A stretch of DNA of 45,379 bases, taken from the IMG/VR virus record IMGVR_UViG_3300035703_000156, positions 1 to 45,379 of that record; one strand, 5' to 3'. The position numbers and the translations under genes are program-made. The notes under the pieces are model-generated. The model saw only the letters and a list, made by a program, of their open reading frames with translations, did not search any database and had not been told where the DNA came from. Shown here in pieces: positions 1-45,379 of this stretch. The stretch's first letter is position 1, and the number at the start of each line of letters is the position of its first letter. Source of the stretch: a virus.

Positions 1-90
1 GCAATCGTCGAGAAGTACCCCGAGGCTCTTAGGCAGGTGCAAGCCGCCTGCGACAAGGCCGTTGAAGCAGTCAACCGGAGGATGCCCTAA
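1..90 (+). CDS. 3' end of a gene upstream of the tape measure (partial)
   Basis: The first 29 codons of the window are open and end in TAA at 88-90, which overlaps the tape-measure ATG (TAATG). The visible C-terminus is charged and helical (ends VNRRMP). A gene just before a tape measure is usually a tail assembly chaperone, so this may be one, but the fragment is too short to recognise. Confidence 0.5.
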   Translation, partial: AIVEKYPEALRQVQAACDKAVEAVNRRMP

Positions 91-1991
91 TGGCTATTGG
101 CGGGTCAGGCAAGGGCATCCAGATCGTTGTCGGCACCGACTACAACGACCGCGACCTCAAGCGCGCCCAGCGCGACCTAGACCGGCTAAAGGCGCAGGCA
201 GCCACGACGGCTGGCCCCATGCAGAAACTTGGCGCAACCATGCGCGGGATGGTTGGGCCGGCTTTCCTTATGGCCGGTGCCGCAGCTGGCGCGTTCGCTG
301 TCAAATTGGCGGTCGACGGTGTCCAGGCTGCGATGGAGGAGCAGAAGCAGCTCGTCAGCCTCAAGCAAGCTCTCGACAACGTCGGGCAGGGCTTCGCCAT
401 GCCCGAGGCCAACGAGTTCATTGACGACTTGCGCTTTGCCACTGGTGTGGCAGATGACGAGTTGCGACCGGCCTTTCAGCGATTGGTGACGGCCACTCGA
501 GATGCAGCAAAAGCGCAAGAGCTGCTGTCGCTCGCCCTCGACATTAGTGTCGGTACGGGCAAGAGCCTTGAGTCCGTTTCGCTGGCGTTGGCAAAGGCGG
601 CAATCGGGCAGGTCACGGCCCTGCGTCGCCTCGGTGTGCCGCTGTCGGATGCTGCCGTCAAGTCCGGCAATCTGGCCAAGATTACGCGTGAACTGACTCA
701 GGCGTTTGGCGGCCAGGCCGCGGCTGCCGCGGGTACTTTTGCTGGTCAACTGGCGCGAATACAGGATGGCTTCGAGGAGCTAATTGAGTCGTTCGGCGCT
801 GGGTTTATTAGCGCGTTTGACCAGGCAGAGGGCAAGGTCAACACGCTTGCCCAGGCGCTCCGTGATGCGCAGCCGGCCATGGAAAGCGCCGGTCGATCCC
901 TTGGGTCAGTTGCCGAGGCCGTCCTAGGTGTGTCCGACAAGCTCGAGCCGATTATCGGCTACTACTCGACCGCTATCAAGATGAACATTGCCATGTTTGA
1001 CTTGTTCGGCGAGAGCGTCAAAGCGGTTCTCAACCCTGTCGCCTACTTCAACGACATCACTGAAGACACGGCGGACGCGGCGACGGGTGCTGGCAAGGCT
1101 ATTGAGAACGACATGGTCAATGCGGCCAAGGAGTTGTATCGCGAGACAGAACTAGCGACGAGTGGTCTGCAAAATCAGTGGTACGCCCTTAGGGATGTCA
1201 CTGAGGGTGCCGGCAGCTACACGGACGCGATGAGTCTGTTGCGCGCTGAGATGCGGCGCACCATTGTTCGACTTGGGTTCCTGGCGTCGGCGTTCGATGA
1301 TGCTAACGCGGCGATGGACCGGCGCGAGTCTATGCAGAGTTACAAGGACGCTCTCAAGGAGTTTATTGCTGATCCGTCCGCTGCAACCCGCGATGCAGCC
1401 GTGAGCGCCGCAATCGACGTGGCAAATGGGTTCAAGGACCCGCAGCAGCAAGCCAGGTTCACCGCTGGCGCAGTTGACGAGATCACCAAGGCGGCCAAGA
1501 CGGCCGGGATCAACGTGCCGCCGGACTTGGCCAAGATCGGCACCGCCGCCAGAAATCAGCTGGACCCCGTTGCATCGTTGAAGCGCGAGATGGAACTCAT
1601 TCCTCGGGACATCGTTACCGACATCAAGGTTCGGACAACCTATTTCGGGACACCGCCACCGGGTGGAGTGACCAGCACCAACGGGTCCGCCTACGGTGGC
1701 TTCGTCGGCGGCCACGGTGGCACTCGAGCGGACGACGTGCCCGCGATGCTGTCTTCGGGAGAGTTCGTGATCCAGGCGCCGGCCGTGTCCCGATTTGGGC
1801 GTGGCTTCTTCGCCGCTCTCAATCAAGGCGTGAACCCTCTGGCTGGCATGACGCCAACCGTTGGAGGGTCCGGCAGTGGTCTGACGATCAACGGCGGCAT
1901 CACAGTGCAGTCTGCGCCGGGTGAGCGTGCCGAGACTTCCCTCCCCCGCGCGCTGCGGCGTGCCTCATTCCTGGCAGGCGTAAATGGCTGA
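90..1991 (+). CDS. tail tape measure protein, siphovirus-type
   Basis: The protein has 633 aa. The tape measure sets tail length and takes part in DNA ejection. It has a charged coiled-coil N-terminus, a hydrophobic Ala/Gly-rich segment near residues 53-75, a tape-measure core (about 100-260), a helical region, and a C-terminal Gly-rich tail with the phrase SGEFVIQAPAV that I associate with actinophage tape measures. GGAGG at 76-80 supports the ATG at 90. It overlaps the next gene by 8 bp. Position just before the distal tail protein fits the role. It is short for its class, so the tail should be short. Its C-terminal third resembles that of the second tape measure at 34575-37013, although that phage has a contractile tail. 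Confidence 0.88.
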   Translation: MAIGGSGKGIQIVVGTDYNDRDLKRAQRDLDRLKAQAATTAGPMQKLGATMRGMVGPAFLMAGAAAGAFAVKLAVDGVQAAMEEQKQLVSLKQALDNVGQGFAMPEANEFIDDLRFATGVADDELRPAFQRLVTATRDAAKAQELLSLALDISVGTGKSLESVSLALAKAAIGQVTALRRLGVPLSDAAVKSGNLAKITRELTQAFGGQAAAAAGTFAGQLARIQDGFEELIESFGAGFISAFDQAEGKVNTLAQALRDAQPAMESAGRSLGSVAEAVLGVSDKLEPIIGYYSTAIKMNIAMFDLFGESVKAVLNPVAYFNDITEDTADAATGAGKAIENDMVNAAKELYRETELATSGLQNQWYALRDVTEGAGSYTDAMSLLRAEMRRTIVRLGFLASAFDDANAAMDRRESMQSYKDALKEFIADPSAATRDAAVSAAIDVANGFKDPQQQARFTAGAVDEITKAAKTAGINVPPDLAKIGTAARNQLDPVASLKREMELIPRDIVTDIKVRTTYFGTPPPGGVTSTNGSAYGGFVGGHGGTRADDVPAMLSSGEFVIQAPAVSRFGRGFFAALNQGVNPLAGMTPTVGGSGSGLTINGGITVQSAPGERAETSLPRALRRASFLAGVNG

Positions 1992-2637
1992 GTCGTACAA
2001 GGTTGGCGCCACCGACGTCACCACCTACCTCACCCACTTGCAGGTCATTGACGGCAACATCGGCATCCCGCCACTGCGGCAGGACGACTACACCGTGCCC
2101 GGCCGCACCGGCGCCATCCCGGCCACGCCCTGGTGGGGGCCAAGGGTTGTCACCTTCGGCGGCATTATCGCTGGGGCGACCAGGCCAGCCATGCAGGCCA
2201 ACCTCAAATCCCTGGCCTCGCTGGTGCTCAATGGCGGGGACACGTTCACGATGTCCCGCACCCTTGACACGGCCGGCACGCCGGCGACTGTGACGCACAC
2301 CGCCACGGCCCGTTACCTCGGCGGCCTCGAGCAGTCCGAGGCCCTGTCCAACCGGGTCACCCGCGTCGCCTTCGACATCATGCTCATGGACGGGTACTGG
2401 TACGAGGCGGCCTACACCTCCGGCACGGCCCTAGCCGGGACCGCCGTGGTCAACGTGGTGGGCGACGCCCCCACGCAGGATGTGCAGCTCACCTACTCCA
2501 TCGGCGCCGGCTCCCAGCGCATCACCAACCAGGCCTACCCCGGCCTGTCGAGACTGACCCTCAAGCCCGGCAATAACACCCTCGTCGTCACGGGCGGCGG
2601 CACCGTCACGCTCTCCTACAAGGCGGCCTGGTTGTGA
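1984..2637 (+). CDS. distal tail protein (Dit-like)
   Basis: The protein has 217 aa. Dit forms the ring joining tail tube and tip in siphophages. The N-terminal half contains the arrangement usual for actinophage Dit proteins: a short beta entry, a VPGRTGAIP loop, then a GG-x-I strand and a helix (MQANLKSLASLV). The C-terminal half is a beta-sandwich-like segment ending in VTLSYKAAWL. It lies directly after the tape measure (8 bp overlap) and before the tail-associated protein (GTGA overlap), the standard siphophage order. The assignment rests on position and fold-like features rather than a signature motif. Confidence 0.78.
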   Translation: MAESYKVGATDVTTYLTHLQVIDGNIGIPPLRQDDYTVPGRTGAIPATPWWGPRVVTFGGIIAGATRPAMQANLKSLASLVLNGGDTFTMSRTLDTAGTPATVTHTATARYLGGLEQSEALSNRVTRVAFDIMLMDGYWYEAAYTSGTALAGTAVVNVVGDAPTQDVQLTYSIGAGSQRITNQAYPGLSRLTLKPGNNTLVVTGGGTVTLSYKAAWL

Positions 2638-4451
2638 CGCACCTGCGCCTCGACGTCTATGACGCCCTCAACCAGACCTACCAGGGCACCCTGTCGCAGT
2701 CACTGACCAGCGAGTTCGTGGACGAGTTCAACCAGCCAGGGTTCGGCACGGTCACGGTGCCCTTGTTCTCTACCGACGCCAGCCTGCTGGTCAAGGACCG
2801 GGTCGTGCGGGTGATCTACCGGGACGAGGTCAGGTTTGCCTGGTTCGTTGAGACCCGCGACCGGGACTTGGCCAACACCTCCGGCCAAATGACTCTCACC
2901 GCGTCAGGTCGTGGCCTGCTGGCCTGGCTCGAGGATGCGGTGCTCTACCCGCAAGGCGGCCTAGCCGACTTCCTAGCCCCCGACCGCCCGTTCAACTGGG
3001 CATCCGGGCCTGCCGGTGGCTGGCGGGCAACGGGCAACTATCAAGACGCCCTCGGGGTCACCTGGCGGGCAGACTCCACCAGCCGCGACGGCCTGCCCGT
3101 CCGGTGGAAAGACCCCCTGGCGCAATGGATTTGGCGAACCAACCCCGAAACCGTCGTGCAGCGCGGCACCGTCAACTGGTTCTACCGCGACTTCACCCTC
3201 ACCGAGCCCAAGCGCGTCAAGTTCTACGCCTCCTGCGACAACCAGATGGACGTGTTCCTCGACGGGCAGCAGATCATGTCGTCCAGCGACTTTGATAAAG
3301 AGGCGGCGTCGTTCACGCAGATGGCGCGGTTCACAATCCGCCTTGGCATCGGTTCCCACACCCTCGCCGCTCGAGTACGCAACGACAAGCCTTGGCAGCG
3401 ATACGACCTCGACGTCAGCGCCGCCGACGACAAGATTTCCTGCTCCGGCCACGGCCTCGCCAACGGCACCCAGGTCACCATCACCGACAAGACCGGCGCC
3501 GCCGGGCTCACCAAGGGCGACAGCTACTACGTTCGCGCCAAGACAGACGACGACTTCAAACTGGCCACCACAAACTCTGACGGCACCATCGTCAACGTCA
3601 CGTCCAACGGCAAGGTCGACCTGCGGCTCAAGGTCGACAACACCGCCGGCTTCATCCTCACCGGCATCGAGGTCAACTCGGACGGCAAGGAAACAGACAC
3701 CGTCGTAGTTCGCACCAACACCAGCTGGAAGGTGTCGTCGACCGAGCCCTACTGGCGGCCGGCCCTGATCCTCAAGGTGCTGGCCGAGGAGGCCGCCGCT
3801 CGAGGCGTCTACCGGTTCGGGGAGATCGGGTACGGCTACGACATCAACGCCCCCACCAGCGGCTCATGGACTACCGAGGTCGACCTGACCCTCAAGGTCG
3901 GGGCAAACCTGCTGACCGTGCTAGATGACATGGTCGACCTAGGGCACGACTTTTGGCTCAACCCGGCCACGCTTGAGCTCGACGCTTGGGAGACCCGCGG
4001 CACCGACCGGTCCGGCACGGTCTTCCTCGACACCGGCCAAAACCTGGCCCGGTTCTCCACCAGCGTCGAACGGCCCATCAAAACCGTCGCCCTGGTGCGC
4101 ACCAAGGATGGGTGGCTGCGCACCGCAGACAGCACCCTCCGCGACGCCAACGGCTGGCGCGAAACCTTCCTTGAGTACGGCAACACTGCCTCCGAGGACG
4201 TCGCTAAGCGCAACGCCCAGCGGGTACTGCGGCGCACTGGCAAGACGCAGGTTGTGGCGTCTGGTGTTGAGGTTGTCGTGACGGCCGGCGCGGTCCCCTA
4301 CGTCAATTTCGACGTCGGTGACCTAGTCGCGATCCCTGACCCGTCCGGCACCGGCCTGCCAAATAAGGCCCGCATCCTGTCCATCGGTCTCAAGGAGGAG
4401 GGCGGCGGCGTGTCCTTCCAGCCCGAGCTCGAGGTGATCACGACAACATGA
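2634..4451 (+). CDS. tail-associated/tip protein (ReqiPepy6 Gp37-like)
   Basis: The protein has 605 aa and starts at GTG 2634, overlapping the Dit stop (GTGA). The N-terminus (1-110) and C-terminus (about 375-605) form the split scaffold seen in Gp37-like siphophage tip proteins, with a helix SASGRGLLAWLED and a C-terminal domain ending in FDVGDLVAIPDP. Two beta-rich segments interrupt it. One at about 175-255 has a TRPL-like/PA14-type sugar-binding look (VKFYASCDNQMDVFLDGQQI). One at about 260-335 has HGLANGTQVT and GDSYYV, a small domain that recurs in phage tip proteins. The insertions may contact host surface glycans; that is inference. The next gene overlaps by ATGA. Confidence 0.75.
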   Translation: MTHLRLDVYDALNQTYQGTLSQSLTSEFVDEFNQPGFGTVTVPLFSTDASLLVKDRVVRVIYRDEVRFAWFVETRDRDLANTSGQMTLTASGRGLLAWLEDAVLYPQGGLADFLAPDRPFNWASGPAGGWRATGNYQDALGVTWRADSTSRDGLPVRWKDPLAQWIWRTNPETVVQRGTVNWFYRDFTLTEPKRVKFYASCDNQMDVFLDGQQIMSSSDFDKEAASFTQMARFTIRLGIGSHTLAARVRNDKPWQRYDLDVSAADDKISCSGHGLANGTQVTITDKTGAAGLTKGDSYYVRAKTDDDFKLATTNSDGTIVNVTSNGKVDLRLKVDNTAGFILTGIEVNSDGKETDTVVVRTNTSWKVSSTEPYWRPALILKVLAEEAAARGVYRFGEIGYGYDINAPTSGSWTTEVDLTLKVGANLLTVLDDMVDLGHDFWLNPATLELDAWETRGTDRSGTVFLDTGQNLARFSTSVERPIKTVALVRTKDGWLRTADSTLRDANGWRETFLEYGNTASEDVAKRNAQRVLRRTGKTQVVASGVEVVVTAGAVPYVNFDVGDLVAIPDPSGTGLPNKARILSIGLKEEGGGVSFQPELEVITTT

Positions 4452-5857
4452 GCGGAGAAATGCGGCGCCCCCCGCAGTTGTGGGAGCAGCGCCTAGCGCG
4501 CACCACGTCCGTCATCGCGGCTGGTGTTGGTGGTGGCGAGGCCACCGCCATCGTGCCCCCGTCGCCTCCGCCTGGCGCTGGTGGCGGTACGGAGCCGGCT
4601 CCCGTCACGCCACCTCCCGGCGATTTCATCTCCCCCTCGCAGCCGACCCTGTTCAAGCAGGTCCAGGCGATCAACGTCCTGTGGGACGGCCTCAATTCGG
4701 CTGGTGACCTGTGGCCTTATGACACGTCGTGGGTTGAGATCCACATGTCGACGGCTTCGGGGTTTACGCCGGGCACGGCGACGCTCAAGGGGCGTTTGGC
4801 GCGACCTGGGTCGTACACAGTCGGCGGCCTGACGTCTGGGGTCACCTACCACTTCAAGCTGCGTGGCGCTGACGCCGCTGGCAACTACACGGCAGCCAGC
4901 ACCCAGGTGTCGTCAACGACCGGGTCGGCCTCGTCCGGCGACATCATCACCATTGAGGGCGACCAGATCATCGGTGGAACCATTACCGGCCAATACATTT
5001 CTGGCGGTACTATCACTGGTGGATACCTGTCGGGTGGCACGATCAGTGGCGGGTTCATTACTGGCGGCACCATTAGCGGCGGTTTCATTAGCGGCGGCAC
5101 TGTTGACGGCGGTCTTCTGACTGGCGTGTCGATTAGAACCGCTGGCTCGGGTGCTCGTGTGGAGTTGGGCAACACGTTTGGGATTATCTCGGCCGCTCGA
5201 TTCTTTACCGTGGCTGGTGATCATGGCACCGTAGGTGCGGGAATCAATGTCGGCGAGATCCTGATCAACCCGGTTGATCGCACACAGAACAACGGGGATT
5301 TACTAGTCAACGGTGAAGTTGATTGCGACTCCTTTGTCGTTTCGGGTGTTCTGGACGCAAATGGAAACAGCACCTTTGGCGCGAGCGGTGGTAACCCTGC
5401 TTTCCGTGTGCAGGATGACGACGTCTATTCCTACGGCATTGACGACAACACGACCGCAAATGCGGCCAACGTCCGCGTCGGTGCATCGGCCCAGCTGCTC
5501 AGGTCAACCTCAACCGTCCGACTCAAGGATGAACTAGCACCTCTTGACGGTGACCTTGCTGGCGTGCCCGTCGAGAAGCTGACGACGGAACTGCCAAGCG
5601 TCGACCCCTACGACGTGCTCACCCTCACGCCGACGGAGTTCCGCAGCCTGTCCCCGGCTGACGGCGATGCCCGATCGCTAGGATTCATCGCCGAAGACGT
5701 CGCCATCAAGTTTCCTTGGGCGGCTGATTGGGATGAGGAAGGGCTGCCATCGGCAGTTGAAGACCGCCCCATCCTGGCTGCACTTGTTGCGGTCTTGAAA
5801 GACCAGGCCGCCACTATCACCGACTTGCGCGCCCGTATCGAAGCCCTGGAGGCCTAA
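4448..5857 (+). CDS. tail fibre with FN3 domain, Gly-Ile repeats and S74-like chaperone
   Basis: The protein has 469 aa. A Pro-rich N-terminus (about 30-58) leads into a fibronectin type III-like domain (about 65-158; ends TYHFKLRGADAAGNYT). About six GG(T/Y)(I/L)xGG(x) repeats follow (about 175-225), likely a beta-helical or trimeric shaft, then a beta-rich body. Residues 355-469 match an intramolecular S74-type chaperone: RLKDELAPL, a Leu-rich LTPTEFRSL stretch, GFIAEDV near 412-418, and a terminal coiled coil. In known members this domain trimerises the fibre and then cleaves itself off. Whether the cleavage dyad is kept here cannot be judged by eye. It overlaps both neighbours (ATGA, TAATG). 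Confidence 0.82.
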   Translation: MSGEMRRPPQLWEQRLARTTSVIAAGVGGGEATAIVPPSPPPGAGGGTEPAPVTPPPGDFISPSQPTLFKQVQAINVLWDGLNSAGDLWPYDTSWVEIHMSTASGFTPGTATLKGRLARPGSYTVGGLTSGVTYHFKLRGADAAGNYTAASTQVSSTTGSASSGDIITIEGDQIIGGTITGQYISGGTITGGYLSGGTISGGFITGGTISGGFISGGTVDGGLLTGVSIRTAGSGARVELGNTFGIISAARFFTVAGDHGTVGAGINVGEILINPVDRTQNNGDLLVNGEVDCDSFVVSGVLDANGNSTFGASGGNPAFRVQDDDVYSYGIDDNTTANAANVRVGASAQLLRSTSTVRLKDELAPLDGDLAGVPVEKLTTELPSVDPYDVLTLTPTEFRSLSPADGDARSLGFIAEDVAIKFPWAADWDEEGLPSAVEDRPILAALVAVLKDQAATITDLRARIEALEA

Positions 5858-6996
5858 TGCCTTTGCCCGGTAACGTGTCGACGCTCGTCGTGCTCGGCAC
5901 CTTCCTCACGCCCGAGGGCAACCCCTCAACGGGCACGATCACGTTCACGCCGTCGCGGTGGCTGACCAACTCAGGCGCCGATGTCGCCATCCCAAACTCG
6001 AGCGTCACCAAGACCCTCGGCACCGCGGGCAACTTCAGCGTCACCCTGCCCGTCACCGACGATGGCGACCTCCAGCCCGCTAACTGGTTCTACACCGTCA
6101 GCGAGGTCATCGACGGGGTCAGCCAGTCCTATTCGCTCCTGCTGCCGGGCACGGCCGGCACCGGCGGCACCGTCTATCTCGCCGACCTAGCGCCAGCTGC
6201 CGAGCTCGGCCCTGAGTACGCAAGCCTCCGCGGCCCCGAGGGCCTGGCCGCCACCGTCACAGTCGGCACCGTCACGGCCGGCACCGCGGGCGGCACCCCC
6301 ACGGTCACCAACTCCGGCAGCAGCTCCGCAGCCGTGCTCGATTTCGTCCTCATCCCCGGCAACACGGGGCCGCAGGGGCCGCAAGGCGCGACCGGGCCAG
6401 AGGGTCCGACGGGGCCGACGGGGCCGCAGGGTGCGACCGGCGCGACCGGACCGCAGGGTTCAGCAGCGACAGTCACTATCGGCACCATCGGCTTCGTCGA
6501 CTACCCCGGCCCCGGCACCGTCACAAACTCGGGCACGTCCGGCTCGGCGGTCCTTGACTTCGTGCTAGTGCGCGGTCCCCAGGGCGCCATCGGCGACCTC
6601 ACCGCCAGCGACCCCATCGCCTACGTCGGGTCGAACTTCAGCCTCAAGTACGGGGCCGGGCTGGGCACCGCGACAGGCGGCACCCTCGTCGCCGACTTCT
6701 TCGACGGCACTCCCCTGGCGCTCGGCACCGCAGCTGCTGGCACGGCCGTCGAGCTCGCTCGAGGCGACCACGTCCACGCCATGCCCACGGCGTCCGACGT
6801 GGGGGCTGTCGCTAACTCCCTGATTGCGAACAGCAAGGGCGCCTTGATTACGTCTACCGGGTCAGCCGTGGACGACCTCGCGGTCGGCACCGACGGGCAA
6901 GTCCTTACCGCCGATTCAACCCAGACCCTCGGCATCAAATGGGCTGCCCCGTCCGGTGGCGGCGGCCTCGATCCATTCCTACTGATGGGAGCCTGA
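5857..6996 (+). CDS. collagen-like tail fibre (chimeric C-terminus)
   Basis: The protein has 379 aa. The N-terminal domain (1-110) is beta-rich and starts with a strand pattern typical of fibre attachment modules. Residues about 172-203 are Gly-X-Y collagen-like ([13 protein letters not shown]). The segment [19 protein letters not shown] occurs twice in similar form (about 145-165 and 217-235), flanking the collagen part. An HVHAMP motif lies near 307. The last 61 residues are identical to those of the fibre at 40872-41420, because the long direct repeat begins inside this gene at 6811. It probably forms a trimeric fibre between tip and adhesins. The ATG overlaps the upstream TAA. Confidence 0.82.
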
Positions 6997-6999
6997 CCA

Positions 7000-7329
7000 A
7001 TGGCTACTAACTACAAGGTGCTCGGACAGTCGGCACCATCAGCAACGACGGCCACGACCCTGTACACCGTGCCGAGCGCGACTGAGGCCGTGATCTCGAC
7101 GATCTCGGTCTGTAACCGTGGCACAGCTAGCGGCACATTCCGGCTCTCGGTCCGACCTAACGGTGCATCTCTGGCAAATCAGCACTACATCGTGTACGAC
7201 GCGGCACTAGCCGCTAAAGACACCTTGTTCCTGACGGTTGGCGCCACACTTGACGCCTCAGATGTGCTGGAGGTGTACGCCTCCACGGCTGACTTCTCAT
7301 TCAATGCATACGGTTCGGAGATTTCGTAA
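7000..7329 (+). CDS. small tail-tip beta protein, environmental phage family
   Basis: The protein has 109 aa and starts MATNYKVLGQSAP. It is entirely beta-rich with a Thr/Ser/Ala-rich composition and no Cys. I recognise the pattern (VLGQ..P, TLYTVP, ISTISVCNRG, ANQHYIVYD, YASTADFSFN) from small structural proteins found beside fibres of many environmental phages; their exact function is unestablished. It sits 3 bp after the fibre gene and overlaps the Gly-rich adhesin by TAATG. Codon use is less GC-biased than in the replication genes, which fits a mobile tail-tip module. An identical copy lies at 41424-41753. Confidence 0.7.
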   Translation: MATNYKVLGQSAPSATTATTLYTVPSATEAVISTISVCNRGTASGTFRLSVRPNGASLANQHYIVYDAALAAKDTLFLTVGATLDASDVLEVYASTADFSFNAYGSEIS

Positions 7330-8192
7330 TGGGAGTGCTTGCAATCAGCCAAGCAGGGCTTAGCGGCGCAGGCAAGCAGCGAACCCTCAAGCGAGCGAGA
7401 CAGTCGTTCGCTGACGCTACTGGTGGCACCGTGACCGAATCAGGTGGCTATCGAATCCACACCTTTACTGACTCGGGCACATTCACCCCAAATGGGTCCT
7501 TTGACGTTGAGTACATCATCGTTGCTGGCGGCGGTGCCGGCTGTGCCAACGGCGGTGGCGGTGGCGGTGCTGGTGGATACCGCAGCAGTGTGACTGGTGA
7601 GAACTCTGGTGGCGGCTCGGCTGCCGAGTCCAAGGTCACCGTAAGCGGTCAGGCCTACACCGTTGTTGTTGGCGGTGGAGGAGCAGCGAACTCCAGCACG
7701 TCGACAGCAAATAGTGGCAGCAACTCATCATTCGCTGGCGTGGTTTCTACTGGTGGTGGCGGAGCTGCAAACACTCCTGCAACTGGTGGCTCTGGAGGCG
7801 GCTCACGAGAAGCAGCGAACGGTGCCGCAGGTACCTCAGGACAAGGTTATGCAGGTGGAGGTATGCCCGGTGTTAGTCCCTGGCCTTGTGGCGGCGGTGG
7901 TGGTGCTGCGTCAACTGGTGGGACGGCTACGGGAACCGTTGCGGGTAATGGTGGTAACGGCGTAGCCAGCTCAATTACCGGATCGTCAGTCACGCGGGCT
8001 GGCGGCGGTGGCGGTGGAGTCTTCGGAACTGGAACGTCGGGATCGGGAGGATCAGGCGGGGGCGGTGCAGGTGGCACCACTCCGGTTGCCGGTTCAGCAA
8101 ATACAGGCGGCGGCGGTGGTGGATTCACCGGAACCAGCGGAAGCGGTGCAGCGGGCGGCAAAGGTGTCGTCATCATTCGGTACGCGATCTAA
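7329..8192 (+). CDS. glycine-rich adhesin/receptor-binding tail protein
   Basis: The protein has 287 aa. After a short N-terminal segment comes a lead-in TFTDSGTFTPNGSFDVEYIIVAGG, characteristic of Gly-rich phage tail domains, then long Gly-rich runs (GGGGGGAGG and similar) up to the terminal strand KGVVIIRYAI. Gly-rich tracts of this sort pack as polyglycine-II bundles in known adhesins, with variable loops contacting the receptor. Position at the distal end of the tail operon suggests receptor recognition, which is inference. The copy at 41753-42616 is identical, so two different tails would present the same tip. Low-complexity DNA here could confuse read assembly. Confidence 0.75.
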   Translation: MGVLAISQAGLSGAGKQRTLKRARQSFADATGGTVTESGGYRIHTFTDSGTFTPNGSFDVEYIIVAGGGAGCANGGGGGGAGGYRSSVTGENSGGGSAAESKVTVSGQAYTVVVGGGGAANSSTSTANSGSNSSFAGVVSTGGGGAANTPATGGSGGGSREAANGAAGTSGQGYAGGGMPGVSPWPCGGGGGAASTGGTATGTVAGNGGNGVASSITGSSVTRAGGGGGGVFGTGTSGSGGSGGGGAGGTTPVAGSANTGGGGGGFTGTSGSGAAGGKGVVIIRYAI

Positions 8193-8204
8193 GGGGACTG
8201 CACT

Positions 8205-8567
8205 ATGGCCTACTTCGCACAGATAGACAAGGACGGCACCGTCCTGCAAGTGATTAGCGTGAGCAACTCGGACGCCCCCGACCCTGCGCCGGAACACTCT
8301 GAGCCGTTGGGGCAGGCGTTTATAGCGTCGCTTGGGCTGTCGGGTGAGTGGCGGCAGACGTCCTACAACAATAATTTTCGCAAGCAATACTGTGGACCCG
8401 GTTTCCGATACGACGCCGAGGCTGACGTATTCATCGCCCCGCAGCCTTTCCCGTCGTGGAGCCTTGACGCTAATTACGACTGGCAGCCGCCTACGCCGAT
8501 GCCTGCCGAGGGTGGCCCGTGGGCGTGGGACGAGGACACGACCTCATGGGTTGAGTCCGCAATCTAG
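8205..8567 (+). CDS. small fibre-associated protein, environmental phage family
   Basis: The protein has 120 aa and starts MAYFAQIDKDGTVLQVISVSN. The succession SEPLGQAF, WRQTSYNNNFRKQY, GFRYD, FIAPQPFPSW and a Trp-rich C-terminus matches a small protein family I know from many marine and freshwater phages (including T4-like cyanophages) next to tail fibres. Its function is unknown; a fibre tip or fibre-assembly role is inferred from location. A purine-rich GGGGAC lies upstream of the ATG. An identical copy is at 42629-42991. Confidence 0.7.
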   Translation: MAYFAQIDKDGTVLQVISVSNSDAPDPAPEHSEPLGQAFIASLGLSGEWRQTSYNNNFRKQYCGPGFRYDAEADVFIAPQPFPSWSLDANYDWQPPTPMPAEGGPWAWDEDTTSWVESAI

Positions 8568-8603
8568 GGGTTAGACGCACCTGTCCATAACGGAAGGACG
8601 AGC

Positions 8604-8777
8604 ATGGCCCACGATGCCCTGTGCTACTGGTCAACCCACATCGAGCTTGTGCCCGAGGCTTTGGGCGGCTATTCCCGCCGTCAGCAGGAACGGCTACGCG
8701 ACCAGCAGGATGCCCTCTGCCAATGCGACCTCATCGCAAAGGTGAGGACCGACGAGCGGGCCAAGTCCCTAACGTAA
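8604..8777 (+). CDS. small hypothetical Cys-containing protein
   Basis: A 57-codon frame starts at ATG 8604, with GGAAGGACG just upstream as ribosome-binding site. The protein is helical with a CQCDLIAKVRTDER motif. That motif resembles the C-terminal part of the protein at 10263-10709 (CQCLIIAQARADER), suggesting a shared small domain. I do not recognise a function. An identical copy is at 43028-43201. Confidence 0.55.
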   Translation: MAHDALCYWSTHIELVPEALGGYSRRQQERLRDQQDALCQCDLIAKVRTDERAKSLT

Positions 8778-8990
8778 GAGTTGCCGATATCGGCACAGGC
8801 ATTTCTGCGGCACGAGTGTGGCGATATCGACAAGTTGTCGGGATTGCTTCTCATAAGCCGAGCTTGACTTGCGGCGATGAGATGTCAGCCCACCGCGCCA
8901 GCCTTGGCCGTGTAGTAGTACGCCCATAACCGAATAGAACCTCGCGCACGCCCTCGACGTTGTCGGGGGCGTTTCCATTTGGGGAGACAC
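8778..8990. promoter_or_regulatory. non-coding control region before the methyltransferase
   Basis: This 213 bp stretch has no convincing gene. It holds a perfect 14 bp palindrome at 8782-8795 (TGCCGATATCGGCA), a second CGATATCG at 8822-8829 (37 bp from the first, start to start), a 6+6 inverted repeat CGACAA-G-TTGTCG at 8828-8840, and a terminator-like hairpin at 8948-8972. The palindromes look like operator sites, possibly for feedback control of the methyltransferase. No clear -35/-10 pair was found. The same region recurs at 43202-43414. Confidence 0.5.
8948..8972 (+). terminator. hairpin terminator before the methyltransferase
   Basis: An 11 bp stem (one T-G wobble) with a GTT loop: arms 8948-8958 and 8962-8972, followed by GTTTCCATTT. 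The run of T is weak but the stem is strong, so it may end transcription from the fibre operon. It lies only 18 bp before the methyltransferase ATG. Identical copy at 43372-43396. Confidence 0.5.
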
Positions 8991-9782
8991 ATGGAGCCGT
9001 GGCACCACACCGACCAATTCACCCTCTACCGGGGTGAGGCTCTATCCGTCCTTGCCAGCCTCCCTACCGGGAGCGTTGACGCGGTCATCACCGACCCGCC
9101 CTATTCCAGCGGCGGACTCATGCGCAATGACCGCAGCGTCGACCCGTCAGCCAAGTACCGCGGCTGGAGCCAGGACGAGACTGGCAAGAGCGTGGCCCCC
9201 AAAAGCACCTACGACACGTTCACCGGCGACAACAGGGACCAGCGGTCGTACCTATTCTGGTCCGCCCTATGGCTAAGCGAGTGCCTGCGCATCACCAAGC
9301 CCGGTGGCACCCTGCTCACCTTTACCGACTGGCGGCAACTACCCATCTCCAGCGACGCCATCCAAGCGGGCGGCTGGGTCTGGCGAGCCATCGCCGTCTG
9401 GGATAAGGGCGTCGGCAGACCCGTCAAGGGCCGCTTCCGCAACCATGTTGAGTACCTGTTGTGGGCCACCAAAGGCGCCGCCCCACAGCGTGAGGGCGTC
9501 TATCTCAACTCGGTCCTCCGCTACTCAGCCCCCACCCACAAGGACCGGCAACACCTCACCCAAAAGCCCGTCGACCTCCTGCGCTACGTCATGCCCCTAG
9601 TCGAGCCCGGTGGCGTCGTGCTTGACCCCTTCATGGGCTCAGGCACCACGGGGGTCGCCGCGCTCTCAGAGGGCCGCACCTTCATCGGCGTGGAAATGGT
9701 GGACGAATACGCCAACATCGCCCGCGACCGCCTGACAGCAGCAGCCCATGACCAGCAACTCACCCTCGACGCATCGGCCTAG
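8991..9782 (+). CDS. DNA methyltransferase (N6-adenine or N4-cytosine, beta-class order)
   Basis: The protein has 263 aa. The catalytic DPPY motif is at residues 35-38 and the SAM-binding FMGSGTT motif (motif I) is at about 214-220, followed by GVEMVDEY. This IV-then-I order is that of the beta group of amino-methyltransferases. The region between them would hold the target-recognition part. ATG 8991 is chosen over an upstream TTG at 8979 because GGGGAG lies 5 bp before it. No restriction endonuclease is adjacent, so it is an orphan that most likely protects phage DNA from host restriction. The target site is unknown. Identical copy at 43415-44206. Confidence 0.9.
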   Translation: MEPWHHTDQFTLYRGEALSVLASLPTGSVDAVITDPPYSSGGLMRNDRSVDPSAKYRGWSQDETGKSVAPKSTYDTFTGDNRDQRSYLFWSALWLSECLRITKPGGTLLTFTDWRQLPISSDAIQAGGWVWRAIAVWDKGVGRPVKGRFRNHVEYLLWATKGAAPQREGVYLNSVLRYSAPTHKDRQHLTQKPVDLLRYVMPLVEPGGVVLDPFMGSGTTGVAALSEGRTFIGVEMVDEYANIARDRLTAAAHDQQLTLDASA

Positions 9783-9882
9783 CCTCGTCCTCGAACTGCC
9801 GCCCGACCGATGGGTCTACTGCCTCGCCTGCCAGAAACCGTGGCCGTGCGACGACGCACCGCCCGACTCGTGGCGCCCGTAG
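9748..9882 (+). CDS. small Cys-containing protein overlapping the methyltransferase
   Basis: A 44-aa frame starts at ATG 9748, 35 bp inside the 3' end of the methyltransferase in another frame. It contains WVYCLACQKPWPCDD, a CxxC...C cluster. Short proteins with this look are frequent in actinophages and may bind zinc. There is no clear Shine-Dalgarno, so translation would be coupled to the upstream gene. Not recognised beyond that. Identical copy at 44172-44306. Confidence 0.5.
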   Translation: MTSNSPSTHRPSLVLELPPDRWVYCLACQKPWPCDDAPPDSWRP

Positions 9883-9910
9883 TGTCAGCCCCGCGTGCCA
9901 CCCTTGACGC

Positions 9911-10261
9911 ATGACCTCACCATGCAACAATCCCGCCGAAGCGGCCCAGCCTGACGAGTTCTTTCCGGCGTGCCCGACCTGTCATTCACAGGGCCGCCGA
10001 TGCGTGAACCCTGACGGCTCCCTGGCATGGCCCTGGCACACGTCGAGGGCCGTCCTGCGGGATGTGGAGTGGCTGGCCTCGGACCGCGTCGGCATGGGTT
10101 TCACGGACACGCTCAAGGATTCCACCGCGCATGTGGCGGCCTACTTGGCTGGTGTCGCGGACGCCCGCCAGGGCACCGTCGTGGTCGACCCTGACGCGGT
10201 CTTGCCGGACCTCATCGCGGCGCTGGAAATCCTGCGGGAATCCGTAGCGCCTCGGCAATAA
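9911..10261 (+). CDS. small phage zinc-binding domain protein
   Basis: The protein has 116 aa. Residues about 20-45 follow CPxCHSQGRRCxxPDG...WH, the CxxC-x(5-6)-C-x(n)-H pattern of the small zinc-binding domain found in many actinobacterial and actinophage proteins. The rest is helical (about 55-112). A nucleic-acid contact is plausible but not shown. Its TAA ends 7 bp before the right edge of the direct repeat, so the cassette carries this gene intact. Identical copy at 44335-44685. Confidence 0.65.
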   Translation: MTSPCNNPAEAAQPDEFFPACPTCHSQGRRCVNPDGSLAWPWHTSRAVLRDVEWLASDRVGMGFTDTLKDSTAHVAAYLAGVADARQGTVVVDPDAVLPDLIAALEILRESVAPRQ

Positions 10262-10262
10262 C

Positions 10263-10709
10263 TTGCCAGTTACCGTCACGCAATTTCTCGCGTCGCTAAT
10301 CACTTTCGCGACACGCCGCGCTGTCGGTCAGGTCTGCGACCATGAGCTAGTGCAGCATCACCCCAAGTGCCCGATCTACGGCGACCCTAAGTGGGCGCAC
10401 GTCGATGAGTGCGGCCCGTGCGATGTCCTCAACCGGCAAGAGATAGTTACGGCCTTACAGCACGACCCGCTCTGCGCACACCACGGCATCGAAAACCCCG
10501 AAAACGCACCCCAGGGCCCACGTTGCCAATGCCTCATCATCGCCCAGGCGCGCGCGGACGAGCGAGCTGCCTGCGTCAAGATTGTGGAGGGCGCCTACAT
10601 CGTCAACGCCGAGCGGAGCCGTGACTGGAACGTCGGCGTCCGCACGGCGGTCGAATACCTGACCGGCGATTATGAAACGCCGCAACGTCAGACACCTGTG
10701 GCACGATGA
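10263..10709 (+). CDS. hypothetical Cys/His-rich protein at the repeat edge
   Basis: The protein would have 148 aa. The only in-frame start upstream of the Cys-rich part is TTG 10263, within the last 6 bp of the repeat; the frame is closed by TAG at 10245. It contains CDHELVQHHPKCP, CGPCD, CAHHG and CQCLIIAQARADER clusters, suggesting one or two zinc sites, then a helical tail. The gene occurs only after the left repeat copy; the right copy is followed by two much smaller frames. It may be a native gene whose start lies exactly at the junction, or one trimmed by recombination. Function not recognised. Confidence 0.55.
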   Translation: MPVTVTQFLASLITFATRRAVGQVCDHELVQHHPKCPIYGDPKWAHVDECGPCDVLNRQEIVTALQHDPLCAHHGIENPENAPQGPRCQCLIIAQARADERAACVKIVEGAYIVNAERSRDWNVGVRTAVEYLTGDYETPQRQTPVAR

Positions 10710-10787
10710 GCACGTCCATGAGCGAGGACTGAACCTGCTCCGCTGAACCGCCTTGGCTATGGCGGGATCGTCAGTAAATGCCCTGGA

Positions 10788-10808
10788 GCCCCCGACAACC
10801 TCGGGGGC
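10788..10808 (+). terminator. hairpin terminator 1 before lysis genes
   Basis: Perfect 8 bp stem GCCCCCGA/TCGGGGGC with a CAACC loop, followed by TTTGG. The same hairpin with a different loop is found at 44946-44972, indicating that the structure rather than the loop sequence is kept. Confidence 0.6.
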
Positions 10809-10851
10809 TTTGGCATGTCCGTAACTGCTGCGTTGCGATCCGCTACACCCC

Positions 10852-10872
10852 AGCCCCCGACAGTCGGGGGCT
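10852..10872 (+). terminator. hairpin 2 before lysis genes
   Basis: Perfect 9 bp stem AGCCCCCGA/TCGGGGGCT with a CAG loop, followed by TCCCC. It repeats the stem of the hairpin 44 bp upstream. It could be a second terminator or an RNA stability element just before the lysis operon. Confidence 0.5.
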
Positions 10873-10896
10873 TCCCCATATCCAAGGAGCCCACCT

Positions 10897-11175
10897 ATGA
10901 GCGACGGCGTCGTCGTGACACCCGAGGAGATGTTCGCCCTGTTGCGCCGCATTGACGCCACCGTGACGCGCATCTCCCAGGCCGTCGACTCCCTCGACGA
11001 CCGGGTCGCAGACCACGAGGCCCGGCTCCGCGTCATCGAGCAGCGCGAGGACCTGTCCCGCCGAGTCGGCGACATTGAGTCCCGCCTCGCTGCCGTCCAG
11101 TCCCGCGTCTGGGCTTTCCCATCCCTCGCCGGTGTCGCCGCGGTCGTGGCCGTCGCCGTCGCTCTGATCCGCTAG
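10897..11175 (+). CDS. coiled-coil protein with C-terminal membrane anchor, lysis region
   Basis: The protein has 92 aa. Residues about 8-65 are a heptad-rich coiled coil (VDSLDDRVADHEARLRVIE), then a single C-terminal transmembrane helix (about 72-91, VAAVVAVAVALI). AAGGAG precedes the ATG. It is directly upstream of the two-helix holin candidate and the amidase, so a role in lysis timing is likely. The counterpart at 45055-45342 has the membrane segment at the opposite end. Confidence 0.65.
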   Translation: MSDGVVVTPEEMFALLRRIDATVTRISQAVDSLDDRVADHEARLRVIEQREDLSRRVGDIESRLAAVQSRVWAFPSLAGVAAVVAVAVALIR

Positions 11176-11183
11176 GAGAACCC

Positions 11184-11489
11184 ATGCCCGACGGCACCAC
11201 CCAATCCCGCCACCCGTGGCGCGCGACAGCTCGCACCATCTTCGCCGCCGGCGTCGCCCTGCTCACCCTGCTCCCCGTGATCGCCATGACCGCGGGCATC
11301 GACACCGTCCCGGCCGTCGCCCAGGTCCTCCTCGTCGCCGGTGCTGTGACCCGCATCCTCGCCCTGCCTGGGGTGGAGAAGTGGATGGAGCTCTACGTCC
11401 CGTGGCTCGCCGCCTCGCCTGTCGAGGGCATCGCCTCGGACCTGTTCGACATCTTCGGAGACGACGAGGACGAGGAGTGGATGCGCTGA
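11184..11489 (+). CDS. putative holin (two membrane helices)
   Basis: The protein has 101 aa. A basic N-terminus is followed by two hydrophobic segments (about 19-37 and 43-62) and an acidic C-terminus ending DDEDEEWMR. Size, topology and location directly before the endolysin (TGATG overlap) fit an actinophage holin, which would perforate the cytoplasmic membrane to release the amidase. TAGGAGAACCC upstream is a good ribosome-binding site. Confidence 0.7.
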   Translation: MPDGTTQSRHPWRATARTIFAAGVALLTLLPVIAMTAGIDTVPAVAQVLLVAGAVTRILALPGVEKWMELYVPWLAASPVEGIASDLFDIFGDDEDEEWMR

Positions 11490-12271
11490 TGGCGCGCACT
11501 AACATCGCCGACGCCGCCGACATCCTGCGCGCCGCGGGCGTGCCGGTGATCGAGGAGACCTACGTCCAGGGCCCCTACAAGGGCAAGCGCTGGCAGGACG
11601 TCGGCTGGCAGGGCCAGGGCTACCGCGACGTGAAGTTCATCATGTGGCATCACGACGCGAGTCCAACCGGGGACTCACCCGGTGCGCTGTGGTGGATGAT
11701 GAATAACGCCCTCGCCCCGGCCGGTTGCATCTGGGTCTGCTCAGGATGCAACGGCACCCACGCCTCGGGGACCTGGCACCTCATCGCCGGCCGCCTGAGC
11801 AACCACGCCGGCACCGGCGGCCCCGGCTGGGGTGTGATGAAGGACCAGATGAACGCCTACGCGGTAGGCATCGAGACCGATCACACCTACGGCGAGTCGT
11901 GGGCACCGCCCAAGAAGCAAGCCCAGCTCGACTCCCTACGCCTCGGCACCGCGGCGCTGATGAACGCCTACGGCCTCTCGCCTAATCCGTCGCTCCTGCG
12001 GCACCTCGACTGGACTAACGGCATGATCGACGGCGTCCCGCGCCTGCCGACATTCGGTCGCAAGAACGACCTCGACGGCGTCGACATCCACGAGGAGCGC
12101 ATCCGCGTCGCCGCACTCATGCGGACCCTCGGCAAGCCCACCGCCGCCGACCGTATCCGCACGCGCATCGCTCGCCTGATCCGTCAGCGCGACAAGGTCA
12201 AGGCCGAGGGCGGCGACGTGCGCCCACTTACTCAGCGAATCCGAGAGCTGCGCGCCAAGCTGCGCGGCTGA
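11489..12271 (+). CDS. endolysin, N-acetylmuramoyl-L-alanine amidase (Amidase_2/PGRP type)
   Basis: The protein has 260 aa and would cut the amide bond between muramic acid and the peptide stem at the end of infection. Candidate zinc or catalytic residues are in MWHHDAS (about 52-58), GTWHLIAG (about 94-101), SNHAG (about 104-108), an ETDH at about 129-132 and HLDW near 172. Residues 205-260 are basic and helical and may be the wall-binding part; no LysM or PGRP_1 tail is obvious. ATG 11489 overlaps the holin stop; a longer frame from 11216 would run through the holin gene and is rejected. No signal peptide is seen, so export depends on the holin. Confidence 0.85.
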   Translation: MARTNIADAADILRAAGVPVIEETYVQGPYKGKRWQDVGWQGQGYRDVKFIMWHHDASPTGDSPGALWWMMNNALAPAGCIWVCSGCNGTHASGTWHLIAGRLSNHAGTGGPGWGVMKDQMNAYAVGIETDHTYGESWAPPKKQAQLDSLRLGTAALMNAYGLSPNPSLLRHLDWTNGMIDGVPRLPTFGRKNDLDGVDIHEERIRVAALMRTLGKPTAADRIRTRIARLIRQRDKVKAEGGDVRPLTQRIRELRAKLRG

Positions 12272-12293
12272 CCACCACGACCGGGGAGGGACT

Positions 12294-12566
12294 GTGGCAC
12301 TACTCGACGAGCTCACGGCACTACAGACGGCACGACCGAAACCCGGCGGGACACCGTGCCGGATGGCGACGGTCCTCGGGGGTATGAGCCCTGAGGAACG
12401 CGCCGCCCTGGAGCACCTACTTGACGCCACTAGCGTCCAAGCCCCGCAGATCGCGGCGGCCCTAGCGCGCAACGGCTACGAGGTGAACGCCGCACAGATC
12501 GGCCACCACCGTCGCCGCGTCCGAGGTGGCGGGTGCTCCTGTCCCCGACCCGACGAGGTGGCATGA
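12294..12566 (+). CDS. putative DNA-binding protein, actinophage family
   Basis: The protein has 90 aa, starts at GTG 12294 after GGGAGGGACT and overlaps the next gene by ATGA. It has a conserved core of the form CxMxxVLxxMSPEERAALE...L, then a predicted helix-turn-helix (APQIAAALARNGYEVNAAQIGHHRRR) and a C-terminal CSCPRP. I know similar short proteins near early genes of actinophages, where no function is proven. It could bind DNA as a regulator; a small-terminase role is less likely because a better candidate lies at 23810-24253. Confidence 0.55.
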   Translation: MALLDELTALQTARPKPGGTPCRMATVLGGMSPEERAALEHLLDATSVQAPQIAAALARNGYEVNAAQIGHHRRRVRGGGCSCPRPDEVA

Positions 12567-13327
12567 GTCTCCTAGATGACCTCCTGTCGCTAGAGCCCAA
12601 CGATCCGAAAGTCCTTACGCTTGACATTGAGACGAGCCCCAACGTCGTCTACGCCTGGGGCTTGTACGACCAGAACATCGGCATCACCCAAGTCATTGAG
12701 CCAAGCCGCGTCCTATGCGTCGCGGCTAAGTGGCTGGACTCCCCGGACGTGACCTTCCTGTCCGAGTACCACGACGGCCGCCCAGCGATGCTCGCGGGGA
12801 TATGGGACATGGTGAATGAGGCCGACATCGTCGTCGGCTACAACCACGTCAGCTTCGACATGCCGCACCTCAATCGCGAGTGGGTGTCCGCTGACTACGG
12901 CCCGCCGTCGCCGTACAAGAACGTCGACCTCTACCGGGTGAACCGGCAGGCGTTCAAGTTCGCCAGCAACAAGCTCGGCTACGTCACCAACCGGCTCGGG
13001 CTTGACACCAAAATAGAGACAGGCGGCCAGTACCTCTGGAATCGCGTCCTGGCGAATGACCCGGAGGCGTGGGATCTGTTCGCCGACTACAACGTCACCG
13101 ACGTCCGCATCACCGAGGCGCTATTCATGCGCCTGCGCGCGTGGATCAAGTTGCCGCACCTCGGTCTGTGGTCCGGCGAGCTGTCCGACTGCTACGCCTG
13201 CGGAGGCACCGAGCTGACCCCGGCCGGCACGGTCTACGCGACCGCGAACGCCTGGCCCAAGCTCGTATGTGAGGACTGCGGCGCATGGAACAAGGTGCTC
13301 AAGAACGGCCAGACACGCGCGGCATAG
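12563..13327 (+). CDS. 3'-5' exonuclease, DnaQ/DNA-pol-B-exo-like, with zinc ribbon
   Basis: The protein has 254 aa. It carries the three exonuclease motifs: Exo I LDIET (D21, E23), Exo II NHVSFD (N94, D99) and Exo III YNVTD (Y176, D180), i.e. the DEDDy type. A C-terminal zinc ribbon has C210xxC213 and C236xxC239. There is no polymerase domain, so it is a stand-alone nuclease that may edit, trim or degrade DNA, possibly together with the RecT-like protein at 14934. ATG 12563 overlaps the upstream stop; an upstream GTG at 12533 lies inside the previous gene. Confidence 0.82.
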   Translation: MSLLDDLLSLEPNDPKVLTLDIETSPNVVYAWGLYDQNIGITQVIEPSRVLCVAAKWLDSPDVTFLSEYHDGRPAMLAGIWDMVNEADIVVGYNHVSFDMPHLNREWVSADYGPPSPYKNVDLYRVNRQAFKFASNKLGYVTNRLGLDTKIETGGQYLWNRVLANDPEAWDLFADYNVTDVRITEALFMRLRAWIKLPHLGLWSGELSDCYACGGTELTPAGTVYATANAWPKLVCEDCGAWNKVLKNGQTRAA

Positions 13328-13339
13328 AAGGGGAGACCA

Positions 13340-13633
13340 ATGGATGTCAGGCGCCAGGTACTCGACGAGGCAGGCCGCCTCATCTCAGGCGACCGCCGCT
13401 CAACCCACGGCGACTACGGGCAAGAGGCCAAGCGCATCGGACGCCTGTGGGCCGCGCTCCTCAATCTGCCCGAGGACATCCCACCGCGCACCGTGGCGGC
13501 AATGATGGTCGCGCTCAAGCTCGCCAGACTCACGAGCCCGACCGGACGCCCTGGCCGAGACTCGTGGGTGGACGCGATTGGCTACAGCGCGCTCGGCGCA
13601 CAGATTGACGCGGACCTCGGGCTCGACAGGTGA
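13340..13633 (+). CDS. DUF6378-like phage protein
   Basis: The protein has 97 aa. The layout (a STHGDY turn, a helix IGRLWAALL, TVAAMMVALKLARL and a terminal DSWVDAIGYSAL) matches a small helical phage family that I believe is DUF6378. The alternation of Lys/Arg and Asp on helices resembles the all-alpha MazG-like fold, but the metal-binding ExxE set is not evident. Function unknown. GGGGAG precedes the ATG. Confidence 0.6.
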   Translation: MDVRRQVLDEAGRLISGDRRSTHGDYGQEAKRIGRLWAALLNLPEDIPPRTVAAMMVALKLARLTSPTGRPGRDSWVDAIGYSALGAQIDADLGLDR

Positions 13634-13875
13634 AGGTGACCATCGCCATCGGCGGCGTCGAGGTCACCCTGTCCGGCCTCGACATGGACGTCGCCCAGGT
13701 CCGCTCGCTCATGCGCCACGCCGCGTCCATCGCCCTCGCCCTACCCCGCGACGAGCCCGACACCGACGTCAGCGTCGAGCCCGAGCGGCACCCCCTCGGC
13801 TTCACCGTGCACACCGAGCTCGACCCCGAGCGCGGGGCCGTCCACGGCCCCGACTGGTACGACGACGAGGACTAA
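13630..13875 (+). CDS. small acidic hypothetical protein
   Basis: The protein has 81 aa with a GTG start overlapping the previous stop (GTGA). An N-terminal beta-hairpin (VTIAIGGVEVTLSG) and a helix (VRSLMRHAASIALAL) are followed by an acidic tail ending DWYDDED. Not recognised. It is the last rightward gene before the convergent terminator. Confidence 0.55.
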   Translation: MKVTIAIGGVEVTLSGLDMDVAQVRSLMRHAASIALALPRDEPDTDVSVEPERHPLGFTVHTELDPERGAVHGPDWYDDED

Positions 13876-13885
13876 CCCACAGACC

Positions 13886-13929
13886 GCGCCCCCGCTCCCC
13901 GGACCTCCCCGCCGGGTGAGCGGGGGCGC
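13886..13929. terminator. bidirectional terminator between convergent genes
   Basis: Arms GCGCCCCCGCTC (13886-13897) and GAGCGGGGGCGC (13918-13929) form a perfect 12 bp stem with a 20-base loop. It lies between the stop of the rightward gene ending at 13875 and the 3' end of the leftward gene at 13938, so it can stop transcription from both sides. It lacks a long T run, as is common in high-GC phages. Confidence 0.7.
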
Positions 13930-13937
13930 ACCCCTAT

Positions 13938-14279
13938 CTAGGCCGACAACCTCGCCAGCCGCAACGCCGCCGACGCCGCCGCGAGTGCCGCCTCCGCGGC
14001 CTCTAGCGCCACCGCTGAGCGCTCGGGCGTGTCTTTGGGAGTGTCGCCGCGCGTGTCGGATGTCGCCTCGGGCGTGTCGCCCTCGCGTGTCGCGAGCCCT
14101 TGGCTGACATACCAATCCTGTACGCGCTTATCTAAGGCGTCCCGATTGACCGGCAGGAAGCCCCAGCGCTCCAGCTGGATCGTCGTCTCCCGGTCCCCTG
14201 CATTGAGCCCCTCGACGGGCTTCCCCGCCTCACGGGCCGCGCTTAGAGCCTGCCTGACGTCGGTCCTCGCGTATGGCAT
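13938..14279 (-). CDS. reverse-strand gene at the early control region, candidate regulator
   Basis: The protein has 113 aa. ATG at 14279 is chosen because the reverse strand reads GGAGGGGAGTGGCA directly before it; a longer frame from 14303 lacks such a site. The N-terminal half is basic and helical (DVRQALSAAREAG, ETTIQLERWGFLPV) and the C-terminal half is a Thr/Asp-rich linker followed by an Ala-rich amphipathic helix (ALEAAEAALAAASAALRLARL). It is one of only two leftward genes and reads away from the early leader. That is where a repressor would be expected, but no clear helix-turn-helix signature is visible. A DNA-binding or antirepressor role is inference. Confidence 0.6.
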   Translation of the reverse strand: MPYARTDVRQALSAAREAGKPVEGLNAGDRETTIQLERWGFLPVNRDALDKRVQDWYVSQGLATREGDTPEATSDTRGDTPKDTPERSAVALEAAEAALAAASAALRLARLSA

Positions 14280-14468
14280 TGCCACTCCCCTCCTGTGGGT
14301 CAACGCCGTGATCTACGGCGCGCCCAATGAGGGTCCTTGACATTTGACCGGTCAGCATTAGGTTTGGCTCTTGACATAACCCAAACCGCGTGCGCGTGCT
14401 ATCCGACCGTTCTGTACGTTATCGGCGTCTAGGACCCACGCGGCCACCGTAAGTCAGGGGGACCGCTG

Positions 14469-14537
14469 ATGGAAGCCAGCCAAGCCGTTTCTAAGGCAAC
14501 CGCAATCCAATCGTCACATATCGGGCACTTCGCCTAG
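14469..14537 (+). CDS. possible 22-aa leader peptide
   Basis: ATG 14469 is preceded by CAGGGGGACCGCTG, a good ribosome-binding site, and reads 22 codons (MEASQAVSKATAIQSSHIGHF, then A) to TAG at 14535. It ends 9 bp before two tandem hairpins, the usual geometry of a leader peptide in an attenuator. There is no run of one regulatory codon, so the case rests on the ribosome-binding site and position only. Confidence 0.3.
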   Translation: MEASQAVSKATAIQSSHIGHFA

Positions 14538-14546
14538 CACCTGTCT

Positions 14547-14572
14547 CCGACCTCTGTCCCCCCGGAGGTCGG
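14547..14572 (+). promoter_or_regulatory. leader hairpin 1
   Basis: Perfect 8 bp stem CCGACCTC/GAGGTCGG around a C-rich loop (TGTCCCCCCG). It lies just after the possible leader peptide. With no T run it is more likely an attenuator or antiterminator element than a simple terminator. Confidence 0.5.
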
Positions 14573-14575
14573 CTC

Positions 14576-14616
14576 GGGCGGGCGCGGTGCCCCCTGTCCA
14601 TGCACCGTGCCCGCCC
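14576..14616 (+). promoter_or_regulatory. leader hairpin 2
   Basis: Arms 14576-14590 (GGGCGGGCGCGGTGC) and 14602-14616 (GCACCGTGCCCGCCC) give a 15 bp stem with one G-T wobble and an 11-base loop. It ends 42 bp before the first early gene and follows hairpin 1 by 3 bp. Confidence 0.55.
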
Positions 14617-14658
14617 CCTACCTATCCGACTGGACAACGGACCCAAGGGGGTCAGCAC

Positions 14659-14937
14659 ATGGCACCACCCACCAATCCCAAGAACGTCCCCACGAGCGGG
14701 ACGATGACCTATGCGGCGCTAGAGCGGGTCACCCCGCAACAGCTCCGCGCGATCTCCATGCTCAAGCGCACCGCGGGCAACCCGCCCACCTGGGACGCCA
14801 CCTGTGAGCTCATCCTCGGCAAGGACTGGGACGGCGTCTACGAGACCCTGTCCAAGGCCGCCGCCTCATGGCTCATCAACGGACTACGCCGCGGCCTCAT
14901 CGAGGTCGCCCAGCCCGAGGACCTGGTGCTCCCATGA
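14659..14937 (+). CDS. early hypothetical protein
   Basis: The protein has 92 aa. ATG 14659 is preceded by AAGGGGGTCAGCAC; an in-frame GTG at 14587 lies inside the leader hairpin and is rejected. It is mostly helical (TPQQLRAISMLKRTAG, ETLSKAAASWLINGLRRGLIEVA) and may be a winged-helix-like fold. It is the first gene of a long overlapped early operon and is coupled by ATGA to the RecT-like gene. Function unknown. Confidence 0.5.
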   Translation: MAPPTNPKNVPTSGTMTYAALERVTPQQLRAISMLKRTAGNPPTWDATCELILGKDWDGVYETLSKAAASWLINGLRRGLIEVAQPEDLVLP

Positions 14938-15776
14938 GCGACGTCGCCCGCATCGCGCCAAGCGCGCTGGACTCCAAGGTCACTTACGCCAAGCACCTCG
15001 CCCAGGCGGGCCTGTTGCCCAAGGCGTATCAGGGTCAGCCGGCCAATCTCCTTCTCGCGATGGAGTACGCCGACGCCCTGGACATCCCCACGATGACCGC
15101 GGTGTCATCCATTCACGTCATCGACGGCAAGCCCACCGCCTCGGCCGGACTCATGTCCGCACTCGTGCGCCGCGCAGGCCACAAGCTGCGCGTCACGGGC
15201 GACGACACCCAGGCCGTCGCCGAGATCGTGCGCGCCGATGACCCTGACTTCACCTTCCGCAGCGTGTGGACGATGGAGCGGGCCAAGGCGGCAGGGCTAG
15301 CGGGCAAGGGCGTATGGAAGTCTTACCCCGCCGCCATGCTCAAGGCCCGCGCCATCTCCGAGGTCGCCCGCGACGCCTGCCAGGAAGCGCTGAGCGGCGT
15401 CATCTACACGCCCGAGGAGCTCGGCGCATCGGTCACCGTCACCGCTGACGGCGACATGGAGCCGACCGACCTCGCACCCGAGCCCGCCGACATCGTCGAC
15501 GCCGAGGTCGTCGAGGAGGAGACCTCGGCACCCGACCGCGACTGGGCTCGCGAGATTGCCACGGCCACCGACGTCGCCACCCTGCGGACGGTGTGGGCCG
15601 AGGCCAAGGCCGACGACGTCCTTGACCTGTACGGCCAGGACATCACGGCCAAGGTCGCCGCACTCAAGTCGGCGACACCGATGCCCCCGCCCTTCACCCC
15701 CGAGCCCGCGGTCGACGTCGACGTCGAGGCCAGGGCCGCCGAGGCACGCGCCGCACTCAAGGAGGCGACGACATGA
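14934..15776 (+). CDS. RecT-like single-strand annealing protein
   Basis: The protein has 280 aa. Residues about 15-165 carry the pattern of the RecT-type proteins of Streptomyces and other actinophages: AKHLAQAGLLPKAYQGQPANLLLAMEYA (in part), SSIHVIDGKPTASAGLMSALVRRAGH (in part), WKSYPAAMLKARAISEVARDAC (in part). The C-terminal third is acidic and Ala-rich, likely disordered. RecT proteins anneal single strands for recombination and need a 5'-3' exonuclease partner. None is adjacent, though a 3'-5' exonuclease lies at 12563. Such a protein would also promote the phage-phage recombination seen at the cassette repeat. The start overlaps the previous stop (ATGA). Confidence 0.65.
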   Translation: MSDVARIAPSALDSKVTYAKHLAQAGLLPKAYQGQPANLLLAMEYADALDIPTMTAVSSIHVIDGKPTASAGLMSALVRRAGHKLRVTGDDTQAVAEIVRADDPDFTFRSVWTMERAKAAGLAGKGVWKSYPAAMLKARAISEVARDACQEALSGVIYTPEELGASVTVTADGDMEPTDLAPEPADIVDAEVVEEETSAPDRDWAREIATATDVATLRTVWAEAKADDVLDLYGQDITAKVAALKSATPMPPPFTPEPAVDVDVEARAAEARAALKEATT

Positions 15777-16042
15777 GATCAGCCGAGAGACGCTTCACCT
15801 GGGCATTACTGGCCGGAGGCATCGCCACCGGTCTCGGCGCCGGACACACCGACGCCCCGCTCTACAACATCCTCGTCGGGATCGCCTGGGGCGTGCCCGT
15901 GTGGATCGCCACATGGGCTGTGCTGGAGACGTTGCACTACCTTCAAGAGTCCCGCGACGAGTCGGGCAACCTCAAGCGCCCGACACCCCGCTCGGCCACC
16001 GTGCATGTCATGCACGGCCGTCGCCCGGACGGTGAGGCATGA
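15773..16042 (+). CDS. small membrane protein
   Basis: The protein has 89 aa with two hydrophobic segments (about 8-24 and 31-52) and a basic C-terminal tail. It is coupled to both neighbours by ATGA overlaps within the early operon. An early phage membrane protein could act in superinfection exclusion or host takeover, but nothing specific is recognised. Confidence 0.55.
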   Translation: MRSAERRFTWALLAGGIATGLGAGHTDAPLYNILVGIAWGVPVWIATWAVLETLHYLQESRDESGNLKRPTPRSATVHVMHGRRPDGEA

Positions 16043-16314
16043 GTGGCGTCGCTGACCTCGTGAAGATGGCCGAGAACAACGAGAAGGCAGCCAAGATGGC
16101 CGTCGACGTTGGTGAGCGTTTCGGCTATGACGCAAGCCGCGAGGCGCTGGAGTACGCCGACATCGCCCGCCAGCTCAGGCTCGCCGCCGCCGAGATCGCG
16201 GCCATGCCAGCCGAGAAGCAGCCCGGTTACGTCGCGCGCATGAAGGCCGCGGTCTGGGCACGCCTTGACGACTCCCCCGCGATCGGGGCCGACTACTCCG
16301 AGGCCCACCCGTGA
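16039..16314 (+). CDS. early hypothetical helical protein
   Basis: The protein has 91 aa, almost wholly helical (MAENNEKAAKMAVDVGERFG, ALEYADIARQLRLAAAEIAA). It overlaps the previous gene (ATGA) and the next one (GTGA). Not recognised. Confidence 0.5.
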   Translation: MSGVADLVKMAENNEKAAKMAVDVGERFGYDASREALEYADIARQLRLAAAEIAAMPAEKQPGYVARMKAAVWARLDDSPAIGADYSEAHP

Positions 16315-16790
16315 TCGCCGAGCTGGGCCTGGGCCTCGTCCTCGCGATGCCGCCCAAGGCCAAGCCCACTCCCCCAGCCGCGTGTCGCGACAAGGCGGCG
16401 CTCATGCTGTGGCGGGCGGGCTTCCGCGGCGAACGCAACCGCATCGCGTGGGCGATCACCTGGCGCGAGTCACGCCACCAGAACCTCATCCCCGGCCATC
16501 CGCAATACAACGGCAGCGACGTCGGCATGTGGCAGACCAATCGCGGAGCCCACGGCCGCACCTCATGGTGGGACGAGTCCGCGATGCGTAACCCTATGCG
16601 ACAGTCCCGCATCGTCTATCGCATCGTGTCTAAGCGCGGCACCTACTGGCGGCCCTGGGGCATCACCTCAGACGGACGCGGCATGGACACGACGCACTAC
16701 GGCATGTGGTCGTCGTGGCAGCACGCTAATTGGATATGGGGACCGTACTCCTACGCGCGTTCCATCTATCCCAAGGCGTGTGCAAGGTGA
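16311..16790 (+). CDS. lysozyme-like/transglycosylase (SLT-type) protein in the early operon
   Basis: The protein has 159 aa. A short hydrophobic N-terminus (IAELGLGLVLAM) could export it. The body has AITWRESRHQNL, with the catalytic Glu expected in this fold at about 52, then NGSDVGMWQTNRGAHG, similar to the GxxQ region of SLT-type transglycosylases. The Trp/Tyr-rich C-terminus (WGITSDGRGMD, WIWGPYSYARS) completes the fold. It would cut glycan strands. Its place among recombination genes, far from the lysis and tail genes, is unusual. The start is GTG, overlapping the previous TGA. Confidence 0.68.
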   Translation: MIAELGLGLVLAMPPKAKPTPPAACRDKAALMLWRAGFRGERNRIAWAITWRESRHQNLIPGHPQYNGSDVGMWQTNRGAHGRTSWWDESAMRNPMRQSRIVYRIVSKRGTYWRPWGITSDGRGMDTTHYGMWSSWQHANWIWGPYSYARSIYPKACAR

Positions 16791-17008
16791 GCGCCTGGTA
16801 CACGGCTAAGCACATTGCCGACGCCGTCGAGCAAGCCATCCGAGCAACCCGAGCCGAGGTCCTTGCCGAGGAACGTGCGCGCGTCCAGCGAGCCATATGG
16901 CTACACGGCAACACGCTCCCCGACCCGCAACAGGCCCAGGCCGTCCTAGAGCTACTACCCCACCTGTACGACACCGCTGAGCGAGTGGAGGCCGACCGTG
17001 TCATCTAA
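16787..17008 (+). CDS. early hypothetical protein
   Basis: The protein has 73 aa. GTG 16787 overlaps the previous TGA (GTGA); an upstream in-frame TTG at 16730 would lie within the previous gene. It is highly charged and helical (VEQAIRATRAEVLAEERARV). Its end overlaps the integrase start by 11 bp. Not recognised. Confidence 0.5.
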   Translation: MSAWYTAKHIADAVEQAIRATRAEVLAEERARVQRAIWLHGNTLPDPQQAQAVLELLPHLYDTAERVEADRVI

Positions 17009-17789
17009 TGCCGAGCTGATCGCCCTGTATGACGCCTATTGCCAGGCCGGGTCTATGTCGGTCAACACGCGCGCGCTCAAGCGCAACTACCTCCAGCGGT
17101 TCGCCCGCGACCATGACCTCCAGACATGCACCGCCCAGGAGATCATCGAGTGGCTGTCGGCTAACCCCGCATGGAAGCCCGCGACCCGTCGCTCCGCGCG
17201 CTCAGCCCTGACCACGTTCTTCTCCTGGGCGCGCAAGATGGGGCACCGCGACGACGACCCGGCCGCCGACACGATGGCCGTCCGCGTCCCTCCCGGTGCG
17301 CCTAAGCCCTGCCCCGAGTCGGTGCTGGAGCACGCCCTCGCCACCGCCGACCCGCGCGGGCGCCTCGCGCTCTTGCTCGGTGCCTACGCCGGGCTACGTC
17401 GTGCCGAGATCGCCGGCCTCCATGCCGACATGATCGACCTGGAGGCCATGACTCTCAGGATTACGGGCAAAGGCGGCCGCGTAAGAGTAGTCCCTATCGC
17501 CGAGGCGCTCGTTGAGCCCATGGCCGAGGCCAAGGCACGGGGCGGCTACCTGTTCCCCAGCGGCGCGAGTCACATCACCCCGACGACTCTCGGGCGTATC
17601 GTCAAGCCCTACCTCGGGCCGGGGCTGTCCACTCACACCCTGAGACACCGTTTCGCTACCCGCGTCTACGCCGGGTCGCGCAACCTGCGCGCGACCCAGG
17701 AGCTCCTCGGCCACGCCAGTATTGCGACGACCGAGCGCTACACCGCGGTCACCGACACGGAGCGCCGCGACGCGGTGGCGGGCCTGTGA
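16998..17789 (+). CDS. tyrosine recombinase/integrase, XerC/D-like
   Basis: The protein has 263 aa. The N-terminal SAM-like DNA-binding part (1-85) is followed by the catalytic domain with R134 (GLRRAEIAGL), K158 (GKGGRVRVV), H213-x-x-R216 (HTLRHRFA), H239 (LLGHAS) and the nucleophile Y248 (TTERYT). All key residues are present. It lacks an arm-binding domain, so it is closer in build to Xer-type recombinases than to lambda integrase. It is embedded in an overlapped operon (11 bp overlap before, GTGA after) with no space for an adjacent attP. It may resolve multimers or integrate at a distant att site. Confidence 0.9.
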   Translation: MSSNAELIALYDAYCQAGSMSVNTRALKRNYLQRFARDHDLQTCTAQEIIEWLSANPAWKPATRRSARSALTTFFSWARKMGHRDDDPAADTMAVRVPPGAPKPCPESVLEHALATADPRGRLALLLGAYAGLRRAEIAGLHADMIDLEAMTLRITGKGGRVRVVPIAEALVEPMAEAKARGGYLFPSGASHITPTTLGRIVKPYLGPGLSTHTLRHRFATRVYAGSRNLRATQELLGHASIATTERYTAVTDTERRDAVAGL

Positions 17790-18238
17790 TCGACCTGCGC
17801 GTCCTCGGCCACCCCGCGCCACAAGGCTCCAAGCGGCACGTCGGGCGCGGGATCATGGTCGAGGCGTCTAAGGCCGTGACACCGTGGCGCGAGGCCGTGG
17901 TCGCCGAGTGCCAGCGCACCGGCGTCGCCGGACGTCTGCTTGACGGTGGCCTGGACGCCTTCCTGACGTTCTATTTCCCGCGACCCCAGTCGCACTACAA
18001 GGGCGACGGCAACGTCAAGCCCACCGCGCCCCTGTTCCCTATCCGGCGCAGCGTGGGCGACATCGACAAGCTCGTCCGCTCCACACTCGACGCGCTCGTC
18101 CAGGCGTCAGTCATCGCCGACGACTCACTCGTCGTCAACCTCGGCGCGCGCAAGCGCTACGCGACCATCGCTAACCCTCGCGGCGCCGTCATTCGTGTCA
18201 TACCAATCGGGGAGAGTATCTATGAGCCGTCTGCATGA
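17786..18238 (+). CDS. rusA: RusA-like Holliday junction resolvase
   Basis: The protein has 150 aa, near the family length. It has the N-terminal PQGSKRH motif and the central RRSVGDIDKLVRSTLDAL with acidic residues that coordinate metal in RusA, followed by DDSLVV and the K-x-Y of KRYA. It would cleave four-way junctions made during recombination before packaging. The GTG start overlaps the integrase stop. The WhiB gene starts 17 bp before its end. Confidence 0.85.
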   Translation: MIDLRVLGHPAPQGSKRHVGRGIMVEASKAVTPWREAVVAECQRTGVAGRLLDGGLDAFLTFYFPRPQSHYKGDGNVKPTAPLFPIRRSVGDIDKLVRSTLDALVQASVIADDSLVVNLGARKRYATIANPRGAVIRVIPIGESIYEPSA

Positions 18239-18482
18239 TGTCCTTATCCGCGACGAGTGGGCCACGAGCGCCGCGTGCGCGCCGTATGACCCCGAGCTCT
18301 GGTGGGTCGAGGACCCTAACGATCTAGCCCGCAAGGTCGCCCTAGAGGTGTGCGAGTCCTGCCCCGTCCAGCGCGACTGCCTCCAGCACGCGCTCAGCAC
18401 ACCCGAGCGCGAGGGCATCTGGGGCGGCAAGACACCGAGCGAGCGCCGCAACCTCATCGCCGCGGCTAAGGCGGTGGCCTGA
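18222..18482 (+). CDS. WhiB-like iron-sulfur transcription regulator
   Basis: The protein has 86 aa. Four cysteines at 19, 44, 47 and 53 follow C-x24-C-x2-C-x5-C, the [4Fe-4S] binding pattern, then GIWGGKTPSERR gives the G[IV]WGG turn and a basic DNA-binding tail. WhiB-like proteins are restricted to actinobacteria and their phages, which fixes the host phylum. ATG 18222 follows GGGGAGAG; an upstream GTG at 18195 is less likely. Phage WhiB proteins can compete with host WhiB factors for sigma-A, as shown for TM4 WhiBTM4; here that is inference. Confidence 0.92.
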   Translation: MSRLHDVLIRDEWATSAACAPYDPELWWVEDPNDLARKVALEVCESCPVQRDCLQHALSTPEREGIWGGKTPSERRNLIAAAKAVA

Positions 18483-18739
18483 TGCCTGTCCTCATGCCGA
18501 CACCGGGCGAGCTGCGCGAGCTCACCCCCGCCCAGCGCGAGAAGGCCCGGCGCCTCATCTGGCGCATCCTGCGCGAGACCGACGACATGGTGCGCCGCGA
18601 GGTCCGAGGGGTCAAGGACTCGGTCGCCTTCGGTGAGGCCGTGCGCGACCGGGCTCGAGCCCTGGAGCGCTACTGCCCCAAGGACCCGCCGTGGGTCACC
18701 GCCGAGCGCCGGCGCCTACTCCTAGAGGCCATCTCGTGA
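18482..18739 (+). CDS. early hypothetical basic protein
   Basis: The protein has 85 aa, helical and strongly basic (AQREKARRLIWRILRE, RDRARALERY, AERRRLL). Coupled to WhiB by TGATG and to the next gene by GTGA. A nucleic-acid-binding role would fit the charge. Not recognised. Confidence 0.5.
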   Translation: MPVLMPTPGELRELTPAQREKARRLIWRILRETDDMVRREVRGVKDSVAFGEAVRDRARALERYCPKDPPWVTAERRRLLLEAIS

Positions 18740-19074
18740 CCGGCCAGGGCGACCTCCTTGACGCGCTCGCCGCCCAGGCCGAGGCCGTTGACCGCGTCGA
18801 GCGCCACGCCGACTCAGACTGGAAGCGCCACGTCTTGGATGTCATCTGGGGACTCGCCGCGTTCCGGGCTGAGCTGACCTCGGACGACGTCTGGCGTCTG
18901 CTCGACGATGACCTGGGGACACACGAGCCCCGCGCCCTGGGCGCCATGCTCAAGAAGGCTGCCGCCGAGGGCTGGGTTACCGCGACCGACACCTACCGCC
19001 CGTCCGAGCGCGCCGCCTGCCACGCCCGCCCCGTGCGCGTGTGGCGGTCCCTGATCTACCGGGGCGCCGCATGA
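18736..19074 (+). CDS. winged-helix-like phage protein
   Basis: The protein has 112 aa. It starts at GTG 18736, overlapping the upstream stop. Residues about 45-110 have the pattern TSDDVWRLLDD...PRALGAMLKKAAAEGWV...HARPVRVWRSL, which I recognise from short actinophage proteins with a winged-helix-like layout. It lies in the replication part of the operon, close to the SSB and initiator-like genes, so a DNA-binding role is probable. Confidence 0.6.
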   Translation: MTGQGDLLDALAAQAEAVDRVERHADSDWKRHVLDVIWGLAAFRAELTSDDVWRLLDDDLGTHEPRALGAMLKKAAAEGWVTATDTYRPSERAACHARPVRVWRSLIYRGAA

Positions 19075-19262
19075 GCCGACGACACCCCGACATTGAGTCC
19101 CTACTAGAAGGCGTCGCCCGCGAGATCGGCGGGCCGTGCCCGTGTGGCGAGGACTGCGACTACGTCCTGTCCGAGTGCTGCGACCGCCACCGACCTCGAT
19201 GCCAGACCCACCTGTGGTCCGACATGACCGTCTGCGACCGCGGGACCGGGTGCGACACATGA
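19071..19262 (+). CDS. small Cys-rich protein
   Basis: The protein has 63 aa with nine cysteines in a short span (CPCGEDC, SECCDRHRPRC, VCDRGTGC) plus histidines, so one or two zinc sites are likely. ATGA overlaps at both ends. Function unknown; its neighbours suggest a replication or transcription accessory. Confidence 0.55.
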   Translation: MSRRHPDIESLLEGVAREIGGPCPCGEDCDYVLSECCDRHRPRCQTHLWSDMTVCDRGTGCDT

Positions 19263-19417
19263 GCACACCGAGCCCACGCCACCCCGCGGGCAAGAAGCGC
19301 GCCCAGCTCTATCAGCGGTGGAGCTGCCTCCTGTGCGGCCTCGACGGCCTCGGAGGCGTCCACGGCTGGACCACTCACTACACCGCCCACCACTACACCC
19401 CAGGGGAGACACCATGA
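19259..19417 (+). CDS. small zinc-binding-like protein
   Basis: The protein has 52 aa. It has CLLCGLDGLGG followed by H-x5-H-x4-HH, a plausible C2H2-type site. It overlaps both neighbours by ATGA and precedes SSB. Not recognised. Confidence 0.5.
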   Translation: MSTPSPRHPAGKKRAQLYQRWSCLLCGLDGLGGVHGWTTHYTAHHYTPGETP

Positions 19418-19848
19418 GCACGCCCATCGCCATCGTCGGCAACCTGACCGCCGACCCTGAGCTGCGCTTCACCGCGTCCGGCAAGGCCGTCGCCAAGCTG
19501 CGCGTCGCCGTATCCGAGCGCCGCAAGGGCGCCGACGGGACCTGGGAGGACGGAGACTCAACGTACTGGTCTGTCACCGTGTGGGATCGCTTGGCCGAGC
19601 ACGTCGGCGACAGCCTCGCCAAGGGCCAGCGCGTCATCGCCATCGGCCGCGTCGCCTCGCGGACCTGGGAGACCAAGGAAGGCGACAAGCGCACCGACTA
19701 CGAGATCACCGCCGACGCTATCGGGCCGGACCTCAAGTGGGACACGGTCAAGGTGAGCAAGGCATCCAAGGGCGGTCCCAAGGCCACTCCCGCGGCCGAT
19801 GACCCGTGGGCGCACGGCGCCGTCGGACTCGACGAGGTGCCCTTCTGA
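19414..19848 (+). CDS. ssb: single-stranded DNA-binding protein
   Basis: The protein has 144 aa. Residues 1-105 form the OB fold (IAIVGNLTADPELRF, VAVSERRK, YWSVTVWDRLAEHV, GQRVIAIGRV), matching the bacterial SSB family. A disordered linker leads to the acidic tip DEVPF, the conserved partner-binding tail. It coats ssDNA in replication and RecT-type annealing. ATG 19414 overlaps the upstream stop; the next gene follows by TGATG. Confidence 0.93.
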   Translation: MSTPIAIVGNLTADPELRFTASGKAVAKLRVAVSERRKGADGTWEDGDSTYWSVTVWDRLAEHVGDSLAKGQRVIAIGRVASRTWETKEGDKRTDYEITADAIGPDLKWDTVKVSKASKGGPKATPAADDPWAHGAVGLDEVPF

Positions 19849-20228
19849 TGGCACTTCCCTGGGTCAGATTGGACACCGGACTGCCCGATCATCCCAAGAT
19901 TCTGACGCTGATTGGGGCCAAGAAACCCCGCGCGGTGCTCGCTTACGTCTTCGGATTGGCCTACTGCGGACGCCACGAGACCGACGGATTCATCCCTCGC
20001 GCAGCGCTGCCATTCCTCCACGCGAGCACCTCAGACGCTAACGCGCTCGTCGAGGCTCGGCTGTGGCAGCACGTCGAGGGCGGCTATCAGGTCAATGACT
20101 GGGCCGAGTATCAGCCCACGTCAGAGGCATCTCGGCTACGTCTGGAGGGTCTCAAGCAGGCAGCCAAGAAGGGCGGGTGTCACAAGAATCATGGCCCCGA
20201 CTGCGAGTGCTGGAAGGGGGCCGCATGA
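19848..20228 (+). CDS. phage replication initiator-like protein (N-terminal type)
   Basis: The protein has 126 aa. The layout WVRLDTGLPDHPKI, AYVFGLAYCGRHETDGFIP, a helix HASTSDANALVEARLW and GYQVNDWAEYQPT is that of the N-terminal winged-helix domain of phage replisome-organiser proteins. No C-terminal DnaD-like domain follows; instead there is a short CHKNHGPDCECW Cys/His cluster. It may bind the origin and recruit host replication proteins. An earlier start at 19806 would overlap SSB and is rejected in favour of the TGATG overlap. Confidence 0.65.
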   Translation: MALPWVRLDTGLPDHPKILTLIGAKKPRAVLAYVFGLAYCGRHETDGFIPRAALPFLHASTSDANALVEARLWQHVEGGYQVNDWAEYQPTSEASRLRLEGLKQAAKKGGCHKNHGPDCECWKGAA

Positions 20229-20380
20229 CTGCCTCAAGGCACCCCGTAGGCACCTGCCTCAAGGCACTACCTGAGTGGTATGCCCACGGACGGACGGACG
20301 GACGGACTTACGGACGTAGTAGTTACTTCCGTGGAGATATGACTCTTAGTTACGCGCGCGAGCAAAGGCGGTCACGATGA
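20225..20380 (+). CDS. small hypothetical protein with tetranucleotide repeat
   Basis: The protein has 51 aa. ATG 20225 overlaps the upstream TGA, and its own TGA overlaps the next ATG. A (ACGG)5 tract at 20286-20307 encodes a GRTDGRT run in the middle. The C-terminus is basic. The composition around the tract departs from its neighbours, so this may be a decayed remnant of a longer initiator rather than a working gene. Confidence 0.4.
   Translation: MTASRHPVGTCLKALPEWYAHGRTDGRTYGRSSYFRGDMTLSYAREQRRSR
20286..20307. repeat. (ACGG)5 tetranucleotide repeat
   Basis: Five tandem ACGG units plus AC, followed after 3 bases by another ACGGACG. It lies inside the 51-codon frame. Change by one unit would shift the frame. 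Confidence 0.85.
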
Positions 20381-21306
20381 CGATTCACGCCGACTGTGCC
20401 GTCATCTGCCGCCGTGGCGAGGACCAAATACCATGCCGAGTCGTCGGCGGTTGCGGTGTGGAGTGGGCTCCGGTGTGCGTCCTGTGCACGCGATCCCTGC
20501 ACTCCGGCCACGTCTGCGGACCCTGCGGACATCGCATCGCCCGCGACCTTGACGCCATCCTTGACCTCGCCGCCCAGGCCGCCACCATGACCGACCGCCC
20601 CAACCGACCCGGCTCGGGCCGTAGCGTCCCCTCGTCTCGCCCACCGCTCGTCGTGGACGCCCTCGACCCCGAGCTGACTTCCATCCGCATCGTGCCGGAC
20701 GACCCCTCGTCTGAGGTGCCGCTCCTAGTCCTACTGGAGGACTGGGAGCGCATCATCCGCGAGGACCGTGGGCTCGCCCCCTACGGCGTCGCCTCGGAGG
20801 CCAGGCTCGCCGCCACGGGCCCCCTCCACGGCGCCTCATGGTCAAGGCACACCCCTGTCACCCTCACGGGCGTCGTGCGCTTCCTCCAGGCGCATCAGGA
20901 CTGGGTCCTCACCGAGCCCAGCTTCGACATCGCCGAGTACGCCCGCCAGGTGCGCCTGTGCCGTAGGGCCGTCGCCCGCTGGGATCACGACGCCCACGAG
21001 CCCGGCTGGCGCGTGCCCTGCCCCACCGTCACCGACGAGGGCGACTGCGGCAACGGCCTACGGGTAGCCCGAGGCGCTGAGTCGGTCTACTGCCGAGCCT
21101 GTGGCCGGGAGTGGGAGATCACCCGCCTCCTCGCCGTGGCAGGACGTGACGCCGACGTCTGGGTCGACGTCGAGGCGGCAGCCACGATGGCCGGCGTCCA
21201 CGAGCGCACCATCCGGCGATGGATCACACGAGGCCACGTCGCTAAGCGCGGACAGCTCGTCCGCATCCTCGACGTCCGCGAGTACGCCCACACGTTAGGG
21301 GCTTGA
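20377..21306 (+). CDS. zinc-finger protein with C-terminal excisionase-like helix-turn-helix
   Basis: The protein has 309 aa. The N-terminal 60 residues hold a Cys cluster (C7, C11, C20, C26, CVLC, CGPCGH). A middle helical region (about 100-210) is followed by a second zinc ribbon (CPTVTDEGDC...CRACG, about 215-250). The last 50 residues read AATMAGVHERTIRRWITRGHV, a MerR/excisionase-type helix-turn-helix. Similar proteins occur in the early region of actinophages. It may control transcription or excision. It is the last gene before the promoter at 21303, whose palindrome could be its operator; that is inference. Confidence 0.65.
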   Translation: MTIHADCAVICRRGEDQIPCRVVGGCGVEWAPVCVLCTRSLHSGHVCGPCGHRIARDLDAILDLAAQAATMTDRPNRPGSGRSVPSSRPPLVVDALDPELTSIRIVPDDPSSEVPLLVLLEDWERIIREDRGLAPYGVASEARLAATGPLHGASWSRHTPVTLTGVVRFLQAHQDWVLTEPSFDIAEYARQVRLCRRAVARWDHDAHEPGWRVPCPTVTDEGDCGNGLRVARGAESVYCRACGREWEITRLLAVAGRDADVWVDVEAAATMAGVHERTIRRWITRGHVAKRGQLVRILDVREYAHTLGA

Positions 21307-21334
21307 CACATGTGTCCAGAATCCGTGCTACAAT
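21303..21334 (+). promoter_or_regulatory. promoter with overlapping operator palindrome
   Basis: TTGACA (21303-21308) and TACAAT (21329-21334) with a TG two bases before the -10 (TGC-TACAAT, extended -10). The 20-base spacer is long, so the extended -10 probably carries the activity. A perfect 12 bp palindrome GACACATGTGTC (21305-21316) overlaps the -35. The predicted transcript would start about 15 bases before the ATG at 21357, with no Shine-Dalgarno in the leader. This is the clearest promoter of the window. Confidence 0.65.
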
Positions 21335-21356
21335 CTAGCCATCGGCGTCCCGCACC

Positions 21357-22019
21357 ATGAGGGCGCTTCTCCTCGCCGCTGGCGAGATGACCCGGTGGGA
21401 CAATCACCTCAGCACACCTAAGCACCTCATCCCCGTCCGAGGCGAGCCCCTCATCCACCGGACCCAGCGCAAGCTCCACGCCCGCGGCGTCACCGACATC
21501 CACGTCGTCTGCCAGGCCGACCGGGCCGAGGCTTACGTCCTGCCTGAGATCGGCGCCCACGCCGAGCCCGACTGGAATACGGCCGGGCATCAGCACGAGT
21601 CCAGCCGCCACCTGTGGCACAAGGCCGCCCCCACCGCCATCATCTACGGCGACACGTACCTGACCGACGCCCTGCTCGACGCCATCGTTGCCGACCAGGG
21701 CGACCCGTGGCATATCTACGCCAGGTACGGCGCGAGCCAATACACCGGTCGCCGATGGGGCGAGATGTTCGCCTGGGTCGTCGGGCCTGACCACCACGTC
21801 GCCATAGACCGCGCCACCGACATAGCCCACATGGCCTACCGCTCAGGCATCACCAACCGCCTCCTTGGCTGGGAGGTCTACCGCGCAGCCGTGGGCCTGC
21901 CCATCGACATCCACGTCCGCGAGGCTGAGCACTTCATCGAGTGGGACGACGCCTCGGATGACTTCGACTACCCCACCGACTGGGACACCTGGAGGACGCT
22001 CAACCCCCACCTCGCGTAA
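21357..22019 (+). CDS. nucleotidyltransferase-like protein (GT-A fold)
   Basis: The protein has 220 aa. The N-terminus LLLAAGEMTRW, followed by TPKHLIPVRGEPLIHRT, is the signature of sugar-phosphate nucleotidyltransferases (LAAGxGxR...PKxL). D99 in IIYGDTYL is a likely metal ligand. The usual Gly at the third loop position is replaced by Glu-Met (GEMTR), so the nucleotide specificity may differ. It could make NDP-sugar or act in DNA or glycan decoration. A glycosyltransferase in the head operon (29498) would be a natural partner. It has its own promoter and near-leaderless start, so it behaves as an independently expressed accessory gene. Confidence 0.7.
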   Translation: MRALLLAAGEMTRWDNHLSTPKHLIPVRGEPLIHRTQRKLHARGVTDIHVVCQADRAEAYVLPEIGAHAEPDWNTAGHQHESSRHLWHKAAPTAIIYGDTYLTDALLDAIVADQGDPWHIYARYGASQYTGRRWGEMFAWVVGPDHHVAIDRATDIAHMAYRSGITNRLLGWEVYRAAVGLPIDIHVREAEHFIEWDDASDDFDYPTDWDTWRTLNPHLA

Positions 22020-22028
22020 GGAGACACG

Positions 22029-22283
22029 ATGGCGCCGCAAGCCCAGCCCATCGTGACTATCAGCGAGATCGACGAGGCGCTGTGGTGGGTCACGATCACG
22101 GCACCGAGGGACCGGCACTACGGCCGGATCATCGACGCCCTCCTCGACGAGCGCAACAGGATCAGCGTCGGCGGCGCGCTCCTTGACCGACCTCAACAGG
22201 ATCATCTGACAGGTCCAAGCGAACGCCTAACGGGATCGCAGGGTCGCGCAGAGGATCACCACGAGACACGCTCCAGCAGATAG
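22029..22283 (+). CDS. small hypothetical protein, convergent overlap
   Basis: The protein has 84 aa. TAAGGAGACACG precedes the ATG. The first 55 residues are well formed (ISEIDEALWWVTITAPRD, GRIIDALLDERNRI); the last 30 are low in structure and overlap the end of the leftward gene by about 120 bp, so the tail may be read-through past an eroded end. Function unknown. Confidence 0.5.
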   Translation: MAPQAQPIVTISEIDEALWWVTITAPRDRHYGRIIDALLDERNRISVGGALLDRPQQDHLTGPSERLTGSQGRAEDHHETRSSR

Positions 22284-22644
22284 CGGCAGCACATGAGTAC
22301 GCCACCTCCCGGCCAATCACCGACGCAGGACGCTCGTAGGTAGACCCCCACATCTTCACCCACGAGTCCTCGACATAACCCACCCGCTGCCCGTCAATCT
22401 CCACGGCATACCGTCCGTAGCCGTCCAGACCTAGCGGGATGATGTAGGCAGGCACGGCTACCCTGCCGTCCTTCCACCCAGCGGCACGCTTGTGGCGCTT
22501 GAGCACGGCGACTAAGTGGTCGCGGTGCTTCCCCTCGCCCACGACCTCGGTCTCGTAGTAGCCATCACGTCGTCCGTCAAGCGCGTCGCTGACATGGCGA
22601 TCCGATGGCTCGTGCTTGGGCTTGGATGACTTGAAGAGTCCCAC
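22162..22644 (-). CDS. reverse-strand HIRAN-like protein
   Basis: The protein has 160 aa. GTG at 22644 is chosen because the reverse strand reads AGGGGGGACC just before it; the frame extends further to 22698 without a site. Residues about 30-110 resemble a HIRAN-type domain: VVGEGKHRDHLV, then IPLGLDGYGRYAVEIDGQRVGYVED. HIRAN domains bind DNA ends in repair proteins. The C-terminus is helical, then hydrophilic. It is transcribed opposite to all around it and converges with 22029, which suggests an independently acquired moron gene. The HIRAN call is by pattern only. Confidence 0.5.
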   Translation of the reverse strand: MGLFKSSKPKHEPSDRHVSDALDGRRDGYYETEVVGEGKHRDHLVAVLKRHKRAAGWKDGRVAVPAYIIPLGLDGYGRYAVEIDGQRVGYVEDSWVKMWGSTYERPASVIGREVAYSCAAAICWSVSRGDPLRDPAIPLGVRLDLSDDPVEVGQGARRRR

Positions 22645-22688
22645 GGTCCCCCCTGACCTAGTGCCTGTAACTCCCGACCATACGTCAC

Positions 22689-22964
22689 ATGCCCACACAA
22701 AGGCAGGACAACGTGAGCCGCATCGGTGGTCATAGATGGCGCAAGCTCGTCGCCCGAGTCCTGGAGGAGGACGGCGACACCTGCTGGCTGTGCGGCAAGC
22801 CGGGCGCCACCTCGGGCGATCACGTCGTCCCGGTGAGTGTGGCCCCCGAGCTGGAGTTCGACAGGGACAACGTCCGCATGAGTCATCTTCGCTGTAACCA
22901 GAGGAGGGGGGATACCCCCGCCGTCCGGCACGCGCCGCGATACCGCACCTCCCGCCCCTGGTAG
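22689..22964 (+). CDS. HNH endonuclease, small
   Basis: The protein has 91 aa. It shows CWLCG, GDHVVPVS (His-metal motif), NVRMSHLRCNQRRGD, i.e. C-x2-C, DH and the N...H-x2-C of HNH nucleases. In many cos-type phages an HNH protein next to the terminase genes is needed for end cutting (HK97 gp74 as example). ATG 22689 has no good Shine-Dalgarno; GTG 22713, preceded by GGCAGGACAAC, is an alternative start giving MSRIGGHRW. Confidence 0.85.
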   Translation: MPTQRQDNVSRIGGHRWRKLVARVLEEDGDTCWLCGKPGATSGDHVVPVSVAPELEFDRDNVRMSHLRCNQRRGDTPAVRHAPRYRTSRPW

Positions 22965-23118
22965 CACGAGACCCGTGCTGCCCCTATGGGGCGCCCGGTG
23001 CGTCCCACAATGTCCAAGGTGTCCGTTTTAGTGCAGGGGAGGCGACGGTGCCGAGGGGTCTCGGGCGCTGCGCCTCTCCGTCAACTCAGAGTCAACGTTA
23101 GGGACCTGGGGAGGTCAC
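22965..23118. other. structured intergenic region, candidate packaging site
   Basis: This 154 bp gap between two HNH genes is packed with inverted repeats: GCCCC-TAT-GGGGC (22980-22992), CCGAG-GGGT-CTCGG (23051-23064) and GGCGC-T-GCGCC (23064-23074). Two GTCAAC copies 11 bp apart (23080-23085, 23091-23096) form a direct repeat at one helical turn. Upstream of the terminase genes and beside HNH genes is where cos or pac sites are often found. No cos can be proven from one genome. Confidence 0.4.
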
Positions 23119-23799
23119 ATGGTCACCGCGACCGCGACGTGCCGATGGTGCTCCATCAAGTTCACCTATCAGCGCAGCGACCCGCGCGGTCGCGCTAAGC
23201 GGTGGTGCTCCGAGAAGTGCCGGTACGCCCAGCGCGACTATGAGCGCCGAGTCGACTGCGCCGGCGGGTGCGGTGGCTACGCCTGGACTGGCAAGGGCAG
23301 CCGCGAGGACGCCATGTGCCGACCCTGTCGCACGCGCGAGCAACGGATATCGGCTGGCCTATCCGAGTCTGTCCTGCGCGAGTGCGCTTCCTGTGGTGTC
23401 AGATTCCGACCCGTCAAGCCTAGGCCGGGCCGTCAATACTGCCCCGACCCTGTGTGCCGAGCTACCTGCCACGGCGCATCATTGTCGTCGACATGGCCGA
23501 GGCAGGGCGATCCTCGTAGTGCGCGACGAGCTGCCCGCAAGAAGCTCCGCTCATCCCTAGCGCCAGGCAAGGGCGACGAGGCCATCTTCACCCGAGATCG
23601 TTGGATGTGTCACCTCTGCGACCTGCCTGTCAGCCGCACACTCAAGCATCCTCACCCAATGTCGCCAAGCATTGACCATCTCGTCCCGCAACATCACGAC
23701 GGCTCAGACGACCCGGCCAATCTGGCGACAGCTCACCTAGCCTGCAACGTCCACAAGCACACGGCAGCGATGGGTGAGCAGCTACGCCTAGTCGGATAG
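23119..23799 (+). CDS. HNH endonuclease with three N-terminal zinc ribbons
   Basis: The protein has 226 aa. Three Cys clusters precede the nuclease: CRWC...CSEKC (8-35), CAGGC...CRPC (47-70) and CASCG...CPDPVC (about 89-112). The C-terminal HNH domain shows CHLCDLPV, SIDHLVPQ and NLATAHLACNVHKH. It lies between the first HNH gene and TerS. A role in packaging-end cutting or as a mobile endonuclease is possible; its location before terminase favours the former. GGGGAGGTCAC precedes the ATG. Confidence 0.82.
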   Translation: MVTATATCRWCSIKFTYQRSDPRGRAKRWCSEKCRYAQRDYERRVDCAGGCGGYAWTGKGSREDAMCRPCRTREQRISAGLSESVLRECASCGVRFRPVKPRPGRQYCPDPVCRATCHGASLSSTWPRQGDPRSARRAARKKLRSSLAPGKGDEAIFTRDRWMCHLCDLPVSRTLKHPHPMSPSIDHLVPQHHDGSDDPANLATAHLACNVHKHTAAMGEQLRLVG

Positions 23800-23809
23800 G
23801 AGGCCCGCC

Positions 23810-24253
23810 GTGCTGATCACCTGCGCGTCGTGCTCGACCGACTTTGATGCCCGCTCCTCCCGCGCCCGCTTCTGCTCCTCCAAGTGCCGGACGGCCGCCC
23901 ACTACCGTCGGACCAAGCTCGGCATACCTGAGACCCGCGACCCCAAGCCCGCCCCCAAGGCACCGGCCAAGGGTCGCAAGCCCAAGGCCCAGGCCGAGCC
24001 CGACTCCCCCACCGGGACTCTCGGTGCCGTGATCGCCGAGCTCACCGAGGCCGGTCGCCTCCAGACGTCAGCGGGCCAGGCCGCCGTCGCCCTCGCCACC
24101 CGGATCGACGCCGGCGCGGAGTCCTCCTCGGGACTGGCCGCGCTGACCCGTGAGATGCGGGCCGCGATGGCCGAGGCCACGGCGAATGTCGCGCAGGCCG
24201 GGGACGCCCTGGACGAGCTGCGCGCTAAGCGCGAGGCTCGCCGTGCAGGCTGA
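23810..24253 (+). CDS. terminase small subunit-like, with zinc ribbon
   Basis: The protein has 147 aa and starts at GTG 23810 after GGAGGCCCGCC. An N-terminal CxSC...CSSKC ribbon is followed by a Pro/Lys-rich linker. A helical domain (about 70-140) has the phrase TLGAVIAELTEAGRLQTSAGQAAVALA (in part) and DALDELRAKR, which I know from actinophage TerS proteins. It precedes TerL with an 11 bp overlap. It would recognise the packaging site and stimulate the large subunit. Confidence 0.72.
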   Translation: MLITCASCSTDFDARSSRARFCSSKCRTAAHYRRTKLGIPETRDPKPAPKAPAKGRKPKAQAEPDSPTGTLGAVIAELTEAGRLQTSAGQAAVALATRIDAGAESSSGLAALTREMRAAMAEATANVAQAGDALDELRAKREARRAG

Positions 24254-25706
24254 CCCGATCACACGCCCGGCCCACTTCTGGGTCCCTGAGCACACCGCCT
24301 CGTCGGCTGGCCGTGAGGCCGCCGACCTCGCTCGGTCCATCGGCCAGGAGCCGGACGCCGAGGAGGAGCTCGCCCTCGACGCGATCCTGTCCGAGCGTGC
24401 CGACGGACGGTGGGCATCACTAGAGGCCGCCATCGTGTGCGGCCGTCAGAATCTTAAGACGTGGACGCTCCAGATGTCCGCGATCTATGACCTGTACGTC
24501 CGCGACGTCGGCCTAGTCGTGTGGACCGCGCACCGCTTCCGCACGACGCAGGAGGCGTTCCGCGACATCCATGCGCTCGTCGATAACTACGACCACCTAC
24601 GCAAGCGCGTCAAGAAGGTCCGCACCGCTAACGGTGAGGAGGGCATCGAGCTCCTCTCAGGTGCTCGGCTGGACTTCCTTGCCCGTACCTCGGGCGGTGG
24701 CCGTGGCCTGTCAGGCGACACGGTCATCCTTGACGAGGCTCTATTCCTGACGCCGACCATGATGGGCTCGCTCCTGCCCACGCTGTCGGCTCGGCCTGAC
24801 CCGCATGTCCGCTACGGATCGTCCGCTGGCCTACGCGAGTCCGAGGTCCTCCGCAACATCCGCGACCGTGGCCGCGCCGGCGGCGACCCCTCGCTCGTCT
24901 ACCTGGAGTGGTCCACCGAGCCCGGTGGCTGCCGCCGACCCGAGTGCGATCACAAGGCAGGGACGGCAGGCTGCCAGCTCGACGACGTCGCCATGTGGCA
25001 CGCCGCTAACCCCGCCCTCGGGCGCCGCATCTCAGTCGAGTACCTGTCGGCTGAGCGTCGCGCATTGCCTCCTAAGGAGTTCGCGCGCGAGCGACTGGGA
25101 TGGTGGGAGGACCCGCCCGCGATGGGCGACGGCGCGATCATCCCGGCCGAGGCATGGGACGAGCGCCGCGATCCCGCCTCGGAGATCGTCCTCGGTGAGC
25201 GCCTGGCGTTCGCGGTGGATGTCTCGTGGGATCGCTCGGTCTCGTGGGTCACCGTCTGCGGGACTCGCCCTGACGGTCGACCCCACGTCGAGATCGCTGC
25301 GACCCGCGCCGGAACGGAGTGGGTCGTGGAGTGGCTCGCCGACCGGATCGAGCAATACGAGCCCATCGCTGTCGCCTTCCAGGCATCGGGCGCCCCGGTG
25401 TCCTCGCTCCTAGAGGACCTACGCCAGGCGCTCGGCGACATCGCACTACCTATCGCCGGTCCCGACCTGGGCCGGTCGTGCGGCGCGTTCTTCGATGCCG
25501 CGACCTCGGGGCCGCTCGTCCACCTCGGACAGCAACCCCTCGACGACGCCGTCGCCCTCGCCGTCGTGCGTCCCCTCGGGGATGCCTGGGCGTGGGATCG
25601 CCGCAAGTCCCCCGTCGACGTCGCCCCACTCGTGGCCGCGACCTCGGCCTACTACGCCTGGGCCGCTGAGCCTGAGGCCATCGACGTAACCGACTCGGTC
25701 TGGTGA
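24243..25706 (+). CDS. terminase large subunit
   Basis: The protein has 487 aa. GTG 24243 overlaps the TerS end. The ATPase has a divergent Walker A GRQNLKT (67-73), typical of this group, and Walker B VILDE (D164, E165). The nuclease domain has a first Asp in AFAVDVSWD (D326) and a late Asp near 459 (SPVDVAPLV), as in the RNase H fold of terminases. It pumps DNA into the prohead and cuts it. All core motifs look intact. Confidence 0.93.
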   Translation: MQADPITRPAHFWVPEHTASSAGREAADLARSIGQEPDAEEELALDAILSERADGRWASLEAAIVCGRQNLKTWTLQMSAIYDLYVRDVGLVVWTAHRFRTTQEAFRDIHALVDNYDHLRKRVKKVRTANGEEGIELLSGARLDFLARTSGGGRGLSGDTVILDEALFLTPTMMGSLLPTLSARPDPHVRYGSSAGLRESEVLRNIRDRGRAGGDPSLVYLEWSTEPGGCRRPECDHKAGTAGCQLDDVAMWHAANPALGRRISVEYLSAERRALPPKEFARERLGWWEDPPAMGDGAIIPAEAWDERRDPASEIVLGERLAFAVDVSWDRSVSWVTVCGTRPDGRPHVEIAATRAGTEWVVEWLADRIEQYEPIAVAFQASGAPVSSLLEDLRQALGDIALPIAGPDLGRSCGAFFDAATSGPLVHLGQQPLDDAVALAVVRPLGDAWAWDRRKSPVDVAPLVAATSAYYAWAAEPEAIDVTDSVW

Positions 25707-25717
25707 GAGGAGAGCCC

Positions 25718-25855
25718 GTGCTGAGCACCGCGCTAGAGCTCGCAGGCTTCGCCCTCATCGTGACCGCCGCCGCCCTCGTCGCAATCCCCCTCGGGATCGC
25801 CGTGGCTGGCGCCTCCTGCATCGCCCTCGGATACCTGATCGGACGTGACTCGTGA
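25718..25855 (+). CDS. 45-aa double-helix membrane protein between TerL and portal
   Basis: GTG 25718, after AGAGGAGAGCCC, opens a 45-residue frame that ends TGA, overlapping the portal GTG (GTGA). Two hydrophobic segments (about 9-24 and 25-42, broken by P-L-G) fill nearly all of it. The strong ribosome-binding site and coupling make it a real gene. Why a membrane peptide sits between packaging and portal genes is unknown. Confidence 0.6.
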   Translation: MLSTALELAGFALIVTAAALVAIPLGIAVAGASCIALGYLIGRDS

Positions 25856-27273
25856 CCCTGTTCAAGCGCCGCGCCCCTGAGCAGCGCCACGTCACGGGCG
25901 ACGTCTCGGCCATGCTGACCGACTACCGCAACGCGCGCGTCGGGTCGCTCCTCGACATCTCCTCGGACCAGGCGCTGCGTCACGCGGCCGTCTGGGCATG
26001 TGTCCGACTGATCGCCGGCACGGTGTCGACCCTGCCCGTCGACGTCGTGCGGACGTCGGGCGGCAATCGCACCGAGGTCAGCGTCCCGCTCATCACCTCG
26101 CCGTCGGCCGTGGTCTCCCCGATCACCTGGCGCGATCAGCTCGTCGTCTCGCTCCTCCTGCGCGGCAACGCCTACGGCCTCGTCACCCAGACCGACCGCG
26201 CCGGTTACCCCCTCGCCATCGAGCTCGTCCACCCCGACAAGGTCGCGGGCCGCGTCGAGGACGGCCGCGTGCGACTGTCCTGGGACGGCCAAGAGCACGA
26301 GCTCTGGCCGCTCGGTGACGCGATCCATGTGCCCGCCTTCACCGTCCCCGGCTCCCCGTTCGGGCTGTCGGTGCTGGACTACGCGCGCACGACCATCGGC
26401 TCGGGTCTGGCGTCTGAGGAGTGGGGCGCCCGGTTCTTCACCGACGGCGCCGTCCCCTCGGCGGTCCTGTCCACCGATCAGGCCATCACTCGCGAGCAAG
26501 CCCAAGAGCTCAAGGCCCGATTCATGGCGGCCGTCGCTGGTAAGCGCGAGCCCGCCGTCCTCGGCGCCGGCGTCGACTACACCCCGATCAGCGTCTCCCC
26601 TGGCGAGTCTGCCTTCCTTGAGACCTGGCGCATGAGCGGCGAGAACGTCTGCCGCCTGTTCGGCGTCCAGCCCGAGATGATCGGCCTAGCCTCATCCGGC
26701 TCCTCGGTCACCTACGCGAACCGCGAGCAGCGCGTCCAGGACTTCCTCGCCTTCACGATGACGCCGTGGATCGCGCGCCTAGAGGAGGCGCTGTCCGCGC
26801 TTCTGCCGCCCGACCATGTGCTGCGCTTCCGCACCGGTGGCCTGTTGCGCGCTGACATCCAGACCCGCTACGCCGTCTACGAGGCCAGCGCCCGCATCTC
26901 TCAGATGACCGACGGCGCGATGCCGCTGACCGTGGACGAGATGCGCGCACTAGAGGACCTGCCACCGCTAACCGCCTCCCAGGACGACCTCTCGCCATCC
27001 GATCTCGCCGAGGTCGCACGACGCCTCTACCTGTCCGTCGGCAGGGTCGTCACGGTGGACGAGGCCCGCGAGATCATGCGCCGCGCCGGTCTGCCACTAG
27101 ACACGATCCCGCCCGAGGACGTGTTCGCCAATCTGCCTCCGCAACCGGAGAGCAACGGCGGGGAGACAACGCCAGATGATCCGGCCGCCGAGGTCGACCC
27201 GTCCGCAGACGCGGACGCCGACGCCGACGCGGACGCGGATCGACCCGACACCGATGAGGACCCCAATGCCTGA
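25852..27273 (+). CDS. portal protein (HK97-type)
   Basis: The protein has 473 aa. It matches HK97-family portals: AVWACVRLIAGTVSTLPV near 43-60, an early LLRGNAYGLV, then GLASEEWGARFF, and EMIGLASSGSSVTYANREQ (in part) with the wing and stem regions. It forms the dodecameric entry vertex. The last 25 residues are a Asp-Ala repeat (DADADADADADADR) encoded by tandem GACGCC/GACGCG units, unlike most portals. The start is GTG overlapping the small membrane gene. It overlaps the protease-capsid gene by 8 bp. Confidence 0.9.
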   Translation: MTLFKRRAPEQRHVTGDVSAMLTDYRNARVGSLLDISSDQALRHAAVWACVRLIAGTVSTLPVDVVRTSGGNRTEVSVPLITSPSAVVSPITWRDQLVVSLLLRGNAYGLVTQTDRAGYPLAIELVHPDKVAGRVEDGRVRLSWDGQEHELWPLGDAIHVPAFTVPGSPFGLSVLDYARTTIGSGLASEEWGARFFTDGAVPSAVLSTDQAITREQAQELKARFMAAVAGKREPAVLGAGVDYTPISVSPGESAFLETWRMSGENVCRLFGVQPEMIGLASSGSSVTYANREQRVQDFLAFTMTPWIARLEEALSALLPPDHVLRFRTGGLLRADIQTRYAVYEASARISQMTDGAMPLTVDEMRALEDLPPLTASQDDLSPSDLAEVARRLYLSVGRVVTVDEAREIMRRAGLPLDTIPPEDVFANLPPQPESNGGETTPDDPAAEVDPSADADADADADADRPDTDEDPNA

Positions 27274-29398
27274 GACTGACGACGTCGTCACCTGGGGAGA
27301 CGGCCAGCGCGGCCGTGTCCTGCATGTGATGACCGAGGGCACGCTCGACGTGCCAGGCGGCCCCAGCGTGGAGGCCACCCCCGAGGAGCCCGCGATCCTC
27401 GTCGCGGTCTGGGAGGAAGCCGACGGCGAGTGGGTCGAGACTGACCGCGTCGCCGGTGGCCTCGCCTCAGACTTCACCCTCGCCGAGGACGCCGCCTACG
27501 GTGGCGACGACGACGAGGATGACGAGGACGACGACGACCGCCAGGAGCGCAGCGCCACCCCGTCCCTAGAGCGTCGCACCGCCGACGCCCGCTGGGAGGT
27601 CCGCGAGGAGCCCGACGGCTCCGTCGGCCTGCGCGGCTACGCCGCCGTATTCGATGCCCCCGCACACGGCGAGGTCGTCAAGCGCGGCGCCTTCGACCGC
27701 TCGCTGTCCGAGGAGCCCGTCGTCGAGCTCCTGTTCGACCACGACGGTATCCCGATGGCCTCGACCCGTGGCGGCACGATGTCGCTGTCGGTGGACGAGA
27801 GCGGCCTCGTCGTCGACGTGCCGTCGCTGGACATGGACAGCCCCTATGTTCGCAGCATTGTCTCTGCGATGCGCCGAGGCGATCTCCAGAAGATGTCCTT
27901 TGCCTTCTTCACCCGCGAGGACTACTACGACCCCGAGTCCCGCACGAGGGAGCTAAGGGACGTGTCGCTAGTAGATGTCTCGGTAGTCACGAGACCTTGG
28001 TACGACCAAACATCCGTCGCTCTCAAGAGCGACGCCCTAGACCTAGTCGAGGCAAGAGCCTCGGCTACATCCGAGCAGGACGCTCCGGCGGCTGACCTCG
28101 GAACGCCCACCCCAATCCCGACAGGAGATACCCGCATGTCAGACCATGACATCGACTCGGTCGAGGCGCGATCCGACGAGAGTGCCGCCGAGCTGGAGTC
28201 CCGCGTCGCCGCCGTCGAGGCGCGCGCCGACCTGGAGGCTCGCATCGCGAACCTCGAAAGCCGCGCCACGGCAACCGCCGAGGCTCGCGCATACGACGGC
28301 GTCGCTCGTGTGACCCGTGAGGAGCGCACCTACAATCCCGACGCCGACAAGCGTGGGGTGTCCTTCATCCACGACGTCATCGCTCGCACGTTCGGCGACA
28401 TGGACGCCGCGCAGCGCCTCTCCAAGCACCAGGCCGAGGAGCGCACCGAGCGCGGCTCAGCCTTGGAGTCTCGCGCCATCGGCACCTCGGCGCTCGGCGC
28501 CCTCGTCGTGCCGCAGTACCTCACCGACCTCGTCGCCCCCCTGGCGCGCGCCGGTCGTCCCACCGCGGACATCTGTAACATCATGCCGCTCCCGGCCGAG
28601 GGCATGACGGTCGAGATTCCCCGCGTCACCACGGGCACCTCGGCCGCGACTCAGGCCACGCAGAACAGCTCCGTTTCGGAGACCAATCTCGACGAGACCA
28701 CGCTCAGCGTGCCCGTCGTGACCATCGCCGGTCAGCAGACCGTGTCCGTCCAGGCGCTCAGCCGTGGTCGTGGCACCGAGCAGATCATCATTCGCGACCT
28801 CGTGTCGGCCTACAATACGCAGCTCGACGCGCAGATCATCGGCGGCAGCGGCTCCACCAACTTCCACCGCGGCATCCTCAACACGGCGAGCATTCAGTCC
28901 GTCACCTACACGGACTCGACGCCCACCGTGGCCGAGGTCTACCCCAAGCTGTTCGACCTGATTCAGAAGGTGCAGACCGGCTACTTCGGTGGCATCTCTC
29001 ACTTCCTGATGCACCCGCGGCGCTGGAATTGGATGGCCGCAGCGGTCTCCACGTCCTCGCCGTTCTTGCAGATCAACACTAACCCGCAGGGCGCGGCCGG
29101 CCAGTTCGGCGCACCGTCCTACGGTGGCGTCGTCGGCAACATCGCCGGCGTGCCAGTCGTGCTGGACGCGAACATCGCCACCACGACGGCGACTGACCAG
29201 GACACCATCTACGGCGTGACGGCTTCCGAGCTTCACCTGTGGGAGGACGCTGGCGCGCCGCTGTTCATCCGCGTCGACCAGCCGAGCACCCTCGGCGTCA
29301 CGCTTGCGGCGTTCGGCTTCACCGCCTTCACCGCCGGCCGCTACCCCGCCGCCCACGGCAAGATCAGCGGCACCGGCCTCGCAACTCCGACCTTCTGA
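27266..29398 (+). CDS. prohead protease - major capsid protein fusion
   Basis: The protein has 710 aa in one unbroken frame. Residues 1-75 look like a Tudor-type domain (VTWGDGQRGRVLHV), then an acidic spacer (DDDEDDEDDDDR). Residues about 105-270 are an HK97-type prohead protease (GYAAVFDAPAHGEVVKRGAF, LLFDHDG, MRRGDLQKMSFAF), with candidate catalytic His and Ser. A coiled coil (about 290-350) works as scaffold/delta domain. Residues about 400-710 are an HK97-fold major capsid protein (LVVPQYLTDLV, ends LATPTF). An in-frame ATG at 28136 with AGGAG 8 bp before it could also make free capsid protein. ATG 27266 is preferred over in-frame 27254 for its GAGG. Confidence 0.9.
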   Translation: MPETDDVVTWGDGQRGRVLHVMTEGTLDVPGGPSVEATPEEPAILVAVWEEADGEWVETDRVAGGLASDFTLAEDAAYGGDDDEDDEDDDDRQERSATPSLERRTADARWEVREEPDGSVGLRGYAAVFDAPAHGEVVKRGAFDRSLSEEPVVELLFDHDGIPMASTRGGTMSLSVDESGLVVDVPSLDMDSPYVRSIVSAMRRGDLQKMSFAFFTREDYYDPESRTRELRDVSLVDVSVVTRPWYDQTSVALKSDALDLVEARASATSEQDAPAADLGTPTPIPTGDTRMSDHDIDSVEARSDESAAELESRVAAVEARADLEARIANLESRATATAEARAYDGVARVTREERTYNPDADKRGVSFIHDVIARTFGDMDAAQRLSKHQAEERTERGSALESRAIGTSALGALVVPQYLTDLVAPLARAGRPTADICNIMPLPAEGMTVEIPRVTTGTSAATQATQNSSVSETNLDETTLSVPVVTIAGQQTVSVQALSRGRGTEQIIIRDLVSAYNTQLDAQIIGGSGSTNFHRGILNTASIQSVTYTDSTPTVAEVYPKLFDLIQKVQTGYFGGISHFLMHPRRWNWMAAAVSTSSPFLQINTNPQGAAGQFGAPSYGGVVGNIAGVPVVLDANIATTTATDQDTIYGVTASELHLWEDAGAPLFIRVDQPSTLGVTLAAFGFTAFTAGRYPAAHGKISGTGLATPTF
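28123..28138 (+). promoter_or_regulatory. internal ribosome-binding site and start inside the capsid fusion
   Basis: AGGAG (28123-28127), 8 bases, then ATG (28136-28138) in the same frame as the fusion gene. Initiation here would give a 420-aa scaffold-domain plus capsid protein without the protease, in the excess a shell needs. Confidence 0.6.
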
Positions 29399-29428
29399 GT
29401 CTGAGGCTCTAGCACTACTCCAGCTCGC

Positions 29429-29461
29429 CCTCGGCCCCGGTGAGACCCACCGGGGCCGAGG
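29429..29461 (+). terminator. strong hairpin after the capsid gene
   Basis: Perfect 14 bp stem (29429-29442 with 29448-29461) around AGACC. There is no T run. It may be an inefficient terminator or a 3' stabiliser that raises capsid mRNA relative to downstream genes. Confidence 0.65.
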
Positions 29462-29497
29462 CGTGCGGGCACCATCGCGGACCCTGGGGAGGGCGTC

Positions 29498-30226
29498 ATG
29501 CGAACGAAAGACAAGGTCTACATCGGTTGGATCGACGGCGGCCAGGTCGAGGGACAATTTGCCGCCGACCTCGCCACCATCACCCTCGGCAGGACGTCGC
29601 GCATCGACGGCCTCCTCCGAGTCGGCGGGCACCTGTTGTCCCGCCAGCGCAATGAGCTCGTGTCGCACTTCCTTGACAGGACGTCGGCACCGTGGCTCCT
29701 GATGATTGACACCGACCACCGCATCCCGGTCGGGTCCTTTGACCGACTCATCGACGCGGCCCACGAGATCAGCGCGCCCGTCGTGTCGGCTCTTTGCTTC
29801 GCGGCCTACCCGCCGCGACCTGGGGACCTCTACCCGACGCCCGTGCCTGCGATCTACAAGCACGCCCAGGGCGCCCAGTACCTCGCATTCAATGACTACC
29901 CGCCCGACCGGCTCGTCCGCGTGGATGCTGCCGGGGGTGGCTGCCTCCTGATGCACCGCTCCGCGCTGGAGAAGGTGCGCGAGATGCGCCCCGATGGCAT
30001 GTCCCCGCGTTGGTGCTTCTTCATTGACGGCCCCGTGGGGGACGACTGGTACTCCGAGGACCTGTCCTTCATGCGCCGCCTGGAGGCGGCCGAGGTCCCG
30101 ATCCACGCGCACACCGGCGCGATCCTGCCCCACCTCAAGACGTACACCCTGACCGACGCGCACCACGCGCAACACATGAAGGAGCTCGCCGATGAGCGCT
30201 CAGGCACAGATCGACGCTCTGCTTGA
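29498..30226 (+). CDS. glycosyltransferase-like protein in the head operon
   Basis: The protein has 242 aa of GT-A type. LLSRQRNELVSHFL is followed by WLLMIDTDHRIP with a DxD at D71 and D73, then VDAAGGGCLLMHRSAL, a SEDLSFMRRLE acidic acceptor-site motif and terminal histidines. These match family-2-like glycosyltransferases. It lies between the capsid and connector genes, which suggests that it modifies a virion protein such as the capsid. Capsid glycosylation by phage-encoded enzymes is known in mycobacteriophages. GGGGAGGGCGTC precedes the ATG. Confidence 0.75.
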   Translation: MRTKDKVYIGWIDGGQVEGQFAADLATITLGRTSRIDGLLRVGGHLLSRQRNELVSHFLDRTSAPWLLMIDTDHRIPVGSFDRLIDAAHEISAPVVSALCFAAYPPRPGDLYPTPVPAIYKHAQGAQYLAFNDYPPDRLVRVDAAGGGCLLMHRSALEKVREMRPDGMSPRWCFFIDGPVGDDWYSEDLSFMRRLEAAEVPIHAHTGAILPHLKTYTLTDAHHAQHMKELADERSGTDRRSA

Positions 30227-30395
30227 CGAGCGCCGTGGCTACGTGATGCGGAACCTGCCCGACCGCGTCAAGGCTGTCGACGAGCAGCTCGCCCGCCTCG
30301 GCCACCGGGTTGCCCCTGAGGCAGCGGTCAAGGCTCCCGCGCCCGAGCGCGCAGCCCAGCCCAAGCCGACGCGGGGGCGTAAGGCCGGCGCATGA
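30192..30395 (+). CDS. small head-region protein
   Basis: The protein has 67 aa. It has the pattern IDALLDERRGYVMRNLPDRVKAVDEQLARLG (in part), a short helical pair common next to capsid and connector genes in actinophages, then a Pro/Lys-rich tail. It overlaps the glycosyltransferase by 35 bp and the connector by ATGA. Function unknown. Confidence 0.6.
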   Translation: MSAQAQIDALLDERRGYVMRNLPDRVKAVDEQLARLGHRVAPEAAVKAPAPERAAQPKPTRGRKAGA

Positions 30396-30976
30396 GCCTC
30401 GTCACGACGTCCGAGCTGGCGTCCTTCACCCAGCTCACCATCCCCGCGGGGACGGTGACGACTCAGGCCCAGGCCGCGTGTGACCGTGCGACGGCGCTCG
30501 TGCGCGCCTACTGTCGGCGCAAGATCACCCAGACGACCGAGACCGTGACCGTGACCCTCACGTCGAGCATGGACTACGTCGTCCGCGGGCTCGTCGACCG
30601 TCATCTCCTGGACACGATCCTCCTGCCCATGACGCCGGTCATCTCGATCACGTCCATCACCATCGGCGGCGAGGTCGTCGTCGGCTACACCCTGCGCGCG
30701 GACGGTTCGATCCTCCTGCCGCGCGGCTACCCCAACGGCACCACGGCCACGGTCGTCTACGTCTCGGGCTACCCCGCGACCGACTACCGCGTCGAGGCCG
30801 CTCGCGCCGTGGCCGTCCGCATCGCCGCGCGCCTGTGGACTAACCCCGACAGCCGCACGTCCTACACCGGCCCCGAGGCGCTCAACTACCAGAGCACCCC
30901 CGACCTCGTGCGCCTCCTCACCGCCGACGAGCGCGCCATGCTCCAGCCCCTCGTCCGCATGGACGCGGTCGGCTGA
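30392..30976 (+). CDS. head-tail connector (adaptor) protein
   Basis: The protein has 194 aa. Mixed layout with an N-terminal helix set, a beta insert (TVTVTLTSSMDYVV, ISITSITIGGEVVVGY) and C-terminal helices (AARAVAVRIAARLW, ADERAMLQPLVR) follows the HK97 gp6/SPP1 gp15 adaptor class. It lies right after the head genes and overlaps its neighbours by ATGA and TGATG. Confidence 0.7.
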   Translation: MSLVTTSELASFTQLTIPAGTVTTQAQAACDRATALVRAYCRRKITQTTETVTVTLTSSMDYVVRGLVDRHLLDTILLPMTPVISITSITIGGEVVVGYTLRADGSILLPRGYPNGTTATVVYVSGYPATDYRVEAARAVAVRIAARLWTNPDSRTSYTGPEALNYQSTPDLVRLLTADERAMLQPLVRMDAVG

Positions 30977-31419
30977 TGTTCCGCGTCGACACCTCAGACC
31001 TCGACGCGGGCGTCGCACAACTAGAGGAGAAGCTCGACCGGGTCGCTAAGGCGTGCTCGGATATGACGCCCCTGTGGGGCAAGGTCGGCGAGCTGTTCGC
31101 CGCGCATCAGCGCGACGTGTTCTCGTCGGGATATAACTGGGAGCCCTTGGATCAGGCAACGATCCTCAAGAAGGGAAGCGCCCAGGTCCTCGTCGAGACG
31201 GGCCGCCTCATGCAGGCCGCCACCTCGGCAACGCCGGTGGAGTCCAATCGGCTCTATGCCAAGTTTGGCCTTACCCACAGTCAGGTCCCCTACGCGCATT
31301 GGCACGCCCGAGGCGCCGGTGTCCCGCAGCGCGAGCCCGTGCCGGACCTGCCGCCCACGGTGCGACGTCAATGGCTAGAGGCCATCTCTGAGCGGGTCCG
31401 AGAGGAGCTGGCGCGATGA
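30976..31419 (+). CDS. virion morphogenesis protein (P2 gpS/Mu gpG-like)
   Basis: The protein has 147 aa. The pattern W-x-PL-x3-T-x2-KG (WEPLDQATILKKG), LVETGRLMQA and HWHARGAGVPQREPV matches the phage virion morphogenesis family used in tail completion by contractile-tailed phages. It overlaps both neighbours. The assignment agrees with the sheath gene downstream. Confidence 0.78.
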   Translation: MFRVDTSDLDAGVAQLEEKLDRVAKACSDMTPLWGKVGELFAAHQRDVFSSGYNWEPLDQATILKKGSAQVLVETGRLMQAATSATPVESNRLYAKFGLTHSQVPYAHWHARGAGVPQREPVPDLPPTVRRQWLEAISERVREELAR

Positions 31420-32006
31420 GAGGTCACGAGTACGTCCGCGCCCAGATTCGCACCCACCTCCAGGCCACGGTCCCCGGCCGACTCGCGGCGGTCAAGGCCG
31501 CCCTCACGGCGACCACGCCACCTAATCCGGCGTCCTACTCACTGGCCGACCGCCTGCCCGTTGACCCCAATCTCTACCCCGCGATCCTGATTACCTCGAC
31601 CGCGGCGCCAACGATCCGTAAGCAGTCCGTCTACGCGGCGGGCGATTCGGCTGACTTCGTCGTCACCTATGACGTCCGCGTCGTCGTGGCCTGCCGCACC
31701 GACGTCGCCGGCGGCGATGAGGCTGCCAGCGTCGACCGCGACCGCCTCCTCCTAGCGGTGCGCGAGTCCCTGCTCGGGCGAGCCAATCTCCCGAGCGACA
31801 TGGAGATCAGCACCGCCGACCTCGCCGAGGACACCGGCGCGGCCACTCAGGACCTACGCGGCCGTCCGCTATCGGCAGGTCAGATCACGTTTCGCGCGGC
31901 CCTCATGGAGACGCTCGCGCCATCCCCAGTCCCCGACGCCCTAGAGGAGTCGGAGGTCGATGTCGTCGGCAACACCCGCGACACCGACGACATCACCCCC
32001 AACTAG
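31416..32006 (+). CDS. putative tail terminator/completion protein
   Basis: The protein has 196 aa. N-terminal helices, then a beta strand set (YPAILITSTAAPTI, VTYDVRVVVACRTD) resemble the small fold of tail terminators. Position between the morphogenesis protein and the sheath supports this. The C-terminal 30 residues are acidic. ATGA overlap at the start. Confidence 0.6.
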   Translation: MRGHEYVRAQIRTHLQATVPGRLAAVKAALTATTPPNPASYSLADRLPVDPNLYPAILITSTAAPTIRKQSVYAAGDSADFVVTYDVRVVVACRTDVAGGDEAASVDRDRLLLAVRESLLGRANLPSDMEISTADLAEDTGAATQDLRGRPLSAGQITFRAALMETLAPSPVPDALEESEVDVVGNTRDTDDITPN

Positions 32007-32024
32007 CCCGAGGAGTCGCTCCGC

Positions 32025-32165
32025 ATGAGCCGAGTCTCGCGCGCCGAGGTCGCCCTCGGTGCTCCCCCTGTTGTCGAGGACGTCCCCGACGTCATCGAGC
32101 CCCCCAAGCCTGCGCCGGTCAAGGCCAAGGCTAAGCCCACCGAGTCCGAGGAGCGCCCCGCATGA
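32025..32165 (+). CDS. small Pro/Lys-rich protein before the sheath
   Basis: The protein has 46 aa (MSRVSRAEVALGAPP at its start, then an acidic and a Lys/Pro-rich tail). AGGAGTCGCTCCGC precedes the ATG, and its TGA overlaps the sheath ATG. Not recognised; disordered by composition. Confidence 0.5.
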   Translation: MSRVSRAEVALGAPPVVEDVPDVIEPPKPAPVKAKAKPTESEERPA

Positions 32166-33535
32166 GCGACCGCGTCTCAGTAGTTGTCAACACATCGCCG
32201 TCGTCACCTCCCACAGCGGGCCCGGTGTCGGGGCGGTACTTCATCGTCGGTCAGACCCAGAAGGGCTCGACCACGCCGACCATTATTCGGTCGATGCGCG
32301 AATACATCGCCGAGTTCGGCAGCCGCACCGTCGGCCCGGCCATGTATGACGCCGCCGAGCTGGCGCTGCGCTCCGGCGTGGCCGAGCTCGTCGTCACCCG
32401 CGCCACCGGCCCGGCACCCGTCCGCGCCAGCGTCAGCATCGACACCGGCAAGATCGTCGTCACCGCTAAGGACTTCGGCGCCTTCGCTAACGCCTTCACC
32501 GCCGAGTGGGTCGACGCCACCGAGTCCCTCGTCGTCGTCACCGACGTCGGCACCGAGACCTACTCGGGCGCTACGGCGGCGGCCTTGATCGCGGCGGCTA
32601 ACGCCTCGACGACGATCACGGTCACGTCCTCCGGCACTCTGCCGTCAAGCGACCAGGCCGCGGCCAATCTGACGAGCGGCACCGACGACTACTCTAACGT
32701 CGTCTGGGCGACTACCCTCGCGACGATCACGCCCGACCTGGGCCCCGGCGCCATCGCCACCCCCGGCATTGCTCACGGTGCGTCAGGCGCGGCCCTCGCG
32801 GCGCACGCCTCGACTAATGACCGCCTTGCACTCCTGACCGTGGCGTCCGGCTCGGCGCTGAGCGCCGCGACCTCGGCCGCTGCGACGATCCGCGGATACA
32901 CGGGCAGCACACACGCCGCTTTCGTGTGGCCGCACGTCACCGTCCCCGACGGCACCGGAGCCCAGCGCCTCGTCGATCCGACCGCCTTTGCCGCTGGCCT
33001 GCGGGCTCGAGCCCACGCTGTCGGCATCGGAGAGTCAGCGCTCGCCGAGCGCTACGCCCGCCAGGTCGTCGACGTCGCCCCGGAGATCGCCGTCACCTCG
33101 GCTAACTGGAGCACCGCTAACGCGGCCCGCATCAGCGTCGTCCGCACGGTCGCCGGCGTGACCCGTCTGTACTCGTGGCAGACCGTCCAAGCGGCTAAAG
33201 CTAACCTCCTGCCCGCGCAGTACCGGGACATGGTGAACGCCCTCGCCTACGGCGGCAGCGTGATCCTTGAGTCCTACGTCGGTCAGCCCGGCACCGCTGC
33301 CACCTACTCAGCCGCCGCCGGTGAGCTCTCGGGCTTCCTGTCCGGCTTCTCGGCCTACCTCCAGCCGCGCATCTCGGGCGGCGTCCAGGTCGATCCCGGC
33401 TACGTCGTCTCCGTCACCGGCGGCGCCGACCCGGCCGACAACCGCATCAGCGCCGACGTGTCCGTCCGATTCGCAGAGTCGGTCGAATTCGTCGACTTCA
33501 CCATCGCCGTCGGCGACGCTAACGCCGTCATCTAA
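32162..33535 (+). CDS. tail sheath protein
   Basis: The protein has 457 aa and is the contractile sheath subunit. An N-terminal beta part (RVSVVVNTSPS, FIVGQTQKGST) is followed by an inserted domain (about 90-180), then the sheath core with AHAVGIGESALAERY, a subtilisin-like half, and the C-terminal SVRFAESVEFVDFTIAV strand that links subunits. Presence of a sheath makes the middle phage a myovirus-type. It is followed by the tube gene 13 bp later, as expected. Confidence 0.85.
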   Translation: MSDRVSVVVNTSPSSPPTAGPVSGRYFIVGQTQKGSTTPTIIRSMREYIAEFGSRTVGPAMYDAAELALRSGVAELVVTRATGPAPVRASVSIDTGKIVVTAKDFGAFANAFTAEWVDATESLVVVTDVGTETYSGATAAALIAAANASTTITVTSSGTLPSSDQAAANLTSGTDDYSNVVWATTLATITPDLGPGAIATPGIAHGASGAALAAHASTNDRLALLTVASGSALSAATSAAATIRGYTGSTHAAFVWPHVTVPDGTGAQRLVDPTAFAAGLRARAHAVGIGESALAERYARQVVDVAPEIAVTSANWSTANAARISVVRTVAGVTRLYSWQTVQAAKANLLPAQYRDMVNALAYGGSVILESYVGQPGTAATYSAAAGELSGFLSGFSAYLQPRISGGVQVDPGYVVSVTGGADPADNRISADVSVRFAESVEFVDFTIAVGDANAVI

Positions 33536-33548
33536 GGAGTAGACACAC

Positions 33549-33962
33549 ATGGCTAACTACGTTTCCAAGAGTCGCCGGAAGGTGACGGTCTCGTCCATGC
33601 CTGGCGTGTGGATGACGGCGTCCGATCCGTCGGCGTCGCGCACTAACCAGATGCGCCGCCGTGGCGCGGGCGAGAACATGGAGGTCATCACCTCCCGTCT
33701 CACCTGGGAGTCGATCACGCTGACCCGCATGTGGGACGCCGACACCGACGAGACGGTGTGGTCGGAGCTCAATCGCGGCAACGCCTACAACGATTCCACC
33801 ATCACCTTTACCGATCTCGACTCCGACGGTGTGCCCGTCGGCTCCCCCGACGCCTACGCCGGGTGTGCCGTGGAGTCCTTCACCCGCACCGGCTCAGACG
33901 CTAACGCCGACGACGAGATCGTCGAGCTCACCGTCGTGTGGTCAGTCCCTAGGAAGGGCTGA
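33549..33962 (+). CDS. tail tube protein
   Basis: The protein has 137 aa. Mostly beta with MEVITSRLTWESITLTRMWD and VELTVVWSVPRKG, consistent with the two-layer barrel of myophage tube proteins. It sits directly after the sheath and before the assembly chaperone. AAGGAGTAGACACAC precedes the ATG. Confidence 0.82.
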   Translation: MANYVSKSRRKVTVSSMPGVWMTASDPSASRTNQMRRRGAGENMEVITSRLTWESITLTRMWDADTDETVWSELNRGNAYNDSTITFTDLDSDGVPVGSPDAYAGCAVESFTRTGSDANADDEIVELTVVWSVPRKG

Positions 33963-33965
33963 CCC

Positions 33966-34400
33966 ATGAGCATCGGGGAGGAGATACGCCGTGAGATCGC
34001 CGCACGGCAACAGCGCACCGTAGAGATCACGCATCCCGAGGTGCTCCAGTATCGGATCACCTACCGCGTACCCACGGATCGCAGCGAGGTCGCTGCCATC
34101 TTCAAGCGCGCCGAGATGAATAAGAAGGAGGCGGGCCTAGCCGATGCGGCCGTGCTCGCCCTGTGTTGCCTGGAGATCAAGCGCAACGGCGTTACCGTCG
34201 TCGACGACGAGGGTAACCCGCTCACGTTCCGCGATAAGCAGCTCCAGGACTGGGTCGGCGCCTCGTCGTCCCGCGATGCTGCCCGAGCCCTGTACGGCTC
34301 GGACGGCTACGTCACCACCGTCGCCGGTCGCCTCCTAGAGGAGGCCGGGTACGGCAAGGACGACGAGGTCATCGTCGAGGACCCTACGTCGCAGAGCTGA
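33966..34400 (+). CDS. tail assembly chaperone (G)
   Basis: The protein has 144 aa. Predicted helical layout (AIFKRAEMNKKEAGLADAAVLALCC in part) after the tube gene and before the tape measure fits the G-type tail assembly chaperone. A second reading frame, -1 to this one, is open before its stop and continues to 34558 without any start codon of its own, so a -1 frameshifted G-T product is expected (see next entry). Confidence 0.78.
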   Translation: MSIGEEIRREIAARQQRTVEITHPEVLQYRITYRVPTDRSEVAAIFKRAEMNKKEAGLADAAVLALCCLEIKRNGVTVVDDEGNPLTFRDKQLQDWVGASSSRDAARALYGSDGYVTTVAGRLLEEAGYGKDDEVIVEDPTSQS

Positions 34401-34558
34401 GTCGACACCCCGTCGTCGTCACAGCTCAGAGATTCGCAGCGGGTGGCCTCGGGTCGGTTTGGGATGTTCTAGACCGACCCGAGGCAGACCTGCCCCTCAT
34501 CATCGCTCTGACCGTCGCGCGCTCGCGTGACGTCGAGGAGCAAAACCGCAAGACCTAG
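34388..34558 (+). CDS. tail assembly chaperone T extension, via predicted -1 frameshift
   Basis: The frame -1 relative to the chaperone runs in-phase through its stop and reads ELSRHPVVVTAQRFAAGG..VWDVLDRPEADLPL, ending NRKT at TAG 34556-34558. There is no ATG, GTG or TTG in this frame in the visible part, so it needs ribosomal slippage. The length (about 53 residues past the stop) and charge pattern suit a T domain that binds the tape measure. No classic X-XXY-YYZ heptamer is present; GAC-CCT near 34379 could slip at the CCC. The start given is approximate. Confidence 0.65.
   Translation, partial: VAELSRHPVVVTAQRFAAGGLGSVWDVLDRPEADLPLIIALTVARSRDVEEQNRKT
34447..34484 (+). other. 12 bp perfect hairpin inside the T frame
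   Basis: CCTCGGGTCGGT (34447-34458) pairs perfectly with ACCGACCCGAGG (34473-34484) across a 14-base loop. It begins 47 bases after the chaperone stop. It could affect ribosome movement at the frameshift or be an mRNA stability element between chaperone and tape measure. Confidence 0.6.
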
Positions 34559-34574
34559 CGCGAGGAGGTGAGTC

Positions 34575-37013
34575 ATGGCCGAGGAGGAGCTCGTAGTCAA
34601 GCTCACCCTTCAGGATGAGCTCTCGCGCCAGGCCGCCGCCGCTAAGAAGTCGGTGACGTCGCTAGAGCGCGAGCTGGAGAAGGCGCGCCAGGCCGTCGAG
34701 GCCGGGGGCGATCCCGCGCTCTACAAGGGACTAGAGGCCAAGCTCGACGAGGAGCGACGCGCGTGGGCTCGCCTAGAGGCTCAGCGCCGCAAGGCTGGCG
34801 CCGACGTCCGCAGGGTCGAGAAGGAGACCACCCAGGCCGCGTCCAAGATGGGCGGCGCCTGGAAGCGTCTCCAGGGTGTGTTCAAGAATCCCCTCTTTAC
34901 CGCGGCCACCGTCGCCGGCGTGACCCTATTCGGCAAGCGCGCCGTCGAGGCGTTCGCCCAAGCCGAGCAATCCCAGCTCAAACTCGTCGAGGCTTATCGC
35001 AAGTTTGACGCCATCGGCGACGTCCCCATTGAGTCGATGCGCGCTTTGGCGTCTGAGCTGCAATCCCTCACCGGCACCGACGACGACCTCCTCGCCGCCG
35101 CCGCTGGCACTCTGGCGCGCTTTGAGCTCACCGGCACAGCGATCCAACAGCTCCTCCCGCTCGTGAATGACTTCGCCGTCCTGACGGGCCGCGACGTCGT
35201 CGAGGCGTCAGAGTCCATTGGCAAGGCCTTTATGGGCAACGCTCGCGCGCTCAAGGAGCTCGGCATCGACTTCGTCCGCACGGGTGATCGCGGCAAGGAC
35301 CTAGAGACCATTATGGCCGCGCTAGAGGCCAAGGCGGGCGGCGCCGGTGAAGCGTTCGGCGAGACCGCCGCCGGTGGACTGGCCCGCGCCCAGGCCGCAT
35401 TCAGCGACATGCAGGAGGAGATCGGCGGGACGCTCGTGCCCGCGCTCACCGCCATGCTGCGCGTCGTTGAGCCTGTCGCAAAGGCATTCCAGGGATTGTC
35501 CGATCCCGTCAAGTCATTTGTCAGCGTCATCGGTTTCCTCGGCGCCGCTTTGCTCGTCGTCGGCCCTCGCCTCGCCATGATGGGCGTGACCCTGACAGGT
35601 ATCCGCGCTAAGGCGACGTCCGCGGCTGCGGCTATGGCCACCTTCGGCGCGCGATCCAAGGCCGCCGCTGTCGGCATGTTTGCCCTAGGAGCTGCCGCTG
35701 TCGCAGCGGGCTCGGCTAACGGTGGGCAGGGTCTCCGCATCCCAGGTCTGGACGACACTAACGAGTCCCTGCGCGAGCTCATCAAGCCTGGCCTCGCGGG
35801 CTCGGTGAATAACTTCTTCGTCGGATTGGGCGATGCGATCGCGTTTGGGTCTATTGACACACGCCTAGAGCAGGCCGGTCGTGCAATGACGGACTTTGAT
35901 GCGGCCGTGGTCAATCTTGTCGCCGAGGGCAAGGTTGACGAGGCGTCGACCCAGGTCGCCGCACTCGTCAAGCAGTCCTCAGAGTGGGGCGCCACCACGA
36001 ACGACGTCATCTCAATCCTGCCTGGCCTAGATCGTGCCCTCCAGTCAAGCGGGCTCCGCTTGGATCGGATGGGCAACATCGTGGAGCAGGGCGAGACCGT
36101 CATGGAGGGTCTCGCGCGTCAAGCGCTAGAAACCGCTGACGCGATCAAGCGCCAAGAGCGGGTCCTCGGCACCTACCGCTCTAGCCTCTACTCCTCCAGC
36201 GCCGCCGCGTCGGCGCTCAAGGTTGCCAACCAGGGCGCCGCCGACGCGACTGACCGTCTCACTGGCGGTCTCGCTGACCTGTCCTCGGAGATCAGCCGCC
36301 AAGAGGCGCTCGCCGCGTACAAGACAGCGCTCGACACCTTCATCGCTGAGCCGTCTAACGAGACTGCGCTCGCGCTTTCCTCGGCCATGACCTCTGCCGC
36401 GACGTCTATCGAGGAGCCGGGTGAGCGGGCCAAGTTCACTAAGCAGGCCATCGACGACATCCGCACCGCTGCCACAGATGCCGGGATGAAACTCAACCCC
36501 GAGCTCGACAAGGGCCTCCTGCGTGCTCGTGGACAGGCCGTGCTCCTTCAGACTCAGATCGACCGCGCCGTCCGCGCCCGCGTCGTGGACATCACGCTCC
36601 GCTTCTCTGACTCCCGCACCACCTACGGCGGCCAGGGCGACGGCCCCCGCCACGGCGGCTACACCGACGGGTGGATCACTAAGGGATCGGGCGGTCCCAC
36701 GTCCGATCTCGCCCCCATCTGGGCGTCTCGCGGCGAGTACGTCCTGCGCGCTGGTGCTGCCGCTGCCCTGCGCGCCGCCATCGGCGACACCGGCATGTAT
36801 GCGCTCAATCACGCCGACCGCTCGATGCCTGCCTTCCTAGATTCCCCCGTGCCCCCCATCGTCTCCGGCGGTGGCTCCGAGCCTGCGCTCGTGGGCGCGG
36901 GGGCTCCTGTTATCAACATCGGCGAGATCAAGGCCGACAGCGGCATTGACGTACAGTCCGAGGTCCTGTGGGCGTTGCGTCGCGCTGACCGAATCAAGCG
37001 GGAGCGGTCTTGA
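34575..37013 (+). CDS. tail tape measure protein, myovirus
   Basis: The protein has 812 aa. The N-terminal coiled coil (LEKARQAVEAG and following) leads to hydrophobic segments near 100-118 and 313-340 and an Ala-rich stretch (about 365-380). The C-terminal part (about 581-645, then 680-750) resembles that of the tape measure at 90-1991 (YKTALDTFIAEPSNET against YKDALKEFIADPSAAT). AGGAGGTGAGTC precedes the ATG. Measured against length, its tail should be longer than the first phage's. Confidence 0.9.
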   Translation: MAEEELVVKLTLQDELSRQAAAAKKSVTSLERELEKARQAVEAGGDPALYKGLEAKLDEERRAWARLEAQRRKAGADVRRVEKETTQAASKMGGAWKRLQGVFKNPLFTAATVAGVTLFGKRAVEAFAQAEQSQLKLVEAYRKFDAIGDVPIESMRALASELQSLTGTDDDLLAAAAGTLARFELTGTAIQQLLPLVNDFAVLTGRDVVEASESIGKAFMGNARALKELGIDFVRTGDRGKDLETIMAALEAKAGGAGEAFGETAAGGLARAQAAFSDMQEEIGGTLVPALTAMLRVVEPVAKAFQGLSDPVKSFVSVIGFLGAALLVVGPRLAMMGVTLTGIRAKATSAAAAMATFGARSKAAAVGMFALGAAAVAAGSANGGQGLRIPGLDDTNESLRELIKPGLAGSVNNFFVGLGDAIAFGSIDTRLEQAGRAMTDFDAAVVNLVAEGKVDEASTQVAALVKQSSEWGATTNDVISILPGLDRALQSSGLRLDRMGNIVEQGETVMEGLARQALETADAIKRQERVLGTYRSSLYSSSAAASALKVANQGAADATDRLTGGLADLSSEISRQEALAAYKTALDTFIAEPSNETALALSSAMTSAATSIEEPGERAKFTKQAIDDIRTAATDAGMKLNPELDKGLLRARGQAVLLQTQIDRAVRARVVDITLRFSDSRTTYGGQGDGPRHGGYTDGWITKGSGGPTSDLAPIWASRGEYVLRAGAAAALRAAIGDTGMYALNHADRSMPAFLDSPVPPIVSGGGSEPALVGAGAPVINIGEIKADSGIDVQSEVLWALRRADRIKRERS

Positions 37014-37489
37014 CCACCACCGTCCGCGTCCCCGGCTACGCCTCCGAGGTCACACGCCAGGTCCGCATCTCCGCGCCTGTCATCGGCGAGGTCGTCCTAC
37101 CGTGGTGGCCGGATGAGATCGCCGGCGGCAACCTCGCGGGCATCTACGAGACCCAGGACCGCCCCGGCCGCACTCCGCTCCTCCTGCGCTCCGGCGACCC
37201 GCTCGGGGAGCTGCGGATCGGGTGCATCGTGGCGACCAATAACCCCGAGCAGCCCGGCAACGTAGGCCAGGTCCTCGGCGCCTTGCGCCGGATGGCCGTG
37301 GTCAAGAAGCCGGTGACGATCAAACTCGCCAGCCGCTCAGGCCGCTATCGCATCACCGACCTCGGCATCACCGAGCTCGACTGGGATAGCACCGGCCAGC
37401 CGTCCCAGGCCGAGGTGTCGATCACGATGACCGCGGCGTCCGATGCCGTCGTGCCCGTGGGACCAATCAAGAGGAAGCCTCGCCGATGA
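37010..37489 (+). CDS. baseplate/tail protein (gpU-region)
   Basis: The protein has 159 aa and starts with TTG overlapping the tape-measure TGA (TTGA). Beta-rich with VRISAPVIGEVVLPWWPDEI and LASRSGRYRITDLGITELDWD. Position between tape measure and hub protein suggests the role of P2 gpU or T4-type hub connector; no clear family motif is seen. Confidence 0.5.
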   Translation: MTTTVRVPGYASEVTRQVRISAPVIGEVVLPWWPDEIAGGNLAGIYETQDRPGRTPLLLRSGDPLGELRIGCIVATNNPEQPGNVGQVLGALRRMAVVKKPVTIKLASRSGRYRITDLGITELDWDSTGQPSQAEVSITMTAASDAVVPVGPIKRKPRR

Positions 37490-37662
37490 GTGCCGCCTTC
37501 ACCGAGCCCAGCCCCGACGGCGTCCCCGCGCCTGAGCCCCCCGCAGGCCTGCCCGACTACGAGGCGCTGTCCCCCGCGCGTCGCTCCCCCCAGGTCCGCG
37601 AGGCTCAGCGTCTCGGCTCCCGCCGACCTGACCGTCTGCCTAAGTCCCCCTCGGACGCCTAA
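37486..37662 (+). CDS. small Pro-rich protein in the gpX position
   Basis: The protein has 58 aa, rich in Pro, Arg and Ser (PAPEPPAGLPDYEALSPARR). ATGA and TAATG overlaps couple it to both neighbours. In P2-like phages a LysM protein (gpX) stands here; no LysM pattern is present, so it may be a minimal replacement or a linker peptide. Confidence 0.5.
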   Translation: MSAAFTEPSPDGVPAPEPPAGLPDYEALSPARRSPQVREAQRLGSRRPDRLPKSPSDA

Positions 37663-38516
37663 TGGCCGAGCGCAAGCCCCGCGCCGACGTCGTCCGCATC
37701 GCAGGCAAGAAGGTCGCCGCTCAGCTCGCCGACGTCGTCACCGACATCAGCCTCGACTACGGCGTCGGCCAAGTTGCCGAGCTGTCGATCACGGCCGCCG
37801 ACCCCACGGGCCGCCTCGACAACTCTCCACTCGCCGCGCTCGGGACGACGGTCACCATGACCGACGACCCTGCCGGGTCCTGGGAGGTCGGCAGCATTGA
37901 CGCCGTCTACGGCGCCGGCATCACCTGGACTTATCGCAGCCGCTCCAAGCTTGCCAAGAATCTGCGGGTCACCTTCAAGATGGGCGCTGAGACTAAGGTC
38001 TCCCCGACTGAGTGGGTAACGCGCAAGGTCCGCGAGGCCGGTGGCAAGACAGTCGCCCAGCCGTCATCCAAGCGCGTCGCCATCGGCCAAGGTGGGAAGC
38101 AGGACCGCCAGTCAGTCCTCGACGTCATCGGCAACCTCGCCTCCGAGCTGGAGTGGGGCTGGGTCGAGCACGGGAACACTTTCTACTTTGGCGACCCCTA
38201 CTGGGCGCTGACCGGTGGCCCCAAGCTGCCGACGTGGCCGGTGACGTGGAAGACCAACGTCCGCAGCGACGCCCTAGCGATGTCGGTCAATCTGTCCGAC
38301 GACGACACCGAGACCCGCGGCAACCTTGACCTATCCCTTCCCAATGCCTACGGGCGGCGCCTGCGACCGTGGCACCGCGTCCAGCTCAAGGACGCCGGAC
38401 GCTACTCGGGCATATGGCTCGTCCAGTCGGTGTCCTACCGTGACGACGACTACTCCCCCGTAGACGTCTCGTGCTCGCTGCCGCGCAAGCCTGCCAAGAA
38501 GGGCGGCAGCACATGA
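37662..38516 (+). CDS. baseplate hub protein (late control gpD-like)
   Basis: The protein has 284 aa. It shows the hub layout: N-terminal barrel (VAQLADVVTDISLDYGVGQ in part), a middle domain with SVLDVIGNLASELEWGW, an RGNLDLSLPN strand and a C-terminal barrel with WHRVQLKDAGRYSGIWLV. It connects the tube to the spike. ATG 37662 overlaps the previous TAA. Confidence 0.8.
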   Translation: MAERKPRADVVRIAGKKVAAQLADVVTDISLDYGVGQVAELSITAADPTGRLDNSPLAALGTTVTMTDDPAGSWEVGSIDAVYGAGITWTYRSRSKLAKNLRVTFKMGAETKVSPTEWVTRKVREAGGKTVAQPSSKRVAIGQGGKQDRQSVLDVIGNLASELEWGWVEHGNTFYFGDPYWALTGGPKLPTWPVTWKTNVRSDALAMSVNLSDDDTETRGNLDLSLPNAYGRRLRPWHRVQLKDAGRYSGIWLVQSVSYRDDDYSPVDVSCSLPRKPAKKGGST

Positions 38517-38818
38517 GCCTCCGCTCCGGCTTTCACCGTGGCCTAGTCACCCGAGCCACCTCGGCCGGCGTCTATGTCCAGATGCCAGACCTGTACGGCA
38601 AGGCCGAGATCGGGCCGCTCGACTTCATCGGCCCCAAGCTGCGACGCCCTGCCCGCTCGACCGACTCCGCTAACGGGCCCGACCCGCACACTCACGGCCT
38701 GCCCCAGGTCGACAACGTCGCCGACCGCTTTGCCACCGGGGACCGTGTCCTCGTGGCCGATGTCGGCCCCGGCGACTGGGTCGTCCTCGGCCGCCTTGAG
38801 ACAGGAGCTAACGCATGA
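38513..38818 (+). CDS. baseplate spike/assembly protein (gpV/OB-fold-like)
   Basis: The protein has 101 aa, short for the family. An OB-like beta part (GLVTRATSAGVYVQMPDL) is followed by a PHTHG motif near 60 and GDRVLVADVGPGDWVVLGRL. The HxH could hold a metal ion at the spike tip. ATG 38513 overlaps the hub stop. Confidence 0.65.
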   Translation: MSLRSGFHRGLVTRATSAGVYVQMPDLYGKAEIGPLDFIGPKLRRPARSTDSANGPDPHTHGLPQVDNVADRFATGDRVLVADVGPGDWVVLGRLETGANA

Positions 38819-39117
38819 GCACGACGCTCGCGCATCCCTTCCGGCTTGATAGTGCCGGGAGCGTGGCGATCATCCCGCAGGGCGGGCAGCGTCACGCGCT
38901 GGAGGTCGTCCGGCACGTCGTGTCCTGCCGCCTCGGTGAGCGTCCCCTCGCCCCCGACTGGGGTCTCGCTGACCCCCTCGCGGACGGCGTGGATGAGTCC
39001 GACGTGCGCGCAGCGATTGACCTGTGCGAGCCCGACATCGTCGTCTCCGGCGTCACCTTGACGCCGCGTGACGGCACCGACCTAGACATCGTTATCGACG
39101 CCGCCTGGAGGGCATAG
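38815..39117 (+). CDS. baseplate wedge protein (gp25/gpW-like)
   Basis: The protein has 100 aa. The pattern of a short N-terminal strand, VRHVVSCRLGERPLAPDWG and VSGVTLTPRDGTDLDIVI follows the lysozyme-like gp25/gpW family. It lies between spike and gpJ, as in P2. Confidence 0.82.
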   Translation: MSTTLAHPFRLDSAGSVAIIPQGGQRHALEVVRHVVSCRLGERPLAPDWGLADPLADGVDESDVRAAIDLCEPDIVVSGVTLTPRDGTDLDIVIDAAWRA

Positions 39118-40224
39118 ATGAGCGACCTCGGCCTCTCCCGCGTAGAGCTCACGCCCGACGACCGCGACCCTCAGGCAACATTCGACGCCATGCTGGCGAG
39201 CGTCCAGGCCGCGCTCCCGACGTGGGACGCGCGTAATGGCGCCCTAGAGACGGTCCTCATGGAGGCGTTCGCCACGGGCGCCGCGGACGTGATCTATGCC
39301 TTGAACAGGCTCCCCGGCCGGATCGAGGAGGACATCCTCGCCCTGTACGACGTCGCCCGCTACGCCGGCGCGCGCGCCACCGGGACCGCCGTCATCACCT
39401 GGGACACCTCCCGCACCGAGACCGTCACCGCGGGCCTGCGCTTCGCGGTGCCCGACTCTGACATTGAGCTAGAAGTCACCACCACCACGACCGGCACCGG
39501 CTCCACCCTGAGCGTCCCCGTGCGCGCCACCGAGCCCGGCTCGGCCCCCAACGCCATCGCGTCCGGCGCTGCCCTAGACGTCCTCGACGCCATCCCCTAC
39601 GCCGTGTCCGTCGCCCTCTCGGGCACCCTCACCGGCGGCGCTGACCCCGAGACGGACGCCGCCTACATCGAGCGCGCCTCCACCCGCCTCGCCCGCGTGA
39701 CCTCGTCCCTCGTCGTGCCGGATCACTTCGTCGCCTATGCGCTAGAGAATCCGGCCGTCAAGCGTGCCAAGGCGTACGACCTCTGGGACGGCGTGACCCC
39801 GCTGTCCACCTCGGACCTCGGCTACATCACGGTCGCCATGTACGGCGCTCAGGCCCAGGTCGCCACAGGCACCCGCACCACGATCGAGGGCGAGATGGCC
39901 GAGCGCGCCGCGTCCATGATTACCCCGGTGGTCATCGGTGCCACCCTGACCACGGTGAACGTCGCCGCGACCGTCGTCGCCCTCGCGGGGTATGACACTA
40001 ACGAGGTCCGCGACGCTTGCGTCGCTGCGATCCGCGCGTACATCAACACCGACACCTGGGTCTGGGATGCCTCGGTCATTGACACCGAGATCATCTCCGT
40101 CCTTGACGACGTGCCTGGCGTGGACTACGTCACCTCCGGCAGCGTTACGCCCTCGGGCACGACCACGATCACGACCCCCGCTGGCCTCGCGACGGCAGGC
40201 ACCGTCACGATCACGGTCACATAA
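39118..40224 (+). CDS. baseplate protein J
   Basis: The protein has 368 aa. N-terminal helices with MLASVQAALPTWDARNGAL precede a beta-rich core, a GADPETDAAYIERASTRLARVTS (in part) segment typical of gpJ, and a C-terminal VRDACVAAIRAYINTDTWVWDASVI (in part). It forms the wedge with gpI and gp25-like protein. ATG 39118 follows the previous TAG by one base. Confidence 0.88.
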   Translation: MSDLGLSRVELTPDDRDPQATFDAMLASVQAALPTWDARNGALETVLMEAFATGAADVIYALNRLPGRIEEDILALYDVARYAGARATGTAVITWDTSRTETVTAGLRFAVPDSDIELEVTTTTTGTGSTLSVPVRATEPGSAPNAIASGAALDVLDAIPYAVSVALSGTLTGGADPETDAAYIERASTRLARVTSSLVVPDHFVAYALENPAVKRAKAYDLWDGVTPLSTSDLGYITVAMYGAQAQVATGTRTTIEGEMAERAASMITPVVIGATLTTVNVAATVVALAGYDTNEVRDACVAAIRAYINTDTWVWDASVIDTEIISVLDDVPGVDYVTSGSVTPSGTTTITTPAGLATAGTVTITVT

Positions 40225-40859
40225 TGGGCACCCCGCGCACTGAGGCCCAGGTCGAGGAGTACGTCTACCGGCTCCTGCCCGACTACATCCGCGACGCCGA
40301 CGCGGGCACGCTCGCCACCTTCCTCGGCAAGGCCACAGCCGCCGGCATGGGACCGGCCTTGCGCCTCGTCGACGTCGGCGATCCTGACACCTCGGTCACC
40401 GGAACGGCCGAGCTCGCTAACCCAGACGCCGCCCCTAGGACGTGGCTGCGATGGCTGGGGTGGCTCGTCGGCATTGACCTAGACACGATCCCCGACGCCG
40501 AGAAGCGCGCCGCGATCTCCCAATCGTCGAGCCTCCAGCGCCGCGGCTCCAAGCGCGCCATCATCCGCGCCACCCAGCGCGAGCTGACCGGCTCCAAGTC
40601 CTGCCGCGTCTACTGGAACCTAAGCGGCACCGATCCCTACGTCATCACGGTCGTCACCCTTACCGCGCAAACCCTCGACACCGTGGCAGCCCTCGCGGCC
40701 GCCGTGACCGAGAAGCCCGCCGGGATTGACCTCATCCTCCAAGACGTCACGGGCGCCACCTACGCCGAGCTCGCCGCCGAGTACGCCGACTACGACACGG
40801 TCGCTGCCGCCTTCGATGACTACGACGACCTGGGCGACTGGGTCCCGCCGACCCCCTAG
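40224..40859 (+). CDS. tail protein I (gpI-like)
   Basis: The protein has 211 aa. VEEYVYRLLPDYIRDAD and WLRWLGWLVGIDL, then KRAAISQSSSLQRRGSKRAI match the phage tail protein I pattern. It joins gpJ to the fibres. TAATG overlap with gpJ. Confidence 0.85.
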   Translation: MGTPRTEAQVEEYVYRLLPDYIRDADAGTLATFLGKATAAGMGPALRLVDVGDPDTSVTGTAELANPDAAPRTWLRWLGWLVGIDLDTIPDAEKRAAISQSSSLQRRGSKRAIIRATQRELTGSKSCRVYWNLSGTDPYVITVVTLTAQTLDTVAALAAAVTEKPAGIDLILQDVTGATYAELAAEYADYDTVAAAFDDYDDLGDWVPPTP

Positions 40860-40871
40860 CAAGGAGACAAC

Positions 40872-41420
40872 GTGCCAGACACCACCGCTAAGGGCTTCCC
40901 GTATCCCGAGGGGCCGGACGCCGTCGACGTCGCAGGCGACATCCAAGCGCTCGCCGAGGCTGTCGACGACATGCCCGGCGTCCAGTCCTACACCGCGACC
41001 GAGATCACTAACCTCGCGGTCGGCGAGAAGTGGGCCGGCCGCATCGTCTGGAACAGCACCGCGGGTAAGCTCCAGGTGTCCAACGGCTCGACCTTCTCCG
41101 ACGTCGACACCTCGGTCGCCCTGGCCTCGACTAACCCCGCGGCCCTCGGCGTGGCCGCCCCCGGCAACGGCACGACGGCAGCTCGGGATAATCACGTCCA
41201 CGCCATGCCCAGCGCGGCCGACGTCGGCGCGGTTGCTAACTCCCTGATTGCGAACAGCAAGGGCGCCTTGATTACGTCTACCGGGTCAGCCGTGGACGAC
41301 CTCGCGGTCGGCACCGACGGGCAAGTCCTTACCGCCGATTCAACCCAGACCCTCGGCATCAAATGGGCTGCCCCGTCCGGTGGCGGCGGCCTCGATCCAT
41401 TCCTACTGATGGGAGCCTGA
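40872..41420 (+). CDS. tail fibre, chimeric with shared C-terminus
   Basis: The protein has 182 aa and starts at GTG 40872 after AAGGAGACAAC. The first 120 residues are specific to this phage: a short KGFPYPEGPDAVDV attachment piece, then a beta region, then DNHVHAMPS near 114. The last 61 residues (from base 41235) are identical to those of the fibre at 5857-6996, because the repeat starts here. The HVHAMP motif is shared by both genes just upstream of the join. Confidence 0.82.
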   Translation: MPDTTAKGFPYPEGPDAVDVAGDIQALAEAVDDMPGVQSYTATEITNLAVGEKWAGRIVWNSTAGKLQVSNGSTFSDVDTSVALASTNPAALGVAAPGNGTTAARDNHVHAMPSAADVGAVANSLIANSKGALITSTGSAVDDLAVGTDGQVLTADSTQTLGIKWAAPSGGGGLDPFLLMGA

Positions 41421-41423
41421 CCA

Positions 41424-41753
41424 ATGGCTACTAACTACAAGGTGCTCGGACAGTCGGCACCATCAGCAACGACGGCCACGACCCTGTACACCGTGCCGAG
41501 CGCGACTGAGGCCGTGATCTCGACGATCTCGGTCTGTAACCGTGGCACAGCTAGCGGCACATTCCGGCTCTCGGTCCGACCTAACGGTGCATCTCTGGCA
41601 AATCAGCACTACATCGTGTACGACGCGGCACTAGCCGCTAAAGACACCTTGTTCCTGACGGTTGGCGCCACACTTGACGCCTCAGATGTGCTGGAGGTGT
41701 ACGCCTCCACGGCTGACTTCTCATTCAATGCATACGGTTCGGAGATTTCGTAA
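41424..41753 (+). CDS. small tail-tip beta protein, copy 2
   Basis: Identical 109-aa protein to that at 7000-7329 (environmental phage family, beta-rich). Here it follows a myophage fibre, so the same accessory tip protein serves a contractile tail. Confidence 0.7.
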   Translation: MATNYKVLGQSAPSATTATTLYTVPSATEAVISTISVCNRGTASGTFRLSVRPNGASLANQHYIVYDAALAAKDTLFLTVGATLDASDVLEVYASTADFSFNAYGSEIS

Positions 41754-42616
41754 TGGGAGTGCTTGCAATCAGCCAAGCAGGGCTTAGCGGCGCAGGCAAG
41801 CAGCGAACCCTCAAGCGAGCGAGACAGTCGTTCGCTGACGCTACTGGTGGCACCGTGACCGAATCAGGTGGCTATCGAATCCACACCTTTACTGACTCGG
41901 GCACATTCACCCCAAATGGGTCCTTTGACGTTGAGTACATCATCGTTGCTGGCGGCGGTGCCGGCTGTGCCAACGGCGGTGGCGGTGGCGGTGCTGGTGG
42001 ATACCGCAGCAGTGTGACTGGTGAGAACTCTGGTGGCGGCTCGGCTGCCGAGTCCAAGGTCACCGTAAGCGGTCAGGCCTACACCGTTGTTGTTGGCGGT
42101 GGAGGAGCAGCGAACTCCAGCACGTCGACAGCAAATAGTGGCAGCAACTCATCATTCGCTGGCGTGGTTTCTACTGGTGGTGGCGGAGCTGCAAACACTC
42201 CTGCAACTGGTGGCTCTGGAGGCGGCTCACGAGAAGCAGCGAACGGTGCCGCAGGTACCTCAGGACAAGGTTATGCAGGTGGAGGTATGCCCGGTGTTAG
42301 TCCCTGGCCTTGTGGCGGCGGTGGTGGTGCTGCGTCAACTGGTGGGACGGCTACGGGAACCGTTGCGGGTAATGGTGGTAACGGCGTAGCCAGCTCAATT
42401 ACCGGATCGTCAGTCACGCGGGCTGGCGGCGGTGGCGGTGGAGTCTTCGGAACTGGAACGTCGGGATCGGGAGGATCAGGCGGGGGCGGTGCAGGTGGCA
42501 CCACTCCGGTTGCCGGTTCAGCAAATACAGGCGGCGGCGGTGGTGGATTCACCGGAACCAGCGGAAGCGGTGCAGCGGGCGGCAAAGGTGTCGTCATCAT
42601 TCGGTACGCGATCTAA
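41753..42616 (+). CDS. glycine-rich adhesin, copy 2
   Basis: Identical 287-aa protein to that at 7329-8192. See that entry for domains. Its identity to the other copy, despite low-complexity Gly codons that usually drift, shows the event was very recent or an artefact. Confidence 0.75.
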   Translation: MGVLAISQAGLSGAGKQRTLKRARQSFADATGGTVTESGGYRIHTFTDSGTFTPNGSFDVEYIIVAGGGAGCANGGGGGGAGGYRSSVTGENSGGGSAAESKVTVSGQAYTVVVGGGGAANSSTSTANSGSNSSFAGVVSTGGGGAANTPATGGSGGGSREAANGAAGTSGQGYAGGGMPGVSPWPCGGGGGAASTGGTATGTVAGNGGNGVASSITGSSVTRAGGGGGGVFGTGTSGSGGSGGGGAGGTTPVAGSANTGGGGGGFTGTSGSGAAGGKGVVIIRYAI

Positions 42617-42628
42617 GGGGACTGCACT

Positions 42629-42991
42629 ATGGCCTACTTCGCACAGATAGACAAGGACGGCACCGTCCTGCAAGTGATTAGCGTGAGCAACTCGGACGCC
42701 CCCGACCCTGCGCCGGAACACTCTGAGCCGTTGGGGCAGGCGTTTATAGCGTCGCTTGGGCTGTCGGGTGAGTGGCGGCAGACGTCCTACAACAATAATT
42801 TTCGCAAGCAATACTGTGGACCCGGTTTCCGATACGACGCCGAGGCTGACGTATTCATCGCCCCGCAGCCTTTCCCGTCGTGGAGCCTTGACGCTAATTA
42901 CGACTGGCAGCCGCCTACGCCGATGCCTGCCGAGGGTGGCCCGTGGGCGTGGGACGAGGACACGACCTCATGGGTTGAGTCCGCAATCTAG
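42629..42991 (+). CDS. small fibre-associated protein, copy 2
   Basis: Identical 120-aa protein to that at 8205-8567. Confidence 0.7.
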   Translation: MAYFAQIDKDGTVLQVISVSNSDAPDPAPEHSEPLGQAFIASLGLSGEWRQTSYNNNFRKQYCGPGFRYDAEADVFIAPQPFPSWSLDANYDWQPPTPMPAEGGPWAWDEDTTSWVESAI

Positions 42992-43027
42992 GGGTTAGAC
43001 GCACCTGTCCATAACGGAAGGACGAGC

Positions 43028-43201
43028 ATGGCCCACGATGCCCTGTGCTACTGGTCAACCCACATCGAGCTTGTGCCCGAGGCTTTGGGCGGCTATTCCC
43101 GCCGTCAGCAGGAACGGCTACGCGACCAGCAGGATGCCCTCTGCCAATGCGACCTCATCGCAAAGGTGAGGACCGACGAGCGGGCCAAGTCCCTAACGTA
43201 A
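43028..43201 (+). CDS. small hypothetical protein, copy 2
   Basis: Identical 57-aa frame to that at 8604-8777, with the same GGAAGGACG upstream. Confidence 0.55.
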   Translation: MAHDALCYWSTHIELVPEALGGYSRRQQERLRDQQDALCQCDLIAKVRTDERAKSLT

Positions 43202-43414
43202 GAGTTGCCGATATCGGCACAGGCATTTCTGCGGCACGAGTGTGGCGATATCGACAAGTTGTCGGGATTGCTTCTCATAAGCCGAGCTTGACTTGCGGCG
43301 ATGAGATGTCAGCCCACCGCGCCAGCCTTGGCCGTGTAGTAGTACGCCCATAACCGAATAGAACCTCGCGCACGCCCTCGACGTTGTCGGGGGCGTTTCC
43401 ATTTGGGGAGACAC
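43202..43414. promoter_or_regulatory. control region before methyltransferase, copy 2
   Basis: Same palindromes as at 8778-8990, here at 43206-43219 (TGCCGATATCGGCA) and 43252-43264 (CGACAA-G-TTGTCG), and the hairpin at 43372-43396. Confidence 0.5.
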
Positions 43415-44206
43415 ATGGAGCCGTGGCACCACACCGACCAATTCACCCTCTACCGGGGTGAGGCTCTATCCGTCCTTGCCAGCCTCCCTACCGGGAGCGT
43501 TGACGCGGTCATCACCGACCCGCCCTATTCCAGCGGCGGACTCATGCGCAATGACCGCAGCGTCGACCCGTCAGCCAAGTACCGCGGCTGGAGCCAGGAC
43601 GAGACTGGCAAGAGCGTGGCCCCCAAAAGCACCTACGACACGTTCACCGGCGACAACAGGGACCAGCGGTCGTACCTATTCTGGTCCGCCCTATGGCTAA
43701 GCGAGTGCCTGCGCATCACCAAGCCCGGTGGCACCCTGCTCACCTTTACCGACTGGCGGCAACTACCCATCTCCAGCGACGCCATCCAAGCGGGCGGCTG
43801 GGTCTGGCGAGCCATCGCCGTCTGGGATAAGGGCGTCGGCAGACCCGTCAAGGGCCGCTTCCGCAACCATGTTGAGTACCTGTTGTGGGCCACCAAAGGC
43901 GCCGCCCCACAGCGTGAGGGCGTCTATCTCAACTCGGTCCTCCGCTACTCAGCCCCCACCCACAAGGACCGGCAACACCTCACCCAAAAGCCCGTCGACC
44001 TCCTGCGCTACGTCATGCCCCTAGTCGAGCCCGGTGGCGTCGTGCTTGACCCCTTCATGGGCTCAGGCACCACGGGGGTCGCCGCGCTCTCAGAGGGCCG
44101 CACCTTCATCGGCGTGGAAATGGTGGACGAATACGCCAACATCGCCCGCGACCGCCTGACAGCAGCAGCCCATGACCAGCAACTCACCCTCGACGCATCG
44201 GCCTAG
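43415..44206 (+). CDS. DNA methyltransferase, copy 2
   Basis: Identical 263-aa protein to that at 8991-9782, with DPPY at 35-38 and FMGSGTT at about 214-220. Two copies would be redundant in one genome, which favours the view that two genomes are joined here. Confidence 0.9.
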   Translation: MEPWHHTDQFTLYRGEALSVLASLPTGSVDAVITDPPYSSGGLMRNDRSVDPSAKYRGWSQDETGKSVAPKSTYDTFTGDNRDQRSYLFWSALWLSECLRITKPGGTLLTFTDWRQLPISSDAIQAGGWVWRAIAVWDKGVGRPVKGRFRNHVEYLLWATKGAAPQREGVYLNSVLRYSAPTHKDRQHLTQKPVDLLRYVMPLVEPGGVVLDPFMGSGTTGVAALSEGRTFIGVEMVDEYANIARDRLTAAAHDQQLTLDASA

Positions 44207-44306
44207 CCTCGTCCTCGAACTGCCGCCCGACCGATGGGTCTACTGCCTCGCCTGCCAGAAACCGTGGCCGTGCGACGACGCACCGCCCGACTCGTGGCGC
44301 CCGTAG
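44172..44306 (+). CDS. small Cys-containing protein, copy 2
   Basis: Identical 44-aa frame to that at 9748-9882, overlapping the methyltransferase end. Confidence 0.5.
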   Translation: MTSNSPSTHRPSLVLELPPDRWVYCLACQKPWPCDDAPPDSWRP

Positions 44307-44334
44307 TGTCAGCCCCGCGTGCCACCCTTGACGC

Positions 44335-44685
44335 ATGACCTCACCATGCAACAATCCCGCCGAAGCGGCCCAGCCTGACGAGTTCTTTCCGGCGTGCCCG
44401 ACCTGTCATTCACAGGGCCGCCGATGCGTGAACCCTGACGGCTCCCTGGCATGGCCCTGGCACACGTCGAGGGCCGTCCTGCGGGATGTGGAGTGGCTGG
44501 CCTCGGACCGCGTCGGCATGGGTTTCACGGACACGCTCAAGGATTCCACCGCGCATGTGGCGGCCTACTTGGCTGGTGTCGCGGACGCCCGCCAGGGCAC
44601 CGTCGTGGTCGACCCTGACGCGGTCTTGCCGGACCTCATCGCGGCGCTGGAAATCCTGCGGGAATCCGTAGCGCCTCGGCAATAA
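44335..44685 (+). CDS. small phage zinc-binding domain protein, copy 2
   Basis: Identical 116-aa protein to that at 9911-10261. The repeat ends 7 bp after its TAA; what follows differs from the left copy. Confidence 0.65.
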   Translation: MTSPCNNPAEAAQPDEFFPACPTCHSQGRRCVNPDGSLAWPWHTSRAVLRDVEWLASDRVGMGFTDTLKDSTAHVAAYLAGVADARQGTVVVDPDAVLPDLIAALEILRESVAPRQ

Positions 44686-44702
44686 CTTGCCAATTACAGC
44701 CA

Positions 44703-44789
44703 ATGAAAGGACCAGCCATCGACAGCCTCATGGCCATCGCCGCTCTGGCGTTCCTCGTCGGCCTACTCATCGCCGGATTTGCCGTATGA
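44703..44789 (+). CDS. 28-aa single-helix membrane peptide
   Basis: ATG 44703 opens a 28-residue frame: MKGPAIDSLMAIAALAFLVG and then LLIAGFAV. It is one hydrophobic helix. Its TGA overlaps the next ATG. There is no strong Shine-Dalgarno. It takes the place of the larger gene that follows the left repeat copy. Confidence 0.5.
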   Translation: MKGPAIDSLMAIAALAFLVGLLIAGFAV

Positions 44790-44893
44790 CGATCATTCAC
44801 GACGTCCGCGTCTGCGACTGCCGCATCTGCGTCGAAGCCCGTGCTCTGTCGGACTCCCGTGCCAAGATTAGCTCGTCCATGAGCGAGGACTGA
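44786..44893 (+). CDS. 35-aa Cys-containing peptide
   Basis: ATG 44786 overlaps the preceding stop (ATGA). The peptide has CDCRICVEARAL, resembling in part the CQC..AR motif of the proteins at 8604 and 10263, and ends SMSED in sequence that is homologous to 10717-10731. Confidence 0.45.
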   Translation: MTIIHDVRVCDCRICVEARALSDSRAKISSSMSED

Positions 44894-44945
44894 ACCTGCT
44901 CCGCTGAACCGCCCTGGCTATGGCGGGATCGTCAGTGAATGCCCT

Positions 44946-44972
44946 AAAGCCCCCGATTCCAGCGGGGGCTTT
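44946..44972 (+). terminator. hairpin terminator, counterpart of 10788
   Basis: Perfect 10 bp stem AAAGCCCCCG/CGGGGGCTTT with an ATTCCAG loop, then GG. Flanks match the region around 10788-10808 while the loop differs. Confidence 0.65.
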
Positions 44973-45054
44973 GGCATGTCCGTAACCGCTGCGTTGAGAA
45001 CACCCCACCCGTGCTGCGCCTCGGGGCATCCCCATCCAGTTATCAGGAGACCAA

Positions 45055-45342
45055 GTGGACACGCCGCAGATAGACGACTTCCTCCTGTGGGCGGCAGCCG
45101 TCGTGATCGCCATTACCGCAATCGCCGGCGGTCTCGCGGCCCTCTACCGCCTTCTGACAGCAAGCCTTAGTAAGCGCCTCGATGACGTTTCCTCGCAGCT
45201 GCACCGCAACGGCGGCTCCAGCCTCCGCGACGCCGTCGACCGCATCGAGGAAAAGCAAGCCCAAATCCACATTGACGTGCGCGAAGTCCGCGAACGCCTC
45301 GACGACCACATCACCTGGCATCTCACAAAGGAAACGAAATGA
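45055..45342 (+). CDS. membrane-anchored coiled-coil protein, lysis region
   Basis: The protein has 95 aa and starts at GTG 45055 after CAGGAGACCAA. An N-terminal transmembrane helix (about 8-32, FLLWAAAVVIAITAIAGGLA) is followed by a coiled coil (about 40-92, LRDAVDRIEEKQAQIHIDVR). It stands at the same place as the gene at 10897, but with membrane segment and coil in reverse order. It overlaps the next ATG (ATGA). Confidence 0.65.
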   Translation: MDTPQIDDFLLWAAAVVIAITAIAGGLAALYRLLTASLSKRLDDVSSQLHRNGGSSLRDAVDRIEEKQAQIHIDVREVRERLDDHITWHLTKETK

Positions 45343-45379
45343 CCTTCCGTGAATGGTTCGCCACCAGCCCCCTCGCCTC
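45339..45379 (+). CDS. 5' end of next lysis gene, probable holin (partial)
   Basis: ATG 45339 overlaps the previous TGA and reads MTFREWFATSPLA to the window end. Position suggests a holin, as at 11184, but too little is visible to say. Confidence 0.35.
   Translation, partial: MTFREWFATSPLA

Follow-up and report, generated by a model that had tools for sequence, protein, structure and literature searches.

The viral record analysed here (IMG/VR record IMGVR_UViG_3300035703_000156; the window is the entire record, 45,379 bp in length and of class 'linear') is very probably an assembly chimera of two co-occurring temperate actinobacterial phages, which would have a cassette, here called R, in common. 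Phage A would be a myophage that assembles as a 34,424-bp circle and phage B a siphophage, of which the record contains only about 11 kb. Directly observed are the identity of the two copies of R over their full length and their position, the two native orders in which the components occur separately among relatives, and the equality of k-mers described below. A first-pass annotation of the same DNA had recognised a myophage period set inside siphophage flanks, an anatomy that is correct, and had proposed two causes for it, namely a join made by an assembler or a true cointegrate of two phages. Relatives, k-mers and an assembly fork in another metagenome argue for the former, whereas the latter has no distinguishing k-mer in its favour.

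Comparison of the window with itself confirms the repeat pair of the first-pass annotation: positions 6811-10268 and 41235-44692 match base for base (100%) across exactly 3458 bp, with an offset of 34,424 bp between them. To the left of R similarity persists for 42 bp, with 35/42 bases matching inside a conserved fibre motif, and to the right an intergenic stretch a few hundred bases beyond R is 88% alike over 152 bp. The repeat and the similarity that flanks it are well above chance level, and the fibre genes of both phages cross the left end of R in frame. In terms of gene content, R is a host-recognition and methyltransferase cassette of the tail-tip type (Table 1), and not a lysis cassette, given that it carries fibre, adhesin and methyltransferase genes and that the amidase gene lies outside it. 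A 44-aa ORF of R (MTSNSPSTHRPSLVLELPPDRWVYCLACQKPWPCDDAPPDSWRP), cysteine-bearing and read in another frame, overlaps the end of the methyltransferase gene and is near-invariant in the siphophage loci L085, L091, L092 and L094, though the surrounding cassette is very variable. A search of Rfam gave no matches.

Table 1. Features of the 45,379-bp window (positions counted from its first base).
Feature	Position	Strand	Remarks
Siphophage left flank	1-6810	+	tail genes
Tape measure, C-terminal part	90-1991		left flank
Dit-like	1984-2637		left flank
Gp37-like tail protein	2634-4451		left flank; Sipho_Gp37 family
Tail fibre, J-like	4448-5857		left flank
Collagen-like fibre	5857-6996		left flank; C-terminal end within R
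Repeat R, copy 1	6811-10268	+	fibre C-terminus to 116-aa protein
109-aa fibre-type protein			R
Glycine-rich adhesin-type protein	7329-8192		R
120-aa protein	8205-8567		R
N6/N4 DNA methyltransferase	8979-9782		R; phrog_67
44-aa ORF	9748-9882		R; copy 2 at 44172-44306
116-aa protein	9911-10261		R
Unique myophage part	10269-41234	+	amidase to start of fibre; collinear with the closed myophage relative G001
Homologous intergenic stretch	10687-10838	+	88% to 44848-44999; just past right end of R
Amidase	11216-12271		phage A
Integrase	16998-17789		phage A
Repeat R, copy 2	41235-44692	+	equal to copy 1; extends myophage fibre gene 40872-41420 in frame
Siphophage right flank	44693-45379	+	45006-45379 follows cassette in many siphophage relatives

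The outer flanks belong to a siphophage tail, as previously noted, with the C-terminus of the tape measure, Dit, Gp37-like and fibre genes on the left side. Matches to the left flank in IMG/VR comprise 33 loci, mostly at 70-90% protein identity. Where these loci are of sufficient length for the order to be read, as in L085, L086, L090, L091, L094, L098 and L106, the left flank is followed by the cassette and then by the equivalent of window positions 45006-45379. The same layout of left flank, cassette and right flank is found in two siphophage genomes with terminal overlaps, G003 (34,665 bp, overlap of 123 bp) and G004 (33,063 bp, overlap of 127 bp).

The period between the repeats carries, besides amidase and integrase, genes for an exonuclease, RecT, RusA, TerL, portal, a protease-capsid fusion, connectors, sheath, tube, chaperone, tape measure, baseplate and the start of a fibre. 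Its description as one complete myophage genome holds, as the closed relative G001, a genome of 34,211 bp whose ends overlap exactly over 127 bp, is collinear with the circle in full (10815-41230). The myophage baseplate has nine strongly matching loci in IMG/VR (82-94%), and the relatives L118, L119 and L123 show the order of window positions 29k-41230, cassette, and 10787-10822 onward. Within this part, the 740-aa ORF at 27176-29398 matches a head maturation protease as well as a major capsid protein, which suggests a natural fusion, and a glycosyltransferase gene (29498-30226) lies between the capsid and connector genes; the siphophage G004 has a glycosyltransferase gene of its own, of a different family (phrog_2170). 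The exonuclease gene (12533-13327) is 81-86% identical in protein to that of siphophage relatives, where it is located shortly after the region corresponding to 45379; the myophages G001 and G002 lack it at the corresponding position, and in L140 it has a collinear context. Such a distribution points to a further exchange between the myophage and siphophage groups.

To judge from the closed relatives G001, G003 and G004, each of which holds one type, both phage types exist as separate genomes of 33-35 kb, these relatives standing at about 80% DNA identity and not being the very parents of the record. A terminal overlap of k-mer length is the sign that the template was circular and was broken during assembly (CheckV, PMC8116208). 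A few siphophages have head or exonuclease genes in common with the myophage, without a contractile tail. For example, the 35-kb siphophage record G006 (L134/L135) has terminase, portal and capsid genes at 67-75% DNA identity to those of the myophage and, on this evidence, head genes would be common to both tail types. Three metagenomes (3300037502, 3300035670 and 3300032335) each contain both phage types, so the conditions for an assembly tangle of this kind are common. As for R itself, an exact search of IMG/VR with two 33-base pieces, which may pass over records very close to the window, gave no matches, phage GenBank records gave short matches only, and a search for relatives of the methyltransferase returned one contig at 58% identity, uninformative as to gene context.

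The k-mer content of the window can be accounted for entirely by two simple molecules. Specifically, the k-mer set of the record is the one given by a 34,424-bp circle (R plus A) together with a 10,955-bp linear molecule, B_left-R-B_right, at 11/11 values of k from 31 to 3459, and at k of 55 or more all repeated k-mers come from R. Among k-mers up to 3458 bases, this comparison found none specific to the joined order. Therefore, the record amounts to a single walk through a simple loop at a repeat, and its sequence by itself gives a cointegrate no support. Assemblers of the SPAdes family settle such two-edge loops by a coverage-based step. The course of events would be as follows: the source data would be short reads, with R longer than the short-read insert; the 3458-bp R would be present in A and in B, in identical or near-identical form; and the graph would run from B_left through R to B_right, with A as a loop that leaves R at its end and re-enters it at its start. 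By taking this loop, the assembler would have output the walk B_left-R-A-R-B_right.

A comparable situation is encountered in metagenome 3300035670, where a myophage contig (L116) and a siphophage contig (L105) have 103 exact bases in common, in a stretch that starts at most a few bases from the homologous counterpart of the left R boundary. Past this site L116 ends at 127 bp, L105 at 106 bp and a second siphophage contig, L082, at 124 bp; in addition, an exact scan places copies of their cassette at the ends of L116 and L105 and nowhere else. This metagenome thus appears to hold the same fork, but unjoined. In the whole set of relatives, 6 of 32 contig ends lie in a span of 200 bp at the junction, where a uniform spread over 13 kb would put about 0.5 (Poisson tail about 1e-5); as 4 of the 6 come from one metagenome and the count was made post hoc, the clustering serves as supporting evidence only.

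A real cointegrate, produced by one crossover in R between circular A and B in a co-infected cell or in the prophage of a lysogen, would account for the same layout, since a single crossover predicts exactly B_left-R-A-R-B_right, and a complete, circularly closed genome is indeed found between direct repeats within another phage. Moreover, A and B are both integrase-bearing temperate types, apparently of the same kind of host, their similarity extends past R on either side, and RecT is among the proteins of A. Nevertheless, we consider this origin very improbable. The joined molecule would measure about 68 kb (about 34.4 plus 33-34.5 kb), twice the size of the parents' relatives, and should exceed one capsid; both tail types are joined in 0 of the 38 relative records searched in full or compared directly; a single crossover alone leaves the identity of the R copies unexplained; and the k-mer set offers nothing specific to it. 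A literature search on phage cointegrates, with most subscription papers outside its reach, returned no matching case. Were such a molecule present, which is just as improbable, it would be as a prophage or replication intermediate formed via the tail-tip cassette.

The least probable reading is a deeper chimera, in which the cassette of A or of B would be another one, or identical only in part, and a collapse of strains by the assembler would have equalised the copies of R. Cassettes do differ strongly among relatives, the methyltransferase at this place in G001 being unrelated, and the closest DNA relatives of R are siphophage, with a G+C of R (0.628) nearer to that of B (0.645) than to that of the unique part of A (0.681). 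However, the cassette of G001 likewise has a low G+C (0.609 vs 0.671), so that a low value is usual there, and a close relative of the R fibre end occupies its native place in the myophage L123. Two further candidates were discarded. Terminal redundancy of A is contradicted by L118/G001, L119/G002 and L123, in which the cassette is single and internal, at a site between baseplate/fibre and lysis genes. Likewise, insertion of A into B by its integrase does not agree with a 3458-bp repeat that starts inside a fibre gene, 6.7 kb away from the integrase; the window has no tRNA.

Returning to the chimeric assembly of two phages, R was most likely carried by both phages in the sample, because the graph loop needs reads linking A and B to R. 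In other words, the possession of an identical 3.5-kb adhesin/methyltransferase cassette by contractile- and flexible-tailed temperate phages of the same samples is probably real, and cassette sharing of this sort represents a type of mosaicism that is already known. For R, the best reading is a recent exchange by homology between A and B, in view of the 100% identity inside R and of flanks that are 78-88% alike at its ends. The likeliest direction of this exchange would be from siphophage to myophage. With respect to R, the siphophage L090 has the 109-aa protein at 93% and the 120-aa protein at 82% identity, and at the corresponding position a related fibre end occurs in myophage relatives (L123, 78%). 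At the cassette position the myophage G001 carries a methyltransferase of phrog_363 (L127:8065-9285), different from that of the window, and the cassette would thus appear to exchange methyltransferases together with fibre tips. Regarding the host, the sheath protein matches one prophage-like contig among bacterial genomes, in an Actinomycetota MAG, at 54% identity (a clue at phylum level only), and a siphophage relative has a gene for an Lsr2-like protein; for these reasons, an actinobacterial host is probable.

Accepted as it stands, the record would be mistaken for a hybrid of two morphotypes, distorting classification as well as genome-size and host-range statistics. As the junction is also a break point in another metagenome, the artefact is likely recurrent and can be searched for. 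A k-mer-frequency check on this record would give an excess of just 8%. If the record came from a long-read assembly, on the other hand, the order would be real.

Campbell-type single-crossover integration leaves a whole circular genome between direct repeats of the crossover region. The layout of the record is the same, but the joined molecule is without support and its size lies beyond what either phage would package. Repeats are known to give rise to chimeric phage contigs (Phables, PMC10563150). A point against the assembly reading is that chimeric joins are described as rare in curated work (Chen et al. 2020, PMC7111523). With the concatenated or chimeric contigs described so far (CheckV, PMC8116208; PMC7111523; Phables, PMC10563150) the record shares excessive length and a repeated segment; in those systems, however, a single genome is repeated, whereas here two different phages would be joined via a common cassette. 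It is established that diverged temperate phages exchange mosaic segments by recombinases of the RecT/Redbeta type (De Paepe et al. 2014, PMC3945230). As in that exchange of tail-fibre and host-range cassettes, a near-identical segment is bordered by flanks of lower but above-background similarity and an annealing protein of the RecT type is encoded; the present partners differ from those cases in tail morphotype, and R, with its 3.46 kb, exceeds the median mosaic of 404 bp in E. coli temperate phages (PMC3945230).
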